Positions 1-64,000 of a stretch of 64,000 nt of DNA are shown piece by piece (position 1 is the first letter of the stretch; every line of letters starts with the position of its first letter). The position numbers and the translations under genes were made by a program. The stretch spans positions 124,001 to 188,000 of the forward strand of contig JAJDDN010000007.1 in NCBI GenBank assembly GCA_029260295.1, in the 5' to 3' direction. The stretch is from Phycisphaerales bacterium (lineage in GTDB: Bacteria > Planctomycetota > Phycisphaerae > Phycisphaerales > UBA1924). A model generated the notes under the pieces. That model made no database searches, was not told the origin of the DNA, and saw only the letters and a program-made list of their open reading frames with translations.

Positions 1-1
1 C

Positions 2-652
2 TCGGCGACCGCCCAAGCCCCCGACGGACGGATCAACTGGTCCAAATACGACCACGCCACCGCGACGGCCGCGGCACTCGCCCACATCACCCTCCACCAG
101 GGCGACCGGGCGGGATTGATGGTCTTCGCCGACGAGATCCTAGCCATGGTCCCCCGCACCGCACGCAACTCGGGCTGGAAGCCGATTGTCGATGCGCTGG
201 CCACCCACCCCGTCGAACAAGAAACCGACATCGTCCGCGTCATGGACCAGGCGATGGGCAAGCTCAACAACCGGTGCATGATCGCCCTGATCTCCGATTG
301 CTTCATGGACCCGGCGGATCTCAAATCAGCACTCGCCAAGTGCAAGCACCGCGGGCACGATGTGATCGTGCTGCAGGTGCTCGACCGGGCCGAGCGGACC
401 TTTGAGTTCGAGGACCGGGCCGCGTTTGAAGGATTGGAGTTTGAGCCAACAATCCGGATTGATCCGCGTGCACTCCGCGACGACTACCTTAACGCCTTCA
501 ACGAGCACAACGAAACCGTAGCACACGATATCCGCTCCTTCGGGTTCGATCACCACATCATCTCGACCCACGAATGGCTCGGCCCAACGCTCGCGTCGTT
601 TGTCGCGCGTCGCAACTCGATGCTGTCCAAACTCCGGAGCTCAATGCGATAA
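2..652 (+). CDS. DUF58 domain protein, C-terminal part (5' end outside window)
   Basis: The reading frame is open from base 2, so the true start lies upstream and about 216 residues are visible. The segment has the end of a DUF58/von Willebrand A-like fold: a helix with K-Y-D-H-A-T-A-T-A-A-A-L-A, the turn QGDRAGLMVFADE, and a later strand MIALISDCFMDPADL. DUF58 proteins are cytosolic or membrane-associated partners of MoxR AAA+ ATPases, thought to help fold or activate target proteins; a moxR gene would be expected just upstream (inference). Its TAA overlaps the next ATG (TAATG), which indicates translational coupling. The family call is firm; the physiological substrate is unknown. Confidence 0.85.
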   Translation, partial: SATAQAPDGRINWSKYDHATATAAALAHITLHQGDRAGLMVFADEILAMVPRTARNSGWKPIVDALATHPVEQETDIVRVMDQAMGKLNNRCMIALISDCFMDPADLKSALAKCKHRGHDVIVLQVLDRAERTFEFEDRAAFEGLEFEPTIRIDPRALRDDYLNAFNEHNETVAHDIRSFGFDHHIISTHEWLGPTLASFVARRNSMLSKLRSSMR

Positions 653-2844
653 TGGGTTTGTCTGTGCTCCATCCGGGTTTGCTGATCGCTGGATTGTTCT
701 GTATTTCCATCCCTATTCTTGTGCACCTGCTCCGCCGCAAGCACAGGCCGATCTCTTGGGGCGCGATGCGGTTCCTTGAGCAGGCGTACAAGAAACGCCG
801 CCGGCTCATCACGATCGAGCAGTTAATCTTGCTTTTGTTGCGATGCGCCATCGTCGCACTGATCGCCGGCGGGGTCGGGATGCTTGTGCTCGGGTCTGGA
901 TCGGCGGGCCAGCGGGCGAAGACTCTGGTCATCGTGCTGGACAACTCCATCCACAGCGCCGCGGCCTGGGAATCCGGAGAGCCCTCGATCCAGTACCAGA
1001 AACAACGGGCCCTCGAACTCCTGGGCACCCTCGACGCATCACGCGGAGACCGCGCCGCATTGATCACCGCCGCCGCCCCGGCGATGGCTGTAGCAACCCC
1101 CGCCACAAGCGACCTCTTGTTTATCCGTTCAAAGATCGAAGGCGTGCGATCGACCGATGCCGATCGCGATATGAACGGGGTACTGGGACATGTTTCTGAT
1201 ATGACAGAGGGACTTGAAGATGGATCGACACTCCAGCCCGCGCTCTTCATGGGCGATGGAGGATGGGACCGGGACACCCAACGCGATCAGCATCAACTGC
1301 CCGGCGTTGAATCAGTCCTCCTCGATTCCCCACCCGGAACAGTCGATACCAACATCGCGATCATCGATGCCCAGCCGCTCCGGCCAATGGTGACCAGAAA
1401 GAACAGAGACTCGGCCAGCGGTAATGAGTTTGTACAATCTCAAGACGAGATCCAAGGCGTGCGTGTGGTCCTCCACCGCTCAGACGCCTCCGATGCCCGA
1501 ACAACTCAGCTCCTCATCGAGAACGCCCAGACCAACACACAACTCGCGGCCCTCGGGGTTGAATGGGCCGCCGGCCAAGGGACACTCACCCGGAGTATCC
1601 CACTCGATCCAGAATCTCTCGATGCGATCAGGGGCGGCTCGGCGATCCTTCGGGTTTCTCTTGCCGATTCAGACCCCAACCCAAGGGACAACACCCGCCT
1701 CGTTGGTCTACCGATCCGCCAGCATATCGGGGTCGGGATTATCGATTCGTATACTCAACGCTCTGATTCTGCGATCCGTCCCTCTCGATGGGTTCGCGCG
1801 GTCCTGGCGGCCGACGACGGGCTGATGTCCGTCCAGCAGATCAACGCGAGTTCCGCCAGTGACCGGATCGATCCGACGCTTGATGTGCTGTTCATCCTCT
1901 CGCCTTCAACGCTCGACAACCGCAGCTGGGACCGCATCGCTCGGCTCAACGCTGGGGGCATGCCGATCATCATCACGCCTGATTCTGAACTGGACCACAT
2001 GGATTGGGTCTCGAATCTCAGTACGCTGGCCCCGGGATTGATTTCAGGAACGATACAAACCCGTAGTTTCGATCCACCGATCGGATTGGCCGGCGAGCTG
2101 GACACCGAGGCCAAGTTCCTGAGCGGGATCGCCGACGAGTACCCCGATCTTGCTTCATCGGTCACTCTTACCAGACGGCTGAGTCTTGAGCCTGGGCCCA
2201 ATGCCCTGACACTGCTCCGAGATTCTCAGCAGCAGCCACTCGTCATAGCCTCGGCCCGCAATGACTCCCAATCTGATATCAACCACGCCGCGGGCAGGGT
2301 GGTGCTGTGGGGCGCTGCATTCGATGCCCGGTGGACCGATCTCCCGGCCCGCCCGCTCTTTGTCGCGATGACCCACGAGCTACTGCGTTCGCTCCTTGCC
2401 CAGTCCGTATCACCCATGAACCGCATCGCGGGACAATCGGCGTCGGCTCTTGAGTTTGAATCCCTCGAACCTTTGATTGGCCAATCAACCACCCCCACGA
2501 TCGCGGGAGCCTTTGTGCAAGTGAATGCGCAGGGCACCGCGCAGCGTGCAGTAATTGTCAATCCCGACGCCTCGCTCTCGGCGGCGGACCATTCGATACT
2601 CGAATCCCCCGAAGCCGCCATCGCGCGAGGTCTTCCAAATATAGATATCCAAGATGTAAGCCCGATCACCGAACTCTCAGAAAGCAGCCTTGAGCAGGCC
2701 TCAACCCCGGGGCGTTCTCTCTCGCTCATGCTCTTTGCCATCGCCTCGGTGCTGGGAATCTTGGAACTCATGCTCGCTAGGCAGTGTTCGTACAAAGCAA
2801 CCACCCCCCACCCCCAAGCCCTCCAGCCAAGGGGGTCGGCATGA
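652..2844 (+). CDS. BatA-like membrane protein with degenerate VWA domain
   Basis: 730 residues from the ATG that overlaps the preceding stop; a longer frame begins at 574 but lies inside the DUF58 gene. The N-terminus has the BatA/aerotolerance-regulator signature: LHPGLLIAGLFCISIPILVH as a first membrane helix, the basic turn LLRRKHRPISWGAMRFL, and a second helix around residues 55-80. A VWA-like region follows with VLDNSIHS, where the MIDAS DxSxS motif is imperfect, so metal binding is doubtful. The middle part (VLFILSPSTLDN...GGMPIIITPDSE) resembles the class I glutamine-amidotransferase-like domain often found in these planctomycete proteins. A last hydrophobic helix (LMLFAIASVLGILELML) sits near the C-terminus. 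Probably a membrane scaffold in the MoxR/DUF58 system. Confidence 0.8.
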   Translation: MGLSVLHPGLLIAGLFCISIPILVHLLRRKHRPISWGAMRFLEQAYKKRRRLITIEQLILLLLRCAIVALIAGGVGMLVLGSGSAGQRAKTLVIVLDNSIHSAAAWESGEPSIQYQKQRALELLGTLDASRGDRAALITAAAPAMAVATPATSDLLFIRSKIEGVRSTDADRDMNGVLGHVSDMTEGLEDGSTLQPALFMGDGGWDRDTQRDQHQLPGVESVLLDSPPGTVDTNIAIIDAQPLRPMVTRKNRDSASGNEFVQSQDEIQGVRVVLHRSDASDARTTQLLIENAQTNTQLAALGVEWAAGQGTLTRSIPLDPESLDAIRGGSAILRVSLADSDPNPRDNTRLVGLPIRQHIGVGIIDSYTQRSDSAIRPSRWVRAVLAADDGLMSVQQINASSASDRIDPTLDVLFILSPSTLDNRSWDRIARLNAGGMPIIITPDSELDHMDWVSNLSTLAPGLISGTIQTRSFDPPIGLAGELDTEAKFLSGIADEYPDLASSVTLTRRLSLEPGPNALTLLRDSQQQPLVIASARNDSQSDINHAAGRVVLWGAAFDARWTDLPARPLFVAMTHELLRSLLAQSVSPMNRIAGQSASALEFESLEPLIGQSTTPTIAGAFVQVNAQGTAQRAVIVNPDASLSAADHSILESPEAAIARGLPNIDIQDVSPITELSESSLEQASTPGRSLSLMLFAIASVLGILELMLARQCSYKATTPHPQALQPRGSA

Positions 2845-5159
2845 ACACTCTCCTTGATTGGCTCTTTGGATTTGACGCCAGCACCTTCGGAGGCCATGAT
2901 TCCGGACTCGGATTCACGACCACCATACCGGCTTGGATCTGGTCATCGGCGTTCTTATTGCTTGGCTCGCTGGTATGGCTGAGCTATCGCGGGCTACCAG
3001 GCCCGAGCTGGGTTCGCGCGACACTCGGGAGTGTTCGATGGTGCGTGGTTGTATTCTTGCTGGTCTTGGCGATGGGCCCCCAGATCGAACGCCGGCGGAC
3101 ACTCATAGAACCGGACCGCGTGATCGTGCTACTCGATGCATCGGGCTCAATGAGCATGCCCGAAATCACAGCCGATGGTTCGATGACCACGCGGGCTGCA
3201 CTACTCAGCAACATGCTCAGTGAGAATGCTGGAGTCTTTGATACAATTGAACAAGATTCAACCCTCGACATCTACACCTTCACCAACAGAATATCCAAAC
3301 TCGCCGCCCCACCAACAATAAACCCGGTTGACATCGCCCAGAGCGCTTCAACATCCCTAGGGAACTCGATGCAATCCGCACTGACCAACGCGGGGACCAG
3401 CCCGATCTCAGGGATTGTCCTGTTCACCGATGGCCGGTCCAATGACACTCCATCCCAGGAACTCATCGAAACACTGCTCAGCTCGGGCATCCCGATCTTC
3501 TCCGTCCCGATCGGATCAAGCGACCCGGTGCGTGATGCCTCGATCCGTCTGATCGAATCGCCCCGTGCGGTCTTCGCCAAAGACCGCGTGCCGGTGCGTG
3601 TGCTCGGGGATGTCGATGGATACAACGATGGCGAGGAGATTCTGATCGAGCTTATCGACCAGAGCACCGGCCAGACCCTCGCGTCGGCTACCCAAATCGT
3701 CGGCGAACAAACAGGAATCGATGCCAATCTCTCCCACACCTTCGTCGATCCAGGCACGAAAGACCTGCTGGTGCGGATGACGCCGCAGGGAGCCTCGGCT
3801 GATCTGATCTCAGACAACAACGAGCAGACGATCGAGATGCGCGTGGTTTCTGAACCGATGCGTATCCTGTATATCGATGGCCATCCCCGCTGGGAATACC
3901 GGTACCTCAAGAACATTCTGATGCGTGAAGACAGCATCAACGCGACCACGATGCTCCTCGCTGCTGATAAACGATTCATCGAAGAGGGACAGCCGATGGG
4001 CGCCCCCGTGCCCGATTCGCTCGACGCATGGGAGCCCTTTGATGTGGTGATCTTGGGCGATGTCCGCCCGGACCTCTTTTCTGAATCACAGCTCACATCA
4101 CTCAAAGCCCACATCGAATCCCGAGGCTGCGGGTTGCTCTGGATCGCCGGAGAGGGCCCAACTCCAGATGCATGGGCGGGGTCACAACTCGCATCACTGC
4201 TCCCGATGCAGAGCGGGAAGCTCGATTCATTATCCAGCAACACCTCTAAAACCCAGCCCGTTGTCATGTCGATGACCCCGCTGGCGGGCCGCGCAGGCTT
4301 GCTGGCAACCAACGACGGGACGACAACCCCCGTCGACAACCCAGACGCCGGATGGACCGTGCTCCGCTGGAACCATTCGGTTGGGCTCGATGATCTCAAA
4401 CCCGGCGTGGCGGTTCTCGCTCATGCCCAGCCTATTGCGACGCAGAACCGAGAAACAAGCCGGGCACTGGTCACCACCATGCGCTACGGCGGCGGGCAGG
4501 TTGGCTATGTCGGCACCGATGAAATCTGGCGTTGGCGCTACGGGCGGGGCGAGGATCTCCCCGAACGATTCTGGCTCCCAATGATCCGCACCCTGGCCCG
4601 CGGGACCATCGCAAGGCGTGCTTCTCCGGCCGCCCTTTCAATCACGCCCAAACACATCTCGCCGGGGACCGATGTCCGGGTGACTCTTACGCTCCATGAC
4701 AACGCGGTCATCGATGATCTGCCACATCAGGTTCAAGCGTCGATCAAGCCGCTCTCGACCGGGCATCCCGGTTCTCCTTTGAACCTATCAGGCAGCGGGG
4801 CTCTTCGGTCAGGGCTTTGGACTCCGCATGAGCCCGGGGTGTATTCGTTGAGCGTCACCCACCCGCTCCTAGGGAGCGATCCGGTCACGCAATCCTTCCG
4901 AGTCCGCGCAGCATGGGAAGAGTCTAACAACCTCAATATCGATCACATTGCACTCGCCTCACTCAGCGAGCGAACCAATGGGCAGGTACTCGCCCAGAGC
5001 CAGCTCGCAGGCCTGCCCGACATCCTCCCCAACCGGACCCGGATCACCGCACTCCCGCCGCAGACGACACCGCTGTGGGATCGCCCGATTGTGCTCGTTG
5101 TACTGTTGCTGCTGCTGAGCATTGAATGGATCGGACGCCGCACGCTCCGGCTTGCATAA
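2841..5159 (+). CDS. VWA domain membrane protein of the MoxR/DUF58 operon
   Basis: 772 residues from ATG 2841, which overlaps the upstream TGA (ATGA). Two N-terminal membrane helices (around residues 30-50 and 65-85) precede a VWA domain with an intact MIDAS motif (VLLDASGSMSMPE) and the downstream strand GIVLFTDGRSND. A second domain starts at RILYIDGHPRWEYRYLKN, a motif typical of the amidotransferase-like part of this family, and continues with DVVILGDVRPDLFSESQL. The C-terminus is a single helix (VLVVLLLLLSIEWIGRR). Together with the previous gene this gives one intact and one degenerate MIDAS protein, a common pairing in Bat-like loci. It likely binds a divalent cation and a periplasmic or membrane partner; the ligand cannot be predicted. 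Confidence 0.85.
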   Translation: MNTLLDWLFGFDASTFGGHDSGLGFTTTIPAWIWSSAFLLLGSLVWLSYRGLPGPSWVRATLGSVRWCVVVFLLVLAMGPQIERRRTLIEPDRVIVLLDASGSMSMPEITADGSMTTRAALLSNMLSENAGVFDTIEQDSTLDIYTFTNRISKLAAPPTINPVDIAQSASTSLGNSMQSALTNAGTSPISGIVLFTDGRSNDTPSQELIETLLSSGIPIFSVPIGSSDPVRDASIRLIESPRAVFAKDRVPVRVLGDVDGYNDGEEILIELIDQSTGQTLASATQIVGEQTGIDANLSHTFVDPGTKDLLVRMTPQGASADLISDNNEQTIEMRVVSEPMRILYIDGHPRWEYRYLKNILMREDSINATTMLLAADKRFIEEGQPMGAPVPDSLDAWEPFDVVILGDVRPDLFSESQLTSLKAHIESRGCGLLWIAGEGPTPDAWAGSQLASLLPMQSGKLDSLSSNTSKTQPVVMSMTPLAGRAGLLATNDGTTTPVDNPDAGWTVLRWNHSVGLDDLKPGVAVLAHAQPIATQNRETSRALVTTMRYGGGQVGYVGTDEIWRWRYGRGEDLPERFWLPMIRTLARGTIARRASPAALSITPKHISPGTDVRVTLTLHDNAVIDDLPHQVQASIKPLSTGHPGSPLNLSGSGALRSGLWTPHEPGVYSLSVTHPLLGSDPVTQSFRVRAAWEESNNLNIDHIALASLSERTNGQVLAQSQLAGLPDILPNRTRITALPPQTTPLWDRPIVLVVLLLLLSIEWIGRRTLRLA

Positions 5160-5182
5160 TAAGGAACACATATAGAGAACCA

Positions 5183-8100
5183 ATGACCACCCTTAACGCC
5201 CCATCCTCTCCTCAAAAAAGCCACCAGGTACACCGAACACTCCGGGGTTCGGTTGTCCGGGTCCGTCGCAGGTTACTGATGCGCAGCGTGCTCCGGTGGG
5301 CGGGCTGCGCGATCGGAATACTCGCTGTGAGCGTGGGGCTCGATGCCGTGGTCCACTTTGGCACACTCGCCCGCTGGATCCTGCTGGGGGGTGTTGTATG
5401 GGCCGGCGTTTGGCTGTTCCGCCGGTGGATCGTTGGGGCACTGAGAGTTTCGCCGATGCCCAGCGATCTTGCCCTGAACCTCACCCGCCCCGCGCCAACG
5501 CTGGCGGCACTGGTTGACCTACCAACAAAGGAATCCTGCGATCCAATCGAACTGGCGTTGGTCGAAGCGATCGAAACCAGATCTTCAAAACACTTCAACC
5601 AGAGCAACGCCGAGGCAACGCTCCGAAACGGACCAATCTACGAGATGGCCTCAATCCTGCTGGGCTTGTCGTTGCTGCTCATCACCGCGTTCAACCGCCC
5701 TCACCTGATTACGATCGGGCTGCACCGGGTACTGGTGCCATGGACACAGGTTCAATGGCCGGTCAGATTCGGCGTGAGTATGCCCGATATTGCCCAACAC
5801 CACCCTTCGGACCGGGCCTTTATCGCCAGCGTACTCATTGGCCCTTCGACCGATGATCCCGACGCCAAGGTCCGATGGCGGCTGCTCGATAGCAACAACA
5901 CACCTGTAATTCACTGGACCACACTCGCTCTCAACCCTCAGGGCCAGGCCGCTGACCATCAACGACGCTACGAGCAACTCATCCCGATTCACACCCTCAC
6001 GCCTCAATCAATCCCAGACGGCGCCACACTTGAATACCAGATCCAAACCCGCGATGATCGGAGCCCTATCGAGCATGTCTTGATTGTCCATCCCCCACAG
6101 CTTGTCCGGGTGAACGCCCATATATCGATGCCACCATATGCTGATCAACTGAAATCAGCAAGCACACGCTTCCTGCAAGGGCCAAGTGAAATCAGCCCGT
6201 CATCGCTCTCACTGGGCCCGGTGCTTGCGGGCTCAAAGGTTTCATTGCAATGGGAGTTTGATTCCCCCGTCACCATCCAGGGCGAGGGTTTCTCGGCGAA
6301 CAACACAACACAATCCGACCTGATTCTTGAAGAGAGCGCAACGGCTACGACGAATCCCATCGATCAGTACGGGCTCTCGCCAAGAGCGTCGATGGATGTC
6401 TTTGTCAGGGTCGTTGCCGATGCGCCACCCGAAACAGTCATTACCAAGCCGGGAAACAACTTGATGGTCGGCCAACGAGCTGTTGTCGAGGTAGTCGCCC
6501 AAACATCCGACGATCTCGGGCTCGATTCCGCCTCAATCACTGGAAATCTGATCGATGCCTCTCAAAGCTCGCCCCGCGAGTTCACCTCGATGAACCTGCT
6601 CGGGGCCGTAAGCCAACCATTGGCGGCCACCATCGACATCCTATCGATGGGGCTCAAACCCGGACAACGGGTCGAGGTCCGCGCCCAGGCGGTGGACATC
6701 GGCGGGCTTGAATCCCGGTCGTCCCCGAGGGTCATCCGCATCGTCGAGGACAAAGAAATCGTTGGCCAGATCGAATCCCAACTCGGATCGATCGGAGAGA
6801 TCCTCCGCCGCCTCGATGACCAGCAGCGTGAACTCCTCTCACACATCCAAGAGGGGACAGGCGTTGACCCAAGCGACCAATCCTCCATAACTGATCAGAT
6901 CTACTCCAGATCCCAAGCAGCCAACGGGCTCATTGATCAGCTTGCTCAAAGCCGGATCAACGATCCGCAGATTTCTCCGATGCTTAACGCTCTAAATGAT
7001 GCGCTCACCGAGGCCCAGCAAGATTCCGAGCGGGCCGCCGACGCACTCGAACGCGAGCAAGATCAGCAAGCCGCCGATCGCATGGAGGATGTCCGTGATG
7101 AACTCGGCGAGGCGATTTCAATGCTTGACCGCGGACAGGACACCTGGCTGGCCAGACGCGCCATCGAGGAACTCCGATCCCAGGTCCAATCGCTTCTTGA
7201 TGACACCAATCAGCTCAACGCCCAAACCGGCGGCAAGTCGCTCGACCAACTCTCGCCAGACGAACGCTCGATGCTCCAGAAAATCCTCGACAAACAACGC
7301 CGGGTCGCTCAGGATGCACGCCAAACCATCGACGATCTCGACGAGCAGGCCAATGCGCTCGACGAGAACAACCCAACAGGCGCCCAAGGCATCCGCGACG
7401 CCGCGACCCAAGGCCGAAACTCCGGGGTTGAGGAGCAGCTCGATCAGGCCGCCAATGAAATCGCAGAAAATCAAACATCCTCCGCCGCCGCCACCCAGCA
7501 GCAGGTCCTCGAAGAACTTGACAAAATGCTCGAACAGATCGAGCAAGCCCAGAAGAATCGGGACTCGGCGCTCCGCCGCAAGCTCGCTTCATTCATGGAA
7601 TCGATCAAGGCGATCATCGAAGACCAGAAACACGAACTCAATCGCCTCGATCAGGATCAACCCGGTCTCGACGAGCCATTGATCGCTCTGCGAAACAACA
7701 CCCTGAGTATCCGAGATGAAGCTGACGCCGCGTTCCCAGAAACGCAGACCATCGCCGATTCGCTCACCAGAGCGACAGAATCGCAAGGCCAGGCAATCGC
7801 CGCACTCAGAAACGACCCCGCAGATCCAGCAACCGCCCGCCAGTCCGAACTCGCGGCCATCACCCACCTCCAAGCCGCCCTTGATGAGGCCCAGCGGCAA
7901 GACGAGCAAGCCGCCGACAGACAAGCACAAAAACTCCGCGACGAGCTCCGCAGCAAATACCAAGAAGCCCTCAAAGAACAATCCAGAATCACGACCGAAA
8001 CCCAGCCCATGATCGGGCAAGACCTCACCCGCCGCCAGCGGGCCCTGGCCCGAGCGCTCGGCGGCCAAGAGGACGCCCTCCGCCAGCAGCTCGCCGCGAT

Positions 8101-8587
8101 GCTTAACGACACCGAAGAACTGAGCGACGCGCCGATCTTCACGCTCGCCCACGACCAAATCGACCTATTCCTCCAATCCATCTCCGATAGCCTCAACGAA
8201 CGGACGCTCGATCCGATGATCGTCCTCGACCAACAGAGCGTCGCAATAATCCTCACCGCGCTCATCGAAGTACTCGGAGAATCACAACAACAACAGTCCG
8301 ATGATTTCGAAGACGGCCAAGCAGGTGGCGGTGGCGGCCAAGGCGGGGGCGGCGGAAACGAACCCGTCATCCCACCAATCGCCCAGCTCCAACTCCTCAA
8401 AACACTCCAGCAACTCACCGCAACACAAACTCGGGCCATCAGCGAATCAGACGCTCCGGACCCCCAACGGATCCGTCAGATCGGACAACTGCAGCGGGAT
8501 TTAGCCGAGAAAGGCCAAAAGCTCATCGAAGACATGAACCAACAGCAGCCGATCGACGAACAACCTACAGAGGAACCAAATCCGTGA
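5183..8587 (+). CDS. DUF4175-like giant coiled-coil membrane protein
   Basis: 1134 residues from ATG 5183; the frame is open upstream to 5126, but that part overlaps the previous gene. The N-terminal 200 residues carry hydrophobic segments (WAGCAIGILAVSVGLDAVV, ARWILLGGVVWAGVWLF, MASILLGLSLLLITAF), then a periplasmic-type beta-rich region with prolines. From about residue 540 to the end it is a long, highly charged Q/E/D/R-rich coiled coil (repeated LDQLA, AQQDSERAADALEREQDQQA-type segments), with a glycine-rich linker (GGGGGQGGGGG) near residue 1050. This arrangement fits DUF4175-type proteins encoded beside MoxR/VWA genes. Role unknown; it may be a structural tether that spans the envelope. 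It has a 23-nt gap to the gene before it and a GTGA overlap with the gene after it. Confidence 0.7.
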   Translation: MTTLNAPSSPQKSHQVHRTLRGSVVRVRRRLLMRSVLRWAGCAIGILAVSVGLDAVVHFGTLARWILLGGVVWAGVWLFRRWIVGALRVSPMPSDLALNLTRPAPTLAALVDLPTKESCDPIELALVEAIETRSSKHFNQSNAEATLRNGPIYEMASILLGLSLLLITAFNRPHLITIGLHRVLVPWTQVQWPVRFGVSMPDIAQHHPSDRAFIASVLIGPSTDDPDAKVRWRLLDSNNTPVIHWTTLALNPQGQAADHQRRYEQLIPIHTLTPQSIPDGATLEYQIQTRDDRSPIEHVLIVHPPQLVRVNAHISMPPYADQLKSASTRFLQGPSEISPSSLSLGPVLAGSKVSLQWEFDSPVTIQGEGFSANNTTQSDLILEESATATTNPIDQYGLSPRASMDVFVRVVADAPPETVITKPGNNLMVGQRAVVEVVAQTSDDLGLDSASITGNLIDASQSSPREFTSMNLLGAVSQPLAATIDILSMGLKPGQRVEVRAQAVDIGGLESRSSPRVIRIVEDKEIVGQIESQLGSIGEILRRLDDQQRELLSHIQEGTGVDPSDQSSITDQIYSRSQAANGLIDQLAQSRINDPQISPMLNALNDALTEAQQDSERAADALEREQDQQAADRMEDVRDELGEAISMLDRGQDTWLARRAIEELRSQVQSLLDDTNQLNAQTGGKSLDQLSPDERSMLQKILDKQRRVAQDARQTIDDLDEQANALDENNPTGAQGIRDAATQGRNSGVEEQLDQAANEIAENQTSSAAATQQQVLEELDKMLEQIEQAQKNRDSALRRKLASFMESIKAIIEDQKHELNRLDQDQPGLDEPLIALRNNTLSIRDEADAAFPETQTIADSLTRATESQGQAIAALRNDPADPATARQSELAAITHLQAALDEAQRQDEQAADRQAQKLRDELRSKYQEALKEQSRITTETQPMIGQDLTRRQRALARALGGQEDALRQQLAAMLNDTEELSDAPIFTLAHDQIDLFLQSISDSLNERTLDPMIVLDQQSVAIILTALIEVLGESQQQQSDDFEDGQAGGGGGQGGGGGNEPVIPPIAQLQLLKTLQQLTATQTRAISESDAPDPQRIRQIGQLQRDLAEKGQKLIEDMNQQQPIDEQPTEEPNP

Positions 8588-9213
8588 GAAGACCCGCCCT
8601 CCAAACATGTGCAACGATGAGTGCGATGTTGTTGTGCTTTGGTGCTGCTGCACTCGACGAACCAAAGCGTGTGCCATCGCTCGACGAACTGCTCGGGTTG
8701 CCCGAGGTTGAACAAGCCGAGGACACCAGACAAATCGACGAGGCCTTGTCGGCCCAGCAAGCCGGCGAGGCCTTCGCCCAGGCGGTCGGTTTGATGGGCG
8801 GCGTTGCCGACCGCATCGACACCAACAACGACACCGGGCTCACCACCCAGCGGATGCAAGAAGAGATCATCAGAAAGCTCCAGCAAGTCATCGACTCCGC
8901 CCAGCAAAACCAGAACTCAAACAGCAGCGGCTCATCCTCGTCCTCATCGAGCCAGCAGCAACAACAACCCAACCAACAATCACAGCAGAGCAACGGACAA
9001 TCCCAAGGATCCGGCGAGCCCTCCGATGGTTCAACCCCGCCGGGCTCGACCGATGTTGGCGCAAACAATCTCAGCGCTGCCCATGCCAGATGGGGCCATC
9101 TCCCAGAACGCCTCCGCGACGCGCTCAGCCAGGGGCTCGACGAGCCGTACTCGCAGCTCTATCGCAGATTAACAGAGCAGTACTACAAAACACTCGCGGA
9201 GGACGACGAATGA
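8584..9213 (+). CDS. Secreted Q/S-rich protein with conserved C-terminal WG-LPER motif
   Basis: 209 residues from GTG 8584, which overlaps the upstream stop (GTGA); ATG 8617 is an alternative and would also leave a signal peptide (MSAMLLCFGAAALDEPK). After the hydrophobic leader there is a helical region, then a low-complexity tract of S, N and Q (around residues 105-150), then a compact C-terminal part ARWGHLPERLRDALSQG...LYRRLTEQYYKTLAE. That last motif recurs, from memory, in planctomycete proteins of this operon type, but I cannot name a family. Position and coupling suggest it works with the large coiled-coil protein before it. Confidence 0.65.
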   Translation: MRRPALQTCATMSAMLLCFGAAALDEPKRVPSLDELLGLPEVEQAEDTRQIDEALSAQQAGEAFAQAVGLMGGVADRIDTNNDTGLTTQRMQEEIIRKLQQVIDSAQQNQNSNSSGSSSSSSSQQQQQPNQQSQQSNGQSQGSGEPSDGSTPPGSTDVGANNLSAAHARWGHLPERLRDALSQGLDEPYSQLYRRLTEQYYKTLAEDDE

Positions 9214-10265
9214 TCCCCGCCAAACTTTCCATACTCACCGCACTGGCGTTGACCACCGCCACACTCAACGCCCAGCCCGAGGCGGCAACTCTTCTCACCT
9301 CCACAGGCGAAGCCGAGATCACCGCAGAACTCGATCGATCGATCGCAAACGGATTAAACTTCCTCGCAACCACCCAAAGCGACGACGGCTCGTGGGAAGG
9401 CGGCCGCTTCGGAAAGAATGTCGCCATCACCTCGCTGGCGTGCCTGGCGATGATGGGCGACGGCAACACCGCATCACGCGGGCCCTACAACGACCAGATC
9501 ATGCGCGGGCTCGACTTTGTACTTGAATCCACCAAAGAAAACGGGCTCATCGCCTCCCAAGCAAACAACGGCCCCATGTACGGCCACGGGTTCGCCACAC
9601 TCTTCCTCGGCGAAATCTATGGCATGACCCCCGGCGGCGCGGACACCGCACTAAGCAGCCGCATCCATGAAGCACTCGTCAAAGCAATCCGTCTCATCGA
9701 GCAAACCCAAAACGAAGAAGGCGGCTGGCGGTACAACCCCGTTCCGTATGACGCCGATGTCTCGGTCACCATCTGCCAGATCATGGCCCTCCGCAGCGCA
9801 CGCAACGCAGGCATCGAGGTATCAAGCGAAACCATCGACCGAGCCGTCGAGTATGTCCACTCCTCCCAGAACCCCGATGGCGGCTTCCGATACCAGATCA
9901 GCGCGGGTTCGAGCGCCTGGCCAAGGTCGGCCGCGGGCGTAGCGAGCTTGTATTACGCGGGGATCTACTCCGACGACTCGATCGACCGCGGTCTCGAATA
10001 CCTCATGAGCACCGCGCTGCCCGGGGCGACCACCGCATCGAGATCACATTATTTTTATGGGCAGTACTACGCCGTCCAATCCATGTTCCTGGCGGGCGAT
10101 GAGCACTGGGCCACCTGGTGGCCCGCGATCCGCACCGAACTCATCAGCACCCAGCTCAGCGATGGGGCCTGGGAGGACCGTTCTGCGGGTAGAACCTATG
10201 GCACCGCGATGTCACTCATTATTCTTCAGATGCCCAAGCGCTATCTGCCGATCTTTCAGAAATGA
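9210..10265 (+). CDS. Secreted prenyltransferase/squalene-oxidase-repeat protein
   Basis: 351 residues from ATG 9210 (ATGA overlap with the upstream gene). A short signal peptide (LSILTALALTTATLNAQ) is followed by alpha/alpha-barrel repeats of the prenyltransferase/squalene cyclase superfamily: LNFLATTQSDDGSWEGG, IRLIEQTQNEEGGWRY, VEYVHSSQNPDGGFRYQ, and ELISTQLSDGAWEDRSAG. The QxxDGsW-type repeats are clear, but the DxDD catalytic motif of squalene-hopene cyclases is not visible and the protein is half the length of those enzymes. It is therefore more likely a binding or structural alpha/alpha barrel than a cyclase. Such proteins are recurrent at the end of planctomycete MoxR operons. Confidence 0.8.
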   Translation: MIPAKLSILTALALTTATLNAQPEAATLLTSTGEAEITAELDRSIANGLNFLATTQSDDGSWEGGRFGKNVAITSLACLAMMGDGNTASRGPYNDQIMRGLDFVLESTKENGLIASQANNGPMYGHGFATLFLGEIYGMTPGGADTALSSRIHEALVKAIRLIEQTQNEEGGWRYNPVPYDADVSVTICQIMALRSARNAGIEVSSETIDRAVEYVHSSQNPDGGFRYQISAGSSAWPRSAAGVASLYYAGIYSDDSIDRGLEYLMSTALPGATTASRSHYFYGQYYAVQSMFLAGDEHWATWWPAIRTELISTQLSDGAWEDRSAGRTYGTAMSLIILQMPKRYLPIFQK

Positions 10266-11452
10266 ACTACTCAAGCCGTTCCATCCTGCTGCCCTCCATG
10301 CTGGCATTGAGCGGTATCGCTCAGGCCGGCTCCGATTGGTACATTTGCAACACAAATCTTGAACTCTCACGAATTTCATCCCCTCGGATCGAATCGGACA
10401 CCGTGTTCTTTCTCGGCAGTTCCGGATTCGAATCACGCCGATCAGTTGACGATGTCTTCTTCATCCTCCCGTCCTTCAAACCAGAACCCCGCGAATCTAT
10501 CCAGTCATCGGGATCCGGATCACCGATCTGGCTCACTACCACAGACCTCCAAAGAGCTCCGGTTCACATATCAGACAGCGATGACCCAGACACATTGAGC
10601 CTGTCATGGATGGACGACCTGGCCATCCGTTCGATTGATCTTGAGATGGTTCGGCTATTAACCTCCGCACCAGAAACACTCTTCAATCTCGCAGCCATCC
10701 AGGATGACTACATCCTCCTCAACAACGGCGACGAGATCACCGGGTTCATCGAGTCCATCGGGAGCACGGTCGTCATCGACACTGATGCGGGCACCCGATC
10801 ATTCCCGCTTGAACAAAGCCAACTCATACAACTCGCCAACGATACCCGCCCAGCCCCCGGAACCTATCTCCATCTCGATGCACACACCCGCCTCCGTGCT
10901 ACTGAACTCAATGTCTCAATCGAAGAGTTCGGATCCGCGATCATCACCAGCCTTGGCTCAGATGGTCTCATCGAAATCGCACCGGACCGCTTCGGCGGCA
11001 TCGACATCGTCCACGATCAACTCCGCCTAGTCCCGCTCACCGATCTGCACATCTCAAGTATCCAACCCACCGGCAACCGGTCCTGGACCCCTACCCCCAC
11101 CCCCCCAAACACAGCAAGCATGATCCCGGGATCGGGCCTGATCGATCTGGACCTCCGCGCCCCTGTGCGCATCGAGTTTGATCTTGCCCCGGGGACAACC
11201 CGGTTCGCCTGCACCGCCGAGCTTGTTGTTGGCCCATGGTCGGACTGCACGCTGATTATCGAAGCGGGTCAAACCCACTCGCAAATGATCGTGATCGAGG
11301 ATCTACATCTCAACACTGCACAAAGCACCGCCATCGTGCTGGTTGATCTTCCCAAGGACGCAACCGTGCTCTCAATCCGTGTCGAGCCGGGAGCCAATGG
11401 CCCGATCCAGGACCATGTCATCCTCCGCCAGCCCCGCCTGCTTGTTGAATAA
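10262..11452 (+). CDS. Secreted protein of unknown function, last gene of the MoxR/VWA operon
   Basis: 396 residues from ATG 10262, overlapping the previous stop (ATGA). The N-terminus is a signal peptide (SILLPSMLALSGIAQAG). The body is beta-rich with no motif I recognise; the central part (DDYILLNNGDEITGFIESIG) looks like the small beta-barrel segments seen in planctomycete proteins that measure or present metabolites, and the last 120 residues (APVRIEFDLAPGTTRFACT...ATVLSIRVEPGANGPIQDHV) resemble an NPCBM-like carbohydrate-binding fold. Both readings are tentative. It ends only 3 bases from the convergent mraY gene, with no terminator between. Confidence 0.6.
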   Translation: MNYSSRSILLPSMLALSGIAQAGSDWYICNTNLELSRISSPRIESDTVFFLGSSGFESRRSVDDVFFILPSFKPEPRESIQSSGSGSPIWLTTTDLQRAPVHISDSDDPDTLSLSWMDDLAIRSIDLEMVRLLTSAPETLFNLAAIQDDYILLNNGDEITGFIESIGSTVVIDTDAGTRSFPLEQSQLIQLANDTRPAPGTYLHLDAHTRLRATELNVSIEEFGSAIITSLGSDGLIEIAPDRFGGIDIVHDQLRLVPLTDLHISSIQPTGNRSWTPTPTPPNTASMIPGSGLIDLDLRAPVRIEFDLAPGTTRFACTAELVVGPWSDCTLIIEAGQTHSQMIVIEDLHLNTAQSTAIVLVDLPKDATVLSIRVEPGANGPIQDHVILRQPRLLVE

Positions 11453-11455
11453 GAA

Positions 11456-12640
11456 TCACCGCAGCTTGAGCGACGCCATCGCAACAACAACCAGCAGGAT
11501 AGTAATCAGCCACAACCTCGCCACCACCTGATTCTCGGCCCACCCGCCCTGATGAAGATGATGATGGTACGGCGCGATCCGGAAGATCCGACGCCCGGTA
11601 CCCGTTTTGATCCGGGTGTACTTGAACCATCCGACCTGCATGACGACAGACAAGATCTCGAAGATAAACACGCCGCACATGAGCAGGACGACAAACTCCT
11701 GACGGATCACGATCGCGATGTAGCCAATCAATCCACCCAACGCCAGTGACCCCGTATCACCCATAAAGATCTGCGCCGGTTTGCAGTTCCACCACAAGAA
11801 CCCCAGGCACGCGCCGAACATCGCCCCGGACATCACCGCCAGCTCATCGGCCATCGGAACATAAGGCACATACAGATACTGGGCCGAGCTTAGCTGCCCA
11901 GATACCAGTGTCAGCAAAATCAAAGCAAAGCACACAATCCCGCTGATCCCCGCCGCCAGCCCATCCATCCCGTCGGTCATGTTGACCGCGTTGGACAACC
12001 CCGCGACCACCAGCATCGACAGGATCATGAACACTGGGAGCCCGAGATAGATCAACCCGCTAGCAGCAAACTTCGTTTCCGGGTCATAGGTCCGCTGGAA
12101 TGGCAGGTTCAATACATGCGAGATCGAATCGCCGCTAGTTTGCACCCCGTAACGGTACACAAAGAACCCAACAATCAAACCGATCCCGAGCTGAAAGACC
12201 AGTTTCTCCCACGAATACAACCCCTGCCGCCCCGTCCCCCGGCTCGATGCGGTCAGCTTGAGATAGTCATCCGCTCCCCCCACCACCGCCATCCAAAGCA
12301 GCGTAAAGAGCCCCAGATAAATCACATTGACCCGGATATCAGCGAGCAGGAAGGTCGAGACAAAGATCGCACCGCAGATCAGAATCCCGCCCATCGTCGG
12401 GACATTGGCCTTGGTCGCCGCGTGCTCGCGGAGCAGAGCGGCGTCGGTCTCCCCCGCATCGCCAATTTTAAGCCTGACCAAAATCCGGATCACTCGCTTA
12501 CCGAAGAACAGCACAATCGCAAACGAGAGCCCCGCCGCAGCAAGCGTGCGGAACTGGATCTCATCAAGCACACGGAAATACGAATACAACCCGTGGTCGC
12601 TGAGCCAGCTTCGCAAAATATCGAGCAGAACATAAATCAT
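11456..12640 (-). CDS. mraY: Phospho-N-acetylmuramoyl-pentapeptide transferase
   Basis: 394 residues, a polytopic inner-membrane enzyme that transfers phospho-MurNAc-pentapeptide from UDP to undecaprenyl phosphate, making lipid I. Family motifs are present in order: PTMGGILI near residue 100, NMTDGMDGLAAG around residue 220 (the Mg-binding aspartate region), FMGDTGSLALGG around residue 290, and the C-terminal PYHHHLHQGGWAENQVVARLW. Length is slightly above the usual 360 because of an N-terminal extension. The start ATG overlaps the stop of murF (4 bases), so it is translationally coupled as the last gene of queA-murE-murF-mraY. murD, ftsW and murG do not follow. Confidence 0.97.
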   Translation of the reverse strand: MIYVLLDILRSWLSDHGLYSYFRVLDEIQFRTLAAAGLSFAIVLFFGKRVIRILVRLKIGDAGETDAALLREHAATKANVPTMGGILICGAIFVSTFLLADIRVNVIYLGLFTLLWMAVVGGADDYLKLTASSRGTGRQGLYSWEKLVFQLGIGLIVGFFVYRYGVQTSGDSISHVLNLPFQRTYDPETKFAASGLIYLGLPVFMILSMLVVAGLSNAVNMTDGMDGLAAGISGIVCFALILLTLVSGQLSSAQYLYVPYVPMADELAVMSGAMFGACLGFLWWNCKPAQIFMGDTGSLALGGLIGYIAIVIRQEFVVLLMCGVFIFEILSVVMQVGWFKYTRIKTGTGRRIFRIAPYHHHLHQGGWAENQVVARLWLITILLVVVAMASLKLR

Positions 12641-14037
12641 GGAGCGGCTGTACCCTCGCCCGGCCGTCTGCTACTCGGTCTTGCAAATGGCGTGTGCCGG
12701 TTGATGAGGATATACACCAAACGCTCCAGACCAATCCCCCGAGACCCCTTGAGCAACACCAAATCCCCAGGCTTGATCGTCCGCGCCAGCTCGCTCATCG
12801 CGTGATCATCGGTCTTGGGACAGATCTCATCCCCCTGCCCAGCCGCATGGGCGTACATCGGGCCAACGAGCACCACCCGCCCGGCATCAATATCCAGATC
12901 CGCGACCATCGACTTATGTTCACTCTCTGCCGCGCTGCCCAGCTCGAGCATGTCCCCCAGGACGACCACTTTGTTGGCCTCAGACTGGATCGACGCAAAG
13001 AACGCCAGGGCCGCCCGGGTCGAATCGGGGTTGGCGTTGTACGCGTCGTTGTAGATCACGATCGAATCGGTCTTGGTCGGGATCTCGACCCGATCGAGCC
13101 GCATCTCGGGGAGTTTGGACTTTGCAAGCCCCGCCGCGATGTCCCCGTCACTCATATTGCACGCCCGCCCGACCAGCACCGCCATCGCGGCGTTGGACGC
13201 GTTATGCGCTCCGGGGACCGGGGCTGTAAAGCAGTGCCCATCAAGCTCAAACGAAACGCTCCGCTCGCTGATCGTGACCTCCGCGAGCCGACCATCGGAT
13301 ACCCGTTCAAGTTCACACGAAACCGACGCATTCTCAATCGCATGCTCAAGCTCATTGATCCCCCCGGGCACAATCCCGAGCGTCTGGGTATCACGCAGTA
13401 TGCTCGCCTTCTCGGCGCACACGCCCTCGATCGATCCGAGTTCTTGAAGATGCGCCCGCCCGATCGAAGTGATCACCGAAATATCCGGCTCGACAAGTGA
13501 TGCCCGCTGAGCAATCTCGCCGGGGCTCGATGTCCCGATTTCGAAGATCACAAACCGCGCCTCGATCGGCGCGTTAAGGATCGACATCGGAACACCAATC
13601 GCATTATTGTGGCTCTTGGACGATACCCAGCTCTCGCCAGCATAGCTCAGCACCGCATGAATGAGTCGCGTTGTTGTAGTCTTTCCATTGGACCCCGTGA
13701 CCCCAACGATGATCCCGTGCAATAGCGACGCCCATTGCTTGGCAAGCGCCGTCAGCGCACCCGTTGAACTCTCAACAACCAGTGTCGGCACATCGAACCC
13801 ATCAGGAATCTTCGACTGATCCGTCACGACACACATCGCCGCCCCGAGCCCCTTGGCCTGGTCTAGATATTCATGCCCATCGACCTTCTCGCCGACATAC
13901 GCGACGAATGTTTGCCCGCGGTGCAACTCGCGTGTATCAATCGCGACCCCGACCGGGGGCTGCTGACCAGAAGCCGGCTCAACCGCCCACTGGCCGCCGG
14001 TTACTGAAGCGATTATGTCCCAGTCCATGCCGCTCAT
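12637..14037 (-). CDS. murF: UDP-MurNAc-tripeptide--D-alanyl-D-alanine ligase
   Basis: 466 residues, cytosolic Mur ligase that adds D-Ala-D-Ala to UDP-MurNAc-tripeptide. The ATP-binding P-loop GVTGSNGKTTTTRLIHAVL is near residue 110, the central-domain signature IYNDAYNANPDSTRAAL near residue 325, and LGDMLELGSAAESEH near residue 360. The C-terminus is extended by a basic, proline-rich tail (RPSSRRPGEG). The gene overlaps both murE upstream and mraY downstream by 4 bases. Domain order and length are normal for MurF. Confidence 0.96.
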   Translation of the reverse strand: MSGMDWDIIASVTGGQWAVEPASGQQPPVGVAIDTRELHRGQTFVAYVGEKVDGHEYLDQAKGLGAAMCVVTDQSKIPDGFDVPTLVVESSTGALTALAKQWASLLHGIIVGVTGSNGKTTTTRLIHAVLSYAGESWVSSKSHNNAIGVPMSILNAPIEARFVIFEIGTSSPGEIAQRASLVEPDISVITSIGRAHLQELGSIEGVCAEKASILRDTQTLGIVPGGINELEHAIENASVSCELERVSDGRLAEVTISERSVSFELDGHCFTAPVPGAHNASNAAMAVLVGRACNMSDGDIAAGLAKSKLPEMRLDRVEIPTKTDSIVIYNDAYNANPDSTRAALAFFASIQSEANKVVVLGDMLELGSAAESEHKSMVADLDIDAGRVVLVGPMYAHAAGQGDEICPKTDDHAMSELARTIKPGDLVLLKGSRGIGLERLVYILINRHTPFARPSSRRPGEGTAAP

Positions 14038-15590
14038 GCGTTGTCCTCGCTTTGGGTTCTCCTGGTTTCCAATGCATCCTTCGCGTGCTGTACATCGTCG
14101 AACTCATGAGCAACCAGCCGGCCCCAGCGATCGGTCATGACCTGCTCGGGTTCATGCCCCTTGCCTGCTATGACAATAACATCCCCCGCCGATGCTTGCT
14201 CGACCGCAAACCGGATCGCCATCGCCCGGTCGATCTGCACCTCAACCTTGGCCCTCTGCGACTCATCAAGCCCCGCCAGCACATCATCGACAATCTGCGA
14301 GGGCTTCTCGCTCCGCGGATTATCACTCGTCAGCACCACCCGATCCGCCCCGTCGCACGCCGCCTGACCCATCCGAGGCCTTTTGCTCCGATCCCGGTCC
14401 CCCCCACACCCAAAGACACACCACAACGATGCCCCCTCAGGAAGAACCGACCGTACTGCTCCCAGACAACTCCCGATCGAATCGTCCGAGTGCGCAAAGT
14501 CCACAAATACACGGACATCATCCTGTGAACTATCAACCCGCTCAAGCCGGCCGCGAGGCAGCCGCAGCTCCCGCATCGCCCCCACATAGCTCTCGATCCG
14601 TGCCGATACTTCGATCCCAAGTTTGTCAAGAAGCACATCGGCGAGCCCGATCGCGATCAGCACATTGCTCGCGTTGTAATCCCCAAAGAACGGCACACTC
14701 GATTCAAACGATCCATGCGGACACCCAACCGTCATCTTCATCCCATCAAGCGAACGCTCAGTCACTGAAACATTCCAATCCGCCCCGGCGTCTTTCATCG
14801 AGCATCGCAGCACATGCACCCCGTCGCCGCACGCATCAATCATGACCTGACCCACCGGATCATCGGTGTTGATCAATACCGTTGCGCCGGATTGAAGCGA
14901 CGAAAACAACCGGGTCTTGGCCTTGGTGTATTCCTCGATCGTCTTGTGGTAGTTGAGATGATCCCCGGTCAAGTTCGTGAACCCGCCCGCATCGATCCCG
15001 ACCGCACTCGTCCGCCCCTGATCAAGCGCGTGGCTCGACACCTCCATCGCGCACGCTTTGCACCCGTGCTCCACCATCGTTGCCAGTGTTCGGCTCAGCT
15101 CAATCGCCGGCGGGGTCGTCATCGCCGCGACGCCGCGTTCTCGCCCGTCATCAATCACGACGGTCCCGATCAACCCGCACTTGATCCGCGTGTGCTTGAT
15201 GATCTGCTGGGTCAGATGCGCGATGGTCGTCTTGCCGTTGGTCCCCGTGATCCCCGCGATGGCGAGTTTCTTGCTCGGGTATCCATAGAACCGTTCCGCC
15301 AGTACCGCACCAACCCCCGACGCATCCTTGGCACACAACAACGCCGCGTTGAATCCGCTCGGAATCTGAGCATCCAGATCATCGGTCACCACCGCCACCG
15401 CCCCGGCATGGACCGCTTGATCAATGTATTTAGCCCCCTCATCCTGCGTCCCAGACCGGGCAACAAACAAAGAACCGGGCATGGCCGTCCGCGAATCCTC
15501 CGTCAGATCGCAGATCCGGATCGAATTGACATCAGCACCCCCAAGATGTGTCAGTTCAATCCCGTCAATAAGTGTGTGCAAATCCATCAA
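14034..15590 (-). CDS. murE: UDP-MurNAc-L-Ala-D-Glu--2,6-diaminopimelate ligase
   Basis: 518 residues, adds the third stem-peptide residue. The P-loop GITGTNGKTTIAHLTQQII is near residue 115; the central domain has VHVLRCSMKD and the substrate region FVDFAHSDDSIGSCLGAVR; the C-terminal domain has DNPRSEKP. The DNPR motif is the established marker of meso-diaminopimelate specificity (lysine-type enzymes differ here), so the wall is predicted to be meso-DAP type. ATG 15590 follows a GGATGAG Shine-Dalgarno-like stretch; a second ATG directly follows. 91 bases separate it from queA upstream on the same strand. Confidence 0.96.
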   Translation of the reverse strand: MMDLHTLIDGIELTHLGGADVNSIRICDLTEDSRTAMPGSLFVARSGTQDEGAKYIDQAVHAGAVAVVTDDLDAQIPSGFNAALLCAKDASGVGAVLAERFYGYPSKKLAIAGITGTNGKTTIAHLTQQIIKHTRIKCGLIGTVVIDDGRERGVAAMTTPPAIELSRTLATMVEHGCKACAMEVSSHALDQGRTSAVGIDAGGFTNLTGDHLNYHKTIEEYTKAKTRLFSSLQSGATVLINTDDPVGQVMIDACGDGVHVLRCSMKDAGADWNVSVTERSLDGMKMTVGCPHGSFESSVPFFGDYNASNVLIAIGLADVLLDKLGIEVSARIESYVGAMRELRLPRGRLERVDSSQDDVRVFVDFAHSDDSIGSCLGAVRSVLPEGASLWCVFGCGGDRDRSKRPRMGQAACDGADRVVLTSDNPRSEKPSQIVDDVLAGLDESQRAKVEVQIDRAMAIRFAVEQASAGDVIVIAGKGHEPEQVMTDRWGRLVAHEFDDVQHAKDALETRRTQSEDNA

Positions 15591-15681
15591 CTCATCCCTG
15601 TATGACTGACATCATGCATCGACAAACCGAGCCCATCTCGAACACATATACACACCATACCACACCCGCCAAACAAATGGC

Positions 15682-16818
15682 TCAAGGCAGGATCAGCATC
15701 GCGTCCCCATAACTAAAGAACCGGTATTCATTGTGGATCGCGTGTGCATAGATCGCCCGAACCCGCTCAATCCCACCCCCCAGTTCTCCATCTCTATCAA
15801 GCATGCTCGCCACCATCGCGATCAGCGTCGATCTTGGCAGATGAAAGTTCGTCACCATCCCATCAACCCACCGCCAGTCATACCCCGGCGAGATCAGAAT
15901 CCGGGTATCAATCGAATCACCAATATATCCCCCCGATTCCTGCACACCCGCAAAGCTCTCAAGCGTCCGCGCGCTGGTCGATCCCACCGCAAAGACCCGG
16001 CCCTTGTCTGATTTCCCGCCCTCAAAGAGACCAACGGCCGACCCCATAGAGCATCGCTCCGAATGCATGTCATGGTCTTCGAGCCGCTCGGCGTCGATGG
16101 GCTTAAAAGTCCCCGCACCGACATGCAGTACCACCTCGCTGGTCGATACACCCCGGTCGTTCAGTCCCGACATCACCCGATCCGTAAAGTGCAGCCCGGC
16201 CGTCGGAGCCGCGACGGATCCCGGATCGTCAAGATCCGCGTACATCGTCTGGTACGCATCCCGATCCGACGCATCATCGATATGCTCATCCCGCGCCTTC
16301 CGCTGCGACAAAATATAAGGCGGCAGCGGCGTCCCCCCAACCCTGTTCAAAATCCCCGTACTCCCCATCCCCCCACCACCATCAACCGCCAGCACCCACG
16401 CCCCGGGTCCTTCGCTCGGATACGGCTCAACAAACTCAACAACTATTTGAGTCGGATGCCCACCCGCATCCACAAGCCCCGCCCGTCGCCCAACCCTGGG
16501 CCGCTTGGTCTTCACATACGCCACCCACATCGGACGCTCATCACTTGATCCCGGCGCATCGTGCAGATACAACCCCTCGACGGCCCCGCCTGTCTCGATA
16601 TTGCTCCCCCGGAAGCGAGCCGGCATCACGCTCGATCGATTAAACACCAGCAAATCATCAGGCGACAGCAAACCGGGCAGATCCGTAAAGACCCGGTCCT
16701 CCATCCGATCAGGATCAGAGATCGACACAACCAGCAGCCGCGACGAATCCCGAGGCACCGCAGGCGTGGTCGCGATCAGCGATTCGGGAAGCTCAAAATC
16801 AAGTTCGTCGGTGCGCAT
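15682..16818 (-). CDS. queA: S-adenosylmethionine:tRNA ribosyltransferase-isomerase
   Basis: 378 residues from ATG 16818; a longer frame reaches 16845 but families start at M-x-x-x-x-L/F-D-F-x-L-P, which matches MRTDELDFELPESLIA. QueA transfers and rearranges the ribose of SAM onto preQ1-tRNA, giving epoxyqueuosine in the wobble position. Family blocks are seen: DDLLVFNRSSVMPARF, YADLDDPGSVAAPTAGLHFT, VVLHVGAGTFKPI, GMVTNFHLPRSTLIAMV and the C-terminal RFFSYGDAMLIL. It lies upstream of murE on the same strand and may share its transcript. No queuosine neighbours or preQ1 riboswitch were seen. Confidence 0.95.
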   Translation of the reverse strand: MRTDELDFELPESLIATTPAVPRDSSRLLVVSISDPDRMEDRVFTDLPGLLSPDDLLVFNRSSVMPARFRGSNIETGGAVEGLYLHDAPGSSDERPMWVAYVKTKRPRVGRRAGLVDAGGHPTQIVVEFVEPYPSEGPGAWVLAVDGGGGMGSTGILNRVGGTPLPPYILSQRKARDEHIDDASDRDAYQTMYADLDDPGSVAAPTAGLHFTDRVMSGLNDRGVSTSEVVLHVGAGTFKPIDAERLEDHDMHSERCSMGSAVGLFEGGKSDKGRVFAVGSTSARTLESFAGVQESGGYIGDSIDTRILISPGYDWRWVDGMVTNFHLPRSTLIAMVASMLDRDGELGGGIERVRAIYAHAIHNEYRFFSYGDAMLILP

Positions 16819-17055
16819 CGTGGATGATGGTACGCCACCGGTCATGTTGCCAAGACGCCACAGCCCGCACGATCCGCATCGGGCTCGTCACGCCCGAATC
16901 CGACTATTCGACCCCATGGCCACCCACACCCACGCATTCCCGGACCTTGTCAGTCCGCCCGCCCGGGGCATTGGGTTCGCAACTCCTTTGGCATGGCCAC
17001 CACTGGTATTGAATCTGTTCACCTCATTACACCGATTGTTCGGTGTCTCTCGAGT

Positions 17056-17337
17056 GTGCGCCCAAGAGATGCCCATGACACACAATTCACCCCGTTCTCC
17101 GAGTTTCTCCAAGCCAACCGCCTCGATCGCCCCGGCGACACCTTCGAACTCTCAACTATTCACGATCCTGCCGCACCAAAACCATCACAGTCCGCCGGTC
17201 CGATGTCCACCCCGCTGCTCCCGAATCTTGGTGAGGTCATCGATGTCCAGCCTCGTCCAAAGGTTGCGGTGAATGAAACCAAGCTCTACCAACAAATGAT
17301 CCCCGCGACCGGCCACGCCCTCGATATCTACGCCTAA
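17056..17337 (+). CDS. Small hypothetical protein
   Basis: About 93 residues from GTG 17056 (the frame is open back to ATG 16993, so the start is uncertain; neither has a good ribosome binding site). The last 45 residues (MSTPLLPNLGEVIDVQPRPK ... ATGHALDIYA) show codon use like the neighbouring genes with C/G-rich third positions, which is the main reason to list it. No domain recognised, no signal peptide. It lies between queA (divergent) and a palindromic repeat that begins 12 bases after its stop. Confidence 0.35.
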   Translation: MRPRDAHDTQFTPFSEFLQANRLDRPGDTFELSTIHDPAAPKPSQSAGPMSTPLLPNLGEVIDVQPRPKVAVNETKLYQQMIPATGHALDIYA

Positions 17338-17349
17338 ATCCTCTTTCTA

Positions 17350-17445
17350 GGGTGCCACTACTCGCCGTCTTCGGCGCAGTAGTGTCTTTAACCACACAGC
17401 CAACCCAAGACACTACTGCGCTCAAGAGAGCGAGTAGTGGCACCC
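17350..17445. repeat. Nested palindromic element, copy 1 (REP/BIME-like)
   Basis: A 96-base inverted repeat. The outer arms 17350-17365 and 17430-17445 are perfect 16-base reverse complements starting GGGTGCCACTACTCGC. A second perfect 15-base pair lies inside (17374-17388 with 17407-17421). In addition, the left half alone folds as a hairpin with core CCGTCTTCGGCG. A related element is at 55236-55335. No transposase is adjacent. Confidence 0.85.
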
Positions 17446-17520
17446 GATAAATGAATCTCCTTGCATCCCAGCGCCCCACATACTACCATACACATATCGA
17501 ACACCCGCGGAGATATGCGT

Positions 17521-17973
17521 ATGGCACTGGCTCTTGATCACAAACTGACCCTCAGAAAATCCGCACGGATCGTGTCATCCGCGCTCGCGATGGTCATGCT
17601 CCTGTCCACCACAGGCTGCATCAAACGCATCTGGCTCCGCGACGACGATGCCCAACAACGAATGCAAAACGCCCCACTTATCATGCTCGAAGAGAACGAC
17701 ACCCACCATCTCGTCGTCATGCAAGCCCCGTCGCCCGGATGGTCGATCCGCCTCGACGCGACAGAACGCACGCCATCGGGCAAACGCGTCTTTGTCACCC
17801 TCCGCAGGCCTGACCCCGCCTACGAGTACCCACAGCAGATCGTCCAAATGAATGTCCTGACCAGTGTTCGGCTCGAATCAGATATCGATGTCGTTGGCCG
17901 GCTCCTCGAACACGACGAAAGAACCAAAGACAAGGGCTACGCCCCGGTTACACCCGTTGAGTCCTTTGATTGA
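17521..17973 (+). CDS. Small lipoprotein, unknown function
   Basis: 150 residues from ATG 17521, chosen because GGAG lies 8 bases upstream; ATG 17515 is too close to it. The N-terminus is a lipoprotein signal: basic region (KLTLRKSARI), hydrophobic stretch (VSSALAMVMLLS) and lipobox STTGC at about residues 29-33, so it should be diacylated and anchored in an envelope membrane. The mature part is short and polar, with a beta-rich look (HHLVVMQAPSPGWSIRLD, KRVFVTLRRPDPAYEYPQQ). No family recognised. Its TGA overlaps the TTG start used for dprA, so the two may be coupled. Confidence 0.7.
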   Translation: MALALDHKLTLRKSARIVSSALAMVMLLSTTGCIKRIWLRDDDAQQRMQNAPLIMLEENDTHHLVVMQAPSPGWSIRLDATERTPSGKRVFVTLRRPDPAYEYPQQIVQMNVLTSVRLESDIDVVGRLLEHDERTKDKGYAPVTPVESFD

Positions 17974-19133
17974 TTGCTGTGGATCCGATTAGTGCCCCAT
18001 CGCGTGACCTCCTTGCCCTGACCCTGATCCCAGGATTAGGCCCTGTCAGAATTGACCGTTTGATCCAAGCCGCCGGCTCACCCGGCGCGGTGCTCGGGAT
18101 GTCGCAGAGCCAACTCACCCGCATCGAAGGCATCGGCCAGCACACCGCATCACGGATCATCACCAACCGCCCAGATGCCGCCGGACTCGCTGAGAAAGAG
18201 CTCCAAACCCTTGCTAACGCGGGTTGTTCGATGGTCACCATCATGGACGACCACTACCCAGACCTGCTGCGGGCCATCCCAGGCTGCCCGCCCGTGCTGC
18301 AATACCGCGGCACGATGGATCCCGAATCCCACAAACACACCATGGCGATGGTCGGCTCCCGAAAGTGCACGATCTATGGCACCGAGCAAGCCACCCGCTT
18401 TGCGAGTTCGCTGGGGAGTGCCGGGTTTACGGTCGTCTCTGGCGGAGCACGCGGGATCGACTCGGCCGCCCACCGCGGGGCACTCGACGCTGGTGGACAA
18501 ACGCTCGTCGTGCTCGGTTGCGGGCTCGGGCATGTGTATCCCAAAGAGAACGCCCAGCTCTTCGATCGCATTGTCGAGCAAGGCGGGGCAATTATTTCTG
18601 AACTCCCCTTCAAGACCCCGCCAACGAGCGAGAACTTCCCGGCTCGCAATCGGATCATCTCTGGGTTGTCGCTCGGGACGCTGGTCATCGAAGCCGGCCG
18701 TCGATCAGGGGCATTGATCACTGCTCGGCACGCGGTTGAAGATCACGGCAGAGAGGTCTTCGCGGTTCCGGGACGGATCGATTCAAGCGCCTCTGGCGGG
18801 AGTAACGATCTGCTCAAATCCGGTGCCCACCTGGTGACCGATCCCGGCGAGATCATCGAGATCCTCGAACGGAGTGCCGGGAATCTCAAGCGGGGCGTGC
18901 GGACTCAGCCTGCCCAACTTTTTTCACCACTACCGCTCCAGCCAATTGAACCGATCGGGGATATCGATCCTCTCGGCCGGCAGATCCTCGAAGCACTGAG
19001 CGAGCCGAAGACCGGCGATCAACTCGCCGATCAGCTCGGGCTTGCGCCCGGTCAAGTCCGAGCGGCGGCAACAATGCTCGAGATCCAAGGGCGTATCCGG
19101 AGAACCGGTGCGAGCTTCGAACGAACCCGATAA
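17970..19133 (+). CDS. dprA: DNA-processing protein DprA
   Basis: 387 residues from TTG 17970, which overlaps the upstream stop; GTG 17979 is an equally possible start. DprA binds incoming single-stranded DNA and loads RecA in natural transformation. An N-terminal helix-hairpin-helix region (LIPGLGPVRIDRLIQAAG) leads to the Rossmann core with its hallmarks: MVGSRKCTIYG, TVVSGGARGIDSAAHRGAL, VLGCGLGHVYPKEN, FPARNRIISGLSLGTLVIEA, SGALITARHAVEDHGREVFAVPG. The C-terminal 70 residues form the winged-helix (DML1-like) domain (ILEALSEPKTGDQLADQLGL). No other competence genes are in the window. Confidence 0.95.
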   Translation: MIAVDPISAPSRDLLALTLIPGLGPVRIDRLIQAAGSPGAVLGMSQSQLTRIEGIGQHTASRIITNRPDAAGLAEKELQTLANAGCSMVTIMDDHYPDLLRAIPGCPPVLQYRGTMDPESHKHTMAMVGSRKCTIYGTEQATRFASSLGSAGFTVVSGGARGIDSAAHRGALDAGGQTLVVLGCGLGHVYPKENAQLFDRIVEQGGAIISELPFKTPPTSENFPARNRIISGLSLGTLVIEAGRRSGALITARHAVEDHGREVFAVPGRIDSSASGGSNDLLKSGAHLVTDPGEIIEILERSAGNLKRGVRTQPAQLFSPLPLQPIEPIGDIDPLGRQILEALSEPKTGDQLADQLGLAPGQVRAAATMLEIQGRIRRTGASFERTR

Positions 19134-19426
19134 ATCCAGCATCGACCGACTACTGGCCCGATAACCATCCGTTTGTTCGGTTCGCGGCAGGTTTTGCGCC
19201 GGGATTTTTCTGCCCCGATAACCCCCATTTCTAGCGTCAATTCCTTTGAATCAACACAGAAATGGGAATTCCCCTTGTCGTCGGGTGAATGATCGGCTAT
19301 CATTGACCGAACATTAGAAGAGAAAAGGTGTTTGGTCACCCGAGGAAGACCCGATCAGACTGGAAGAACAACGAGCATACTCGGCGTATGCATCAAGAAT
19401 CCAGACCCTGAAATCGAGCGCCTCAC

Positions 19427-19972
19427 ATGACATCGCAGACCCACGCACCTCTTCTCAAACTCGGCCCCGGCGGCGACTATTCATTTGAATATGACGATCA
19501 TAACGCTGCCATTGGGTCACTCGTACTCCGCCCCGGGAGTTCTGTCATCGGGGAAGATGACCAGGCAACTGGCCTGATCACAGCAGCCCGGCGCCAGCGG
19601 ATGCTCGATCTTGGCATCCTCGTCAGCAGCCAACAAAAAACGAACGCCCAGCAAGACCTGCTCAGGGCCTCACTCAAGCGGATGTCCAACCTCTCGGGCA
19701 CGACCAGAACACCAGTTATCGTTTCGAGCGATACACCATTCAGCACAAGCAAGCGGAAGGATCTAAGTCATGAATCTCACTCCAAAGCAGCTCCGAATTC
19801 TCCAACTTATCCGCGATTCACGAATTCGCCGTGGCTATTCCCCGACGATGCAGGAACTCGCAGACGAAATCGGAGTCAGCAAAGTAACGGTCTTCGAGCA
19901 CGTCGAAGCACTGATCAAAAAAGGAGCCCTCGTTCGGGAGGCGAACAAGGCTCGCTCTTTATCGATCGCTGA
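19427..19972 (+). CDS. Hypothetical protein overlapping the lexA start
   Basis: 181 residues from ATG 19427. The first 115 codons have coding-like codon use and a plausible soluble protein (LKLGPGGDYSFEYDDHNA, GLITAARRQRMLDLGILVSS), with no family I recognise. The last 67 codons run in another frame over lexA (203 shared bases) and read as a basic, low-complexity tail (RRRNRSQQSNGLRARRSTDQ), so the natural stop may have been lost by a small indel, or the tail is a by-product. No convincing ribosome binding site precedes the ATG. Position just before lexA suggests co-transcription. Confidence 0.45.
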   Translation: MTSQTHAPLLKLGPGGDYSFEYDDHNAAIGSLVLRPGSSVIGEDDQATGLITAARRQRMLDLGILVSSQQKTNAQQDLLRASLKRMSNLSGTTRTPVIVSSDTPFSTSKRKDLSHESHSKAAPNSPTYPRFTNSPWLFPDDAGTRRRNRSQQSNGLRARRSTDQKRSPRSGGEQGSLFIDR

Positions 19973-20381
19973 CGGGATCGCGGTTCCTGATGAGTCCCGC
20001 CCTATGAAATACCCGCTGGTCGGTAAGATTGCCGCTGGGTACCCGATCGAGAAGGTCGCAGACTCAGACGAGGTGGACCTTGTCGAGTTCCTCGGGACCA
20101 CCGATGACGCGGGATCAACATTTGCGCTGATCGTCGATGGCGAGTCCATGCGTGACGAAGGTATCCTCGACGGGGACCTCATCCTGCTCAAACGCGCCCA
20201 GGTCGCCAACAACGGCGACCGCGTCGTCGCACTCCTCGAAGACGGCTCGACCACACTCAAAACCTTCTACAAAGAAGCCGACCACATCCGCCTCCAGCCC
20301 GCGAATCCAGACTTTGACCCGATCCGGGTGCAGTTCTGCCAGATCCAAGGGATCGTCAAGGGTGTCATCCGTCGGTACTGA
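19770..20381 (+). CDS. lexA: LexA repressor (SOS response)
   Basis: 203 residues, ATG 19770 preceded by GGAAGGAT. N-terminal winged helix-turn-helix (LTPKQLRILQLIRDSRIRRG, SPTMQELADEIGVSKVTVFEH), then the self-cleavage domain: the Ala-Gly scissile bond in GKIAAGYPIEK, catalytic serine in VDGESMRDEGI and the lysine in STTLKTFYKE. RecA-stimulated self-cleavage at Ala-Gly is established for this family. No clear SOS box was found by eye upstream; planctomycete LexA operators are poorly known. It converges on the gene at 20399 with 17 bases between. Confidence 0.95.
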   Translation: MNLTPKQLRILQLIRDSRIRRGYSPTMQELADEIGVSKVTVFEHVEALIKKGALVREANKARSLSIADGIAVPDESRPMKYPLVGKIAAGYPIEKVADSDEVDLVEFLGTTDDAGSTFALIVDGESMRDEGILDGDLILLKRAQVANNGDRVVALLEDGSTTLKTFYKEADHIRLQPANPDFDPIRVQFCQIQGIVKGVIRRY

Positions 20382-20398
20382 ACGGGTTAAAGAGTAAA

Positions 20399-21790
20399 CT
20401 AGCTCTGTTTGCGCTTCCGAACCAAGGGTTCAGTGGGTGGCCCAAACTCTATTTCAACACTGGGTTCCTCACGAGAACCCTCTTTTCTATCAAGAAAAGA
20501 AGTTTTGACAATCTTGCGCCCCTCATCCAGTGCCTGTTTGAAAAAATTACTGGAACCATTACCGTAAGACGACCAAACACTGCCCGGCGATTCCTCACCA
20601 GAAAGAATTCTGATCAACAATACTGCTGGAATCTGAATCTTCATTACTTCATTTCCCTTAGAATATTTGATATGACCCCAAGTGTGATTCGCCCGATCTC
20701 TTGCCGGTGAAATTTTCCTGTCAGGCTTGTGGCCCCATGCTTCCCAACCAGGCCCGTACTGCACACATGCTAACTCTTTATCCATTCGGTTAACTCGCTC
20801 CAGTACAGAAGCGGGTAAAGGATCTGCTCTGGAGTCTTGATAACAGGTTGTCTTTGGATAAAGTCGGATCGGTGCTCCAAATCCATCCTGCCTTTGTTCA
20901 AACTGGGTCACACATACCATTGAAATTCGATGCGCTCCTGAAACAGGTTCTTGTGGAGGCACCCACCAAGTACCAACCGAGTTGTATTGCTCCGGGACTG
21001 ACATCTTGCTTGGATCACACAATGCGCCAAGAACAGCTTGTTTCAATGTCACCTTCTTATGACCCTCACCAGGATCAATCTGTGACAAGTCCCCAACTAC
21101 AGCAATCCAGACAACCAGGGGTTGAAACTTCTCTTCTGATTGATGTATCTTTGTCCATTTCCTGGCCTGCCCTGCCTTTTTTCTAATCGCACGATAAACT
21201 GGATGCCCAGTTGGATGTTCGGGAAGAAAAAGCACTGGGCCACCTGATGATGAATACCCATGCGAAACTTTACAGCTGCGAAGCATAATCCGAAGATTTT
21301 GATCTTGCAACTCCCATGCTGCAGTAAGATCGTCGGAAGCCACCGCCGCTAAGAACTCATTCCATGAGTCCAATTCAAATAGCGGGTTTAATTGATTCTC
21401 TTCTGGCGGATTACACTCTTGCGATGGGTCCAAACAGTCGTATTCCACACTATAGGATCGCTGCGTTTTATCAAACTCCCTTCGGAGATGATGATGTATT
21501 TGATCAACAAATCTCGACAACTTCTCAACGGATCTTGCATCCCGATGCGAAACAGTTGTGGCCTCAATCCACATACAGCTATCAGGTGAACCGACTTGTA
21601 TGTCAGGGGTCGCCTCGTCAGGTTCGTGTAAGGCTACATCGGATTGCAAAGCTGCATAAAGAAGAAGAAGTTCCCATATTCCTGGAACTGGATCTTCAAC
21701 ACGAAGTGCATCATGCATTTTCTGTAATGAATGCCCAGCGCGATTTTCGCAAAACTCCAGCATCTCTCTGACCTGGCTCTCACTTATCAT
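20399..21790 (-). CDS. Accessory hypothetical protein, possible PD-(D/E)XK-like fold
   Basis: 463 residues, not recognised. The DNA is visibly richer in A and T than its neighbours, which suggests recent transfer. Near residues 60-80 the order LHEPDEATPDIQVG ... CMWIEATTVSHRD gives E, PD, then IEAT; this spacing is reminiscent of PD-(D/E)XK nuclease-like cores in which the lysine is replaced, but that is only an inference. The rest has several tryptophan-rich stretches (VGTWWVPPQEP, GPGWEAWGHKPD) and a basic, Arg/Lys-rich C-terminus. No signal peptide or membrane helix. It sits 39 bases after the stop of ispD on the same strand, between two housekeeping genes. Confidence 0.6.
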   Translation of the reverse strand: MISESQVREMLEFCENRAGHSLQKMHDALRVEDPVPGIWELLLLYAALQSDVALHEPDEATPDIQVGSPDSCMWIEATTVSHRDARSVEKLSRFVDQIHHHLRREFDKTQRSYSVEYDCLDPSQECNPPEENQLNPLFELDSWNEFLAAVASDDLTAAWELQDQNLRIMLRSCKVSHGYSSSGGPVLFLPEHPTGHPVYRAIRKKAGQARKWTKIHQSEEKFQPLVVWIAVVGDLSQIDPGEGHKKVTLKQAVLGALCDPSKMSVPEQYNSVGTWWVPPQEPVSGAHRISMVCVTQFEQRQDGFGAPIRLYPKTTCYQDSRADPLPASVLERVNRMDKELACVQYGPGWEAWGHKPDRKISPARDRANHTWGHIKYSKGNEVMKIQIPAVLLIRILSGEESPGSVWSSYGNGSSNFFKQALDEGRKIVKTSFLDRKEGSREEPSVEIEFGPPTEPLVRKRKQS

Positions 21791-21829
21791 AATATGTCCT
21801 TGATGATCTGAACACCTACTACATGCACA

Positions 21830-22645
21830 CTAGAATCTCTTGTTTGATGCACGCGCCTTTGGTGCGTGCACTTTCATAATCGCTCGAAGCACAGGCAGAT
21901 CGCCTTGGCGGGTGAGCTTCATGTTGCGTTCGTCGCCCGCAACAGTCACCACTCTTTCGCCAAGGCGTTCGATCAATCCCGCGTCGTCTGTGCTTGATAG
22001 ATCGTCCTGTTCGTAAGCACGAACTATCAAAGCCTTGGCAAATACCTGAGGCGTCTGGACCATCACCGCATCTCGGCGGTCGATCCCTCCCACCACCTCG
22101 TGCATCGGGATCGCATCGCCGGCGCCGAGGATCGCAGCAAGCGGATCGGTCTCGGATTTGTCGTCGATTGGTTCTGATGAAACCCGCTTGAGGGTATCGC
22201 TGACCGGGATGACCGGGATCACCGCATCGAAGCGGGCCGCGGCATCGAAGACCCTGTCCACAAGTTCTGGCGGGGTCGCGGGACGCGCGGCATCGTGGAT
22301 CGCGATGTGGGTTGCTTCATCTGATACGGATTTCAGTGCCGCCTGAACGCTCTGCCAGCGGGAATCCTTGCCGCCGGTGACGAGCTCGGCGCCCAGAAGA
22401 CTGATGCGGTCTCCGTGGCGGAGCTTGAAGCCGCTCATTGCGTCTGGATCATGAGGCCCGGCGATGATTACTTGGTGGACCTCGGGTCTCGTGTGAAAGA
22501 GCTCGATGGTTCTTTGGAGGACGGTCTTGCCGCCGAGGTCTTCGTCGAGCTTGGACCGGCCCATTCCGAGCAGGTCCTCGTCCTGTCCTGAGCTGTTGAA
22601 CCGGGTGGACATGCCCGCGGCGGGGATGATGACAGCGATCTTCAT
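21830..22645 (-). CDS. ispD: 2-C-methyl-D-erythritol 4-phosphate cytidylyltransferase
   Basis: 271 residues from ATG 22645, with GAGG 5 bases upstream; the longer frame to 22786 overlaps the divergent aminotransferase start and is rejected. IspD makes CDP-methylerythritol in the MEP route to isoprenoids. Motifs: N-terminal nucleotide-binding loop VIIPAAGMSTRFN, VQAALKSVSDEATHIAIHDAARP (the HDAARP signature), VIPVSDTLKRV and the C-terminal TPQVF ... DDAGLIERLGERV ... DERNMKLT. A loop after the first motif (SSGQDEDLLGMGRSKLDEDLGG) is longer than usual, which puts the conserved lysine further downstream. Other MEP genes are absent. Confidence 0.92.
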   Translation of the reverse strand: MKIAVIIPAAGMSTRFNSSGQDEDLLGMGRSKLDEDLGGKTVLQRTIELFHTRPEVHQVIIAGPHDPDAMSGFKLRHGDRISLLGAELVTGGKDSRWQSVQAALKSVSDEATHIAIHDAARPATPPELVDRVFDAAARFDAVIPVIPVSDTLKRVSSEPIDDKSETDPLAAILGAGDAIPMHEVVGGIDRRDAVMVQTPQVFAKALIVRAYEQDDLSSTDDAGLIERLGERVVTVAGDERNMKLTRQGDLPVLRAIMKVHAPKARASNKRF

Positions 22646-22778
22646 GCAAACCTCGGTTCTGGCCCAACCGGTGCCAACGAGGTACCGATGGAATATGATG
22701 GGTGACACCAGAGTATACGAGAGCCGAGATCTGATTGTTTGATCCCACTCAACCAATACCATCGCATGAAAGGGTTTC

Positions 22779-23981
22779 ATGACCAATCCTTTGATCTATC
22801 TAGACAATGCCGCAACGAGTTGGCCCAAGGACCCGTCCGTGGGCGAGATGATGGTTGACTTTCTCAACACCAGAGCAGGCAACCCGGGGCGCGGCGGGCA
22901 TATTTTGGCGCGGGCCGCCGATGACACGATCGAAGAAGCCCGGTTCAAAATTGCCAAGCTGATCAATGCCCCGAGCCCTTCGCGGGTGGTCTTGACCCAT
23001 GGCTGCACCGACGCCCTCAACCTGGCGATCCATGGGGTGATCCGCGCAGCTCAGATCGCAGGATGTGATGCACCTGTAAAGATTGTCGCTTCTGTTCTCG
23101 AACACAACGCGGTGCTGCGGACACTGCACTGCTACCAAGCACACGACGCTATTGAACTCATCACCGTTGAATGTGACGAGTTTGGACGCACGGACCCATC
23201 GCATCTCGCCGCAGCGTGCAACTCGGATACCGCGATGGTGTGCCTAACCCATTCATCTAATGCGATGGGCACGATCCAGCCGCTCAAAGAAGCGTTTGAG
23301 GCGGTGGGCAAGGTCGCTCCCGATGCGCTCACGCTTGTGGACTCGGCCCAGACCCTCGGGCATGTGCCGGTTGATGTGCAAGCGATGGGGATCGACCTGA
23401 TGGCGATCGCCGGTCATAAGGGGCTCGGGGGCCCGACGGGAACCGGCGCACTGTACATCAGCGATAAGGCATTTCCTGATTCTTGCCAATCGCGATCTCC
23501 CCGCATTTATTGCCATCGCCGAGGCGGCACGGGATCCAAAGCGCCGGGGCTTGAAATGCCCAGCCAGCTTCCCAGCGCACTCGAAGCGGGGACAACAAAC
23601 GCCGTTGGGTTTGCGGGATTGATCGCAGCGATCGATGCAGCGGATCCAGGCGTCCACGATCACGAGATGACTCTTACTGCACAAATCATCGACGGGCTCA
23701 ATGAGATCGATGGCGTGACGATCTATGGCATGCCGGGTATCGATGGACGAACACCCGTGGTACTTTTCAATCTCGACGGCGTCCCGTCGCGGCAGGTCGC
23801 CGACACGCTGGATCGCGAGTACAACATCGCCTCGCGCGCCGGGTCGCATTGCGCGCCGCTGGCCCACATCGCTCTTGGCAATGGTGATGACGGGGGCATC
23901 CGTGTTTCGCCAGGGCCTACAACAAGAGCCCATGAGATTGACCTGTTCTTGCAAGCCATGCGCAAGATCGGATCAAAATAG
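22779..23981 (+). CDS. Class V aminotransferase / cysteine desulfurase family protein (EF2568-like)
   Basis: 400 residues, ATG 22779 preceded by AAAGGG. PLP enzyme of fold type I. Visible features: N-terminal IYLDNAATSWPKDP, the nucleotide GHGGTD-like turn LTHGCTDALNLAIHG, the PLP-lysine block IAGHKGLGGPTGTGALYI, GGTGSKAPGLEMPSQLP ... LEAGTTNAVGFAGL, and the cysteine loop RAGSHCAPLAH near residue 360 that carries the persulfide in desulfurases. The block GGTGS...EAGTxN is typical of the EF2568-type family (TIGR01977), distinct from IscS/SufS. No suf or isc genes are adjacent, so the sulfur acceptor is unknown. A 133-base divergent intergenic region separates it from ispD. Confidence 0.85.
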   Translation: MTNPLIYLDNAATSWPKDPSVGEMMVDFLNTRAGNPGRGGHILARAADDTIEEARFKIAKLINAPSPSRVVLTHGCTDALNLAIHGVIRAAQIAGCDAPVKIVASVLEHNAVLRTLHCYQAHDAIELITVECDEFGRTDPSHLAAACNSDTAMVCLTHSSNAMGTIQPLKEAFEAVGKVAPDALTLVDSAQTLGHVPVDVQAMGIDLMAIAGHKGLGGPTGTGALYISDKAFPDSCQSRSPRIYCHRRGGTGSKAPGLEMPSQLPSALEAGTTNAVGFAGLIAAIDAADPGVHDHEMTLTAQIIDGLNEIDGVTIYGMPGIDGRTPVVLFNLDGVPSRQVADTLDREYNIASRAGSHCAPLAHIALGNGDDGGIRVSPGPTTRAHEIDLFLQAMRKIGSK

Positions 23982-24016
23982 CCCTTGGCACCACATGATG
24001 AGTTTGTACAGTCCAT

Positions 24017-24043
24017 AAAAAACCCGCACGAGTGCGGGTTTGT
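24017..24043. terminator. Bidirectional intrinsic terminator
   Basis: A 9-base perfect stem AACCCGCAC/GTGCGGGTT with a 2-base loop (24021-24040). On the minus strand it is followed by six T, suiting the haloperoxidase gene that ends at 24064; on the plus strand by a shorter T run after the aminotransferase. Confidence 0.8.
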
Positions 24044-24063
24044 GATTGGAATGATTCAAGGCC

Positions 24064-26217
24064 TTATGGGCAGCCAGAGTTCATCGCATTGATAAACGCA
24101 AAGAAGTCGTTGACATCAAGCTGATTATCCTGTGTCATATCAGCGATCTGATCGTTATTGATGTACGCATTGATGAACTTGGAGATGTCGAAGAAGTCAA
24201 CAACGCCATCGCCCTGGAAATCCGCTGGGCATGACTTGAGCCCGTTGAAGAACCGGCGTGCCTCGGTGAATGCTTCTGGTCCGATCACCTGACCCATGTG
24301 ACGGCCCGGAAGGTCGTCTGCGGGGGGGTGGATCCCGCCCCAGATGCGGGAGAGCGAGCACTGATCCGATGCGTCCTGATAGGTCGCCCACTGAAGGGTA
24401 ATGTCCATCGAGGGGCCATCTTCAAAGACGAGGAACTCGTTCATCGGTGCTACGAACTCGCCCATCCCACCCGGGAAGTATTCGGTGCCGGTAAGCATGG
24501 TCATGATCTCGGCTGCACCGCGCGAGAAAGTCGAGTGGCCCGAGACAAATCCAGCAAACGGTGGAGTCACAAAGCTTGGGCGCTGATACGGCCACCAGTT
24601 CTCTGCGAGCATCCAGCCAACACCCGCGATGTCAGAATCAGGGTTTACGATATGGGTTGGTCCGAGCCAAGCCTTGACGGCGATCTTGCCTTCGTTACCG
24701 AGCAGATGCTCGTGCTTCTGGCCTGGTGCTGTTGACGCTGGAGTGACGAGTTCGATGATGTCTGGGTACAGATTGATCCCGCCTGGGTGGAAACTGGCCA
24801 GTTTCGGATCTGAACATTGACCCAGATCACACATGGCGCGGATCGCTGATACCGGACGGATGTAGTCGTAGTACCCTTTGACCGACCATGCGGCGATGGC
24901 GATATCGTGCATCGCGCCGCCCATGATGAGGTAGGACTTCACATCCCACTCCAGATCATCAACAAGTGGACCTTCACCCATGAAACGCTTCTCGTTGAGC
25001 GGGTGATCCGTTACATAGTTCAGCAGCGTAAACCAGTGACCCGGGGGTGTCTCTGAGTCAGGACCGTCGGCCCAGAACTCGGCGAGGATGCGGCCGTAAT
25101 CACCACGAGGGACAATTTGTGGTTCGTATGGCAAGTTGGTCGAAGGATTCACATCGTACCCGGTACCCCAATCGCCACCCTCAAGATGATTGTAGTAAAT
25201 GGATTCTTCGTTCATCTGCGCAAGCTCGGCGTTGCCGATAGCACCCGGCGAGATATCGATCATGACGCCGTCGGAGGCATCAAGGTGCGCCGACCAAGTG
25301 ATGACCATTTCGTTTCCCCACTTGTAGCGGGCATCACCTTCTTTGGTGCCGTAGTAGGGTGGTGCACCCGGATCGTGCCAGACGGCCCAGTCGATACCAT
25401 CACGCTCAATCACCGTAAGATCGTTTGGATTGAGAGAGAAGGATGCCACCTCGCCCCATTCAGGACCGAGGAACTCTGGATAACCAAACGGGATTGGGTT
25501 CCCGGACTGGTCAACAAAGAACTCAAGAGCGAGCGGCTGCCAGCGGTTGATATCAAGAATGTCTGGGTTGCCCGGGAAATCTGGGAGCAGCGGCGGGTTG
25601 ACTGGTTCGTATACCAGGTTTGCATACCCGCCCTGTTCATTGGCGCCGTCGGTCAGGCCAAATGTGATGATTGTCTGAGCAATACGGTTGCCGAGCGAAG
25701 CTGGATCGTTGCCAACTGCACCCTCGTAGGAGATGTCATACCCGAGTTCCGCCATCAGGAGGTCGTATTCTGGGAACACGATCGGGGCGGCGGGAGATGA
25801 CGCAAAACGATGACGGAGCAAGCGATACATCGCGTAGCTCATCGCTTCTTCGCGGGCGGCTTCAACATTCTTAGCTGAGAGCTTCTCATGATGCAGAACC
25901 TGGTCAGCCTGGGCGTCGTAGGCTGCCCAAGCATCCCACATCGCGGCACTGGTATGGTACAGGTTGCGTGAGTGAACTGTCGGACGAGCAAAGTCTTTGC
26001 GGATCGAGTCGAGCAGGACTTCGTTCCACTGGCGAGCTACAGAATGATTGAGCACGCCCTGGTTCTGACGAATGGTTTCCCGTTTCTCGGCGGTCAACCC
26101 TGATTGAACAGTCATTGGAGTACCCGATGGGTCACCTGCTGAAGCTGTTGTAGTGCCCATTGAGACGCATAGAGCCATGCCTGCGCATAAAGAAAGCTTT
26201 TGAGTGATATTGAACAT
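24064..26217 (-). CDS. Secreted vanadium-dependent haloperoxidase-like protein with dockerin-like GCP tail
   Basis: 717 residues from ATG 26217, which has AGGAGG 8 bases upstream; a longer frame to 26307 lacks this. Signal peptide MFNITQKLSLCAGMALCVSM. The PAP2/vanadium haloperoxidase signature is complete: KGYYDYIRP (K-x6-RP), FVSGHSTFSRG, and SRIWGGIHPPADD (SR-x3-G-x-H-x3-D), giving the lysine, arginines and two histidines that hold vanadate or phosphate. The last 55 residues form two calcium-loop-like dockerin repeats (CPADFQGDGVVDFFDIS ... DMTQDNQLDVNDFFAF) ending NSGCP; the second loop diverges from its relatives. Either haloperoxidase or acid phosphatase activity is possible. It heads the secretome island. 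Confidence 0.88.
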   Translation of the reverse strand: MFNITQKLSLCAGMALCVSMGTTTASAGDPSGTPMTVQSGLTAEKRETIRQNQGVLNHSVARQWNEVLLDSIRKDFARPTVHSRNLYHTSAAMWDAWAAYDAQADQVLHHEKLSAKNVEAAREEAMSYAMYRLLRHRFASSPAAPIVFPEYDLLMAELGYDISYEGAVGNDPASLGNRIAQTIITFGLTDGANEQGGYANLVYEPVNPPLLPDFPGNPDILDINRWQPLALEFFVDQSGNPIPFGYPEFLGPEWGEVASFSLNPNDLTVIERDGIDWAVWHDPGAPPYYGTKEGDARYKWGNEMVITWSAHLDASDGVMIDISPGAIGNAELAQMNEESIYYNHLEGGDWGTGYDVNPSTNLPYEPQIVPRGDYGRILAEFWADGPDSETPPGHWFTLLNYVTDHPLNEKRFMGEGPLVDDLEWDVKSYLIMGGAMHDIAIAAWSVKGYYDYIRPVSAIRAMCDLGQCSDPKLASFHPGGINLYPDIIELVTPASTAPGQKHEHLLGNEGKIAVKAWLGPTHIVNPDSDIAGVGWMLAENWWPYQRPSFVTPPFAGFVSGHSTFSRGAAEIMTMLTGTEYFPGGMGEFVAPMNEFLVFEDGPSMDITLQWATYQDASDQCSLSRIWGGIHPPADDLPGRHMGQVIGPEAFTEARRFFNGLKSCPADFQGDGVVDFFDISKFINAYINNDQIADMTQDNQLDVNDFFAFINAMNSGCP

Positions 26218-26500
26218 ACTGATTCCTCCTCTTTGAATCCTGCCAAACCCGAGCATGGAACTGCCGGGTATACGAATCCAATGTACACATTTCTGTCTAT
26301 AAATCAAGAGTAAAAGCCATTTTCACGCAACCTCTTGGATCAAAGCAGGTCCGGCCTGGTTATTTGATCTTCGGCACTGCCAATAACTTTTGTATAGACG
26401 GCGAAAGGATATTTTTATCTGAATGTCAACTTCGCGCGCAAAGCAGCGATATTTGCAGGAACTTCGAAGCACCGCTTGGCGTAGAATCAACAGATGTGCT
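26218..26500. other. Gene-free leader region upstream of tmRNA
   Basis: Non-coding stretch between the haloperoxidase start and the tmRNA gene. It should hold the promoters of both. A TTTTGTATAGAC stretch near 26390 and a TAGAAT near 26482 look like -10 boxes, but spacing to -35 elements is not convincing. One open frame here (26364-26741) runs across the tmRNA and is not a gene. Confidence 0.4.
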
Positions 26501-26517
26501 CTCGAGACGGTCTCGAG
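26501..26517. promoter_or_regulatory. Perfect palindrome just upstream of tmRNA
   Basis: CTCGAGACGGTCTCGAG is a perfect inverted repeat with 8-base arms and a 1-base centre, ending 9 bases before the tmRNA 5' end. It could be an operator in the promoter spacer or -10 region, or a hairpin in a 5' precursor. Role inferred only from position. Confidence 0.45.
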
Positions 26518-26526
26518 GCATGAACT

Positions 26527-26878
26527 GGGGCCGATATGGCATTCGACCGGATTGGGAAGGCTTGGTGTGGCGAGTCGAGGAGCGTGTTAGCCTCGTAAAA
26601 AGTACGCAACTTTATATCTGCCAAACCGCAGTACGCACTCGCAGCCTAATTATTGGCTACGGATCCACCGCTCGACGTCCGATACGGTGGTGGATCACGA
26701 TCTTCGGACTGGCTAACCCGTGGCGCCTCTTGGCGGGTTAGCAAGGAGGTTTCGAGAGGCTGGATCGAAATACAGGGTGTCGTTGCCCGGTACTAGATCG
26801 AGATTAAACCAACGACTACACCCGTAGAAGCGTCTTGCTGACAATCCCGGCACGGGGGTTCGATTCCCCCCGGCTCCA
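26527..26878 (+). ncRNA. ssrA: Transfer-messenger RNA (tmRNA)
   Basis: The 5' acceptor strand GGGGCCG (26527-26533) pairs with CGGCTCC (26871-26877), followed by discriminator A; the T arm CGGGGGTTCGATTCCCCC is directly before it. The 5' part GATATGGCATTCGACCGGATT matches the conserved tmRNA head. The tag frame, aligned with the E. coli region GCCTCGTAAAAAG, resumes at GCC 26620 and encodes AKPQYALAA followed by TAA 26647-26649. CCA is not encoded. With SmpB it rescues ribosomes stalled on broken mRNA and marks the product for proteolysis. Length 352 bases; not permuted. Confidence 0.95.
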
Positions 26879-26910
26879 TTATTTCCTTACCTTGGACAAG
26901 GTAGGGCTCA

Positions 26911-26955
26911 ACGGCACTAAGTGACGCACTGGCGGACACTTGAGTGCCGTTTTTC
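26911..26955 (+). terminator. Intrinsic terminator of tmRNA
   Basis: ACGGCACTAAGTG ... CACTTGAGTGCCGT forms a long stem with one bulge, followed by five T. It lies 33 bases after the tmRNA 3' end. Confidence 0.8.
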
Positions 26956-27055
26956 TATGGATATGGAGAGCACTTCGCTAGGCACGATTTATAACATATT
27001 CACACGCGCCGCTATGCACCGGATTTTGCCATGGTTGAACGAACTAGGTACACAG

Positions 27056-27088
27056 AAAAACCCGCACCCGTAATTACACGGGCGCGGG
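27056..27088 (-). terminator. Intrinsic terminator of the PEP-CTERM gene
   Basis: On the minus strand, a stem of CCCGC-x-CCCGT with ACGGG-x-GCGGG (27061-27088) is followed by five T. It lies about 40 bases after the stop at 27128. Confidence 0.8.
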
Positions 27089-27127
27089 CAAACGAAGATC
27101 GTCATATATCCGCCTGATAAGAGGGTT

Positions 27128-27844
27128 TTATCGGCGACGACGATTCATAAATCCGGCAGTTCCCATGAGCAACGCCAGGGTGCCTGGTGCAGGAACTGTG
27201 TTTACTGTCAGATTGTCCAAAATCATTGGCATCGCTGTGAACTCGTCGCCAAGGGTAGCGAAGAGACGCAAGGTGTCGAACTCACCGCCGCCAACTGAAA
27301 GCGTCGTGATCGCCGCGTTATCACGCCCGCCAAGGTTTGAGATCACAAGTTCGACAGAGTCAACGACAACGCCTCTGAGCGTAGCTTCGAAGTGCATCAC
27401 ATCACCGCCCCAGACACCGTTCTCCATGAAGCCGATTTCGATTGACGCAAAGTCTGCGTTTGTGTCGAGCGCCATGCTTACCGTTGACAGCCGGCTGATT
27501 GACAAGTTGTCTCCAGGAACAAACGAACGCCCAAAGGTCAACCCGTTGCTCCGGCTCCCAAAGGTCGGGAACTCGTCATAAAAGAATGTTGCATTCTCAA
27601 CCATTACAGTATCACCCAGTGAATCAAAGCCGGCTCCACCGCCGACAAATCGTACACCATCGGTCTGCACACCATCGACATTGTTCCGGTCGAAGTAAGT
27701 CACACCGTTGTAGTGGAAGGAAGGATTGAAATCGTTCGTCTGGAACCCTTCGGTCAGATCGTCGTAAGTGCTTACAGAAATATCAGCCATCGCCGACACG
27801 CTCATCAGTGCGACCGCACTGATACATACCATATTCTTTTTCAT
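27128..27844 (-). CDS. PEP-CTERM-like exported protein
   Basis: 238 residues; ATG 27844 has GGAG 7 bases upstream. Signal peptide KNMVCISAVALMSVSAMA. The body is a beta-sandwich-like region with no catalytic motif (GVTYFDRNNVDGVQTDGV, FGRSFVPGDNLSISRLSTV). The last 22 residues are a PEP-CTERM-type sorting signal: VPAPGTLALLMGTAGFMNRRRR, i.e. a P-A-P variant of the motif, a hydrophobic helix and a basic tail, processed in known systems by an exosortase. It is the only protein of this type in the window and lies inside the island of GCP-tailed proteins, so the organism appears to use two C-terminal sorting signals. Confidence 0.8.
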   Translation of the reverse strand: MKKNMVCISAVALMSVSAMADISVSTYDDLTEGFQTNDFNPSFHYNGVTYFDRNNVDGVQTDGVRFVGGGAGFDSLGDTVMVENATFFYDEFPTFGSRSNGLTFGRSFVPGDNLSISRLSTVSMALDTNADFASIEIGFMENGVWGGDVMHFEATLRGVVVDSVELVISNLGGRDNAAITTLSVGGGEFDTLRLFATLGDEFTAMPMILDNLTVNTVPAPGTLALLMGTAGFMNRRRR

Positions 27845-27912
27845 CTCTCTTCTCCATTCTCAAAGGTTTGTAGCTGCAATCGCTACCTGGTTAAAACTCA
27901 GAACAACCCTCT

Positions 27913-29160
27913 TCAGTTTCGCTCCCCACCCTTTGGAAGCAACTCGTGTTTCATCATCACTGTCGTCGGCATCGGCGGGTACGCCAGCCGGACGCGGTAC
28001 AACTCGTACTCGCCCGGGTCTATTCCCAACCGGCCAAATATCTCCCCCGCAAGATCGCGATAGCCGGGCAGATCTGGCGTCTGCGCCAGCGTCACCCCGC
28101 GCCCGAGCTTGGTCACCGTCTCGTTCACACTGAGCGCATCAGAGTCTTTGAACGAGATCGACGATGCAATATCAGAGAATACTCGGAGCTCGCGGTTCAC
28201 ATCACCGAACAATCCTGACTTGACAAAGAGGTCAAAGTGAAGCATCTCCGCCGGCGTCCGTACAGAAGTACCGAAATGGGCCACCTTGTCGTTTGGCATC
28301 GCGTGCGTAGGGGCGATATTGCGGAGCAGTTCACCGGTCACCAATGTCCGCTCGCCCTGAAGCCCAATGGCAGACGATAAAAACTCGTCTTGCATCATCC
28401 CGTCATGTGTTTTGGTTCGCATCAATGCAGGCATTGGATCCGAACAATACTCCCGAAGCACCGGGACGCCGTTGTACGCCTTGGCCGCCTGAGGATCAAT
28501 CGCGACGCGCTGCATCGCCGATTCATGAACGACATCGTCATCAACCGCAACCGACTGGTTGATCACCCAACGCACATCGGGCCGCGTCTGCCGAAACCCC
28601 ATCAACCCGCGGACCTGGGCCATGTGAAAGAAATCCTCGCGATCATCCGATGGCATCAGCACACACATCGCCATCAAGACTTTGCAATGAGCTCCCCAAG
28701 TAAAGCTATTGCCCTCGTAAGCAAGCTGTCTCCACCGTTCCTCGGCCTGCGTGTCTTGCGATGACGCTGAAGACTCGATCAGAATGTCAAACTCCGACTT
28801 ACTCGAGGCATGCGTGTGAATTAGATCTTGGAACCGAGTGTCCGCGTTGCGGACAGACTCGACAAGCTTACAATCAATCCCACAAGACTCGGCCGCTTGA
28901 ATCCACACCGCGATGCTCTTGGGCGAGGGCATGTGCTTGGCGGCGACAAACGGATCTTCCGCATACGCCACCTTGATGACCTGCCACGCAAGCTTGCGAT
29001 GAATCCCGAATGCACTCGAAACCGCAGAGACAGCTTTGGACCCTGGACATTTTTCCTCAATCACCCGTGAATATGCATCACGAGCAACACTGACCGCCTG
29101 GATTGTGTCGGATTCAAACCGATCATTCTCATTCGAGATTAGCAGATCTTGCGGAGTCAT
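27913..29160 (-). CDS. Hypothetical protein, cytosolic, N-terminal helical
   Basis: 415 residues, not recognised. No signal peptide or membrane segment, which is unusual within the surrounding secreted proteins. The first 90 residues are helical and contain a possible helix-turn-helix (SAVSSAFGIHRKLAWQVIKVA). The middle has FTWGAHCKVLMAMCVLMPSDD and HMAQVRGLMGFRQTRPDVRW; the C-terminal third reads EMLHFDLFVKSGLFGDVNRELRVFS and GEYELYRVRLAYPPMPTTVM. It may be a regulator, but nothing in the sequence proves DNA binding. It lies 68 bases upstream of the PEP-CTERM gene on the same strand. Confidence 0.65.
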   Translation of the reverse strand: MTPQDLLISNENDRFESDTIQAVSVARDAYSRVIEEKCPGSKAVSAVSSAFGIHRKLAWQVIKVAYAEDPFVAAKHMPSPKSIAVWIQAAESCGIDCKLVESVRNADTRFQDLIHTHASSKSEFDILIESSASSQDTQAEERWRQLAYEGNSFTWGAHCKVLMAMCVLMPSDDREDFFHMAQVRGLMGFRQTRPDVRWVINQSVAVDDDVVHESAMQRVAIDPQAAKAYNGVPVLREYCSDPMPALMRTKTHDGMMQDEFLSSAIGLQGERTLVTGELLRNIAPTHAMPNDKVAHFGTSVRTPAEMLHFDLFVKSGLFGDVNRELRVFSDIASSISFKDSDALSVNETVTKLGRGVTLAQTPDLPGYRDLAGEIFGRLGIDPGEYELYRVRLAYPPMPTTVMMKHELLPKGGERN

Positions 29161-29582
29161 ATGCCCAGTATACCGATTTCTGGCTTTGTTTCAAGGACTA
29201 TTTCAGAAACAATTTATCGGTGAAATGCCTGTTTTTACACTAAAAATACGGTTTTATTCGGTTGCTCTATTTATTTTGCTGATCAATCACAACAAATTTC
29301 GGGGCGCCAGACTCGTGATCTTGCGATTTAAACACCCTGAATGGACTCGTGGGACAGCCGCTTACGCCTGTGGTAGTTTTGAACCTGCTCAATCATGGCC
29401 AAGCGAAGCCTGTATCCCAGATACGGACGGCTTCATTTGGCCAGTCACTAAAACCCCCCATGCTGATTGTCTCCATACAAAGAGATATTCAAGCATGGCA
29501 TGACGGTTGCATGCTGATACATCACACACTGCTCAAAGCAATCTTCTGAGCAACAGCACGCACACACTACAAAAGGACAAAA
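29161..29582. other. Gene-free intergenic region with candidate promoter
   Basis: AT-richer 422-base stretch between divergent genes. Short open frames here lack codon bias, ribosome sites and recognisable sequence and are not called. The one feature I can point to is a sigma-54-like promoter at its right end, listed separately. Confidence 0.5.
29496..29511 (+). promoter_or_regulatory. Candidate sigma-54 promoter
   Basis: TGGCATGACGGTTGCA matches the -24/-12 consensus TGGCACG-N4-TTGCW with one mismatch, with correct GG-GC spacing. It would start transcription about 60 bases before the ATG at 29583. No enhancer-binding protein gene is in the window. Confidence 0.4.
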
Positions 29583-31139
29583 ATGAAACCCGCAATCAAA
29601 ATCTCTTCGCTCCTTTTTGGGTTATCGGTCGGTTCAACAACCTACGCGGACATCACGCCTCATTGGCAAGCCAATGTTGAGCCTGCTGATCTCTGGCTGC
29701 TGCATGATGCGACAGCCGACTCAAGCGGTGCTACATATGTACTCTCCACGCTTCAGGTTGGGCCAGAGGTGGGCGATGTTGATATCGGGATCGTCCGTGT
29801 TCACAGCGACGGCACGCATGGGTGGGAGACCTCATTTGCCGGGCCAAGCGGCCAAGATGTGCCCGCCGCGATCACGATGTCATGGGACCAGTCCGCGGTC
29901 TATGTGCTTGGGCGGAGCTCGGTGCCCGGGTTTGGCAACACGGACTATGCAATCATCAAATACGATGCAGATTCAGGCGATGTGATCTGGAGCAAGCTTG
30001 TCGATGGCGGCGATCAAGGGCTCGACAGCCCGAGAGATATTGCCGCGACTCCAGATGGTGGCGTGGTTGCAACCGGGGGGTTTGATACCGCTAATGAACA
30101 GCGTGATTTCGGGACAGTGAAGCTCGACGCAGACGGGAACACCGTTTGGACACGATTGTGGACCGGGCAAGGTCCGTTCCTGTTTGAAAACGATGATGCC
30201 ATGCTTGTCGTAGTCGACCCCAGCGGCAATGTCGTCATCAGCGGGGACACCTCATCATTTGATAACACCGACATTGTGACTGTTAAATATGACGGGAATG
30301 ACGGCACAACACTCTGGGAAGCACGCTACAGCACATCCCTCGCGGACAACGCGCGGGACCTGGCACTCACTCCCGATGGCGATGTGGTGCTTCTGGGGAA
30401 GGATCCGTTTGGATTTGATCACCAGTGGCTTGTCGCCAAATACGATGGGATTACCGGTGCAGAGCACTGGTTCATGCTGGTTGATCCGGGGAGTGATGAT
30501 TCTCAGCGTGCCATCACGGTCGCACCCGACGGCACAATCTTCGCAACCGGCGGTACGGACCCTGACGGCGATGACAGCAACGGCAATAACAACCTGATCA
30601 CCATCGCGTACGAAGGCGATACAGGTGTTGTGCGGTGGCTCACAGAATGGGGCGGCGGGGCGAACAATGAAGCCGAGTTTGGCAATGGAATCCATGTCGA
30701 TGCTCTTGGAAACCTCTTCGTGGCTGGACATACTTCCACAGCCGCGTATACAAAGGGCCTCTTTGACACCGTTGGCCTCATGCTAAAGCTCGACCCGCAA
30801 ACCGGGAGCGTACTCGACATGGGCACGGTCACATCGGACTCCGCACAAGGGATTAGCTGGGATTCATTCCGCTTCCTGAATACGGACGGGCAGGGAAACA
30901 TGATCGCAACCGGAACTTCCAATGGGGGCGGCGGGAATCAGGTTCTGGTTGCCCGGTTTAACAATCAAAGCTGTGCAGCAGACTTTACAAACGATGGGCA
31001 GCTCGATTTCTTTGATATCTCCGCATTCTTAATCGCATTCACAGAGTCGAACCCGCTTGCCGATTTCACAGGCGATGGCGAGTTCGATTTCTTTGACATC
31101 TCAGAACTCCTCTCGGCATTCCAGCTTGGCTGCCCATAA
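29583..31139 (+). CDS. Secreted SBBP-type beta-propeller protein with GCP tail
   Basis: 518 residues; AAGGA lies 5 bases before ATG 29583. Signal peptide KISSLLFGLSVGSTTYA. The body is a series of roughly 55-65-residue propeller blades with the recurring turn D-x-x-G-x-[IV]-x-x-[ST]-G: TPDGGVVATGGF, DPSGNVVISGDT, TPDGDVVLLGKD, APDGTIFATGGT, DALGNLFVAGHT, alternating with KYDxxTGxxxW segments. This resembles SBBP or PQQ-like quinoprotein propellers without a clear cofactor site. The last 55 residues are the double dockerin tail, CAADFTNDGQLDFFDIS ... DFTGDGEFDFFDIS ... LGCP. Extracellular or surface display is inferred. Confidence 0.85.
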   Translation: MKPAIKISSLLFGLSVGSTTYADITPHWQANVEPADLWLLHDATADSSGATYVLSTLQVGPEVGDVDIGIVRVHSDGTHGWETSFAGPSGQDVPAAITMSWDQSAVYVLGRSSVPGFGNTDYAIIKYDADSGDVIWSKLVDGGDQGLDSPRDIAATPDGGVVATGGFDTANEQRDFGTVKLDADGNTVWTRLWTGQGPFLFENDDAMLVVVDPSGNVVISGDTSSFDNTDIVTVKYDGNDGTTLWEARYSTSLADNARDLALTPDGDVVLLGKDPFGFDHQWLVAKYDGITGAEHWFMLVDPGSDDSQRAITVAPDGTIFATGGTDPDGDDSNGNNNLITIAYEGDTGVVRWLTEWGGGANNEAEFGNGIHVDALGNLFVAGHTSTAAYTKGLFDTVGLMLKLDPQTGSVLDMGTVTSDSAQGISWDSFRFLNTDGQGNMIATGTSNGGGGNQVLVARFNNQSCAADFTNDGQLDFFDISAFLIAFTESNPLADFTGDGEFDFFDISELLSAFQLGCP

Positions 31140-31205
31140 GCCAACCCATCCTACTTGACTCCACTCTCTACCAAATAACGCACCACACATAAATCGGAGA
31201 TGACC

Positions 31206-33392
31206 ATGAAACCACTCGTCACCCTATCCCTACTCGGACTCGCTACAACGACGATCGCAATCACCCACGCCGAACCGGGGGATGTATCGTGGGAACTAAT
31301 CCGTCCGTCCAACACCGGAATACCGGGCGATTTCACGCAAACTATCTTTATTGACGATGACGATTCGCCTTGGATCGGCGGGTACATCACATTCTGGGAA
31401 GAGGGCGGGATCGGACACTTTGACGGGACCAACTGGAAGGTGCTGGGCAATGTGGATTGCAACCAGATCCTCAGCCCACGATTCAATGATGTAGTCAAAA
31501 CAGATGACGGCATCATGTGGATCGGCTCAGATCAAGGCTTGCTCCGATTCGACCCGAGCGTTGAACCCTGGTGCGTAACTCGGCTTCATGCCAACAACTC
31601 AGGGCTCATCGGGAATCAGGTTGTCGGCCTTGACATTGCGCCAGACGGGACGATCTGGATCGCTAATCAAGAATCCGGGGGCTCTTCACGCGGTGGTCTC
31701 GTGCAGTACGATCCCGCGGCCAACTCATGGAACTCATGGAGCACCTCCAACGGGCTCCCCTGGTGGGCGGGCTGGGATTGGGTGGACTTTGTCAATGTCC
31801 AAGCGGATTCAGCCGGCGGGTACACCGTCTGGTTCGGGTCCAACGAGATGGGATTGACAACCTACAAAGATGGCTTGTTCATCTGGTACGGGAGTCCAAC
31901 ACCACCCGATGTCAGCCCGTTTCCTATGGGGGTCATCGGGAACGGCTCGATGGATCAGTTCGGGAATCTGCTCTTTCAGACCGACCAAGGAATGGCACTC
32001 CGCGCCAAAGATGGCACATACACCATGATCCCCTCCCCACCCGCCGGCGGGACTTCAACGCTGCTTCCCAGCGGCCGCATCGCGGTAGCAAGCTCGACGA
32101 GCACGCATATCTGGGACGGTTCATGGTCGTCGTTTGGTCCTTGGGGCGGGAGTGCGACCTACACAATCGCAGAAGATTCGACCGGAGCGTTGTGGGCCGG
32201 CGGGATCGGCGGGGCGGCCAAACTGACCAACGGGGTTTGGCAGCGGCACCGATTAACCAACACCGGGATGCTTGGATACTTTATTGACGCCATCGCACTG
32301 GCAGCCAACGGCGATGTCGTGATGAACGGGAACGCCGGTCCGGGCGTTGGCGGGTTTGACATCATGCACCCCGACCGAACATGGACGAATGCCAATGTAC
32401 TGACTTATGGCATCGGATTGACCTGGCCGTACCCGACCGATGACACCGCAGCGCTCGCGTATCGATCCACCGGCGAACTGCTTTTCTCTCCTTGGGGCAA
32501 CGGCGTCAAAGAGTACGACGGCGTGAACTACAGAGAGCTGATCCCCAACAGTTGGCCAATCAAGCATTTCGGGATTTCAGAGAGCGGCCGTGCATGGGCG
32601 GCAACCGGGAACGGCAACCTGTTCCGTGAGAACGATGATGGGCAGATGCTTATTGATGAGCGGTTCACCGGTGAGAACAGCCCGCTTCCTGCAGGCAACA
32701 TTTCCGGGATTGTCGCGGATCCTCTGGACCCTGAATCCGTCTGGATCGCGGCGTCATTCGGGCTCGCAAAGACCGACGGCACAAACTGGACAGTCATCCC
32801 ACGCGAAGCATTCGGGCTCGATCAAGACACACTCGGGTATCACATCGCTGATTTCGATGTCGCCGATGACGGCACACTCTGGGTTTCTTCCGGGATTGGG
32901 CTGTTTCACTACGACCCAGCAATCGGCCTCATCGAAACCTTTGACCTAACCAATGCACCGCTGCCCTCTGACGACATCTTTAATATTGAGATCGCGCCCG
33001 ATGGGTCGGTCTGGTTCTCGATGTTCGATGGCACATTCCCCTACCCCGGCGGCGTAGCTCAGCTCAAGGACGGCCAGTGGCGCGTTTGGCAGCAGCCAAC
33101 AAGCCCGCTCCCGCATAATCAAATCAACGACATCCAATCGCGGCCGACCGCTGACGGCTACGAGATCTGGATCGCGACAGCGAGCGAAGCGGTCGCGGTG
33201 ATCAGCGTGGAGGGTGCTGGTGCCTGCCTTGCAGATCTGACCGGGGACGGCGTGCTGGACTTCTTTGATATATCCATGTTCCTCAGTGCATTTACAGTGG
33301 GCGATCGTGCTGCAGACTTTACGGGCGATGGCGTACTTGACTTCTTTGATATTTCAGCGTTCCTGAGCGAGTTCATCGCTGGGTGCCCATGA
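31206..33392 (+). CDS. Secreted regulator-propeller-type protein with GCP tail
   Basis: 728 residues from ATG 31206, with GGAG 6 bases upstream (ATG 31200 is too close to it). Signal peptide VTLSLLGLATTTIAITHA. The body has about a dozen short blades typical of two-component-regulator propeller proteins: DGTIWIANQESGG, EDSTGALWAGGIGG, VADDGTLWVSSGIG, APDGSVWFSMFDG, preceded by SNTGIPGD or TNTGMLGY type turns. There is no kinase or DNA-binding part, so the propeller is a free extracellular module. C-terminal tail: CLADLTGDGVLDFFDIS ... DFTGDGVLDFFDIS ... AGCP. The gene lies 66 bases after the previous one, with its own ribosome site. Confidence 0.85.
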   Translation: MKPLVTLSLLGLATTTIAITHAEPGDVSWELIRPSNTGIPGDFTQTIFIDDDDSPWIGGYITFWEEGGIGHFDGTNWKVLGNVDCNQILSPRFNDVVKTDDGIMWIGSDQGLLRFDPSVEPWCVTRLHANNSGLIGNQVVGLDIAPDGTIWIANQESGGSSRGGLVQYDPAANSWNSWSTSNGLPWWAGWDWVDFVNVQADSAGGYTVWFGSNEMGLTTYKDGLFIWYGSPTPPDVSPFPMGVIGNGSMDQFGNLLFQTDQGMALRAKDGTYTMIPSPPAGGTSTLLPSGRIAVASSTSTHIWDGSWSSFGPWGGSATYTIAEDSTGALWAGGIGGAAKLTNGVWQRHRLTNTGMLGYFIDAIALAANGDVVMNGNAGPGVGGFDIMHPDRTWTNANVLTYGIGLTWPYPTDDTAALAYRSTGELLFSPWGNGVKEYDGVNYRELIPNSWPIKHFGISESGRAWAATGNGNLFRENDDGQMLIDERFTGENSPLPAGNISGIVADPLDPESVWIAASFGLAKTDGTNWTVIPREAFGLDQDTLGYHIADFDVADDGTLWVSSGIGLFHYDPAIGLIETFDLTNAPLPSDDIFNIEIAPDGSVWFSMFDGTFPYPGGVAQLKDGQWRVWQQPTSPLPHNQINDIQSRPTADGYEIWIATASEAVAVISVEGAGACLADLTGDGVLDFFDISMFLSAFTVGDRAADFTGDGVLDFFDISAFLSEFIAGCP

Positions 33393-33457
33393 GCACCAGA
33401 GAGCCTCTCAAAATGTCAGCGTCGTGGCATGGCATTCACAACTTTAGGAGAATCGGA

Positions 33458-36400
33458 ATGACAACTACTACAACACACAGATCCACGGCTGCTGCCATTA
33501 CTCTGAGCTTTTTGATTTGCTCGATGTGTATGGGCCAAGCGAGCTTCACCGAAGACTTTGAAAGCAACGGCTTGAACGGAACCGAGATGGGACCCCAAAA
33601 CCTGATCGACCGTGGGTGGGAGTTCAGGAACGAATCGGATCCTGCTACGGGCTCCGCATTCTTTAATGGCGACGGGTTTGGAGGGGAACCATTCGATGGG
33701 ACAGGCTATCTCGGGGCATCATCGCTTGCGACTGACTGGTTCGGCGGGGAACTCGACTCATGGGCGATCCTTCCCGATATCCAGAACCAGATCGCCGGTG
33801 ATCTGGTGACCCTCTGGGTGTTGGGAGGCGGGGCCTTCTCTTCGCAGACCTCCTTTGAGATCCTGTACTCTGCTGGCGTTGACACCGGCACCGGGTTCGG
33901 GATCGATGGACGGGGCGACTTCACACAAGAACTCCATGCCACTAGCCTGCCGGTCTCTGAGAGCGGGTACACGCGTATTCAGGTTCCCGTTCCGGGTGAC
34001 GGGCGGATCGCGTTGCGTTTCCGTTCGCCGTTTATTATGAGCGCGTTTGGCAACGGGGCGTATTTCTCGATTGACACTCTTTCGGTCAATGCTGATGCTT
34101 CGGATCCATGCAGCATCTCGATTCCCGATGCCGGCGAGACCGTTGTCTGGGCTGCTGCCGACGGCCCGTTTGTAGTCTGCCAAAATCTGGTCATCCCCGC
34201 TGGCGGGCGTGTTGAGATCGAGGCTGGCGCCACCGTGGATTTCTCGGGTGGTACACTTCTAGTTGAGGGGGAACTGGTCGCGGCTGGCACGGATCTCAAT
34301 CCGATTACACTCACAGGCCAAAGCGGGTTTAGCACCGGCCTCGAGTTCAATCTCGGTGGATCAGGCGAACTCAGCAACACGACAATAAGCACCACAGTCG
34401 ATGTCAACGGCACCTTCTCGTCGTTGATCCTCACTGATTCGAATATTATTCAATCGGGCCAGATCACAGGCATCGGCGGGCTCGTATCGGTCGATGGGTG
34501 TTTGTTTGACGGTGGGTCACTTGGCAACTTCTGGTCAATCGCCGGGACAATCCGGCTCACCAACTCTGACTTCATCAATGGGGGCTCAGCCGCCGTTGCG
34601 GGGTTGCTCTACCTCGACCATGTGACAATCGACGGCGGCATGCTCCGCATCGCCGGCGAATCTACAGCACACCCGATCTTGCTAGACAACATCTCGGTCA
34701 CCAACAACACCGCTGGACCGGGCATCAAAATGTACGGCCCCAACTTCCTGATCGGTGACAATGTCGTGCTCTCCGGGAATCAGTACCCGCTCGAGATGGA
34801 TTTTGATGGCGCGGGGTTGCTACCTGGTTCCAAGCTCCCACTGACCGGCAACACATTCAACCACATCCCGGTCGAATCCTTCCCATTCGCACAGAACCGT
34901 CACTGGGCCGACACCGGCATCCCGTATGTAATCGGCGACTTCGCCGACAACCGTGGCGGGTCGATGATCATCGAAGCGGGTGCGAACCTCAAGTTTCTTC
35001 CCAACGCAGGATCCTTCATCATCGGATCGGCAAACCTCGAACTCAACGGTACAAAAGAGAAACCGATCGTGCTCGAATCGTTCTCTCCATCACAACGCTG
35101 GTTTGGTCTCAAATGGGTTGATGTGTTTGATGCCAAGGCGAGGCACACGATCTTTGATGGCGGACAAATCACCGCCCAGTCTGATGGCGGCGTGCTCGAT
35201 CTTGTCCACAGCACTGTGCAGAACTCCCTAGAAGGGACCGCATCGGTCACCGGCGGGATTGTGCGGCTGTACGGATCGAAGATCATCAATAACGATGTTG
35301 GCATGGTAACAACCACCTCGGGCCGTATTGAAGCAGACGGTTTCATCGCGCCGAGCATCTTTGAAGGCAACAATGTTGCCGTCGAGTACAACAACACTAA
35401 CTCGCTGCCGTTCCTCCGGAACAACTGGTGGGGCGACGCGTCGGGTCCAACCAATATCCTTCACCCAACCGGCACCGGCGATTCGGTGATCAATGTCCAC
35501 CCAGCCGCGTTCTCGCCTTTCCTTTCTGCTCCTCCCGCGATTGATGATGAGTACCCAGATATCGAGATGATGCCGGTGTATTTCACCGCTCAGGTCGGAG
35601 ATAAAATCATCCTCCGCTGGTCCTCGTCGGATGATATTGATGTTGTCGAACACCGCGTCGAGTTTGCGGCTCACGATTTCCCCAACGAGTTCCAGACAAT
35701 CGCCGTTCTTGGCGGCAATGAGTTCACCTACGAGTTCACGGCTCCGGTTGTTCTCCCGAACAATCTGTATCCAACACCATCAGCGATCCGAATCGTCGCG
35801 GTGGACTCGGCCGGGCAAGAGTCCTGGGACAAATCAGTCCTCCGCATTCCCTACCAGGAAGATTGGACAGTGGTCGAGCAGACCATCCAATCCCCGATCG
35901 GCTCGGTCCGCCCACACGAAAGCATTGATGTATGCTGGGGACCAGGCGGGTTTGCCAGCGCGTTCATCATGCTCGACGGCATCGGCCTGAGTGATTCAGC
36001 GGGCGGCACAACCACCGGTTGCTTGCCCATCGGGGCGACACTTCCGTATTCGAGCAGCGACACCGCCAGGATCGTGGTCGTGACGACCTTCGGTGCTGGC
36101 GGCCGGCTCCATTATTCCTTCGGGGATTACTTCTCGATCCGTCCAGACACACGCTTTGGTGATGCAGCACCTGCTGTTGAGATCCGATCACCGCTGGCGG
36201 GGAGTTCGTACTCTGGAGGGAGCACGATCCCAATCAACTGGACCGCTTCGGATGATGAATCACTCCGGTCATTCAGGATTCAGGCAAGCTACGACGGGGG
36301 TCGCACTTGGCACTATGTTGCCACCGATCTACCGGCAGAAGCACGGTCATTTAGCTGGGTCCTCCCAAATAGCTCCGGGATCGGTGATGTCCGGGTCCGG

Positions 36401-36643
36401 CTTGTTGCCATCGATCATCGATTCCAGGATTCGTCTTCCGTCTCGGGATCGTTTGAAATCCTGGCCGGTTCCGTGTGCCCCGCGGACCTCACCGGCGATG
36501 GGACACTCGACTTCTTCGACATCTCCGCATTCCTTACGGCGTTTGGCAACAACGACCCAATCGCAGACTTCTCTGGAGATGGCGCATTCGACTTCTTTGA
36601 CATCAGCGCATTCCTGGGCGCATTCTCAAGCGGATGTCCTTAA
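33458..36643 (+). CDS. Large secreted beta-helix / Ig-like protein with GCP tail
   Basis: 1061 residues from ATG 33458 (AGGAG seven to ten bases upstream; the longer frame starts inside the previous gene). Signal peptide STAAAITLSFLICSMCMGQA. Residues 30-220 look like a jelly-roll or choice-of-anchor domain (FTEDFESNGLNG, LDSWAILPDIQNQIAGDLVTLWV). A right-handed beta-helix region follows (VEIEAGATVDFSGGTLLVEG, LTNSDFINGGSAAVAGLLYL, LRNNWWGDASGPTNILHP, the last a classic beta-helix turn). Then Ig-like modules (IRSPLAGSSYSGGSTIPINW). The tail is CPADLTGDGTLDFFDIS ... DFSGDGAFDFFDIS ... SGCP. No catalytic residues identified. Confidence 0.85.
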   Translation: MTTTTTHRSTAAAITLSFLICSMCMGQASFTEDFESNGLNGTEMGPQNLIDRGWEFRNESDPATGSAFFNGDGFGGEPFDGTGYLGASSLATDWFGGELDSWAILPDIQNQIAGDLVTLWVLGGGAFSSQTSFEILYSAGVDTGTGFGIDGRGDFTQELHATSLPVSESGYTRIQVPVPGDGRIALRFRSPFIMSAFGNGAYFSIDTLSVNADASDPCSISIPDAGETVVWAAADGPFVVCQNLVIPAGGRVEIEAGATVDFSGGTLLVEGELVAAGTDLNPITLTGQSGFSTGLEFNLGGSGELSNTTISTTVDVNGTFSSLILTDSNIIQSGQITGIGGLVSVDGCLFDGGSLGNFWSIAGTIRLTNSDFINGGSAAVAGLLYLDHVTIDGGMLRIAGESTAHPILLDNISVTNNTAGPGIKMYGPNFLIGDNVVLSGNQYPLEMDFDGAGLLPGSKLPLTGNTFNHIPVESFPFAQNRHWADTGIPYVIGDFADNRGGSMIIEAGANLKFLPNAGSFIIGSANLELNGTKEKPIVLESFSPSQRWFGLKWVDVFDAKARHTIFDGGQITAQSDGGVLDLVHSTVQNSLEGTASVTGGIVRLYGSKIINNDVGMVTTTSGRIEADGFIAPSIFEGNNVAVEYNNTNSLPFLRNNWWGDASGPTNILHPTGTGDSVINVHPAAFSPFLSAPPAIDDEYPDIEMMPVYFTAQVGDKIILRWSSSDDIDVVEHRVEFAAHDFPNEFQTIAVLGGNEFTYEFTAPVVLPNNLYPTPSAIRIVAVDSAGQESWDKSVLRIPYQEDWTVVEQTIQSPIGSVRPHESIDVCWGPGGFASAFIMLDGIGLSDSAGGTTTGCLPIGATLPYSSSDTARIVVVTTFGAGGRLHYSFGDYFSIRPDTRFGDAAPAVEIRSPLAGSSYSGGSTIPINWTASDDESLRSFRIQASYDGGRTWHYVATDLPAEARSFSWVLPNSSGIGDVRVRLVAIDHRFQDSSSVSGSFEILAGSVCPADLTGDGTLDFFDISAFLTAFGNNDPIADFSGDGAFDFFDISAFLGAFSSGCP

Positions 36644-36678
36644 CACACAAACTCAACAGAATCCGGAAGGATATAGAT

Positions 36679-39267
36679 ATGAAAAACTCAACACTCATCA
36701 GTGTACTGATCGCAGCCGGGCTCGCTCAAAGCCCAGCTCTCGCACAGTTCTGCAACTTTGACACCCCGGTGTCTTACAACATCCCTTCCCCGTTCGGGAG
36801 CTCATCGCCCTCGTATATCGCATCGGGTGATATAGACAACGATGGGGACATTGATCTGATTACCGACTCCAACGGCCCCGGCAATGACCCGACGCAGATC
36901 CTCTGGAACGATGGGACGGGCATCTTCTCGCTCGGGCCTGTCCTCACCAGCGGGTGGGGGTTTGGGCAAGTCGCCCTCGGCGATATGGACGGCGACGGTG
37001 ATCTTGATGTCCTCCGCGCCAACTACTGGAGCAACGGGGTCATGTTCTACCGCAACAACGGGGACGGATCGTTCTCCAGCCCGACCTTCTACGCCGGCGG
37101 CGGCGGGTGCGTGGCGGTGCTCTTTACCGACTTTGATAATGATGGCGATCTGGACTTTGTAACTGTCAACAAGTTCGGTAACCAGATCAGGCCATACCGG
37201 AATATTAACGGGCTCGGTTTTACATCGGTTGGTTTATTCGATTGCGGGAGCGACCCGCTGGGAATGACCTCTGCGGATGTTGATCATGACGGAGATCAAG
37301 ATATTGTGGTGACCAATGAAGATTCTGCAACCATGACCGTGCTTTATAATGACGGGATGGGCTTGTTTCCGACGCGTCAATCCTTCCCCGTCGGGCAACG
37401 GCCAACGGATGTGGTGCTCGCGGATTTCAATGGCGATTCCCATCTTGATGCGGTGGTGACCGACTGGAACTCGCTCATCGGGATCGGCAACACAGTCTCG
37501 GTCTTACTCGGTGACGGATCCGGAAGCTTTGGCACCCGCCAGACCTACACAACCGGTGTAGGCCCGCGCAGTGTTCGCACGGCCGATATGAACGGAGACG
37601 GCACGCTCGACCTCGTCGTGGCCTGTGAGATTTCTGATACGCTTTCAGTTCTCTCAGGAAACGGCGACGGCACATTCGATGAGAACCAAACATTCGATGC
37701 GGGGTTCTCTCCAAACTTCCTTGCTCTTGACGATTTAGACGCCGACGGCGATATTGATATCGCCTTTGTGTCCAACGGTTCAAACCGACTGGTTACCGTT
37801 GGGAATGATTGCTCGACCCCGATCGACCCTCCAAGCATGGTCGTCAACTGGCAGGCGGAGTTCGACAACTTCTTTAATATCGACAAGGGCACGCACATTG
37901 TCACCACCAGCACCGGTGAATCAATTGTTGCCGGGACAACCAGCTTTAACTTCAACGAGGAAGATTTCCTGATCCTCAAGTTTGACTCTCAGGGCAACAA
38001 ACTCTGGGAAGTCACATATAACGGGTCGGGTGACCATTTCGATCAACCCCAGTTCGTAGGGCTCGATTCCAACAACAACATCTTCGTTGCCGGGAAATCA
38101 TGGGGAACGAACTCGAGTATTCAATGGGCGGTCCTCAAGATCGACCAATCGGGGAACATCCTCTGGACCCGCAGATACGACGGTGGCAACCCATCGGCTC
38201 AGCAAAACCCGCTCGGCTTTGCCATCGGTCCAAGCGGGGAGTTCGCGATGTGCGGCTGGACTCAGGATCCGATTCTGCTGGCCGCCCAGTTTGCGGTAGT
38301 CAAGTACGATTCATCGGGGAATCAAGTCTGGGATATCGCAATCGGGGGCCAATCATTTGAGAGTGCCCAGGCCGAGGCTCTTGCCTTCGACTCTCATGGA
38401 AATGTGTTCGCTACAGGAACCGCGCCCATCATCGGCGCATCCGGTGACGAAATGCTCACCGCAAAGATCGACACCTCCGGCACCATCCTCTGGACTGATC
38501 GCCAAGATCTATCACCAGACACTTTTTTTCACACCACGGTCGGTCGTGCGATAACTACAAATGCTGCGGGAACTATTTTCGTCGCTGCGGATGTGAACAT
38601 CAATGGATTCAGTGACTCAGATGCGACTTTGGTTGTTTATACACCAGACGGATCTATTCAAAGCATAATCTCTGACACTCGGCCCGGCTCCGTGCTGCCA
38701 TCGAATCTCCTCTGGACTGATACCGATTCCCTGCTCATGACGGGTTTCTCCGGGAGTGGGCAAGTCTTTGCGACAAGCTTTGATGCCGCGGGCTTCGTCC
38801 AGTGGACCAGCAATATTGAAGCAGAATATCGATCGGTGAATCGTGGCGGACATGTCGCCCTGGGAACCGACGGGATGCTGTACTTCCTCGATTCCGCGAT
38901 CGGAGATGTTGCCGTAGAACAGTGGAGCACTGGCGGCGAGTTCATATCTCGGACTCAGTTTGATCTTGGATCAGCCCAAGATATTCCCATGGCTATCACA
39001 TCAAGCCCCGCGGGTCATGTGTCGGTGGCCGGAGAATATCAACCCCTCATCGTGAGTCGCCAGGATGTATTCGTGCTCGATCTTGTCGGCGCCAATTCCT
39101 GCTCGCCTGATCTAACGGGTGATGGCCAGCTCGATTTCTTTGATATCAGTTCTTTCCTTGTATCCTTTCGTACCAACGACCCGTCTGTCGATTTCACTGG
39201 CGACGGTGCCTTTGATTTCTTCGACATCTCGATGTTCTTGCAACTCTTTAGCCAGGGATGCCCTTGA
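36679..39267 (+). CDS. Secreted FG-GAP/VCBS plus SBBP propeller protein with GCP tail
   Basis: 862 residues from ATG 36679, preceded by GGAAGG. Signal peptide STLISVLIAAGLAQSPALA. The first half has at least six FG-GAP/VCBS repeats with calcium-type loops: DIDNDGDIDLITDS, DMDGDGDLDVLRAN, DFDNDGDLDFVTVN, DVDHDGDQDIVVTN, DMNGDGTLDLVVAC, DLDADGDIDIAFVS, as in integrin-like seven-bladed propellers. The second half switches to SBBP-like blades (DSNNNIFVAGKS, DSHGNVFATGTA), so this is a fusion of two propellers. The tail is CSPDLTGDGQLDFFDIS ... DFTGDGAFDFFDIS ... QGCP. Confidence 0.87.
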   Translation: MKNSTLISVLIAAGLAQSPALAQFCNFDTPVSYNIPSPFGSSSPSYIASGDIDNDGDIDLITDSNGPGNDPTQILWNDGTGIFSLGPVLTSGWGFGQVALGDMDGDGDLDVLRANYWSNGVMFYRNNGDGSFSSPTFYAGGGGCVAVLFTDFDNDGDLDFVTVNKFGNQIRPYRNINGLGFTSVGLFDCGSDPLGMTSADVDHDGDQDIVVTNEDSATMTVLYNDGMGLFPTRQSFPVGQRPTDVVLADFNGDSHLDAVVTDWNSLIGIGNTVSVLLGDGSGSFGTRQTYTTGVGPRSVRTADMNGDGTLDLVVACEISDTLSVLSGNGDGTFDENQTFDAGFSPNFLALDDLDADGDIDIAFVSNGSNRLVTVGNDCSTPIDPPSMVVNWQAEFDNFFNIDKGTHIVTTSTGESIVAGTTSFNFNEEDFLILKFDSQGNKLWEVTYNGSGDHFDQPQFVGLDSNNNIFVAGKSWGTNSSIQWAVLKIDQSGNILWTRRYDGGNPSAQQNPLGFAIGPSGEFAMCGWTQDPILLAAQFAVVKYDSSGNQVWDIAIGGQSFESAQAEALAFDSHGNVFATGTAPIIGASGDEMLTAKIDTSGTILWTDRQDLSPDTFFHTTVGRAITTNAAGTIFVAADVNINGFSDSDATLVVYTPDGSIQSIISDTRPGSVLPSNLLWTDTDSLLMTGFSGSGQVFATSFDAAGFVQWTSNIEAEYRSVNRGGHVALGTDGMLYFLDSAIGDVAVEQWSTGGEFISRTQFDLGSAQDIPMAITSSPAGHVSVAGEYQPLIVSRQDVFVLDLVGANSCSPDLTGDGQLDFFDISSFLVSFRTNDPSVDFTGDGAFDFFDISMFLQLFSQGCP

Positions 39268-39403
39268 ACTGAGTCCACCACATCAAAGCCGAGATTGGTT
39301 GCACCCGAACGGCACAGCCGCTTCCTAACCGAGCACTTCGGCAGCCTGCTCGATGGCCGAACCAACCCCCTATACTGCTCCTGTTATAAGGAGATTAGAT
39401 AAT

Positions 39404-40990
39404 ATGAGATGGGCATCAGGATGGTTTGGTATTACTTTACTCGGCTTTATTGCCAGCTCGATGTGTGCAATCGCGCAGGACTCGCAGGCGTATCCAACGA
39501 CCCAGTCGTTCAAAGAGTCAGGATACAACTACCTCTGGACGGCTGTCATTGATGAGACGGATTCGTTTGCCGACCCTGAGAAGAACGATCGCTATCGAGA
39601 ACTTATTGACCTTTCGATTCGGGTTGGCGCATCGTACGGCAATCCGTTTAACGAGACTGATCTCGGTCTCAGAGAGGCGTATCAACAACTGCTCGCTCTC
39701 GACGATACGCCGCCGCTGTATGTTCAGTATCGATTCCATAGTTCACAAATCGACGACGACAGCCCAGATTCAGCGTACCTCAGACACGGAAACGCGCTCT
39801 TGGAAGTTGCCTTTCAAATGGATGAAACTGGGTATTCCCCATATCTCGCTGGCGCAACCTGGCTCAAGGCCGCCGAACTGCTCGGGCATGTTGCTCTCAA
39901 CGAAGACAAATCCGCGATTGAGTTGAGCAGGGAGCATGGGATAGAGCTCTTAGTTGAAGCCGCATCACTCAACGGGATTGACCCAAAGTTTCATGAGTTC
40001 ATATCGGTTCGGATCGCAAACTTCGGGTTCCAATACATCACACTCCCTCGCGAGGACCAGGAGGTCTTATGCAAAGCACTCCTTGATGACGAGGACGCCC
40101 AGCCCTGGATCGCGCGGTACAGCTCGGGTGGATTGCGGATCAAACTCGCGTGGGACGAACGCGGGTACGGCTATTCTCGGGAGGTCTCGGATGTCCAATG
40201 GAAGGGCTTCCAACGAAACCTACGAAAGGCACACCTGCACCTGACCGCTGCGTGGGAAATTCACCCGGATTGGCCTTGGGCAGCGACCGAACTGATTACC
40301 GCGACAATGGGGCACCAGATGCGGCCCGACCGCGGGACTGATTTCTGGTTTGACCAAGCGACCAATGCTCGGGTTGATCATTACGATGCATACAAGAGTT
40401 TCGCCTACGACCTCTATCCAAAGTGGCATGGGAGCATCGAGCATCTGTATTCGCTTGTCGATTATGTCGTTGAACTCTCAGAACACAACCCGAGTATGGG
40501 CCGGATTCTGCTCAAGGTTCTCTCGTCGACCGCAGAGCAGCTTGATGATCCCATGACAGTGTTGACCGACGCGCGTTATCTGCCTCGGGTGACCCAGTTG
40601 ATGCTTGATGAAGTAGAACTCGATCTTCCATACAACAACAATCTCTGGCGCCGCAGGGCATTGCGTGCTGTTGCCTTTGGCAACTTCCAGACCAAAAACT
40701 ATGCCCAATCTGCCGAGCTGCTTCAGATAGGCGGCGCGATGGTTGGATCCGGGTGGTCAACCTGGCGAGAAACCCAGCGGTTCAGATCAATGGTCCCACT
40801 GTTAGCGACACCAGCCTCAGAGCAGGTGATCGCGGGACTCATCGCTCATGATTCAGGTGACACCAACGCAGAGCGGGAGGCCTTGCTCCAAGCTCGGAAA
40901 ATTCTCAAATCTAACACTGATTCATTGGATCCGGATTTGTCCGAGGACCCGGTTGAGTTGATTAACTATATGATCCGCCAACTCGATTAG
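39404..40990 (+). CDS. Secreted or lipid-free exported helical protein, no GCP tail
   Basis: 528 residues from ATG 39404, with AGGAG ten bases upstream. Signal peptide WFGITLLGFIASSMCAIAQ. Unlike all its neighbours it is alpha-helical and lacks dockerin repeats. The sequence has repeat-like helices (YLAGATWLKAAELLGHVALN, FRSMVPLLATPASEQVIAGL, AEREALLQARKILKSN) in the style of TPR or Sel1-type proteins; the middle part (KGFQRNLRKAHLHLTAAWEI, PDWPWAATELITATMG) recalls DUF4034 proteins, but I am not certain. It may act as a helper for its neighbours in the island. Confidence 0.7.
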   Translation: MRWASGWFGITLLGFIASSMCAIAQDSQAYPTTQSFKESGYNYLWTAVIDETDSFADPEKNDRYRELIDLSIRVGASYGNPFNETDLGLREAYQQLLALDDTPPLYVQYRFHSSQIDDDSPDSAYLRHGNALLEVAFQMDETGYSPYLAGATWLKAAELLGHVALNEDKSAIELSREHGIELLVEAASLNGIDPKFHEFISVRIANFGFQYITLPREDQEVLCKALLDDEDAQPWIARYSSGGLRIKLAWDERGYGYSREVSDVQWKGFQRNLRKAHLHLTAAWEIHPDWPWAATELITATMGHQMRPDRGTDFWFDQATNARVDHYDAYKSFAYDLYPKWHGSIEHLYSLVDYVVELSEHNPSMGRILLKVLSSTAEQLDDPMTVLTDARYLPRVTQLMLDEVELDLPYNNNLWRRRALRAVAFGNFQTKNYAQSAELLQIGGAMVGSGWSTWRETQRFRSMVPLLATPASEQVIAGLIAHDSGDTNAEREALLQARKILKSNTDSLDPDLSEDPVELINYMIRQLD

Positions 40991-41195
40991 GACACCTCGT
41001 TGTCCGCAATACAGTTTGCTTGATTCACGAATCATGCACAATTCACTTGTGCTTAGAGCAATGTTCTAGTAGACTCATTAATGCGGTTATCGGGCAGATA
41101 TTTCGCCCTGACGAACCGCAGCGTCTCGCGCCTTCTGCGTGGGGGCGTTTTCACCACTGGGGCGTTGTATGCCCCAACAACAAGAGGGGTAAGCC

Positions 41196-43373
41196 ATGCG
41201 TATATCCAATTGGACCGCTGCTGCTACTACTGCAGCCGTGCTGACATCGATCATCACACCCTCCTTGGCCGATGTTGGCCCGGGAGTGTGTGATGGTGAG
41301 CGTCCGCAGTTTACAGCAGACGAATTTCAAGCCTTCGGCGGAGGACAGATCGCCGTCGGAACACAATGGCGTTCAAACGACGCCGAGGGCGTTCTCAATG
41401 TGTACGACCTGACCGGCCAAACCGGAGCACCGCTGGGTGTCGATTGGCCCACCAATATCTACACGCACCCGGAATGGGTCCGCTCGACTATTGGAGAGGT
41501 CTTTGGGGTCGCTCTGGATGATCGCGGGAATATCTACGCCGCCCACACCGCGGTTTACTTCTCAGACAACATCGGCTCCATCGGCGGACAGCCCGGACAG
41601 GTGTACATCATCGATTCGGTCACCGGGGCCCCGACTGTGTTTGCAACACTCCCCAACAACAGCGACCCGATCATCGCGGCTTCACCCTTCGGTGTGGCCG
41701 AGTCCTACCCGGGCCTTGGCAACCTCTGCTTTGATGTCGATAAGCAAGCTGTGTATGTGTCCAACTTCGAAGACGGCCGCATCTATCGCATCGACGCATC
41801 GGGCACCTGCCTGAGCACATGGGACCACGCGACCGGGCTCGTCTCAGATTGCACCCCCGAAGCCGGTGACGGCGAGGGTGCCGCCCGCTTAGGCGAGCGT
41901 GTTTGGGCGGTTCAGTCATTCAACGGTCGGGTGTATTACTCACTCTGGGTTGAGGACCGCGGTGCTCCAGACCCAACGGCTGCAAACGAAATTTGGTCGA
42001 TCGCGTATGACGCCGCCGGCGAGTTTATTGCAGGCACAGAACAACTCGAAATTTCAGTGCCTCAAATTACACCTGAATATTCGAATCCTGTTTCCGACAT
42101 CTCCTTCGGGCCTGCAGGTCAAATGATGATCGCAGAACGGACCATGAGGACCGACCCGGCTACAGGCCGGTTCAACACCGAACCGCACCAATCCCGAGCC
42201 CTTGAGTATGTGTGTGAGCAACAAGCACAAGGAGTAGTATGGGTCCCTTCGGGCAACGCCTTCTCCGTTGGTGGAGGCACGAGCAACAGCGCCGACTCGG
42301 CCGGCGGCGTTGACTACTCATATGCAGCGGCTCCGGACGACCGCGTCTGGGTCACCAGCGATGCGATGATCCTTGGCACTCCGGGCATCGGCCCGAATGT
42401 CTACGGCATCCAAGGCTTGCCGCAAGCAGGCGGGAATGTCGCCAGCTCGATCTTGATCGATATGGACGCAGAGATCTTGCAGCAAGACAAATCCGGTATC
42501 GGATCGGTCGAAGTCTCTTGCCCGGGATTCGTTCAGGGTCCATGTGCAACCGTTTCAAAAGAAACTATCTTGTGTGACCTCGACAACTCGGGCAACTACA
42601 CATACACCTTCGACCTGACCAACAACTCTGGCCAGGATGTCGCGTACCTGCTCGTGCTCCCCGATGCCGGGCTCAATGTGGTCCCCTCAGGGCTCATTGT
42701 GCTGCCATCACTCCTGCTCGACGGAGACACCACGCAGGTCTCGATCACATTCAACGGCGGGAACCCGGGCGACGAGCTGTGCTTCACGCTCAGCCTCAAC
42801 ACTTCGGACTTCGAAGAATGCTGCGCGATCCGGCCATGTATCATCGTGCCCGATTGTGACTGTGCTCAGATCCACGACGAGAGCGTGGCCTGCGCCCCCG
42901 ACGGCACCGGGTGCTTCACCTACACCTTCGATGTGGACAACCTGCTCCCGATCGACATCTACTACTCGTACTTTGTGCCGATCTCACCAGCAGGTGTCAC
43001 GATCGACACAGGCAATGTTGACCCATCCCGCTGGGACTACAGCCCGGTCCCAAGCCTGGGAACCGAGACTGTAACCGTCACCATCTGCGGCTCAATGCCT
43101 GGCGAAGAGGTTTGCTTCATCATGACCATGCACAACGAGTCGCTCGAAGAGTGCTGCTCGATTGAGATCTGTGTCATCACACCCGATTGCGGTAATGGGA
43201 TTGAGTGTCCCGCAGACTGCAACGGCGATGGTGTTCTGGACTTCTTTGATATCTCAGTATTCCTCGGCGAGTTCACAACTCAAGATCCGCGTGCGGATAT
43301 GAACGGTGATGGCAACTGGGACTTCTTTGATATCGCAAGCTTCCTCACGGCCTTCAACCAGGGCTGCCCGTAA
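41196..43373 (+). CDS. Secreted propeller plus DUF11-like module protein with GCP tail
   Basis: 725 residues; GAGGGG lies 6 bases before ATG 41196. Signal peptide AAATTAAVLTSIITPSLA. N-terminal 400 residues form a propeller-like region (FGVALDDRGNIYAAHTAVYF, DKQAVYVSNFEDGRIYRID, DISFGPAGQMMIAERTM). Two cysteine-rich Ig-like repeats follow, each starting C-x-x-[IV]-x-x-E-x-x-x-C and ending with E-E/L-C-C-x-I-x-x-C-[IV] (YTFDLTNNSGQDVAYLLVL; YTFDVDNLLPIDIYYSYFV). Tail: CPADCNGDGVLDFFDIS ... DMNGDGNWDFFDIA ... QGCP, with an extra cysteine in the first loop. The 205-base upstream gap has GC-rich hairpins just before the ribosome site (41081-41180). Confidence 0.85.
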   Translation: MRISNWTAAATTAAVLTSIITPSLADVGPGVCDGERPQFTADEFQAFGGGQIAVGTQWRSNDAEGVLNVYDLTGQTGAPLGVDWPTNIYTHPEWVRSTIGEVFGVALDDRGNIYAAHTAVYFSDNIGSIGGQPGQVYIIDSVTGAPTVFATLPNNSDPIIAASPFGVAESYPGLGNLCFDVDKQAVYVSNFEDGRIYRIDASGTCLSTWDHATGLVSDCTPEAGDGEGAARLGERVWAVQSFNGRVYYSLWVEDRGAPDPTAANEIWSIAYDAAGEFIAGTEQLEISVPQITPEYSNPVSDISFGPAGQMMIAERTMRTDPATGRFNTEPHQSRALEYVCEQQAQGVVWVPSGNAFSVGGGTSNSADSAGGVDYSYAAAPDDRVWVTSDAMILGTPGIGPNVYGIQGLPQAGGNVASSILIDMDAEILQQDKSGIGSVEVSCPGFVQGPCATVSKETILCDLDNSGNYTYTFDLTNNSGQDVAYLLVLPDAGLNVVPSGLIVLPSLLLDGDTTQVSITFNGGNPGDELCFTLSLNTSDFEECCAIRPCIIVPDCDCAQIHDESVACAPDGTGCFTYTFDVDNLLPIDIYYSYFVPISPAGVTIDTGNVDPSRWDYSPVPSLGTETVTVTICGSMPGEEVCFIMTMHNESLEECCSIEICVITPDCGNGIECPADCNGDGVLDFFDISVFLGEFTTQDPRADMNGDGNWDFFDIASFLTAFNQGCP

Positions 43374-43394
43374 GCCACGAGTGAACTGATCCTC

Positions 43395-43433
43395 AAAAAC
43401 CCCCAGCTTCCACCTCGAGAGCTGGGGGTTTTT
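43395..43433. terminator. Strong bidirectional terminator
   Basis: AAAAACCCCCAGCT and AGCTGGGGGTTTTT are 14-base perfect inverted repeats with an 11-base loop. It separates the plus-strand from the minus-strand half of the secretome island. Confidence 0.92.
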
Positions 43434-43454
43434 CTATGCGCCCACACACAAAGA

Positions 43455-43478
43455 ACGCCCCAAGATTCACTGGGGCGT
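43455..43478 (-). terminator. Hairpin, possible second terminator for the minus-strand gene
   Basis: ACGCCCCA/TGGGGCGT, 8-base stem with 8-base loop, 45 bases past the stop of the 43523 gene. The minus-strand T tract (TTCTTTG) is imperfect. Confidence 0.5.
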
Positions 43479-43522
43479 CCGAAGATTACATAAGCAGCGA
43501 CCTCAAATAAAATCGACTTCGA

Positions 43523-44728
43523 TCAAGGACAGCCGGCTTGGAAATCCGTAAGGAACGCGACGATATCGAAGAAGTCAAAGACCGTATCGCCGTTGTAATC
43601 AAGACGAGGACCCAAGAGTGCGACGATGTCGAAGAAGTCGAGGAAGCCGTCGCCGTTGAGGTCCGCGGGACAAGGATCAATCACCCTGTAGCTGCTCGGC
43701 CCATGAAGACGACCATCGCCCACCTCGGTGAGCGAAAGCGACGATGAGATTGCCATTGTTGAAATGAAGTCGCCGTTGGCGGTCCAGAGTCCTTCCGAGA
43801 CGGCCTGGCTGGTACGGAAATCGGCACTACCAACTCCTTGCCCATCAATGTTCCATTGAAGATGATCGGCGATCAAGGTGCTGTTCCCGAAGCTGACAAT
43901 GCCATTGGTGCCGGGAAAAAAGAGCTGCATCCCGTAGGCATCCTGATCAAGCGGGGTAGCGAAGCTGCCACCGAGTGAAGAGCGGTTCAGGTGGTCCGGA
44001 TCGACCGGCGCATCATTATTGAAATGAATAAAGACCGATGTCCCCGCCTCGATGGTGACCCCATTGAGACCCGACGCACCCGAGTACCGGCGTGATTTAT
44101 TAAAGTCATGCGTGCATGTCCTCCACCCGGTCAGGTCCTGATCGATTGAGCCGTAGTTGAAGAACTCGATGGTGCCATTGTCGAAATCGATTCTTTGGAT
44201 CTGAATATCCCGTGGCTCGGCCATCGCGCCGGCAACAACCTCAATCCGCCCGGTCATATCAAGGTGCCCAGTGATCCGGCAGGTGTAGAAGTAATCCCCG
44301 ATATCACCAGCAACCAGTGTCCATTCGATAAAATCTGCAGTTGGTGCGGGGTCAGCCGTGAAGTCCGCGATTGGTGCCAGCGTTGCCGCATCCATCACCG
44401 CTCCGCTTGCGGTGGTACGGAAGTACGATCCATCTGTCCCCGCCACCGGCATCGAGGTATCGGTGATGATAAACGGATGCCCGCTTGTTGTTCTTGTAAA
44501 TGTGTAGGTCTGGCCCGCTGTCAGAATGAGTGTCGGGTCAGACTCATTGACCACACTCCCGCTCGAATCGGTCCAGCTGAACAAGTAATCGGAAATCGCG
44601 TTGTGACTCAGTTCAAAGTTCACACCGGATTCGACACGAAAGACATTCGGAGCCACTTCAGTAGTTTGTGCATGTCCAAATGTTGCCAGGACCATCGCCA
44701 GGCCAACTGTGATTCTGTTCATTCTCAT
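43523..44728 (-). CDS. Secreted cupredoxin / lamin-tail protein with short GCP tail
   Basis: 401 residues from ATG 44728 (GGAG ten bases upstream; ATG 44722 possible). Signal peptide ITVGLAMVLATFGHAQ. Residues 25-165 are a cupredoxin domain with a likely type 1 copper site: histidine in TSGHPFIIT and YTCRITGHLDM, where C-x4-H-x2-M supplies the other three ligands. Residues 170-300 read as a lamin-tail domain (IQRIDFDNGTIEFFNYGS, DLTGWRTCTHDF, FIHFNND). The tail is the 49-residue short form: CPADLNGDGFLDFFDIVALL ... DYNGDTVFDFFDIVAF ... AGCP. A copper-binding or electron-transfer role outside the cell is inferred. Confidence 0.85.
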   Translation of the reverse strand: MRMNRITVGLAMVLATFGHAQTTEVAPNVFRVESGVNFELSHNAISDYLFSWTDSSGSVVNESDPTLILTAGQTYTFTRTTSGHPFIITDTSMPVAGTDGSYFRTTASGAVMDAATLAPIADFTADPAPTADFIEWTLVAGDIGDYFYTCRITGHLDMTGRIEVVAGAMAEPRDIQIQRIDFDNGTIEFFNYGSIDQDLTGWRTCTHDFNKSRRYSGASGLNGVTIEAGTSVFIHFNNDAPVDPDHLNRSSLGGSFATPLDQDAYGMQLFFPGTNGIVSFGNSTLIADHLQWNIDGQGVGSADFRTSQAVSEGLWTANGDFISTMAISSSLSLTEVGDGRLHGPSSYRVIDPCPADLNGDGFLDFFDIVALLGPRLDYNGDTVFDFFDIVAFLTDFQAGCP

Positions 44729-44918
44729 TTTGTTCTCTCTCCGTTGGTACTTTGCTCTGCTTGCTTACATATCAATAAAGATTCGCACAAAAAACTATTG
44801 CACAAATCGATCGCACCGAAACAATCCGCAGCATACTCCATCGGGATGCAATCAATCCTAACAATGCGCAATCCGCGCATTCTATTTCAGGCAGTACTGC
44901 ATTCTGGACAAGAGCCCG

Positions 44919-45326
44919 TTATGGGCAACCGGCTTGGAAGTCATTAAGGAAACCAACAATATCAAAGAAGTCAAAAGCCGTGTCGCTGTTATAATCAAGG
45001 CTGCCACCCAAGAGGGCCGCAATATCAAAGAAGTCAAGGGCGCCGTCGCCGTTGAGATCCGCCGGGCATGGCGCCGCGGTGCTCACCCCGGCCCAGAACC
45101 CACCAGTCAACGAGAATGAACCGCCGGTCATCGCAGCACCCGCATCGGGCTGACCGATGGTGCCGCTCAACGCAAATGAACCGCCCGTTGAGTTGATGGA
45201 ACCTCCGCCATCAATGGTTGACCAAGGAATCTGAAAAACTCCACCCGATGGTCCACCTGACAAGGCTGGCATCGCAGCCACAGCCAACATAGCAATCCCG
45301 GCAAATACAGTTGGTGATTGTTTCAT
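44919..45326 (-). CDS. Short secreted protein with short GCP tail
   Basis: 135 residues; GAGG eight bases before ATG 45326. Signal peptide VFAGIAMLAVAAMPALSGG. The mature N-terminal half has the repeat STIDGGGSINSTGGSFALSG, IGQPDAGAAMTGGSFSLTGG, FWAG, a pattern I associate with planctomycete surface proteins of unknown role. It is then joined directly to the short tail CPADLNGDGALDFFDIAALL ... DYNSDTAFDFFDIVGF ... AGCP, making this close to a minimal carrier of the tail. It sits between two other minus-strand tailed genes. Confidence 0.8.
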   Translation of the reverse strand: MKQSPTVFAGIAMLAVAAMPALSGGPSGGVFQIPWSTIDGGGSINSTGGSFALSGTIGQPDAGAAMTGGSFSLTGGFWAGVSTAAPCPADLNGDGALDFFDIAALLGGSLDYNSDTAFDFFDIVGFLNDFQAGCP

Positions 45327-45425
45327 AATGCTTCCCTCGCGTTCAAAGTATTCAACAATCCTATCACAGCTTTGGCCTATTTCGCTATCAATTACTCAAC
45401 TTTGTAGAAGAATCTCTCCGCTGCA

Positions 45426-47213
45426 TCAAGGGCATCCCCCGCCGAACGCCGTGAGGTAGGATGCGATATCAAAGAAATCAAACCCGGTATCCCCGTTGAA
45501 ATCGACTGCGTTACTCAGGAAGAACGCGATGTCGAAGAAATCAAGGGCACCGTCGCCGTTGAGGTCCGCTGAACATGGGGTCATCGCCGCAATATCTTCA
45601 GAATCAATATCAAAGTCGCCGTCCATATCGAAGATTTCTACACCAGGCTCAATCTTGATACCAGGGCCAGTAATCGCGGCTGTTGCGGCTGCGATTTCGG
45701 CTGCATCAATAGTTCCGTCGTTATTCACATCTCCGAGTCGAGATTGGTTATAAATCGACCATGTCCTATCAGCGGGTACACCGGTCAACTGACGAACCAC
45801 TCCGCCAGGCCAAACCACTTCAACCATCAACGCCTCGGTATCTGCCCCAAGACCAAACTGAACAGTCCGCCCCTCGCTTGCCTTGTAGTTCACCCCTGAG
45901 CGGGCTTGACCGGCCTGCCACTTGCCGTTTGCAAAGACATTGAAACATGTACCAACACACATGATGTTTCCGGCATCGCCAATCGGCTTGAACCGGACCA
46001 TATGGTTGCTGGCCGCATCTGGCGAGTTATTGATGAACAACTTGACTGTATTACTGGTGTTCCCAACAAGCATATCAAGCAAGCCGTCGTTGTTTACATC
46101 ACCCACCGCCACCGCATATGAAGTCCCGCTGACATCCACACCCGCCGCCGGACCATCGTCGGTCATTGGCCAGTCGGCAATGTCTTCGCCCCGGTACAAA
46201 CGATTGGGGGTCATCATGTTGCACACATACAAATCGGAGAACGAGTCGTTATCAAAATCTGCGAACACGGTGCCCCATCCGATTCGGCCGGAGGTTACAC
46301 CCGCGGCATCGGTCACATCCGAATAGGCCGAGGCACCATCGTGCATATATAGGACATTGCGTGAGCCATCTGTCATGTACACATCAAAGAACGAGTCGTT
46401 GTTGAGATCTGCAACCGCGATCCCCATGCAGTCGATATACGCGAACGCATTGGCCGAAGCGGTAATCTCGGTAAATATCCCGCCATCGTTGCGGTACAGC
46501 CGGTTCCACCATGAGAGCGAGGTTCCTTTGTCGGTCCCCAGATAGATATCGTCGTCCCCGTCACGATCAAAGTCGAAGAACGAAGAGAGCAGCGTAGGAT
46601 CGTTCTCAGCATCAACATTGAGCGCAACAGCGGAATCGGTGAATGTGCCATCGCCGTTGTTGTGGAACAGCATGTTTGCAGTCCAGTTACCACTCGTGCC
46701 CGAGCGCGTTGGTACATACAAGTCCATGAAGCCATCTTGGTCATAATCTGACCACGACGGCCCCATCGCTGCGGAAACTTGGTTCACGCCAGCAGTTGCC
46801 GAAACATCCGTAAAGACAAAGTTGCCATCATTTCTGTACAGCTTGCTCGATGAGAGCCAACCAGAGATAAAGATGTCTTGATCACCGTCATTGTCATAAT
46901 CAGCACAAGCAACACCCGATGCTGCGATTGCGGCCAGATTCGAGCCGATGCTGCGATCTGTATAATTACCAGCCCCGTCGTTTTCGTAGATACGAAGCGC
47001 CCCTCCAACCATCCCAGCAAGGATAATGTCGAGATCGTCATCCCCATCAAAGTCAAGCAGCCCAAGCCCAGGGCCAAACTGAGTAGCCATCGACGGGGCG
47101 ATTACATAGTTAATCCCACGCGCAACCGCTTCCTCAGTAAACGAAAGCGGAGCTGCCGTCGCCGACAATGCAACCGCCATACCAACACACACGATAACTG
47201 ACCGACCCTTCAT
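45426..47213 (-). CDS. Secreted FG-GAP / ASPIC-UnbV protein with short GCP tail
   Basis: 595 residues from ATG 47213, with AGGAGG eight bases upstream; the frame to 47246 is longer but lacks this. Signal peptide SVIVCVGMAVALSATAA. At least six FG-GAP repeats (DFDGDDDLDIILAG, DYDNDGDQDIFISG, DYDQDGFMDLYVPT, DLNNDSFFDVYMTD, DVNNDGLLDMLVGN) lead to an ASPIC/UnbV module (GKWQAGQARSGVNYKASEG, VEVVWPGGVVRQL). A separate dockerin-like pair (DVNNDGTIDAAEIAAAT, DMDGDFDIDSEDIAAM) comes before the usual tail CSADLNGDGALDFFDIAFFL ... DFNGDTGFDFFDIAS ... GGCP, so this protein holds four loops. Confidence 0.87.
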   Translation of the reverse strand: MKGRSVIVCVGMAVALSATAAPLSFTEEAVARGINYVIAPSMATQFGPGLGLLDFDGDDDLDIILAGMVGGALRIYENDGAGNYTDRSIGSNLAAIAASGVACADYDNDGDQDIFISGWLSSSKLYRNDGNFVFTDVSATAGVNQVSAAMGPSWSDYDQDGFMDLYVPTRSGTSGNWTANMLFHNNGDGTFTDSAVALNVDAENDPTLLSSFFDFDRDGDDDIYLGTDKGTSLSWWNRLYRNDGGIFTEITASANAFAYIDCMGIAVADLNNDSFFDVYMTDGSRNVLYMHDGASAYSDVTDAAGVTSGRIGWGTVFADFDNDSFSDLYVCNMMTPNRLYRGEDIADWPMTDDGPAAGVDVSGTSYAVAVGDVNNDGLLDMLVGNTSNTVKLFINNSPDAASNHMVRFKPIGDAGNIMCVGTCFNVFANGKWQAGQARSGVNYKASEGRTVQFGLGADTEALMVEVVWPGGVVRQLTGVPADRTWSIYNQSRLGDVNNDGTIDAAEIAAATAAITGPGIKIEPGVEIFDMDGDFDIDSEDIAAMTPCSADLNGDGALDFFDIAFFLSNAVDFNGDTGFDFFDIASYLTAFGGGCP

Positions 47214-47852
47214 ACTCTCATCCTCCTCAATATCTTCTCTCGTCATAATTCAAAGAACACGACATTCCTAAATCTGAATCTGACCCACACAATCTACCAC
47301 ACTACGAGACCCGTGAGCAAGCAATAAATATCAAATTGAACCCACAATCTGCACCCGCTCGTCCTCTTTGGACCGCTAACCCGCGATTCCAACTCTGTTT
47401 GTTTGGGTATATCTTGGAGTGAACTCAGCCCTTACCTCCAATTTTCTACCGCTACCATATTTTTCAATGATCATTTTGCATGTTTATTTTCACCCTCTCT
47501 AGAACACCTTGGGAAACGATTTATTAATCACTTACTTGTTGTCGCATTGCTTCATGACTGCTATAGCGACAATGACCCGCCTTGAATTCTGATTCACATG
47601 GGATCCGATTCATGCGGGCAACGAACATATTTTCAGAGTCAACCCAACTCTGCATGTTGAAATATTCAGATTCATGAAAGGAAATCAAGAGCCCAGTTCT
47701 ACCCAACCGTTTCCCGAGTAAAACCAGTACTTATATTTGGACCGTAACTCGAACTGCACAAATCAATCTGGAAACTCACAAGGACTGATAAAACAAATGG
47801 GCAACAAATTAGTGGTTTCTGGGCTGGATCGTCAATGTCCCCAACCAGTCCA
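47214..47852. other. AT-rich gene-free stretch
   Basis: About 640 bases between the divergent secretome gene and the hairpin cluster. Open frames here (for example 47403-47585) have no coding bias or ribosome site. I see nothing else supported beyond promoter-like AT runs. Confidence 0.5.
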
Positions 47853-47995
47853 GAAACCCTCTCCGGCGGGGCTTCCCGCTCCGCCGGGGTTTCGGGAGGG
47901 GAGCAGCCAATGTGGCTGCCACCTTCGGACGCGGGAAGGCGAGAGCCCGCGTCCGTTTTTATGCAAACTCGGGTTTGCGGCTTTGCCGGAACCCG
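47853..47995 (+). ncRNA. Cluster of four hairpins, candidate structured RNA or repeat element
   Basis: Four adjacent stems in a GC-rich block inside AT-rich surroundings. A: 47853-47893, GAAACCC/GGGTTTC outer and CCGGCGGGGC/GCTCCGCCGG inner. B: 47903-47919, GCAGCCA/TGGCTGC. C: 47926-47955, perfect 10-base CGGACGCGGG/CCCGCGTCCG followed by five T, like a plus-strand terminator. D: 47970-47995, CGGGTT/AACCCG with an inner CGGC/GCCG. No plus-strand gene precedes it for 4 kb, so C would end an independent transcript. RNA identity is inference. Confidence 0.4.
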
Positions 47996-48072
47996 CACCG
48001 ACGCCGGGTGGGTAGAAACTTGGCGCCAATTCAAAACAAACTGCACGGCCTGTCTTTGTGTACGATTAGCCC

Positions 48073-48900
48073 ATGCGATCCGATTCACATCTAGCCTCCT
48101 CCTACCTCTCCATTTTGGGATGGCCCGCCGGCTTCCTCCTTGATGACCGGATTGAAGCATTGGTTGCCTCCATCGGGATGGACCCAGATCAGGCCCGATC
48201 CGAAGCCATGATGGAGCCTCCGACAGTCGTGGGGACGGTTGACGCGATCATCAGTGACGAGATTTTGCGGGTGCTCCATAATCTCGGAGTGCTTGCGGTC
48301 GCGCCGAGCGAGGACGAACTGGCGATGTACCCTGATCCCGAGCCCATCAAAAGGATCGCCCGATTCCCGGAGACCAGCCCCACTGCGTTTGCAGCTGACG
48401 ACAACGACGAGCCCGCGTGGACATTTACGACCGACGACATCAGGCTCATCGTTTCGGGCACGGCCCGGTATACCGAAACAAAGGTGAGCGCCAAACGGAC
48501 GACAATGGGGGCCGGGAATGGCACCTCGCGGTACAGCACAGAAGTGGAGACCGTCAGGACCGAACGGATACGCACCAAAGACATGCTTGATATTCATCTG
48601 GTCATGAATGGCAAGCCCCGCCTGCTCCGTTTGACTGGACAGCGCACGCTCATCCGATCGCTCGAAGACATTGACGATCCCCCATCGCTGCTCAATCCCC
48701 TCGATCCAATCGGGCTCCTCAAGCCCCATATCCCGGGCGTTCAGATTGACCAAGCCTTTGATTCATTCAATCCGCCCCCCAAAATCAGGCTGAAATCTGG
48801 CGGGAGCCGCCACAGTGCCAAAAAACGCACCCCTGAAGCGTTTGGATTTTACTCTGTATGGCTCGCCACGATCAACCGCATGCTCCGTGGCGAGGGCTAA
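48073..48900 (+). CDS. Hypothetical protein
   Basis: 275 residues from ATG 48073; no ribosome site is evident. No signal peptide. The N-terminal third is helical (LILGW-like, VASIGMDPDQARSEAMMEPP), with IISDEILRVLHNLGVLAVAP resembling a small helical bundle. The middle has a basic, glycine-rich stretch (GAGNGTSRYSTEVETVRTER) and the C-terminal part is proline- and lysine-rich (NPPPKIRLKSGGSRHSAKKR). I do not recognise a family. It stands alone after the hairpin cluster and 140 bases before the small membrane-protein pair. Confidence 0.6.
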   Translation: MRSDSHLASSYLSILGWPAGFLLDDRIEALVASIGMDPDQARSEAMMEPPTVVGTVDAIISDEILRVLHNLGVLAVAPSEDELAMYPDPEPIKRIARFPETSPTAFAADDNDEPAWTFTTDDIRLIVSGTARYTETKVSAKRTTMGAGNGTSRYSTEVETVRTERIRTKDMLDIHLVMNGKPRLLRLTGQRTLIRSLEDIDDPPSLLNPLDPIGLLKPHIPGVQIDQAFDSFNPPPKIRLKSGGSRHSAKKRTPEAFGFYSVWLATINRMLRGEG

Positions 48901-49040
48901 GAACCTTCGATTCAATCGTTGAATATCCCAAGCATGTGGTATTATCCTGAAATCAGTTTACCCTCATTCCCAACACTTCTTTACGAGGCTTCTTGCCGCC
49001 TGGATTTGAGGCGTGGGTTGACTCATCTGGAGAACCCGAA

Positions 49041-49271
49041 ATGGAAAGCCTAGTTCACGAGTTCATCACCAATGAGGAACTCTTTGTCGTTTCACTCATC
49101 ACGACGGCCATTGTTGTTATTGTCTTATTCAAAACTGTCGCACGGATGATCACCAACATTCATGTCGAGCACACCCGCCGAGAAATCGCGGCGTACATCG
49201 CCGAGGGCTCGATGACCCCAGAACAAGGCGAACGCCTCCTCAACTCCGGCAAATCCCGAGGCTGCAACTAA
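49041..49271 (+). CDS. Small single-span membrane protein, paralogue A
   Basis: 76 residues from ATG 49041, GGAG eight bases upstream. One membrane helix (LFVVSLITTAIVVIVLFKTV), a short basic segment, then REIAAYIAEGSMTPEQGERLLNSG, which has the SHOCT-like pattern of a C-terminal amphipathic helix pair. The same layout and the motif RE[IL]AAY[IV]AEGSMTP recur in the next gene at 49339, so the two arose by tandem duplication. Function unknown; small SHOCT-type membrane proteins often regulate larger partners, none of which is obvious here. Confidence 0.7.
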   Translation: MESLVHEFITNEELFVVSLITTAIVVIVLFKTVARMITNIHVEHTRREIAAYIAEGSMTPEQGERLLNSGKSRGCN

Positions 49272-49294
49272 CCCCCCCCACCCCCCCCAAAGTG
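49272..49294 (+). promoter_or_regulatory. C-rich motif, copy 1
   Basis: Eight C, A, eight C, then AAAGTG, lying 45 bases before the ATG of the next gene. Related motifs precede guaB and murQ in the same orientation relative to the gene. The opposite strand (two runs of eight G) could form a G-quadruplex. Confidence 0.4.
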
Positions 49295-49338
49295 AAGATC
49301 ACGCCAAGGGGTAAGCCTTGGAAAAAAAGGATAGAACA

Positions 49339-49605
49339 ATGGACCTCATGCTCGCAACCACCACACTCTGTCAAAATGATGCTTCCGAAATGATCTCGGC
49401 TTTGGGCGATAATCTTGTTGTCGCCATCGTCTTTGGCGTCGGAGGTATGATCGCCGTCGTGGCGATTTTGTTTACGACACTCACGGGCGTCGCCAACACC
49501 AAAGAACGCGAAAAAACCAAGCGTGAACTCGCGGCCTATGTCGCTGAGGGCTCAATGACGCCAACCGACGCCGAGCGGATCCTGCAAGCCGACAAAGAGG
49601 CCTGA
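49339..49605 (+). CDS. Small single-span membrane protein, paralogue B
   Basis: 88 residues from ATG 49339, AAGGAT six bases upstream (a TTG 21 bases earlier is less likely). Membrane helix NLVVAIVFGVGGMIAVVAIL, charged segment KEREKTK, then RELAAYVAEGSMTPTDAERILQAD. It matches paralogue A over the last 30 residues. Product location is the cytoplasmic membrane with the SHOCT-like tail probably in the cytosol (inferred from positive charge). It converges on guaB with 14 bases between. Confidence 0.75.
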   Translation: MDLMLATTTLCQNDASEMISALGDNLVVAIVFGVGGMIAVVAILFTTLTGVANTKEREKTKRELAAYVAEGSMTPTDAERILQADKEA

Positions 49606-49619
49606 TCTATGGTCTAGAA

Positions 49620-51116
49620 CTACAGACGCGACTGGGCGTGGGTGTAGTTGGGTGATTCCTTTGTAATCCGGATATCATGCGGATGGTTCTCTACCACAGT
49701 GGCACTCGAAACTCTCACAAACTTCGCCTGTTTACGGAATTCTTCGATGGTTGCGCAGCCGCAGTAGCCCATCGCGGATTTGAGCCCGCCGACCAGCTGA
49801 TAGGCGAACTCGGCGAGCGAGCCGCGATACGGCACCAACCCCTCGACACCCTCTGGAACGAATTTCTGCCCCTTTGTTTTGCCCGGGATAGCAAGTTTAT
49901 CCGCTTGTCGGTACCGATCTGCTGACCCCGCACCCATCGCGCCTTCTGAGCCCATCCCGCGATACGACTTGAAGCGGCGGCCGCCAGAAATCACCAGTTC
50001 ACCTGGGGATTCATCGAGCCCGCCGAAGAGCGAGCCCATCATGACCGTATCAGCACCCGCGGCGATCGCTTTGGCGATGTCCCCGCTGAGCCGGATCCCG
50101 CCGTCGGCGATAACGGGAATGCTTGACCCGATCGAAGCGATGCCTTCGACGGCGTTCATGATCGCGGTGATCTGAGGCATCCCCACACCTGTTACTACGC
50201 GAGTGGTACAGATTGATCCCGGACCAATACCGACCTTAACCGCATCGGCCCCGGCCTCTGCCAGCGCGATTGCGGCTTCGGCGGTCGCAATATTGCCTGC
50301 GATGACATCGATTGTGTATCTTTTTTTGATCTCTCGGACGGTGTCGATCACCGCACTGGAATGCCCGTGAGCGGTATCGACCACCAGCGCATCGACCTCG
50401 GCGGCGAGCAGTGCTTCGACGCGATCAAACTGGTTGGGACCAACGGCGGCACCGACACGGAGCCGGCCACGCATATCGACGCATGCATCGGGAAACTGGC
50501 TGAGCCGCTCAATGTCCCGCATGGTAATCAGCCCAGATAAACACCCGGCATCGTCTACAAGGAGCAGTTTCTCGACCTTATGCTTGTTCAGAAATTGTTC
50601 GGCCTGATTCAGGGTCGTCCCGGCGGGAGCGGTGACCAGGTTTTCTTTGGTCATGATCTCATCGATCGGGGTTTGGTGATTGCTGGCAAACTTGAGATCG
50701 CGGCGGGTCAGGATGCCCAGGAGTTTGCCCTTGGAACGGAGGGTGGTGTCGCCGTCTTGGGTGATGGGGAAGCCCGAGACATTGTGGGCGTGCATGAGCT
50801 CGATGGCTTTGCCGACGGTGTCGGTAGGTCCCAGGGTGATGGGATCGGTGATGACACCGTTGGCCGAGCGTTTGACGGTCGTCACCTCGCGGGCTTGGTC
50901 TTCGATTGAGAGATTTTTGTGGATGATCCCGATCCCGCCTTCTTGAGCGAGAGCGATGGCGAGTTCGGATTCGGTGACGGTGTCCATCGGTGCGGACACA
51001 AGGGGGGTGTTGATGATGATGGATTTGGTCAGGCGGGTGGCCGTGATCGCATCGGCGGGGAGGACATCGGAGGATTGGGGGATCAGCAGGACATCATCGA
51101 AGGTGATGCCTTCCAT
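49620..51116 (-). CDS. guaB: Inosine-5'-monophosphate dehydrogenase
   Basis: 498 residues from ATG 51116; the family starts at M-x-G-[IL]-T-F-D-D-V-L-L-I-P, matching [14 protein letters not shown], although the frame is open further to 51281. GuaB oxidises IMP to XMP with NAD+, the committed step to GTP. Motifs: [20 protein letters not shown], two CBS domains (around residues 95-205, [20 protein letters not shown]), the active-site loop [18 protein letters not shown] with the catalytic cysteine, and the flap arginine in [14 protein letters not shown]. Normal length. It diverges from the glycosidase gene at 51233. Confidence 0.97.
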
Positions 51117-51164
51117 GACGATCTTCCCGGAACACGGGGAGACGATTGCAGCACAGGGGTTCTT

Positions 51165-51183
51165 ACTTTGGGGGGGGGTGGGC
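51165..51183 (-). promoter_or_regulatory. C-rich motif, copy 2 (upstream of guaB)
   Basis: On the minus strand GCCCACCCCCCCCCAAAGT, ending 49 bases before the guaB ATG. Same orientation toward the gene as copies 1 and 3. Confidence 0.4.
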
Positions 51184-51232
51184 TCCATGGGAGAGTATCG
51201 CATGGTGGTGGCGGGTTGTCTACGATTTTGAT

Positions 51233-53374
51233 GTGAAGACCACGACAAATACAGATCCAACTCAAATCCCATCGGTTTCATGGGAACCCAAGCAGCCTAT
51301 CGGTCTCTCGGTCGGTCTCTCGGCGGATGCCGAGTGGGTGCTGGCGATGGGCAATGGGTCCTTTGCGATGGGCTCGATCGACGCGACCCCCCGCAGGCGG
51401 TACCACGGCTTGCTGATCGCGAGCCAATCCCCTCCGGTCCAGCGGGTCAATCTGGTTTCGGCGATGGACGAATGCGTCCGGATCAGTCAGGAACATTGCT
51501 GCACCCCTGAACTGGCGATCCGGCTCACGAAGTTTCGGTTTGGCGATGACCAATCTCCGCCGATCACCATGCAGGGGCTGGTTGGCTTTGAGCATTCGCA
51601 CGACCGGTGCGTCTGGACCTACCACATCCCCACCCAGCAGGGCGCGATCTCGATCCGCAAGACGCTGACCATCCCCGATCGCACAAACGCTGCACTGCTG
51701 ACCTACGAGATCCAATCCCCAGTCGATGCGGCCATGGATCTGACCCCGCTGCTTGCTATGCGGGACTTTCATGAGTTGAACCATGCAGGCTCTGTCGGGA
51801 TCGATGACTTTGATACCAGCACCCTCAATGAACCGGCCGTCGAGGGCGTCCGGGTTGATCGTGGATCGCTTGGGGTCAACCTGCGTGGGCTCCATATCAA
51901 ATGGACCAACCAGCAGACCATTTACACCGGCATCCGGCTCGATCACGAAACCCATCGCGGACAGCCGGACCTTGAAGATTTGTTTGCACCCGGGCACTGG
52001 CGGATCGAAATTTCTAAGGGGATTTCGCAGACCATCCAGATCGAACTGGCCGATGTGTCGGTGGGGACCGTTGATTGGAATGGACTGGCGGACACCAAGA
52101 CCAAACGGATCCAATCCTCGATTAATCACGCTTTATCCTCGGCGAGCAACCCGGATGACCCGGCCGTCCGGGAGTCAATCGCGATGCTCGCGTCGGCGGC
52201 CGATGCGTATGTTGTTGACCGGACTGATCTAAAGAATGGCTCGACCTCGATCATCGCGGGGTACCCGTGGTTCAGCGATTGGGGACGCGACACGATGATC
52301 GCGATGCCCGGATTGCTCCTTGTGACGGGGCGTTTCGACGAGGCTCTCGATGCATTGACCACCTTCGCCAATGCCCGCCAGGACGGCTTGATACCCAATC
52401 GATTCGACGATGACGCGGGGCCGGCACACTTTAATACAGTCGATGCGTCGCTGTGGTTTGTCCATGCGTGCTCGCAGTGGTGCGGAGCGACATCGAATCC
52501 GCTTCCCAAATCGCTCGACGCGGCGTGCAGTAATATTCTCACAGCTTATTCCAGAGGCACCATCCACAACATCGGGGTCGATCCAGTTGACGGGCTCGTC
52601 ACCGCCGGGAGCGAAGATACGCAACTCACCTGGATGGATGCCCAGCGCGGCGGCGTCACCTTCACGCCTCGGCATGGAAAATCGATCGAGATTCAAGCCC
52701 TCTGGATCAACGCACTCCGCGCCTATGCCCGGCTTATCAATCCAATGCGGCCCACCGAGGCCACCGCACTCCGGGCCCAAGCCGACCTCGCGCAAGAGTC
52801 GATCTCCGCATTGATGACCAAGGGCCCATCACGCGGCTTGGTCGATTGCCTCACGCCATCGAGCCAGACTCGGGCCTCGCACTGGGAACGATCAAACGAA
52901 CTCCGTCCGAATCAGATTTTCGCGTTGTCGCTTCCAGAAGTTCAGTTGCCGGTAGCGGTTCGGGATGATGCGATTCATGCGGTTTGGGAATCGCTTATAA
53001 CACCAGCAGGTGTGCGGACGCTCTCGCCGGACGATCCCAGCTACCACCCCCACTACAGCGGAACTTTGATGGATCGTGACGCCGCGTACCACAACGGGAC
53101 CGTCTGGCCTTGGCTGCTGGGCCCGGCGTGCGAGGCGTTGATGCGGACACGCGGGTTCGATGATGTCTCTCGCGCGACGACCATTCAGCGGCTCACCGGA
53201 TTGGCCTCGGTCATGACCCGCGACAGCGTGGGGCAGATCCATGAGATCTACGACGCTGATCCAGATTCAAATGGCTCGCATCGCCCAGACGGATGCCCCG
53301 CCCAGGCGTGGTCGATCGCTGAGACGCTGCGGGTGCTGATTTTGGCTTGCAACCCCGGTTCTGAGCCGATTTGA
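51233..53374 (+). CDS. Amylo-alpha-1,6-glucosidase family protein (glycogen debranching type)
   Basis: 713 residues from GTG 51233; the frame is open back to 51146 but that part overlaps the guaB 5' region. N-terminal GDE_N-type domain (IDATPRRRYHGLLIASQSP, EWVLAMGNGSFAMGS) and C-terminal (alpha/alpha)6 barrel typical of GH133-like debranching enzymes: GYPWFSDWGRDTMIAMPGLL (the DWGRDT signature), NRFDDDAGPAHFNTVDASLW, DAQRGGVTFTPRHGKSIEIQ, and DRDAAYHNGTVWPWLLGPA. It probably removes alpha-1,6 branch glucose during glycogen breakdown. No other glycogen genes are nearby, and it has no signal peptide, so cytosolic. Confidence 0.9.
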   Translation: MKTTTNTDPTQIPSVSWEPKQPIGLSVGLSADAEWVLAMGNGSFAMGSIDATPRRRYHGLLIASQSPPVQRVNLVSAMDECVRISQEHCCTPELAIRLTKFRFGDDQSPPITMQGLVGFEHSHDRCVWTYHIPTQQGAISIRKTLTIPDRTNAALLTYEIQSPVDAAMDLTPLLAMRDFHELNHAGSVGIDDFDTSTLNEPAVEGVRVDRGSLGVNLRGLHIKWTNQQTIYTGIRLDHETHRGQPDLEDLFAPGHWRIEISKGISQTIQIELADVSVGTVDWNGLADTKTKRIQSSINHALSSASNPDDPAVRESIAMLASAADAYVVDRTDLKNGSTSIIAGYPWFSDWGRDTMIAMPGLLLVTGRFDEALDALTTFANARQDGLIPNRFDDDAGPAHFNTVDASLWFVHACSQWCGATSNPLPKSLDAACSNILTAYSRGTIHNIGVDPVDGLVTAGSEDTQLTWMDAQRGGVTFTPRHGKSIEIQALWINALRAYARLINPMRPTEATALRAQADLAQESISALMTKGPSRGLVDCLTPSSQTRASHWERSNELRPNQIFALSLPEVQLPVAVRDDAIHAVWESLITPAGVRTLSPDDPSYHPHYSGTLMDRDAAYHNGTVWPWLLGPACEALMRTRGFDDVSRATTIQRLTGLASVMTRDSVGQIHEIYDADPDSNGSHRPDGCPAQAWSIAETLRVLILACNPGSEPI

Positions 53375-53479
53375 ACCCTATATTCCTTGGAATTCGAGTC
53401 TAAAATGCTCGATCGCCGATCCCAATAAGAATCGGTATTCCAATCCCGTTTCATCCCTCCCCAATCGGAGATCATCAAT

Positions 53480-54301
53480 ATGAGAATGCTTCAATCACGC
53501 AACCCGGCTATGGGCGCTTTCGGGCAAGAAGGCCGCTTCGGCGACGCGCAGATCGCCAAGAGCGAATCCAACACCATGACCATCGGGGGCACCGTCTCGG
53601 CGACCTCGATTCTCCTGGCCATCGTCGCGGGTGTCGGGATCTTCACCTGGCAGCAGATGGTCAGCGGCGGCGCAATGAGCAACTTCGTCTTTCCCATACT
53701 CATCGGTGGGTTCATCTTCGGGATCGTCATCTCGTTTGCGATCTACGCCAAGCCAAAGATGGCCCGCGTGCTCGGGCCCATCCACGCCGTATTCCAGGGC
53801 GTGTTTGTTGGGGCGTTGAGCTACATGATCCCGATGCAGTTTCTTGGCAGCGCCGTGGATCCCGCGAATCCCGAGTCGGGCAACTCGATGGAGACACTCA
53901 TCCTCCAAGCCGTCGTCGCGACCTTCGGCGTTGCCGGGGCGATGCTCGCTGGGTACGCGTCCGGACTCTTGCGTGTCGGCCCCTTTATCCAGAAGTTGAT
54001 CATTACGGCGGGCCTCGGCCTGGTCTTCTATGTCGGGATGCTGTTCCTTCTCCAGATGTTCGGCGTCGGGGTCTGGAACGGGTTCGCTGACACCGGGATG
54101 ATGGGGATCGGTTTTACCGGATTTTGCGTCGCCCTCGCGTCGCTGTTCCTGCTGCTGGATTTCCAGTTCATTGAGAAGAATGTCGAAGCCGGGGCACCGA
54201 AGTACATGGAGTGGGTCGGCGCGTGGGCGTTGATGGTGACACTCGTCTGGCTGTACATCGAGATCCTGCGTCTGCTCTCTAAACTCCAGGCACGCGACTA
54301 A
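53480..54301 (+). CDS. Bax inhibitor-1 / YccA family membrane protein
   Basis: 273 residues; GGAG nine bases before ATG 53480. The N-terminus is a soluble lead (SRNPAMGAFGQEGRFGDAQ) typical of the BI-1-like Pfam group, then about seven membrane helices (VSATSILLAIVAGVGIFTW, FVFPILIGGFIFGIVISFAI, AVFQGVFVGALSYMIPMQF, and four more). Conserved acidic and basic residues in the last helices (LLLDFQFIEKNVEAGAPKYM, ALMVTLVWLYIEILRLLSKL) match the family. These proteins are proposed to leak protons or calcium; here the physiological role is unknown. Alone between the glycosidase and a convergent STAS gene. Confidence 0.9.
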   Translation: MRMLQSRNPAMGAFGQEGRFGDAQIAKSESNTMTIGGTVSATSILLAIVAGVGIFTWQQMVSGGAMSNFVFPILIGGFIFGIVISFAIYAKPKMARVLGPIHAVFQGVFVGALSYMIPMQFLGSAVDPANPESGNSMETLILQAVVATFGVAGAMLAGYASGLLRVGPFIQKLIITAGLGLVFYVGMLFLLQMFGVGVWNGFADTGMMGIGFTGFCVALASLFLLLDFQFIEKNVEAGAPKYMEWVGAWALMVTLVWLYIEILRLLSKLQARD

Positions 54302-54303
54302 GC

Positions 54304-54324
54304 GGCTCAGGAACTGAGCTTTAT
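54304..54324 (+). terminator. Short terminator after the BI-1 gene
   Basis: GCTCAG-GAA-CTGAGC stem followed by TTTAT, directly after the stop. The stem is short, so efficiency may be modest. Confidence 0.55.
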
Positions 54325-54332
54325 AAAGACTG

Positions 54333-54689
54333 TTATTTGAGCAGGTACTTCTGTGCCTTGGCCATACTCTGCTCGATTTTGAGCAGGCGATCGAGGCGGG
54401 TGAGTTTCATGACGCCGAGGATGTCGTCGTTGATCCCGGTGAGGACCATTTTGGCGCCTTGCTCGCTGGCTGACTGTGAAATGGTAATCATCGCACCGAG
54501 CCCGGCACTGGCCACGAACTCGACCTCGGTGTAATCCATCACGATCAGCCGCTTGCCGCTGTTCTTGAGGTACGCCTTGAACTCGTCGATGAGCTGCGTG
54601 GCTTCGTGCTCGTGGAGTTTGTGGTCCGTCACGCGCACGATGGCACCGTTGTCTGAAAAATCTGTCGCGTTGAGGTGGCCGGTGCTCAT
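54333..54689 (-). CDS. STAS domain protein (anti-sigma-factor antagonist type)
   Basis: 118 residues from ATG 54689; a GTG two codons upstream also exists, and no strong ribosome site is seen for either. The whole protein is one STAS domain: AIVRVTDHKLHEHEATQLID, GKRLIVMDYTEVEFVASAGLG, GAKMVLTGINDDILGVMKLT. At the site where anti-sigma antagonists have D-S-[ST]-G-L the protein has A-S-A-G-L, so regulation by phosphorylation there may differ. No partner kinase or sigma factor is in the window. It is 29 bases downstream of the next gene on the same strand. Confidence 0.85.
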   Translation of the reverse strand: MSTGHLNATDFSDNGAIVRVTDHKLHEHEATQLIDEFKAYLKNSGKRLIVMDYTEVEFVASAGLGAMITISQSASEQGAKMVLTGINDDILGVMKLTRLDRLLKIEQSMAKAQKYLLK

Positions 54690-54718
54690 ATGCACCAGTA
54701 TACACGAACGGCCTCGGG

Positions 54719-55213
54719 TCAGTCGAGCTTGAGATGCCCGCGTTCGGGCGGCTCGTGATAGAACCCCTGCCCGTCGTAGGCGAGCATGCCTTTTTTGACC
54801 ATCACCTTCCAGATCAACGGATCAAACTCCGAGGCTCCGGGGGGCTGCATTGAATCGATCTCGGCCTTCTTGCCGCCGGTCAGGTTCCGCTGGGAGATGC
54901 GGGATTCGTCGTCGAGTTTTTTGTATTTGATCCGATGCCGGAACACACGAAGGGCCTCGTTCATCTCGGACTGGGCGAACTCGGGGAGGGGTTCTTCCTT
55001 GGCCTTGAAGGCGTCGGGGTCTTCGAGTTTTTTGATCATGACATCGAGGCCGATCCCATCGCGGTCTTTGATGATGCGTGCGAGCTCGGCTTGATCCACG
55101 GGCATGCGGCCTAGGAGTCTCTCTAAGAGCTGCCAGGAATCGAGCTGCTTCATGGGATCTGCGATCGCGCGGAGCTTGGTCTCGGTGTCTCGGATTTTTT
55201 CGATGATGTTCAT
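54719..55213 (-). CDS. Hypothetical helical protein
   Basis: 164 residues, not recognised. Soluble and mostly helical (NIIEKIRDTETKLRAIADPM, DQAELARIIKDRDGIGLDVM), ending in a small globular part rich in W/F (EFDPLIWKVMVKKGMLAYDG, GFYHEPPERGHL). Same strand and only 29 bases before the STAS gene, so they may act together in a partner-switching system (inference). Its start is 22 bases from a palindromic repeat. Confidence 0.7.
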   Translation of the reverse strand: MNIIEKIRDTETKLRAIADPMKQLDSWQLLERLLGRMPVDQAELARIIKDRDGIGLDVMIKKLEDPDAFKAKEEPLPEFAQSEMNEALRVFRHRIKYKKLDDESRISQRNLTGGKKAEIDSMQPPGASEFDPLIWKVMVKKGMLAYDGQGFYHEPPERGHLKLD

Positions 55214-55235
55214 GTCTAGATGGTAGCGGATCTTC

Positions 55236-55335
55236 GGTGCCGTGCTTCGACCGTCTTCGGCGAAGCACGATCTTCTCAGAGACGGTTCATGATCACTAAG
55301 ACCTCCTTCGCCGAAGACGGTCGAAGGAGGGCACC
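55236..55335. repeat. Nested palindromic element, copy 2
   Basis: Outer GGTGCC (55236-55241) pairs with GGCACC (55330-55335). Inside are 21-base perfect inverted arms, 55245-55265 with 55306-55326, starting CTTCGACCGTCTTCGG. Each side also folds alone: GTGCTTCG/CGAAGCAC on the left, CCTCCTTCG/CGAAGGAGG on the right. It shares the ends GGTGCC...GGCACC and the core CCGTCTTCGGCG with copy 1 at 17350. Confidence 0.85.
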
Positions 55336-55352
55336 CGGCTTCAGATATCCCG

Positions 55353-55967
55353 TTATAGCTCTTCAGAATTTCTCAGGGCTTGTATGTTGTTTGACATCCC
55401 TTTTATGGCATTGATTTTCTGAACGATCATCATCCAAAATAATGAATCTACAAAATCTCCTGGAAAATTCCCCCTGAGTTGATCAATCGTTTCTTTTTCG
55501 TTCATCCCTCTGTGGTAATGATCTGCATTCAACCATACCTGAAATTGTTTCTCGCGATTTACCACCTCACCGTTATCCAAATGGACAACTATGCCTAGGG
55601 ATTTCTTTCCCAAGAAAACATCCCTGTGATTATTAATCGTTTGATGGATAAAATCATTCTTGATTCGCCGCTTGATGAGTTTGCAAATTTTGGGGTAAAA
55701 TGTTCGCTCATTTCCCAGAATAAAAGGCCGTAGTCTGTGCAAGACAATCGCCATATCATCTATTGACACCCCTGACATTTTCGCCTGAGTCTGCTTTCCG
55801 AGTACTGCAGATATGTCGAGTTTGATTTTCAAATTCTGTTTTATTGGAGCACAGCTTGAAAGACATTGCTCTTCCTTGACAAACTCATCAAGAACTCGAA
55901 GTTCATCTTCAAGAAATTCCAATACAACTCTCTGCTCAGCCGAGGCCTCGCCAGGTGTCTTCAACAA
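55353..55967 (-). CDS. Accessory hypothetical protein in AT-rich DNA
   Basis: 204 residues from TTG 55967; the adjacent upstream TTG is equally possible and no ATG is near, so the start is uncertain. Base composition is clearly AT-richer than the neighbours, which suggests transfer. Predicted soluble, helical N-terminus (VVLEFLEDELRVLDEFVKEE) with no motif I recognise; the centre has SLGIVVHLDNGEVVNREKQF and the end IDQLRGNFPGDFVDSLFWMM. It lies 26 bases after hppD and 17 bases before the palindromic element, so the block may have entered at this point. Confidence 0.55.
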   Translation of the reverse strand: MLKTPGEASAEQRVVLEFLEDELRVLDEFVKEEQCLSSCAPIKQNLKIKLDISAVLGKQTQAKMSGVSIDDMAIVLHRLRPFILGNERTFYPKICKLIKRRIKNDFIHQTINNHRDVFLGKKSLGIVVHLDNGEVVNREKQFQVWLNADHYHRGMNEKETIDQLRGNFPGDFVDSLFWMMIVQKINAIKGMSNNIQALRNSEEL

Positions 55968-55993
55968 AATCGATTTAGACCAGCTTTCTTGAA

Positions 55994-57193
55994 TTAAAGA
56001 TTCCCTCTTCGCTCCTGCTCGAGTTCCAAGCTCTCAAACAGGGCTTTGAAGTTGCCTTTGCCGAAGCTCTGGCTCCCGCGGCGGCAGATGATTTCGATGA
56101 AGAAGGTCGGGCGGTCCTGCATTGGTTTGGTGAAGAGTTGGAGTAAATACCCCTCGTCGTCGGCGTCTACGAGGATGCCGAGGTCGCGGATGCGTTGGTG
56201 GTCTTCTTTGACGGCTTCGTGGCCGTGCTTTTCGAGCATCGCGTTGACGCGGTCCCAGACGGCTTCGTAGTAGGTATCGGGCATGGACAAGAAATCAACG
56301 CCTCGGCGGCGGAGTTCGGCGATGGTTGCCAGGCCGTCGTCGGTGCGGAAGGCGAGGTGCTGGACGCCGGGGGTCATGTTGTGCCATTCGAGGTATTCGA
56401 GGATTTGGCTCTTTTTGACGCCGTCAGCGGGTTCGTTGATGGGCATCTTGATCAGGTTGTTGCCGCTCGCCATGACCTTGGACATGAGGGCCGAGAACTC
56501 TGTAGAGATGTCTGCGTCGTCGAAGTGTTTGAACATCTCGAATCCCATGACTTCTTCGTACCACTTGACCCACTCGTTCATTTTGCCTTCTTCGACATTG
56601 CCGACGAAGTGGTCGCAGAACATGAGCCCGCAGGGGTTGTCTTCGTTGTATTTGTTGAGCTGGGAGTCGAACTTTTTGAAGGTCGGCATGAAGGGGCCGC
56701 CCTTGCGGAGGTTCTCGTGGTTGTACTCACCAGTGCGGGAGACGAAGGTGTGGATCACGCGGCCGTAGATTTTGATCGAAGCGACGGTGACGGTGCCTTT
56801 GTCGTCTTCAAGTGTTCTTGGTGCCTGGGCACACTCGGCGCCGTTGGCGATGGCTTTGTCGTAGGTCGCGGTGGCGTCTTCGACGGTGAGCGCGACTTCT
56901 TTGACGCCGTCGCCGTAGAGCTTGATTTCTTCTGCGGCTGGGTGGTCTTTGTTGAGCGGGGTGGTGAGCAGGATGCGGATGTTGCCCTGGGTGAGGAGGT
57001 AGTCCGCCTCGTCACGCGAGCCGGTGGTGAGGTCGGCGATCTGGTCGATGCGGAAACCGAAGGTATGGGCGTAGAAATACGCGGCTTGCTTGGCATTGCC
57101 GACATAGAAACGGACATGGTCCACATCGATCAGGGTCAATGGATCAGCGGACACCGAGGTGCTGGTCTGGGTGGAGGCGGTGGGGGTGGTCAT
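55994..57193 (-). CDS. hppD: 4-hydroxyphenylpyruvate dioxygenase
   Basis: 399 residues; AAGGA seven bases before ATG 57193. Two vicinal-oxygen-chelate domains: the first (LTLIDVDHVRFYVGNAKQAA) and the catalytic second with the iron ligands in MFCDHFVGNV, GVQHLAFRT and FFIEIICRRG (His, His, Glu). It converts 4-hydroxyphenylpyruvate to homogentisate in tyrosine breakdown or in making tocopherol- or pyomelanin-type compounds. No other tyrosine-catabolic genes are present. Upstream non-coding DNA has two small palindromes (GCTCTAT/ATAGAGC and ACGGGA/TCCCGT) near a TTGACA, possibly its promoter. Confidence 0.95.
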   Translation of the reverse strand: MTTPTASTQTSTSVSADPLTLIDVDHVRFYVGNAKQAAYFYAHTFGFRIDQIADLTTGSRDEADYLLTQGNIRILLTTPLNKDHPAAEEIKLYGDGVKEVALTVEDATATYDKAIANGAECAQAPRTLEDDKGTVTVASIKIYGRVIHTFVSRTGEYNHENLRKGGPFMPTFKKFDSQLNKYNEDNPCGLMFCDHFVGNVEEGKMNEWVKWYEEVMGFEMFKHFDDADISTEFSALMSKVMASGNNLIKMPINEPADGVKKSQILEYLEWHNMTPGVQHLAFRTDDGLATIAELRRRGVDFLSMPDTYYEAVWDRVNAMLEKHGHEAVKEDHQRIRDLGILVDADDEGYLLQLFTKPMQDRPTFFIEIICRRGSQSFGKGNFKALFESLELEQERRGNL

Positions 57194-57355
57194 CTCTGAG
57201 TCCTTGTGTCAATCTTGGGCGGTGAGTGTGCCGAGACGAAGTGTTTATAGAGACACCATCGCCCGACGGGAGCCCAGGTCCCGTAGCTCTATTATAGAGC
57301 GGCCGAGCCGTACATCCAAAGACTATTTCGATTGGTAATTGCCGCTTCTGATGCC

Positions 57356-58957
57356 CTAGACAATCGTGCAGGCACGGACCTCGGCCTCATCGGCGACGCG
57401 GAAGCCCGATGATGGGTCCCCGATTCGCAAGATCGCGACCGTGCTCTGGGCAAGAATCGCACCCAAAGGTTTACCGGCGACAAGCAATACCGGATCACCC
57501 TCGGCAACCAATCCACGGGCCACGAGCATTTCTTCGACCTGATCCGTCCAGCTCCGGAGTTTACCCTTGTGTGGCGGATCGGTGAGAATTGGGGTGACAC
57601 CTCCGAACAGCGCCATCCGGCGCGAGCCGATGGGCGAGGAGGTGTAGGCGTAGATCGGGACGCGGAAGTTGTTCTGGGAGAGGTACCGCGCCATCCCGCC
57701 GGCCTGCGACCAGACGACCACGGCCTTGGCTTCGAGTTCCTCGGCCATGTGCCAGACGCCGCGGGCAAGAGCCGCGGACCGGAATGGGTATTCCTTAAGG
57801 TCCGTCGGAGCGCCCAGTGCATGGGCGAGCTCGTCCATCCGGGCCTCGGTGACCTTGATGATCTTCTGCATGGTTTCGACGGCAATATCCGGAAACTTGC
57901 CCACGGCCGTTTCGCCCGAGAGCATGACCGCGTCGCATCCATCAAACACCGCGTTGGCGACATCGGACGCCTCGGCGCGCGTTGGGGTCGGGGATTCGAT
58001 CATTGATTCGAGCATCTGGGTCGCGACGATGCAAGGCTTGCCCTGCTCGTTGCACTTGGCCAAAATATGCTTCTGGACCACGGGCACCTTGGCGACATCC
58101 ATCTCAACGCCAAGATCACCACGCGCCACCATCACGGCGTCGGTCGCCTCGATGATCGCCTCCAAATTGTCCACCGCCTGGGGCTTTTCGACCTTGACGA
58201 TCACGGGGATCCGCAATGACAAATCCTTCTCGGCCCATGGGAGATCAGGCGTGCACCATTCGGTGAGTTTGGTTGTGAGCTCGATGACTTCGTCTGCTGT
58301 GCGAACAAATGAGAGCGCGAGATAATCCACGCCGTTGTCCACGGCCCAGCGGGCGCATTCCCAGTCGCGGTCGGTGATCGCGGGGACACTAATGTCTGAT
58401 TCAGGGAGATTGACACCCTTGCTGCTGGTAATCCGGCCGCCGACGGTGGCGGTGCATTTGAGCCATGTACCTTTTTCGTGCTCGATCGCGAGCATCCGTA
58501 TGGCGCCGTCGTTGATCAGTACGCGCTGTCCCGGGAGGACATCGGTGTACAGCGGATCAAAGGTCACGCTGAATGTTGCAATGCCATCAACCATCGCGGC
58601 CTCGCCTTGATCGAGGCGGAACATGACGGTGTCGCCGGTTTTGACCATGATCCCGCCGCCGGGATCAATATCGGGAACCTTGCCAACCCGCATCTTGGGG
58701 CCCTGGAGATCGCCCAATATAGCGATGCTGCGGCCCGAGCGAAGAGAGGCCTCGCGGACATTGCGGATCCGTGTATCCATGTCGGCCAGTGTGCCGTGGG
58801 AGAAGTTGAGGCGGAAGACGGAAACGCCGTTCTCTATGAGCTTGTCGAGCATCTCTGGAGAATCCGAGGCCGGACCGAGGGTTGCGACGATCTTGGCGTG
58901 GGCCGGGCATGTGGAATCTGCGAGATCCCAGATAGGAGTTTTTGAATGCGTCTTCAT
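57356..58957 (-). CDS. pyk: Pyruvate kinase
   Basis: 533 residues; GGAG five bases before ATG 58957. Glycolytic enzyme making pyruvate and ATP from phosphoenolpyruvate and ADP. Motifs: AKIVATLGPASDSPEMLDKL and VFRLNFSHGT at the N-terminus, IPVIVKVEKPQAVDNLEAII (catalytic lysine region), VMVARGDLGVEMDVAKVP, KPCIVATQMLESMIESPTPT, and DAVMLSGETAVGKFP; the C-terminal domain (VVVWSQAGGMARYLSQNN) is present, so allosteric control is possible. Longer than the usual 470 residues because of extra N-terminal and B-domain sequence. It is 114 bases after ychF on the same strand. Confidence 0.96.
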   Translation of the reverse strand: MKTHSKTPIWDLADSTCPAHAKIVATLGPASDSPEMLDKLIENGVSVFRLNFSHGTLADMDTRIRNVREASLRSGRSIAILGDLQGPKMRVGKVPDIDPGGGIMVKTGDTVMFRLDQGEAAMVDGIATFSVTFDPLYTDVLPGQRVLINDGAIRMLAIEHEKGTWLKCTATVGGRITSSKGVNLPESDISVPAITDRDWECARWAVDNGVDYLALSFVRTADEVIELTTKLTEWCTPDLPWAEKDLSLRIPVIVKVEKPQAVDNLEAIIEATDAVMVARGDLGVEMDVAKVPVVQKHILAKCNEQGKPCIVATQMLESMIESPTPTRAEASDVANAVFDGCDAVMLSGETAVGKFPDIAVETMQKIIKVTEARMDELAHALGAPTDLKEYPFRSAALARGVWHMAEELEAKAVVVWSQAGGMARYLSQNNFRVPIYAYTSSPIGSRRMALFGGVTPILTDPPHKGKLRSWTDQVEEMLVARGLVAEGDPVLLVAGKPLGAILAQSTVAILRIGDPSSGFRVADEAEVRACTIV

Positions 58958-59071
58958 GGTGGCTCCGATGGAGAATCCGAGGTTGCAACAGCAATAAAGA
59001 ACAGTTATCGGCCTGATCGGTACCGAGTCTGAGCGTTTCTGAGCATATTTAGACCGATTCAGGCCTCTGAA

Positions 59072-60175
59072 TCAAACATTGAACAAGAAGTTGCACACAT
59101 CGGCGTCGTGCATCACATAGCCCTTGCCCTCAACACGGAGCTTCCCGGCTTCCTTGATCGCCTTCTCAGACTTGAACTCGACGAGATCGTCGACCGAGTA
59201 GCACTCGACGCGGATGAACCCGCGTTCAAAGTCGGTATGGATGACCCCGGCCGCCTGCGGGGCTTTGCAGCCCTCGGGGATGGTCCAGGCGCGGACCTCT
59301 TTTTCACCGGCGGTGTAGTAGGACTGGTACCCCAGCAGCTTGTAGGCCGCCCGCGCCAGCTTGCCGAGTGCGGGCTCGTCCATGCCCATGTCTTGGAGCA
59401 TTTCGAGCTTGTCATCCTCGTCGAGTTCTGACAGTTCGGACTCGATCCGTGCGCACACGGGAACCATGACCGCGCCAACAGTTTCGGCGTGCTCGCGGAC
59501 TTTTTGGGCAAGATCACCCTCGCCGTTGGCGTCGTCGTCGGCGACATTGGCGATGTAGAGGATCGGCTTGGTCGTGATGAGGCCGAGTTTGGTGAGCGCG
59601 ACCATGTGGTCTGGGTCGGTCAGCTTGAGGGCTCTCGCGGGCTTCTGGTCTTCTAGTACCGGGGTCAGCAGTTCGATGACCTTCATGCGGGCGATGGCTT
59701 CGCGGTCGCCGCCCTTGGCGTTGCGTTTGGCTTTGCTTGCCGCGTTCTCGATCGTTTGGATATCAGCGAGGATCAACTCAAGTTCAATAGTCTCGATGTC
59801 ACGCAGCGGATCGACGGAGCCATCGACATGGGTGATGTCCTCGCCGCCTGGTGCTTTTTCGAAGCAGCGGACAACCTGGATGATCGCATCGACATCCTTG
59901 ATATGACCAAGGAACGCGTTGCCCTTGCCTTCGCCCGTCGATGCCCCCTTGACGAGCCCGGCGATGTCGACGAGTTCGAGGACCGCGGGGATGATCTTCT
60001 GGGTGCTGATATGGGAGTGGATGATCTCGAGGCGTGGATCGGGGATGGGAACGACGCCGACATTGGGATCGATCGTTGCAAACGGGTAGTTGGCGGCCAG
60101 CGCGCCCGCGTTGGTCAACGCGTTAAAGAGGGTCGATTTGCCCACATTGGGGAGTCCAACAATGCCTGCTTTCAT
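59072..60175 (-). CDS. ychF: Ribosome-associated GTPase-fold ATPase YchF
   Basis: 367 residues from ATG 60175, with GGAG seven bases upstream; the frame to 60277 is rejected. Obg-family P-loop protein that prefers ATP and binds ribosomes. Motifs: [19 protein letters not shown] (G1), [38 protein letters not shown] (G3), [11 protein letters not shown] (altered G4 that explains ATP preference) and the C-terminal TGS-like domain ([34 protein letters not shown]). Normal length. Transcribed away from the tRNA gene. Confidence 0.96.
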
Positions 60176-60278
60176 AGCCAATCTCCGTATCCGCACGCCT
60201 TCATCGGTCGCGGCCACGATTGTAGTCGCCCGGCCCATCAGACGGAATACAATGTCCATGACCAAATCAGTGTCCATT

Positions 60279-60352
60279 GCCCGGGTAGCTCAGTTGGATA
60301 GAGCAGCGCTTTCCTAAAGCGCAGGTCGCAGGTTCGATCCCTGTCTCGGGTG
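60279..60352 (+). tRNA. tRNA-Arg (anticodon CCU)
   Basis: Acceptor GCCCGGG pairs with CTCGGGT (two G-U pairs), discriminator G; D arm GCTC/GAGC; anticodon stem GCGCT/AGCGC with loop TTCCTAA, giving anticodon CCT; T arm GCAGG-TTCGATC-CCTGT. CCA is not encoded. The murQ start lies 17 bases beyond it. Confidence 0.95.
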
Positions 60353-60354
60353 TT

Positions 60355-60369
60355 CCCACCCCCCAAAGT
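60355..60369 (+). promoter_or_regulatory. C-rich motif, copy 3 (directly before murQ)
   Basis: CCCACCCCCCAAAGT, directly followed by the ATG of murQ. It occupies the place where a ribosome binding site would be, and none is visible there. Confidence 0.4.
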
Positions 60370-61311
60370 ATGAAGACTCCGAATCAACCATCCCCGAATG
60401 TCCCAGCAGCCCCGCCCAATCGGGGCCACCTGCTCACCGAGCAGCGGCTATCGGCATCGGCGGATCTGGATGCGGGAACCATTGGGGATACGCTCCGGAC
60501 CATCAACGATGCCGATTCAGGGATTGCCCAAGCCATCCGAGCTCAGACTGAGCCCATCGGACGGCTTGTTGAACTGGTGGTTGGCTCGCTCGAATCGGGT
60601 GGTCGGCTGATCTATCTGGGAGCCGGGACAAGCGGTCGGCTCGGGGTGCTTGATGCTTCGGAATGCCCGCCGACCTTCAACAGCGATCCGAATCAAGTCA
60701 TCGGGATCATCGCAGGCGGGGACTCGGCCCTGCGGAAATCATCGGAGCATAAAGAAGACGACCCGACCGGGGTACACGACCAGCTTGATGAACTCGGCGT
60801 TGGTTCCAATGACACCGTAATCGGGATCGCCGCCGGGGGGACGACGCCGTTCGTACTTGGCGGGGTTGAATATGCCAAATCACTCGGGGCTTCGACCGGG
60901 CTCCTGACCTGCACGCCGATCGAGCAACCAATCTGGTGCGATGTGCTGATCGCTGTTGAATCCGGCCCGGAAGTGGTCACCGGATCAACCCGAATGAAGG
61001 CAGGGACGGCGACCAAGATGGTGCTCAACATGATCACCACCGGCGCGATGGTTCATTCTGGGAAGGTCTACGGGCATCTAATGGTCGATATGCGAGCCAC
61101 CAACGACAAGCTCCGTGACCGGGCCGCGCGGATCATCTCGCAGATTACTCACATTGATCGCATTGAGGCGTTCACACTGCTCGATCGTGCCGATGGATGT
61201 GTCAAACCGGCGCTGGTGATGCACGCCAAGAATCTATCGCTCAACCAAGCCATCGATCTACTCAATCAACACAACGGGCGGCTGCGTCCGATTCTTGGTG
61301 ATCCATCATGA
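60370..61311 (+). CDS. murQ: N-acetylmuramic acid 6-phosphate etherase
   Basis: 313 residues from ATG 60370. Cleaves the lactyl ether of MurNAc-6-phosphate, giving GlcNAc-6-phosphate in wall recycling. SIS-domain features: LIYLGAGTSGRLGVLDASEC, PTFNSDPNQVIGIIAGG, GIAAGGTTPFVLGGVEYAKS, GPEVVTGSTRMKAGTATKMV, GKVYGHLMVDMRATNDKLRD. The catalytic acid/base region HKEDDPTG is present. The N-terminus has the family opening LTEQRLSASADLD. It overlaps nagZ by ATGA, so the two are translated together. Confidence 0.96.
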   Translation: MKTPNQPSPNVPAAPPNRGHLLTEQRLSASADLDAGTIGDTLRTINDADSGIAQAIRAQTEPIGRLVELVVGSLESGGRLIYLGAGTSGRLGVLDASECPPTFNSDPNQVIGIIAGGDSALRKSSEHKEDDPTGVHDQLDELGVGSNDTVIGIAAGGTTPFVLGGVEYAKSLGASTGLLTCTPIEQPIWCDVLIAVESGPEVVTGSTRMKAGTATKMVLNMITTGAMVHSGKVYGHLMVDMRATNDKLRDRAARIISQITHIDRIEAFTLLDRADGCVKPALVMHAKNLSLNQAIDLLNQHNGRLRPILGDPS

Positions 61312-62360
61312 ACCTTAGCAAACTCGCCGGCGCGTGCATCATGACCGGGTTCCGTGGCGCATCGCTCGACGACCCGCAGTGCCGAGCCGATGTCCATATC
61401 CTCAAAGAGCTGCACATCAAAGGCGTGATCCTCTTCGACAAGCACCTCCCAACCGGTGGTATGCGGAACATCATCAACGAGGACCAAGTCCGCAAGCTCG
61501 CCGACGATCTCCGCAACGAACTCGGCGATGATCTCATCATCGGAATCGATCAAGAAGGCGGCGAGGTTAATCGGCTCAGTCTCTTTCAAGACAACGCGGT
61601 CAGCGAGCAGCTCAGCGCAAAAATGCAAGGAGCGATGAGCCAGAACCAACTTGCCGCGATAATCAAGCCAGTCGCAGAGGCTTTGTCTGATGCGGGGATC
61701 AACCTGAACTTCGCGCCGTGCGTGGATCTTGCAATCAATCCCGACAACCCGATCATCGCACGCAAGGGCCGTTCGATGGGACGCGACCCGAAACGGGTAG
61801 CCAATGCAGCAATGACGATCGTACAAACCTACCACGACTACGGCGTCGGATGCTGCATCAAACACTACCCGGGCCACGGATCAACAACAGTCGACACACA
61901 CCTCGGCCTGGCGGACATTACAGATACACATGAAATCGACGAAACCGAAGTCTTCTCAAAGCTAATCCGGGCGATGCACTCGGGCTCCATGCCAAATGCC
62001 GCAGTAATGAGCGGGCACCTCATCGACAAAGGGATCGACACTAACAACCCGGCAAGCCTCTCCAATGCACACACAAGCACAACCCTTCGCAGCAAGCACA
62101 AGTTCGATGGCTTGATCTTCACAGATTCCCTGGATATGAACGCCATCGAATCGCAATGGAACGCAGGAGAAGCATGCACACTCGCTATCCTTTCTGGTGC
62201 AGACATCGCTGTTCACGGGTTCAATAACCACAACCAAGCCGATCACCCTGCGATCCAGATGCATCACGAATTGATTAAAATGCTCGAACACATGACCCCG
62301 GATTCGGCCGAGAGACTCGAAACCACCAATCGTCGGCGACGCCGATCAATGCATCAATAA
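61308..62360 (+). CDS. nagZ: Beta-N-acetylhexosaminidase (NagZ-type GH3)
   Basis: 350 residues; ATG 61308 overlaps the murQ stop. GH3 enzyme releasing GlcNAc from anhydro-MurNAc-peptides or other wall fragments. Motifs: GVILFDKHLPTGGM, LIIGIDQEGGEVNRL, NLNFAPCVDLAINPDNPI, CCIKHYPGHGSTTVDTH (KH-x-PGHG-x-T with the His-containing acid/base loop) and LIFTDSLDMNAI, where the first Asp is the nucleophile. The Arg after the QEGG motif seen in many NagZ proteins is replaced by Asn (EVNRL), a small difference. No signal peptide, so cytosolic, as expected for recycling. Confidence 0.92.
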   Translation: MNLSKLAGACIMTGFRGASLDDPQCRADVHILKELHIKGVILFDKHLPTGGMRNIINEDQVRKLADDLRNELGDDLIIGIDQEGGEVNRLSLFQDNAVSEQLSAKMQGAMSQNQLAAIIKPVAEALSDAGINLNFAPCVDLAINPDNPIIARKGRSMGRDPKRVANAAMTIVQTYHDYGVGCCIKHYPGHGSTTVDTHLGLADITDTHEIDETEVFSKLIRAMHSGSMPNAAVMSGHLIDKGIDTNNPASLSNAHTSTTLRSKHKFDGLIFTDSLDMNAIESQWNAGEACTLAILSGADIAVHGFNNHNQADHPAIQMHHELIKMLEHMTPDSAERLETTNRRRRRSMHQ

Positions 62361-62469
62361 CAACCGATAACAGCTCGCACTGAGCGTTTAACCCTTGTTT
62401 TTTAGGATGTTCTGGATCAAGGGCAGTGTTTTGGTAGCGGCAAGCGAAAACCTGTGGTCCGTTATAGGC

Positions 62470-62880
62470 ATGAAACTCCAAAAGAAGACACGATCGTTCG
62501 CCATCGGTGCAGCCCTCGCAGGAATCGCACTGTTCTCAGGCTGCACATCCTCGCACCCATCGACCGCATGGCAGGGACGAGGATACGACGCGGGCTCAAG
62601 TGGAGGCTCGTCGGCACTGGTATTCATCCCCAGAAATGAAGAAACCGCATCACTGGTTTTCTCCGATGTACGCGGCTCAGAATACGGTCGCCGCGACCAC
62701 CATATGGCGAGCTTCGATACTTCTCGGCGTGACGAACTCTTCGGCGTTCGCCAGCAAAGACACTCCTCGCTAAGCCACTCACGAACATACCGGAGCTCTC
62801 GCAATGCCGATGAGTACCGTTACCCAACCCAAGAAAGCCGGCGGCATCGCGGGTACCGGAGATACACCCGCGACCATTAA
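62470..62880 (+). CDS. Small lipoprotein, R/S-rich
   Basis: 136 residues from ATG 62470; a longer frame to 62395 would bury the signal. Lipoprotein signal: KLQKKTRSFAIGAALAGIAL then FSGC as lipobox at about residues 22-25. The mature part has a short hydrophobic strand (SSALVFIPRNEETASLVFSD) and then an unusual arginine-, serine- and tyrosine-rich tail (RRHRGYRRYTRDH) that should be strongly basic. No family recognised. It follows nagZ by 109 bases and may be expressed separately. Confidence 0.65.
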   Translation: MKLQKKTRSFAIGAALAGIALFSGCTSSHPSTAWQGRGYDAGSSGGSSALVFIPRNEETASLVFSDVRGSEYGRRDHHMASFDTSRRDELFGVRQQRHSSLSHSRTYRSSRNADEYRYPTQESRRHRGYRRYTRDH

Positions 62881-62919
62881 TAGGGTTTAATGGGCCACGG
62901 GCTGATTGAAAAATGGAGA

Positions 62920-62947
62920 GGGCCGATCCAAGGTCTAGGATCGGCCC
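62920..62947 (-). terminator. Terminator of the fibro-slime gene
   Basis: GGGCCGATCC/GGATCGGCCC, a perfect 10-base stem with an 8-base loop; on the minus strand it is followed by TCTCCATTTTTC. It lies 35 bases past the stop at 62982. Confidence 0.7.
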
Positions 62948-62981
62948 ATCACCAACACCAACATGCACCAATAAGACTGTA

Positions 62982-63908
62982 TTAATCGTACAACGCGGCC
63001 GTAGGGGGCAGCTCAACGGCCCGGAGCTGCAGCGTAGTCTCGATCCGGAAGTTCGATCCGCTGTACCGACGCTCGGCATGGAAGACATCAAGCGTGTAGG
63101 TCCGTCCATCCTGGAGCCAATCGAGGCGATCCAGATCGAGGAACTGCTCGCGTGGCGGATGGAGGCCGCCTAAGTCAACGACGAGCTGTCCGTGAATATA
63201 GACCCAGACATCATCATCACCGGTAAACTTGAAGACCTGGCCCGTGTTCCGATGGAAAGTAAACTCGGTATTGATCTCGGTCGTGAAGTGGTAGTTGCGG
63301 CCATCACGGAAGTCACCGTAGAGTTCACCGTTGATCGGGAAGAACCCATGGGTTCCGTGTTCGGTGTCATTGGTTGAATCAAAGACATAGCGGTCTGTGC
63401 CCGCAACACGCTGGAGCGTGAGCTGGATGGCCGTGGAAAGATTCACGCCCGGGACATCGCGGTACCACTGATCGAACCGATCCGATGAGGTGAAGCCATT
63501 GCTTGAAGGGCCGTCGACGAGCTGCCCCTCCCGATCGCCTGCATCTGGGTCAAACATCGATGGATTGATGTTTCGTCCGAACTCATCCTTAAACTCGCTG
63601 TAGATTTTCATCCCGCGAAGATCACCAGAAGAAACCGGCTTGCCGTCTTCACCCAGAGTGTCAGCAACAAGACCGACGGTGGTGGTGCCGCCAAAGAACT
63701 CGAAGTCGGGATGCCCGCCATCCCATTGCTTTGGTTTAAAGTCACGGATTACACAATCAAGCTGGAGCGTATCAGGGAGCGGGTCACCCACGCCATCTTG
63801 GGCAGATGCGGTCCAAGCGATTGACATCGCCCCAACACCTCCGACCAGAAACGCGAGAACGCCGGCCCGTGAAAAATCCTTCGTTGTGTTTGCTGTGTGC
63901 TGTTGCAT
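62982..63908 (-). CDS. Fibro-slime domain secreted protein
   Basis: 308 residues; AAGGA eight bases before ATG 63908. Signal peptide AGVLAFLVGGVGAMSIAWTA ending ASAQ. The rest is one fibro-slime domain, related to PA14: LDCVIRDFKPKQWDGGHPDF, VFDSTNDTEHGTHGFFPING, YHFTTEINTEFTFHRNTGQV, FKFTGDDDVWVYIHGQLVVD, LGGLHPPREQFLDLDRLDWL, YTLDVFHAERRYSGSNFRIE. The acidic D-D-D-V-W-V and DLGG turns are the usual calcium-binding loop. It carries neither the GCP nor a PEP-CTERM tail. Probably a cell-surface or matrix carbohydrate-binding protein. Confidence 0.9.
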   Translation of the reverse strand: MQQHTANTTKDFSRAGVLAFLVGGVGAMSIAWTASAQDGVGDPLPDTLQLDCVIRDFKPKQWDGGHPDFEFFGGTTTVGLVADTLGEDGKPVSSGDLRGMKIYSEFKDEFGRNINPSMFDPDAGDREGQLVDGPSSNGFTSSDRFDQWYRDVPGVNLSTAIQLTLQRVAGTDRYVFDSTNDTEHGTHGFFPINGELYGDFRDGRNYHFTTEINTEFTFHRNTGQVFKFTGDDDVWVYIHGQLVVDLGGLHPPREQFLDLDRLDWLQDGRTYTLDVFHAERRYSGSNFRIETTLQLRAVELPPTAALYD

Positions 63909-64000
63909 GCTTTCATTCCTTCCCGCAGCGAGAGGCTGCGCCCCCGTACTTACCTAACCAACATGTGAACCCGCCGACAAACGGGCTCAGTCCAGGGTGG
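63909..64000. other. Upstream region of the fibro-slime gene, cut by the window end
   Basis: No gene seen in the last 92 bases apart from the ribosome site of the preceding feature. Confidence 0.4.

Follow-up and report, generated by a model that had tools for sequence, protein, structure and literature searches.

Contact residues in the GC-type dockerin tails of a Phycisphaerales bacterium look like a species-specific code and suggest one shared receptor

The window, the whole stretch of 64,000 nucleotides that was analysed, contains nine open reading frames for tailed proteins, all of which end in G-C-P as the original prediction had it (Table 1). From the opening cysteine to the final proline the tail measures 55 residues in six proteins and 49 in three, the two ends of the range first given (49-55 residues); the short tails (43523, 44919 and 45426) have six residues fewer between their two loops. 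The frame of the 24064 protein is open to 26307, and its start was placed at 26217 because the signal peptide begins there. The bodies are diverse but not fully unrelated: an SBBP-type propeller is common to 29583 and 36679, FG-GAP repeats occur in both 36679 and 45426, and, as a further case of related bodies, choice-of-anchor B proteins make up 10 of the 90 bodies scanned in this genome.

Table 1. Tailed proteins encoded in the window
Protein	Position	Strand	Tail	Remarks
Secreted protein, DUF6851 and vanadium-chloroperoxidase second domain (VCPO_2nd)	24064..26217	-	long, 24067-24231	
Secreted beta-propeller-type protein	29583..31139	+	long, 30972-31136	PQQ_2 over cut-off; SBBP/delta-60-like below
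Secreted two-component-regulator-type propeller (Reg_prop)	31206..33392	+	long, 33225-33389	
Choice-of-anchor J protein, bacterial Ig domain (Big_7)	33458..36643	+	long, 36476-36640	
FG-GAP and SBBP protein	36679..39267	+	long, 39100-39264	
Large secreted protein	41196..43373	+	long, 43206-43370	outside the tail no family over cut-off
Short-form-tail protein	43523..44728	-	short form, 43526-43672	weak sub-cut-off cupredoxin (rusticyanin) and lamin-tail matches
Small secreted protein (135 aa)	44919..45326	-	short form, 44922-45068	
FG-GAP/ASPIC-UnbV protein	45426..47246	-	short-form GC, 45429-45575	

In all nine tails the opening cysteine and the aspartates at positions 1, 5, 9 and 12 of both loops are invariant, as are F-F-D-I in loop 1 and the final GCP. 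The domain is already named in NCBIfam (NF041540, dockerin_GC, "GC-type dockerin domain-anchored protein"). Six window tails exceed the curated cut-off of this model (38.5-48.8 bits versus 29), and the three short-linker tails score below it (17.2, 20.8 and 7.1 bits). The genome as a whole has 114 NF041540 matches at E<=10, 98 of them over the cut-off; its short-linker tails all fall under it (11 of 11). Our tail and the NCBIfam domain are the same, C-terminal with an opening Cys and a final GC, but the model line mentions no receptor, clasp or lineage code, and a literature search for the family name did not find its use in a paper. With Pfam Dockerin (PF00404) the window proteins reach at most 20.5 bits against a gathering threshold of 22.9, and this top score comes from an extra internal dockerin-like pair (Dockerin_1) at residues 504-555 of the 45426 protein. 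Dockerin_1 matches three places in the genome, of which only C8:548986 is among the 114. Half-tails with one loop and both cysteines occur at C6:259527 and C2:25700 in this genome, and in L102.

The NF041540 match lies within six residues of the stop in 109 of the 114 cases, so that internal tails, which the original prediction had named as evidence against itself, are not frequent in this genome. Exactly GCP ends 88 of the 114 frames, and GC or GC plus one residue ends 10 more. No such GCP end occurs among 965 other six-frame open frames of at least 100 aa in the stretches fetched from this genome, most of which are not genes; this rules out chance as the source of the ending. The expected correlation with signal peptides is also present: our strict rule assigns one to 91 of 111 tailed frames versus 12 of 51 long frames without a tail, a set that may include non-genes. 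At the widest setting 18 of the 111 tailed frames fail; 13 of these 18 have a signal-peptide-like start by eye, and at least one tailed frame (C6:344720) is without a signal peptide. A tail at the N-terminus, directly behind the signal peptide, is found once in this genome (C2:142124), and another lies likewise behind the signal peptide of a protein of genus g2 (L113; tail at residues 80-134, frame of 1064 residues). The tail is reused on proteases, amylases, cytochrome-like proteins and propellers (90 of 101 bodies scanned; listings limited to the top 25 of 50 and 70 families).

An AlphaFold model of window positions 36464-36640, from the 33458 protein, has a pLDDT of 93 and aligns with dockerin structures; the other folds missing from that list of structures are not thereby excluded. 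The tail is predicted to consist of two loop-helix calcium units packed as in a dockerin. Foldseek alone gave no significance (best E 0.81), and a profile search of solved structures returned 37 weak matches (best E 0.005), mostly to general EF-hand proteins, with four named dockerin. The tail is probably a small plug-like, calcium-binding domain. Both flanking cysteines are present in 289 of 335 tails, neither in 24 and only one in 22; tails without one or both account for 10 of 24 in genome G084 and 8 of 22 in G096. The pair is thus kept or lost together as a disulfide clasp would predict, and the original suggestion of a disulfide closing the tail gains support from this pattern. The alignment behind the model and the cysteine count both include 80 tails of named records found with DFFD-containing patterns. 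The 335 tails were kept from 377 loop pairs; in all of the 42 dropped, seven of them in this genome, loop 2 is followed by over 30 residues. Inspection by eye shows among them the N-terminal tail of L113, pairs next to terminal tails that were mis-parsed, pairs resembling EF-hands or TSP3 and, in other genomes, some plain internal dockerin-like repeats.

The residues at the recognition positions are common to unrelated proteins of one genome and different between genera, even on orthologous bodies (12 orthologues, four from one genus; two tailed choice-of-anchor B proteins out of 14 could not be parsed by the loop rule and were left out). This pattern is the new part of the finding and fits one co-evolving receptor. 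Residues 9-12 are nearly fixed in the genome of the window, and 7, 15 and 22 vary; the free variation at 22 counts against the receptor reading, since by our mapping this position corresponds to contact residue 23 of C. thermocellum in the passage cited from PMC4728124. The code is looser in G084, G125 and G096, where a tested tail shares 0.26, 0.40 and 0.54 with the tails of its own genome. Lineage information is also high at positions expected to be buried, namely 16 (0.82 and 0.95 bits), 13 (0.74 and 0.68) and 20 (0.67 and 0.71), so ordinary drift accounts for part of the pattern; the P-values are inflated because related tails are not independent; the 80 DFFD-pattern tails, present in an earlier version, were left out of the final information test. 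Codon saturation is near complete in the genome of the window (0.51 versus an expected 0.57), which for this genome alone rules out that uniformity stems from one recently spread DNA segment. Saturation is below expectation in g2 (0.27 versus 0.45), G106 (0.33 versus 0.48) and G090 (0.27 versus 0.37), so tail copying may contribute to uniformity there, and recent spread of one segment may be its cause.

Among the genomes sampled, tails are abundant in families f1 and f4 and rare or missing in f2, f3 and f5. Tails of other genomes were taken from the best-scoring HMM rows and the stretches around them, not at random, and with no more than 37 and 15 scored per genome in the two surveys their counts are to be read as "at least". 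The figure of around 200 for g2 refers to first-look candidates (222, 220, 223 and 135), not to scored matches, which in fully scored genomes come to roughly one third to nine tenths of such candidates.

Receptors and processing enzymes were sought in 24 genomes of the same order, 14 tail-rich and 10 tail-free. Pfam Cohesin (PF00963) has no match in the genome of the window (G000; 92% complete) and none in 13 of the 14 tail-rich genomes, the other (G096) having one sub-cut-off match; matches over the cut-off occur only in the tail-free G066, so that cohesins and tails do not correlate across the set. The G096 match, a matrixin-like protein, was rejected as the receptor: the 13 remaining tail-rich genomes have nothing clearly homologous to it (best E 0.055). 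The genome of the window may encode a divergent cohesin. On two contigs of a genome with few tails (G062), viewed for a linked receptor, no candidate stood out by eye; the reading frame of one tail there runs on for another 82 residues, that of the other closes with GCR, and the first contig has two PEP-CTERM-like ends. A co-occurring protease or sortase-like gene had been anticipated, but neither enzyme searched for follows the tails: sortase (PF04203) is found in 0 of 24 genomes and exosortase in 24 of 24, tail-rich and tail-free alike. With its exosortase and 31 PEP-CTERM matches at E<=0.1, the genome of the window has a separate system of this kind; none of the nine tailed window proteins matches TIGR02595 (PEP-CTERM) at E<=10, and a neighbour at 27128-27844 does so with 22.3 bits (cut-off 16).

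The best reading of these data is non-covalent docking onto an unrecognised cohesin-like receptor, and we think it fairly probable that the tail is a disulfide-closed, calcium-binding dockerin that docks exported proteins onto one common envelope receptor. The sequences show a signal peptide in front and a dockerin-type domain at the end. Each predicted loop, D-x-[NT]-x-D-G-x-x-D-x-x-D, would bind Ca2+ and start a helix, and the two units would pack together. A disulfide between the opening Cys and the Cys beside the last residue, suggested by their co-occurrence, would replace the aromatic/proline "intramolecular clasp" of cellulosomal dockerins. Two equivalent binding faces, which would let the domain bind in either of two orientations, may be formed by the residues at and near loop positions 10, 11, 14 and 18; the two repeats are alike there (D-F-F-D-I-S in this genome, T-I-F-D-F-L in g2). 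Since the tails of a genome share these face residues and change them together between genera, we infer a single co-evolving receptor, presumably not a cohesin recognisable by Pfam. It may sit on the cell surface with the tail as the anchor of many exported proteins; this is the weakest step, and the tail could act in the periplasm instead.

Much of this evidence would look alike if the tail were an export address, a folded domain read by an outer-membrane secretion machine with which the lineage code co-evolves in place of a surface receptor: the terminal position, the signal peptide in front, the reuse on many bodies and the code itself. Type IX cargo is recognised by its secretion machine through a C-terminal domain. 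Export by such a route is nonetheless unlikely here, given the two N-terminal copies, the membership of the tail in a kind of domain whose known members bind cohesins, and the lack of matches to type IX sorting-domain families in the nine window proteins. In one body the type IX protein PorZ gives a match below the cut-off. PEP-CTERM signals are short motifs that are processed and have a membrane helix and a basic end; the GC tail resembles them as one C-terminal module on many exported proteins, and the fixed GCP and the choice-of-anchor bodies would suit a PEP-CTERM-like or sortase-like processed signal. We consider processing very improbable, however, because the tail is a predicted folded domain with neither membrane helix nor basic end, also stands at the N-terminus, and is accompanied by no sortase in the 24 genomes and by an exosortase that tail-free genomes have as well; the genome of the window has a separate PEP-CTERM system. 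The original proposal of an "export or anchoring address" is supported for an address-like C-terminal module behind signal peptides, not for its likeness to PEP-CTERM as a processed signal.

The tail might also have no partner and serve as a calcium- and disulfide-stabilised cap, its uniformity within genomes arising from domain copying and drift. The under-saturated codons of g2, G106 and G090 and the lineage signal at buried positions agree with this, but in the genome of the window residues 9-12 stay nearly fixed while codons are near saturated and positions 7, 15 and 22 vary, and an F-F pair in both loops, probably exposed, would be costly without a partner; we judge such a cap improbable. 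Least probable of all, with hardly any weight in our view, is a network without a receptor in which tails of different proteins bind each other: half-tails and a code alike in most tails of this genome would allow it, but no dockerin is known to have self-association as its main function.

Docking onto a common receptor has its closest parallel in cellulosomal dockerins (PF00404). In the passages cited from PMC4728124, PMC5301203 and PMC5934362, type I and II dockerins have two duplicated calcium loops, internal symmetry and dual binding, and cellulosomal dockerins have recognition residues at 10/11 (elsewhere numbered 11/12) and along the helix, and a clasp of the N- and C-termini. The GC tails share the duplicated loops, the internal symmetry, the recognition positions and, by prediction, dual binding and the clasp; they differ in that the clasp is probably a disulfide instead of ring stacking, and recognition residues are hydrophobic (F-F or I-F) instead of Ser-Thr. 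Unlike cellulosomes, the system here comes without a Pfam cohesin in its genome, and no cellulase family is among the 25 most frequent Pfam families listed for 90 tailed bodies. Non-cellulosomal use of cohesins and dockerins in Planctomycetes has been proposed, in the text cited from PMC6461901, for the "planctosome" of freshwater Nemodlikiaceae, with peptidases as cargo; cohesins were identified in its model proteins according to that text, whereas here more than 100 dockerins stand without a recognisable cohesin. A cohesin scaffoldin is reported for Limihaloglobus sulfuriphilus (PVC superphylum) in the portion cited from PMC11557425, so the wider group is not devoid of cohesins.

More tentatively, and with somewhat less than even confidence, we propose that a whole branch of the Phycisphaerales uses a dockerin code specific to each lineage to fasten a large share of its exported proteins (114 here, perhaps about 200 in g2) to a class of receptor other than the known cohesins, the code of all these proteins shifting in concert with the receptor as a lineage-specific "plug standard" of the cell surface. 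Dockerins in genomes without cohesins are an old puzzle, which can be approached directly through these tails, given how many there are, how little their recognition residues vary and how these change in concert between genera. The receptor would be expected to belong to the exported or envelope proteins, to covary with the code and to occur in f1 and f4 more than in f2, f3 and f5. If found, it would show by what means a large group of uncultured planctomycetes keeps hold of its extracellular enzymes, and protein engineering would gain orthogonal docking pairs, probably stabilised by disulfides.

All nine window frames for which the original prediction claimed a G-C-P end are present and close with it, and their alignment confirms a common tail: the opening Cys, D1, D5, D9 and D12 of both loops, F-F-D-I in the first loop, and the terminal GCP are constant throughout. 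The tail itself is not new, as the GC tails belong to a domain with a curated NCBIfam name (NF041540, dockerin_GC, "GC-type dockerin domain-anchored protein"); six of the nine score above its cut-off and three below, and none of the nine proteins reaches the cut-off of Pfam Dockerin_1. Profile searches of the whole Phycisphaerales genome (2.91 Mb assembly, 92% complete) returned 114 NF041540 matches at E<=10, 98 of them above cut-off, and three Dockerin_1 matches. The same NF041540 search at E<=10 found matches in four of 14 control genomes and in none above cut-off.

Tails and related features (window coordinates unless a contig or stretch is named)
Feature	Location	Remark
Short-linker tail, protein 43523	43526-43672	6 residues less
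Short-linker tail, protein 44919	44922-45068	6 residues less
Short-linker tail, protein 45426	45429-45575	6 residues less
Extra internal dockerin-like pair upstream of GC tail	45426-47246 (-)	Dockerin_1 20.5 bits, below cut-off
PEP-CTERM protein amid tailed genes	27128-27844 (-)	TIGR02595 22.3 bits, cut-off 16
Half-tail, Phycisphaerales genome (G000)	C6:259527-259601	
Half-tail, Phycisphaerales genome (G000)	C2:25700-25798	
Half-tail	L102	
Tail, genome G062	L300 8952-9113	
Tail, genome G062	L301 1049-1210	
Matrixin-like protein, genome G096	L259 1165-2868	cohesin-like domain 22.7 bits, below cut-off, between dockerin-like loops

Inspection of the DNA at all 114 matches placed the match end 0-1 residue from the stop codon in 102, 2-6 in seven, 7-30 in four, and more than 30 in one. 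An exact GCP terminus closes 88 of the 114 matched frames and none of 965 other frames. A strict signal-peptide rule of our own was passed by 91 of 111 tailed versus 12 of 51 untailed frames; a laxer rule, applied without a control set, was passed by 111 of 114. C-terminal placement thus stands for the 109 matches within six residues of the stop, but it is not exclusive. The sole distant tail (C2:142124) adjoins an N-terminal signal peptide and precedes a body in which TSP3-like calcium repeats were recognised by eye. A counterpart in genus g2 (L113) occupies residues 80-134 of a 1064-residue frame; the module therefore serves at either protein end. Passages of PMC5301203 likewise report N-terminal and internal cellulosomal dockerins to be as active as C-terminal ones. 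Three half-tails hold one calcium loop between the opening Cys and the final GCP, suggesting that a single repeat may be enough or that half-tails pair. In genus g6 (G119; L111, L112), an insertion in both calcium loops alters loop geometry, with GCP retained near the end.

The proposal that the flanking cysteines form a disulfide gains support from their joint retention or loss. In a set of 335 two-loop tails at C-termini, drawn from 35 sources, 289 have both, 24 neither, and 22 one (Fisher 3e-20, inflated by kinship). The coupling also holds inside single genomes: 94 both, four neither, and three one in the Phycisphaerales genome (n=101), and 14, six, and two in G096 (n=22); it is weaker in G084 (14, four, and six; n=24). 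In cellulosomal dockerins the same two ends are joined by ring stacking, Tyr-Pro or Trp-Pro, according to passages of PMC4728124 and PMC5934362, whereas in GC tails a disulfide at this clasp site would be the natural reading.

The tails fall into two classes. Loop spacing is 27 residues in 90 of the 101 own-genome tails and 21 in 11, with no intermediates, and 27 in all 35 tails of g2. Seven further short-class tails come from four named MAG records, one of which, JAESRA, has them on two adjacent proteins that by eye are close relatives of 44919 and 45426. The short-linker tails are a stable subclass, which might have a second receptor or only one binding orientation.

The bodies are diverse. 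In 90 of the 101 two-loop-tailed proteins (48,798 residues), the most frequent 25 of 50 Pfam families include FG-GAP types, LVIVD (10), subtilases (three), M12-type (two), M14, M64 and M10 (one each) proteases, and alpha-amylase (two). Also among them are MauG-like peroxidases (two) and MtrC/MtrF-like cytochrome domains (two), which may point to surface electron transfer held in place by the same tail. The most frequent 25 of 70 NCBIfam families include choice-of-anchor B (10), choice-of-anchor I (two) and an MXYO-CTERM-anchored family (one); one window protein is choice-of-anchor J. We take such names to denote bodies whose anchors differ with lineage, and they suggest that the tail occupies the place of an anchor used by other lineages. 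Twelve of 13 other tail-rich genomes encode 14 choice-of-anchor B proteins, all with a dockerin-like end (the second loop being degenerate in one, from G137). The single one in G002 has a divergent dockerin-like end, and the two in tail-free G107 have, by eye, neither a dockerin nor a PEP-CTERM end.

Within the class, 58 of 150 genomes match NF041540 at E<=0.001, 30 above cut-off; by family, matches in this sample occur in 9/9 genomes of f1 (own included), 4/4 of f4, 1/7 of f3, 0/3 of f2, and 0/1 of f5. Across 392 genomes of the phylum, in which the share of the class is unstated, all 19 with matches at E<=1e-6 belong to the same class; at that threshold G113 (f1) and three f4 genomes (G102, G477, and G485) have none. 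Full scoring at E<=0.01 gave 81 (G090), 78 (G084), 72 (G106), 63 (G096), 56 (G125), 39 (G113), 36 (G137), 28 (G102), 20 (G110), 15 (G056), and 14 (G058). The 53 named loci come from MAGs entitled Phycisphaerales, Phycisphaerae, Phycisphaeraceae, or Planctomycetota, bar three from one presumably misnamed "Cyanobacteria" MAG.

The consensus loop varies from group to group and is alike in both repeats: L-D-F-F-D-I-S-A-F-L in the own genome, L-T-I-F-D-F-L-A-F-Q-N in g2, V-N-F-A-D-L-N in G090, and V-D-L-S-D-L-A in G106. G062 (family f10) has just two tails and a further different code, G-S-D-F-F-A-W-V being present in both loops of one; 82 more in-frame residues follow one of the two tails. Across 248 tails in nine groups, lineage information is highest at positions 10 and 14 of both repeats, exceeding the maximum of 300 label shuffles, as do several further positions, some buried; it is zero at calcium ligands 1 and 12. 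Passages of PMC5301203, PMC4728124, and PMC5934362 place the recognition pair of known dockerins at positions 10/11, and by our mapping positions 10 and 14 are the main contributors to one hydrophobic interface whose structure is solved.

In all 12 parsed choice-of-anchor B orthologues, four from one genus, the code follows the genus (0.63) and not the protein family (0.14), narrowly in G084 (0.26 vs 0.17). Synonymous codons at identical residues lie well under body expectation in g2, G090, and G106 and near it in the own genome (0.51/0.57), G084 (0.40/0.46), and G096 (0.60/0.65). The near-expected own-genome codons indicate that, there at least, the code seems held by selection on the protein and not by fresh copying. 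TTC encodes Phe10 in 93/95 (repeat 1) and 91/95 (repeat 2) own-genome tails, the bodies using TTC and TTT about equally, possibly through T-run avoidance before the next Phe codon.

Profile searches of the genomes for Cohesin, sortase, and exosortase were negative or uninformative and found no receptor; in the own genome, PEP-CTERM matched 31 times at E<=0.1 and exosortase once. The searchable literature, which misses most subscription papers, contains neither "GC-type dockerin" nor "dockerin" together with "PEP-CTERM"; within that scope the clasp statistics, two classes, N-terminal copies, and concerted code appear undescribed. The observation behind the original prediction is upheld and its interpretation supported in part. 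The concerted code is best explained by a single co-evolving receptor, and over a hundred exported proteins share one dockerin, probably disulfide-clasped, with an orphan receptor.
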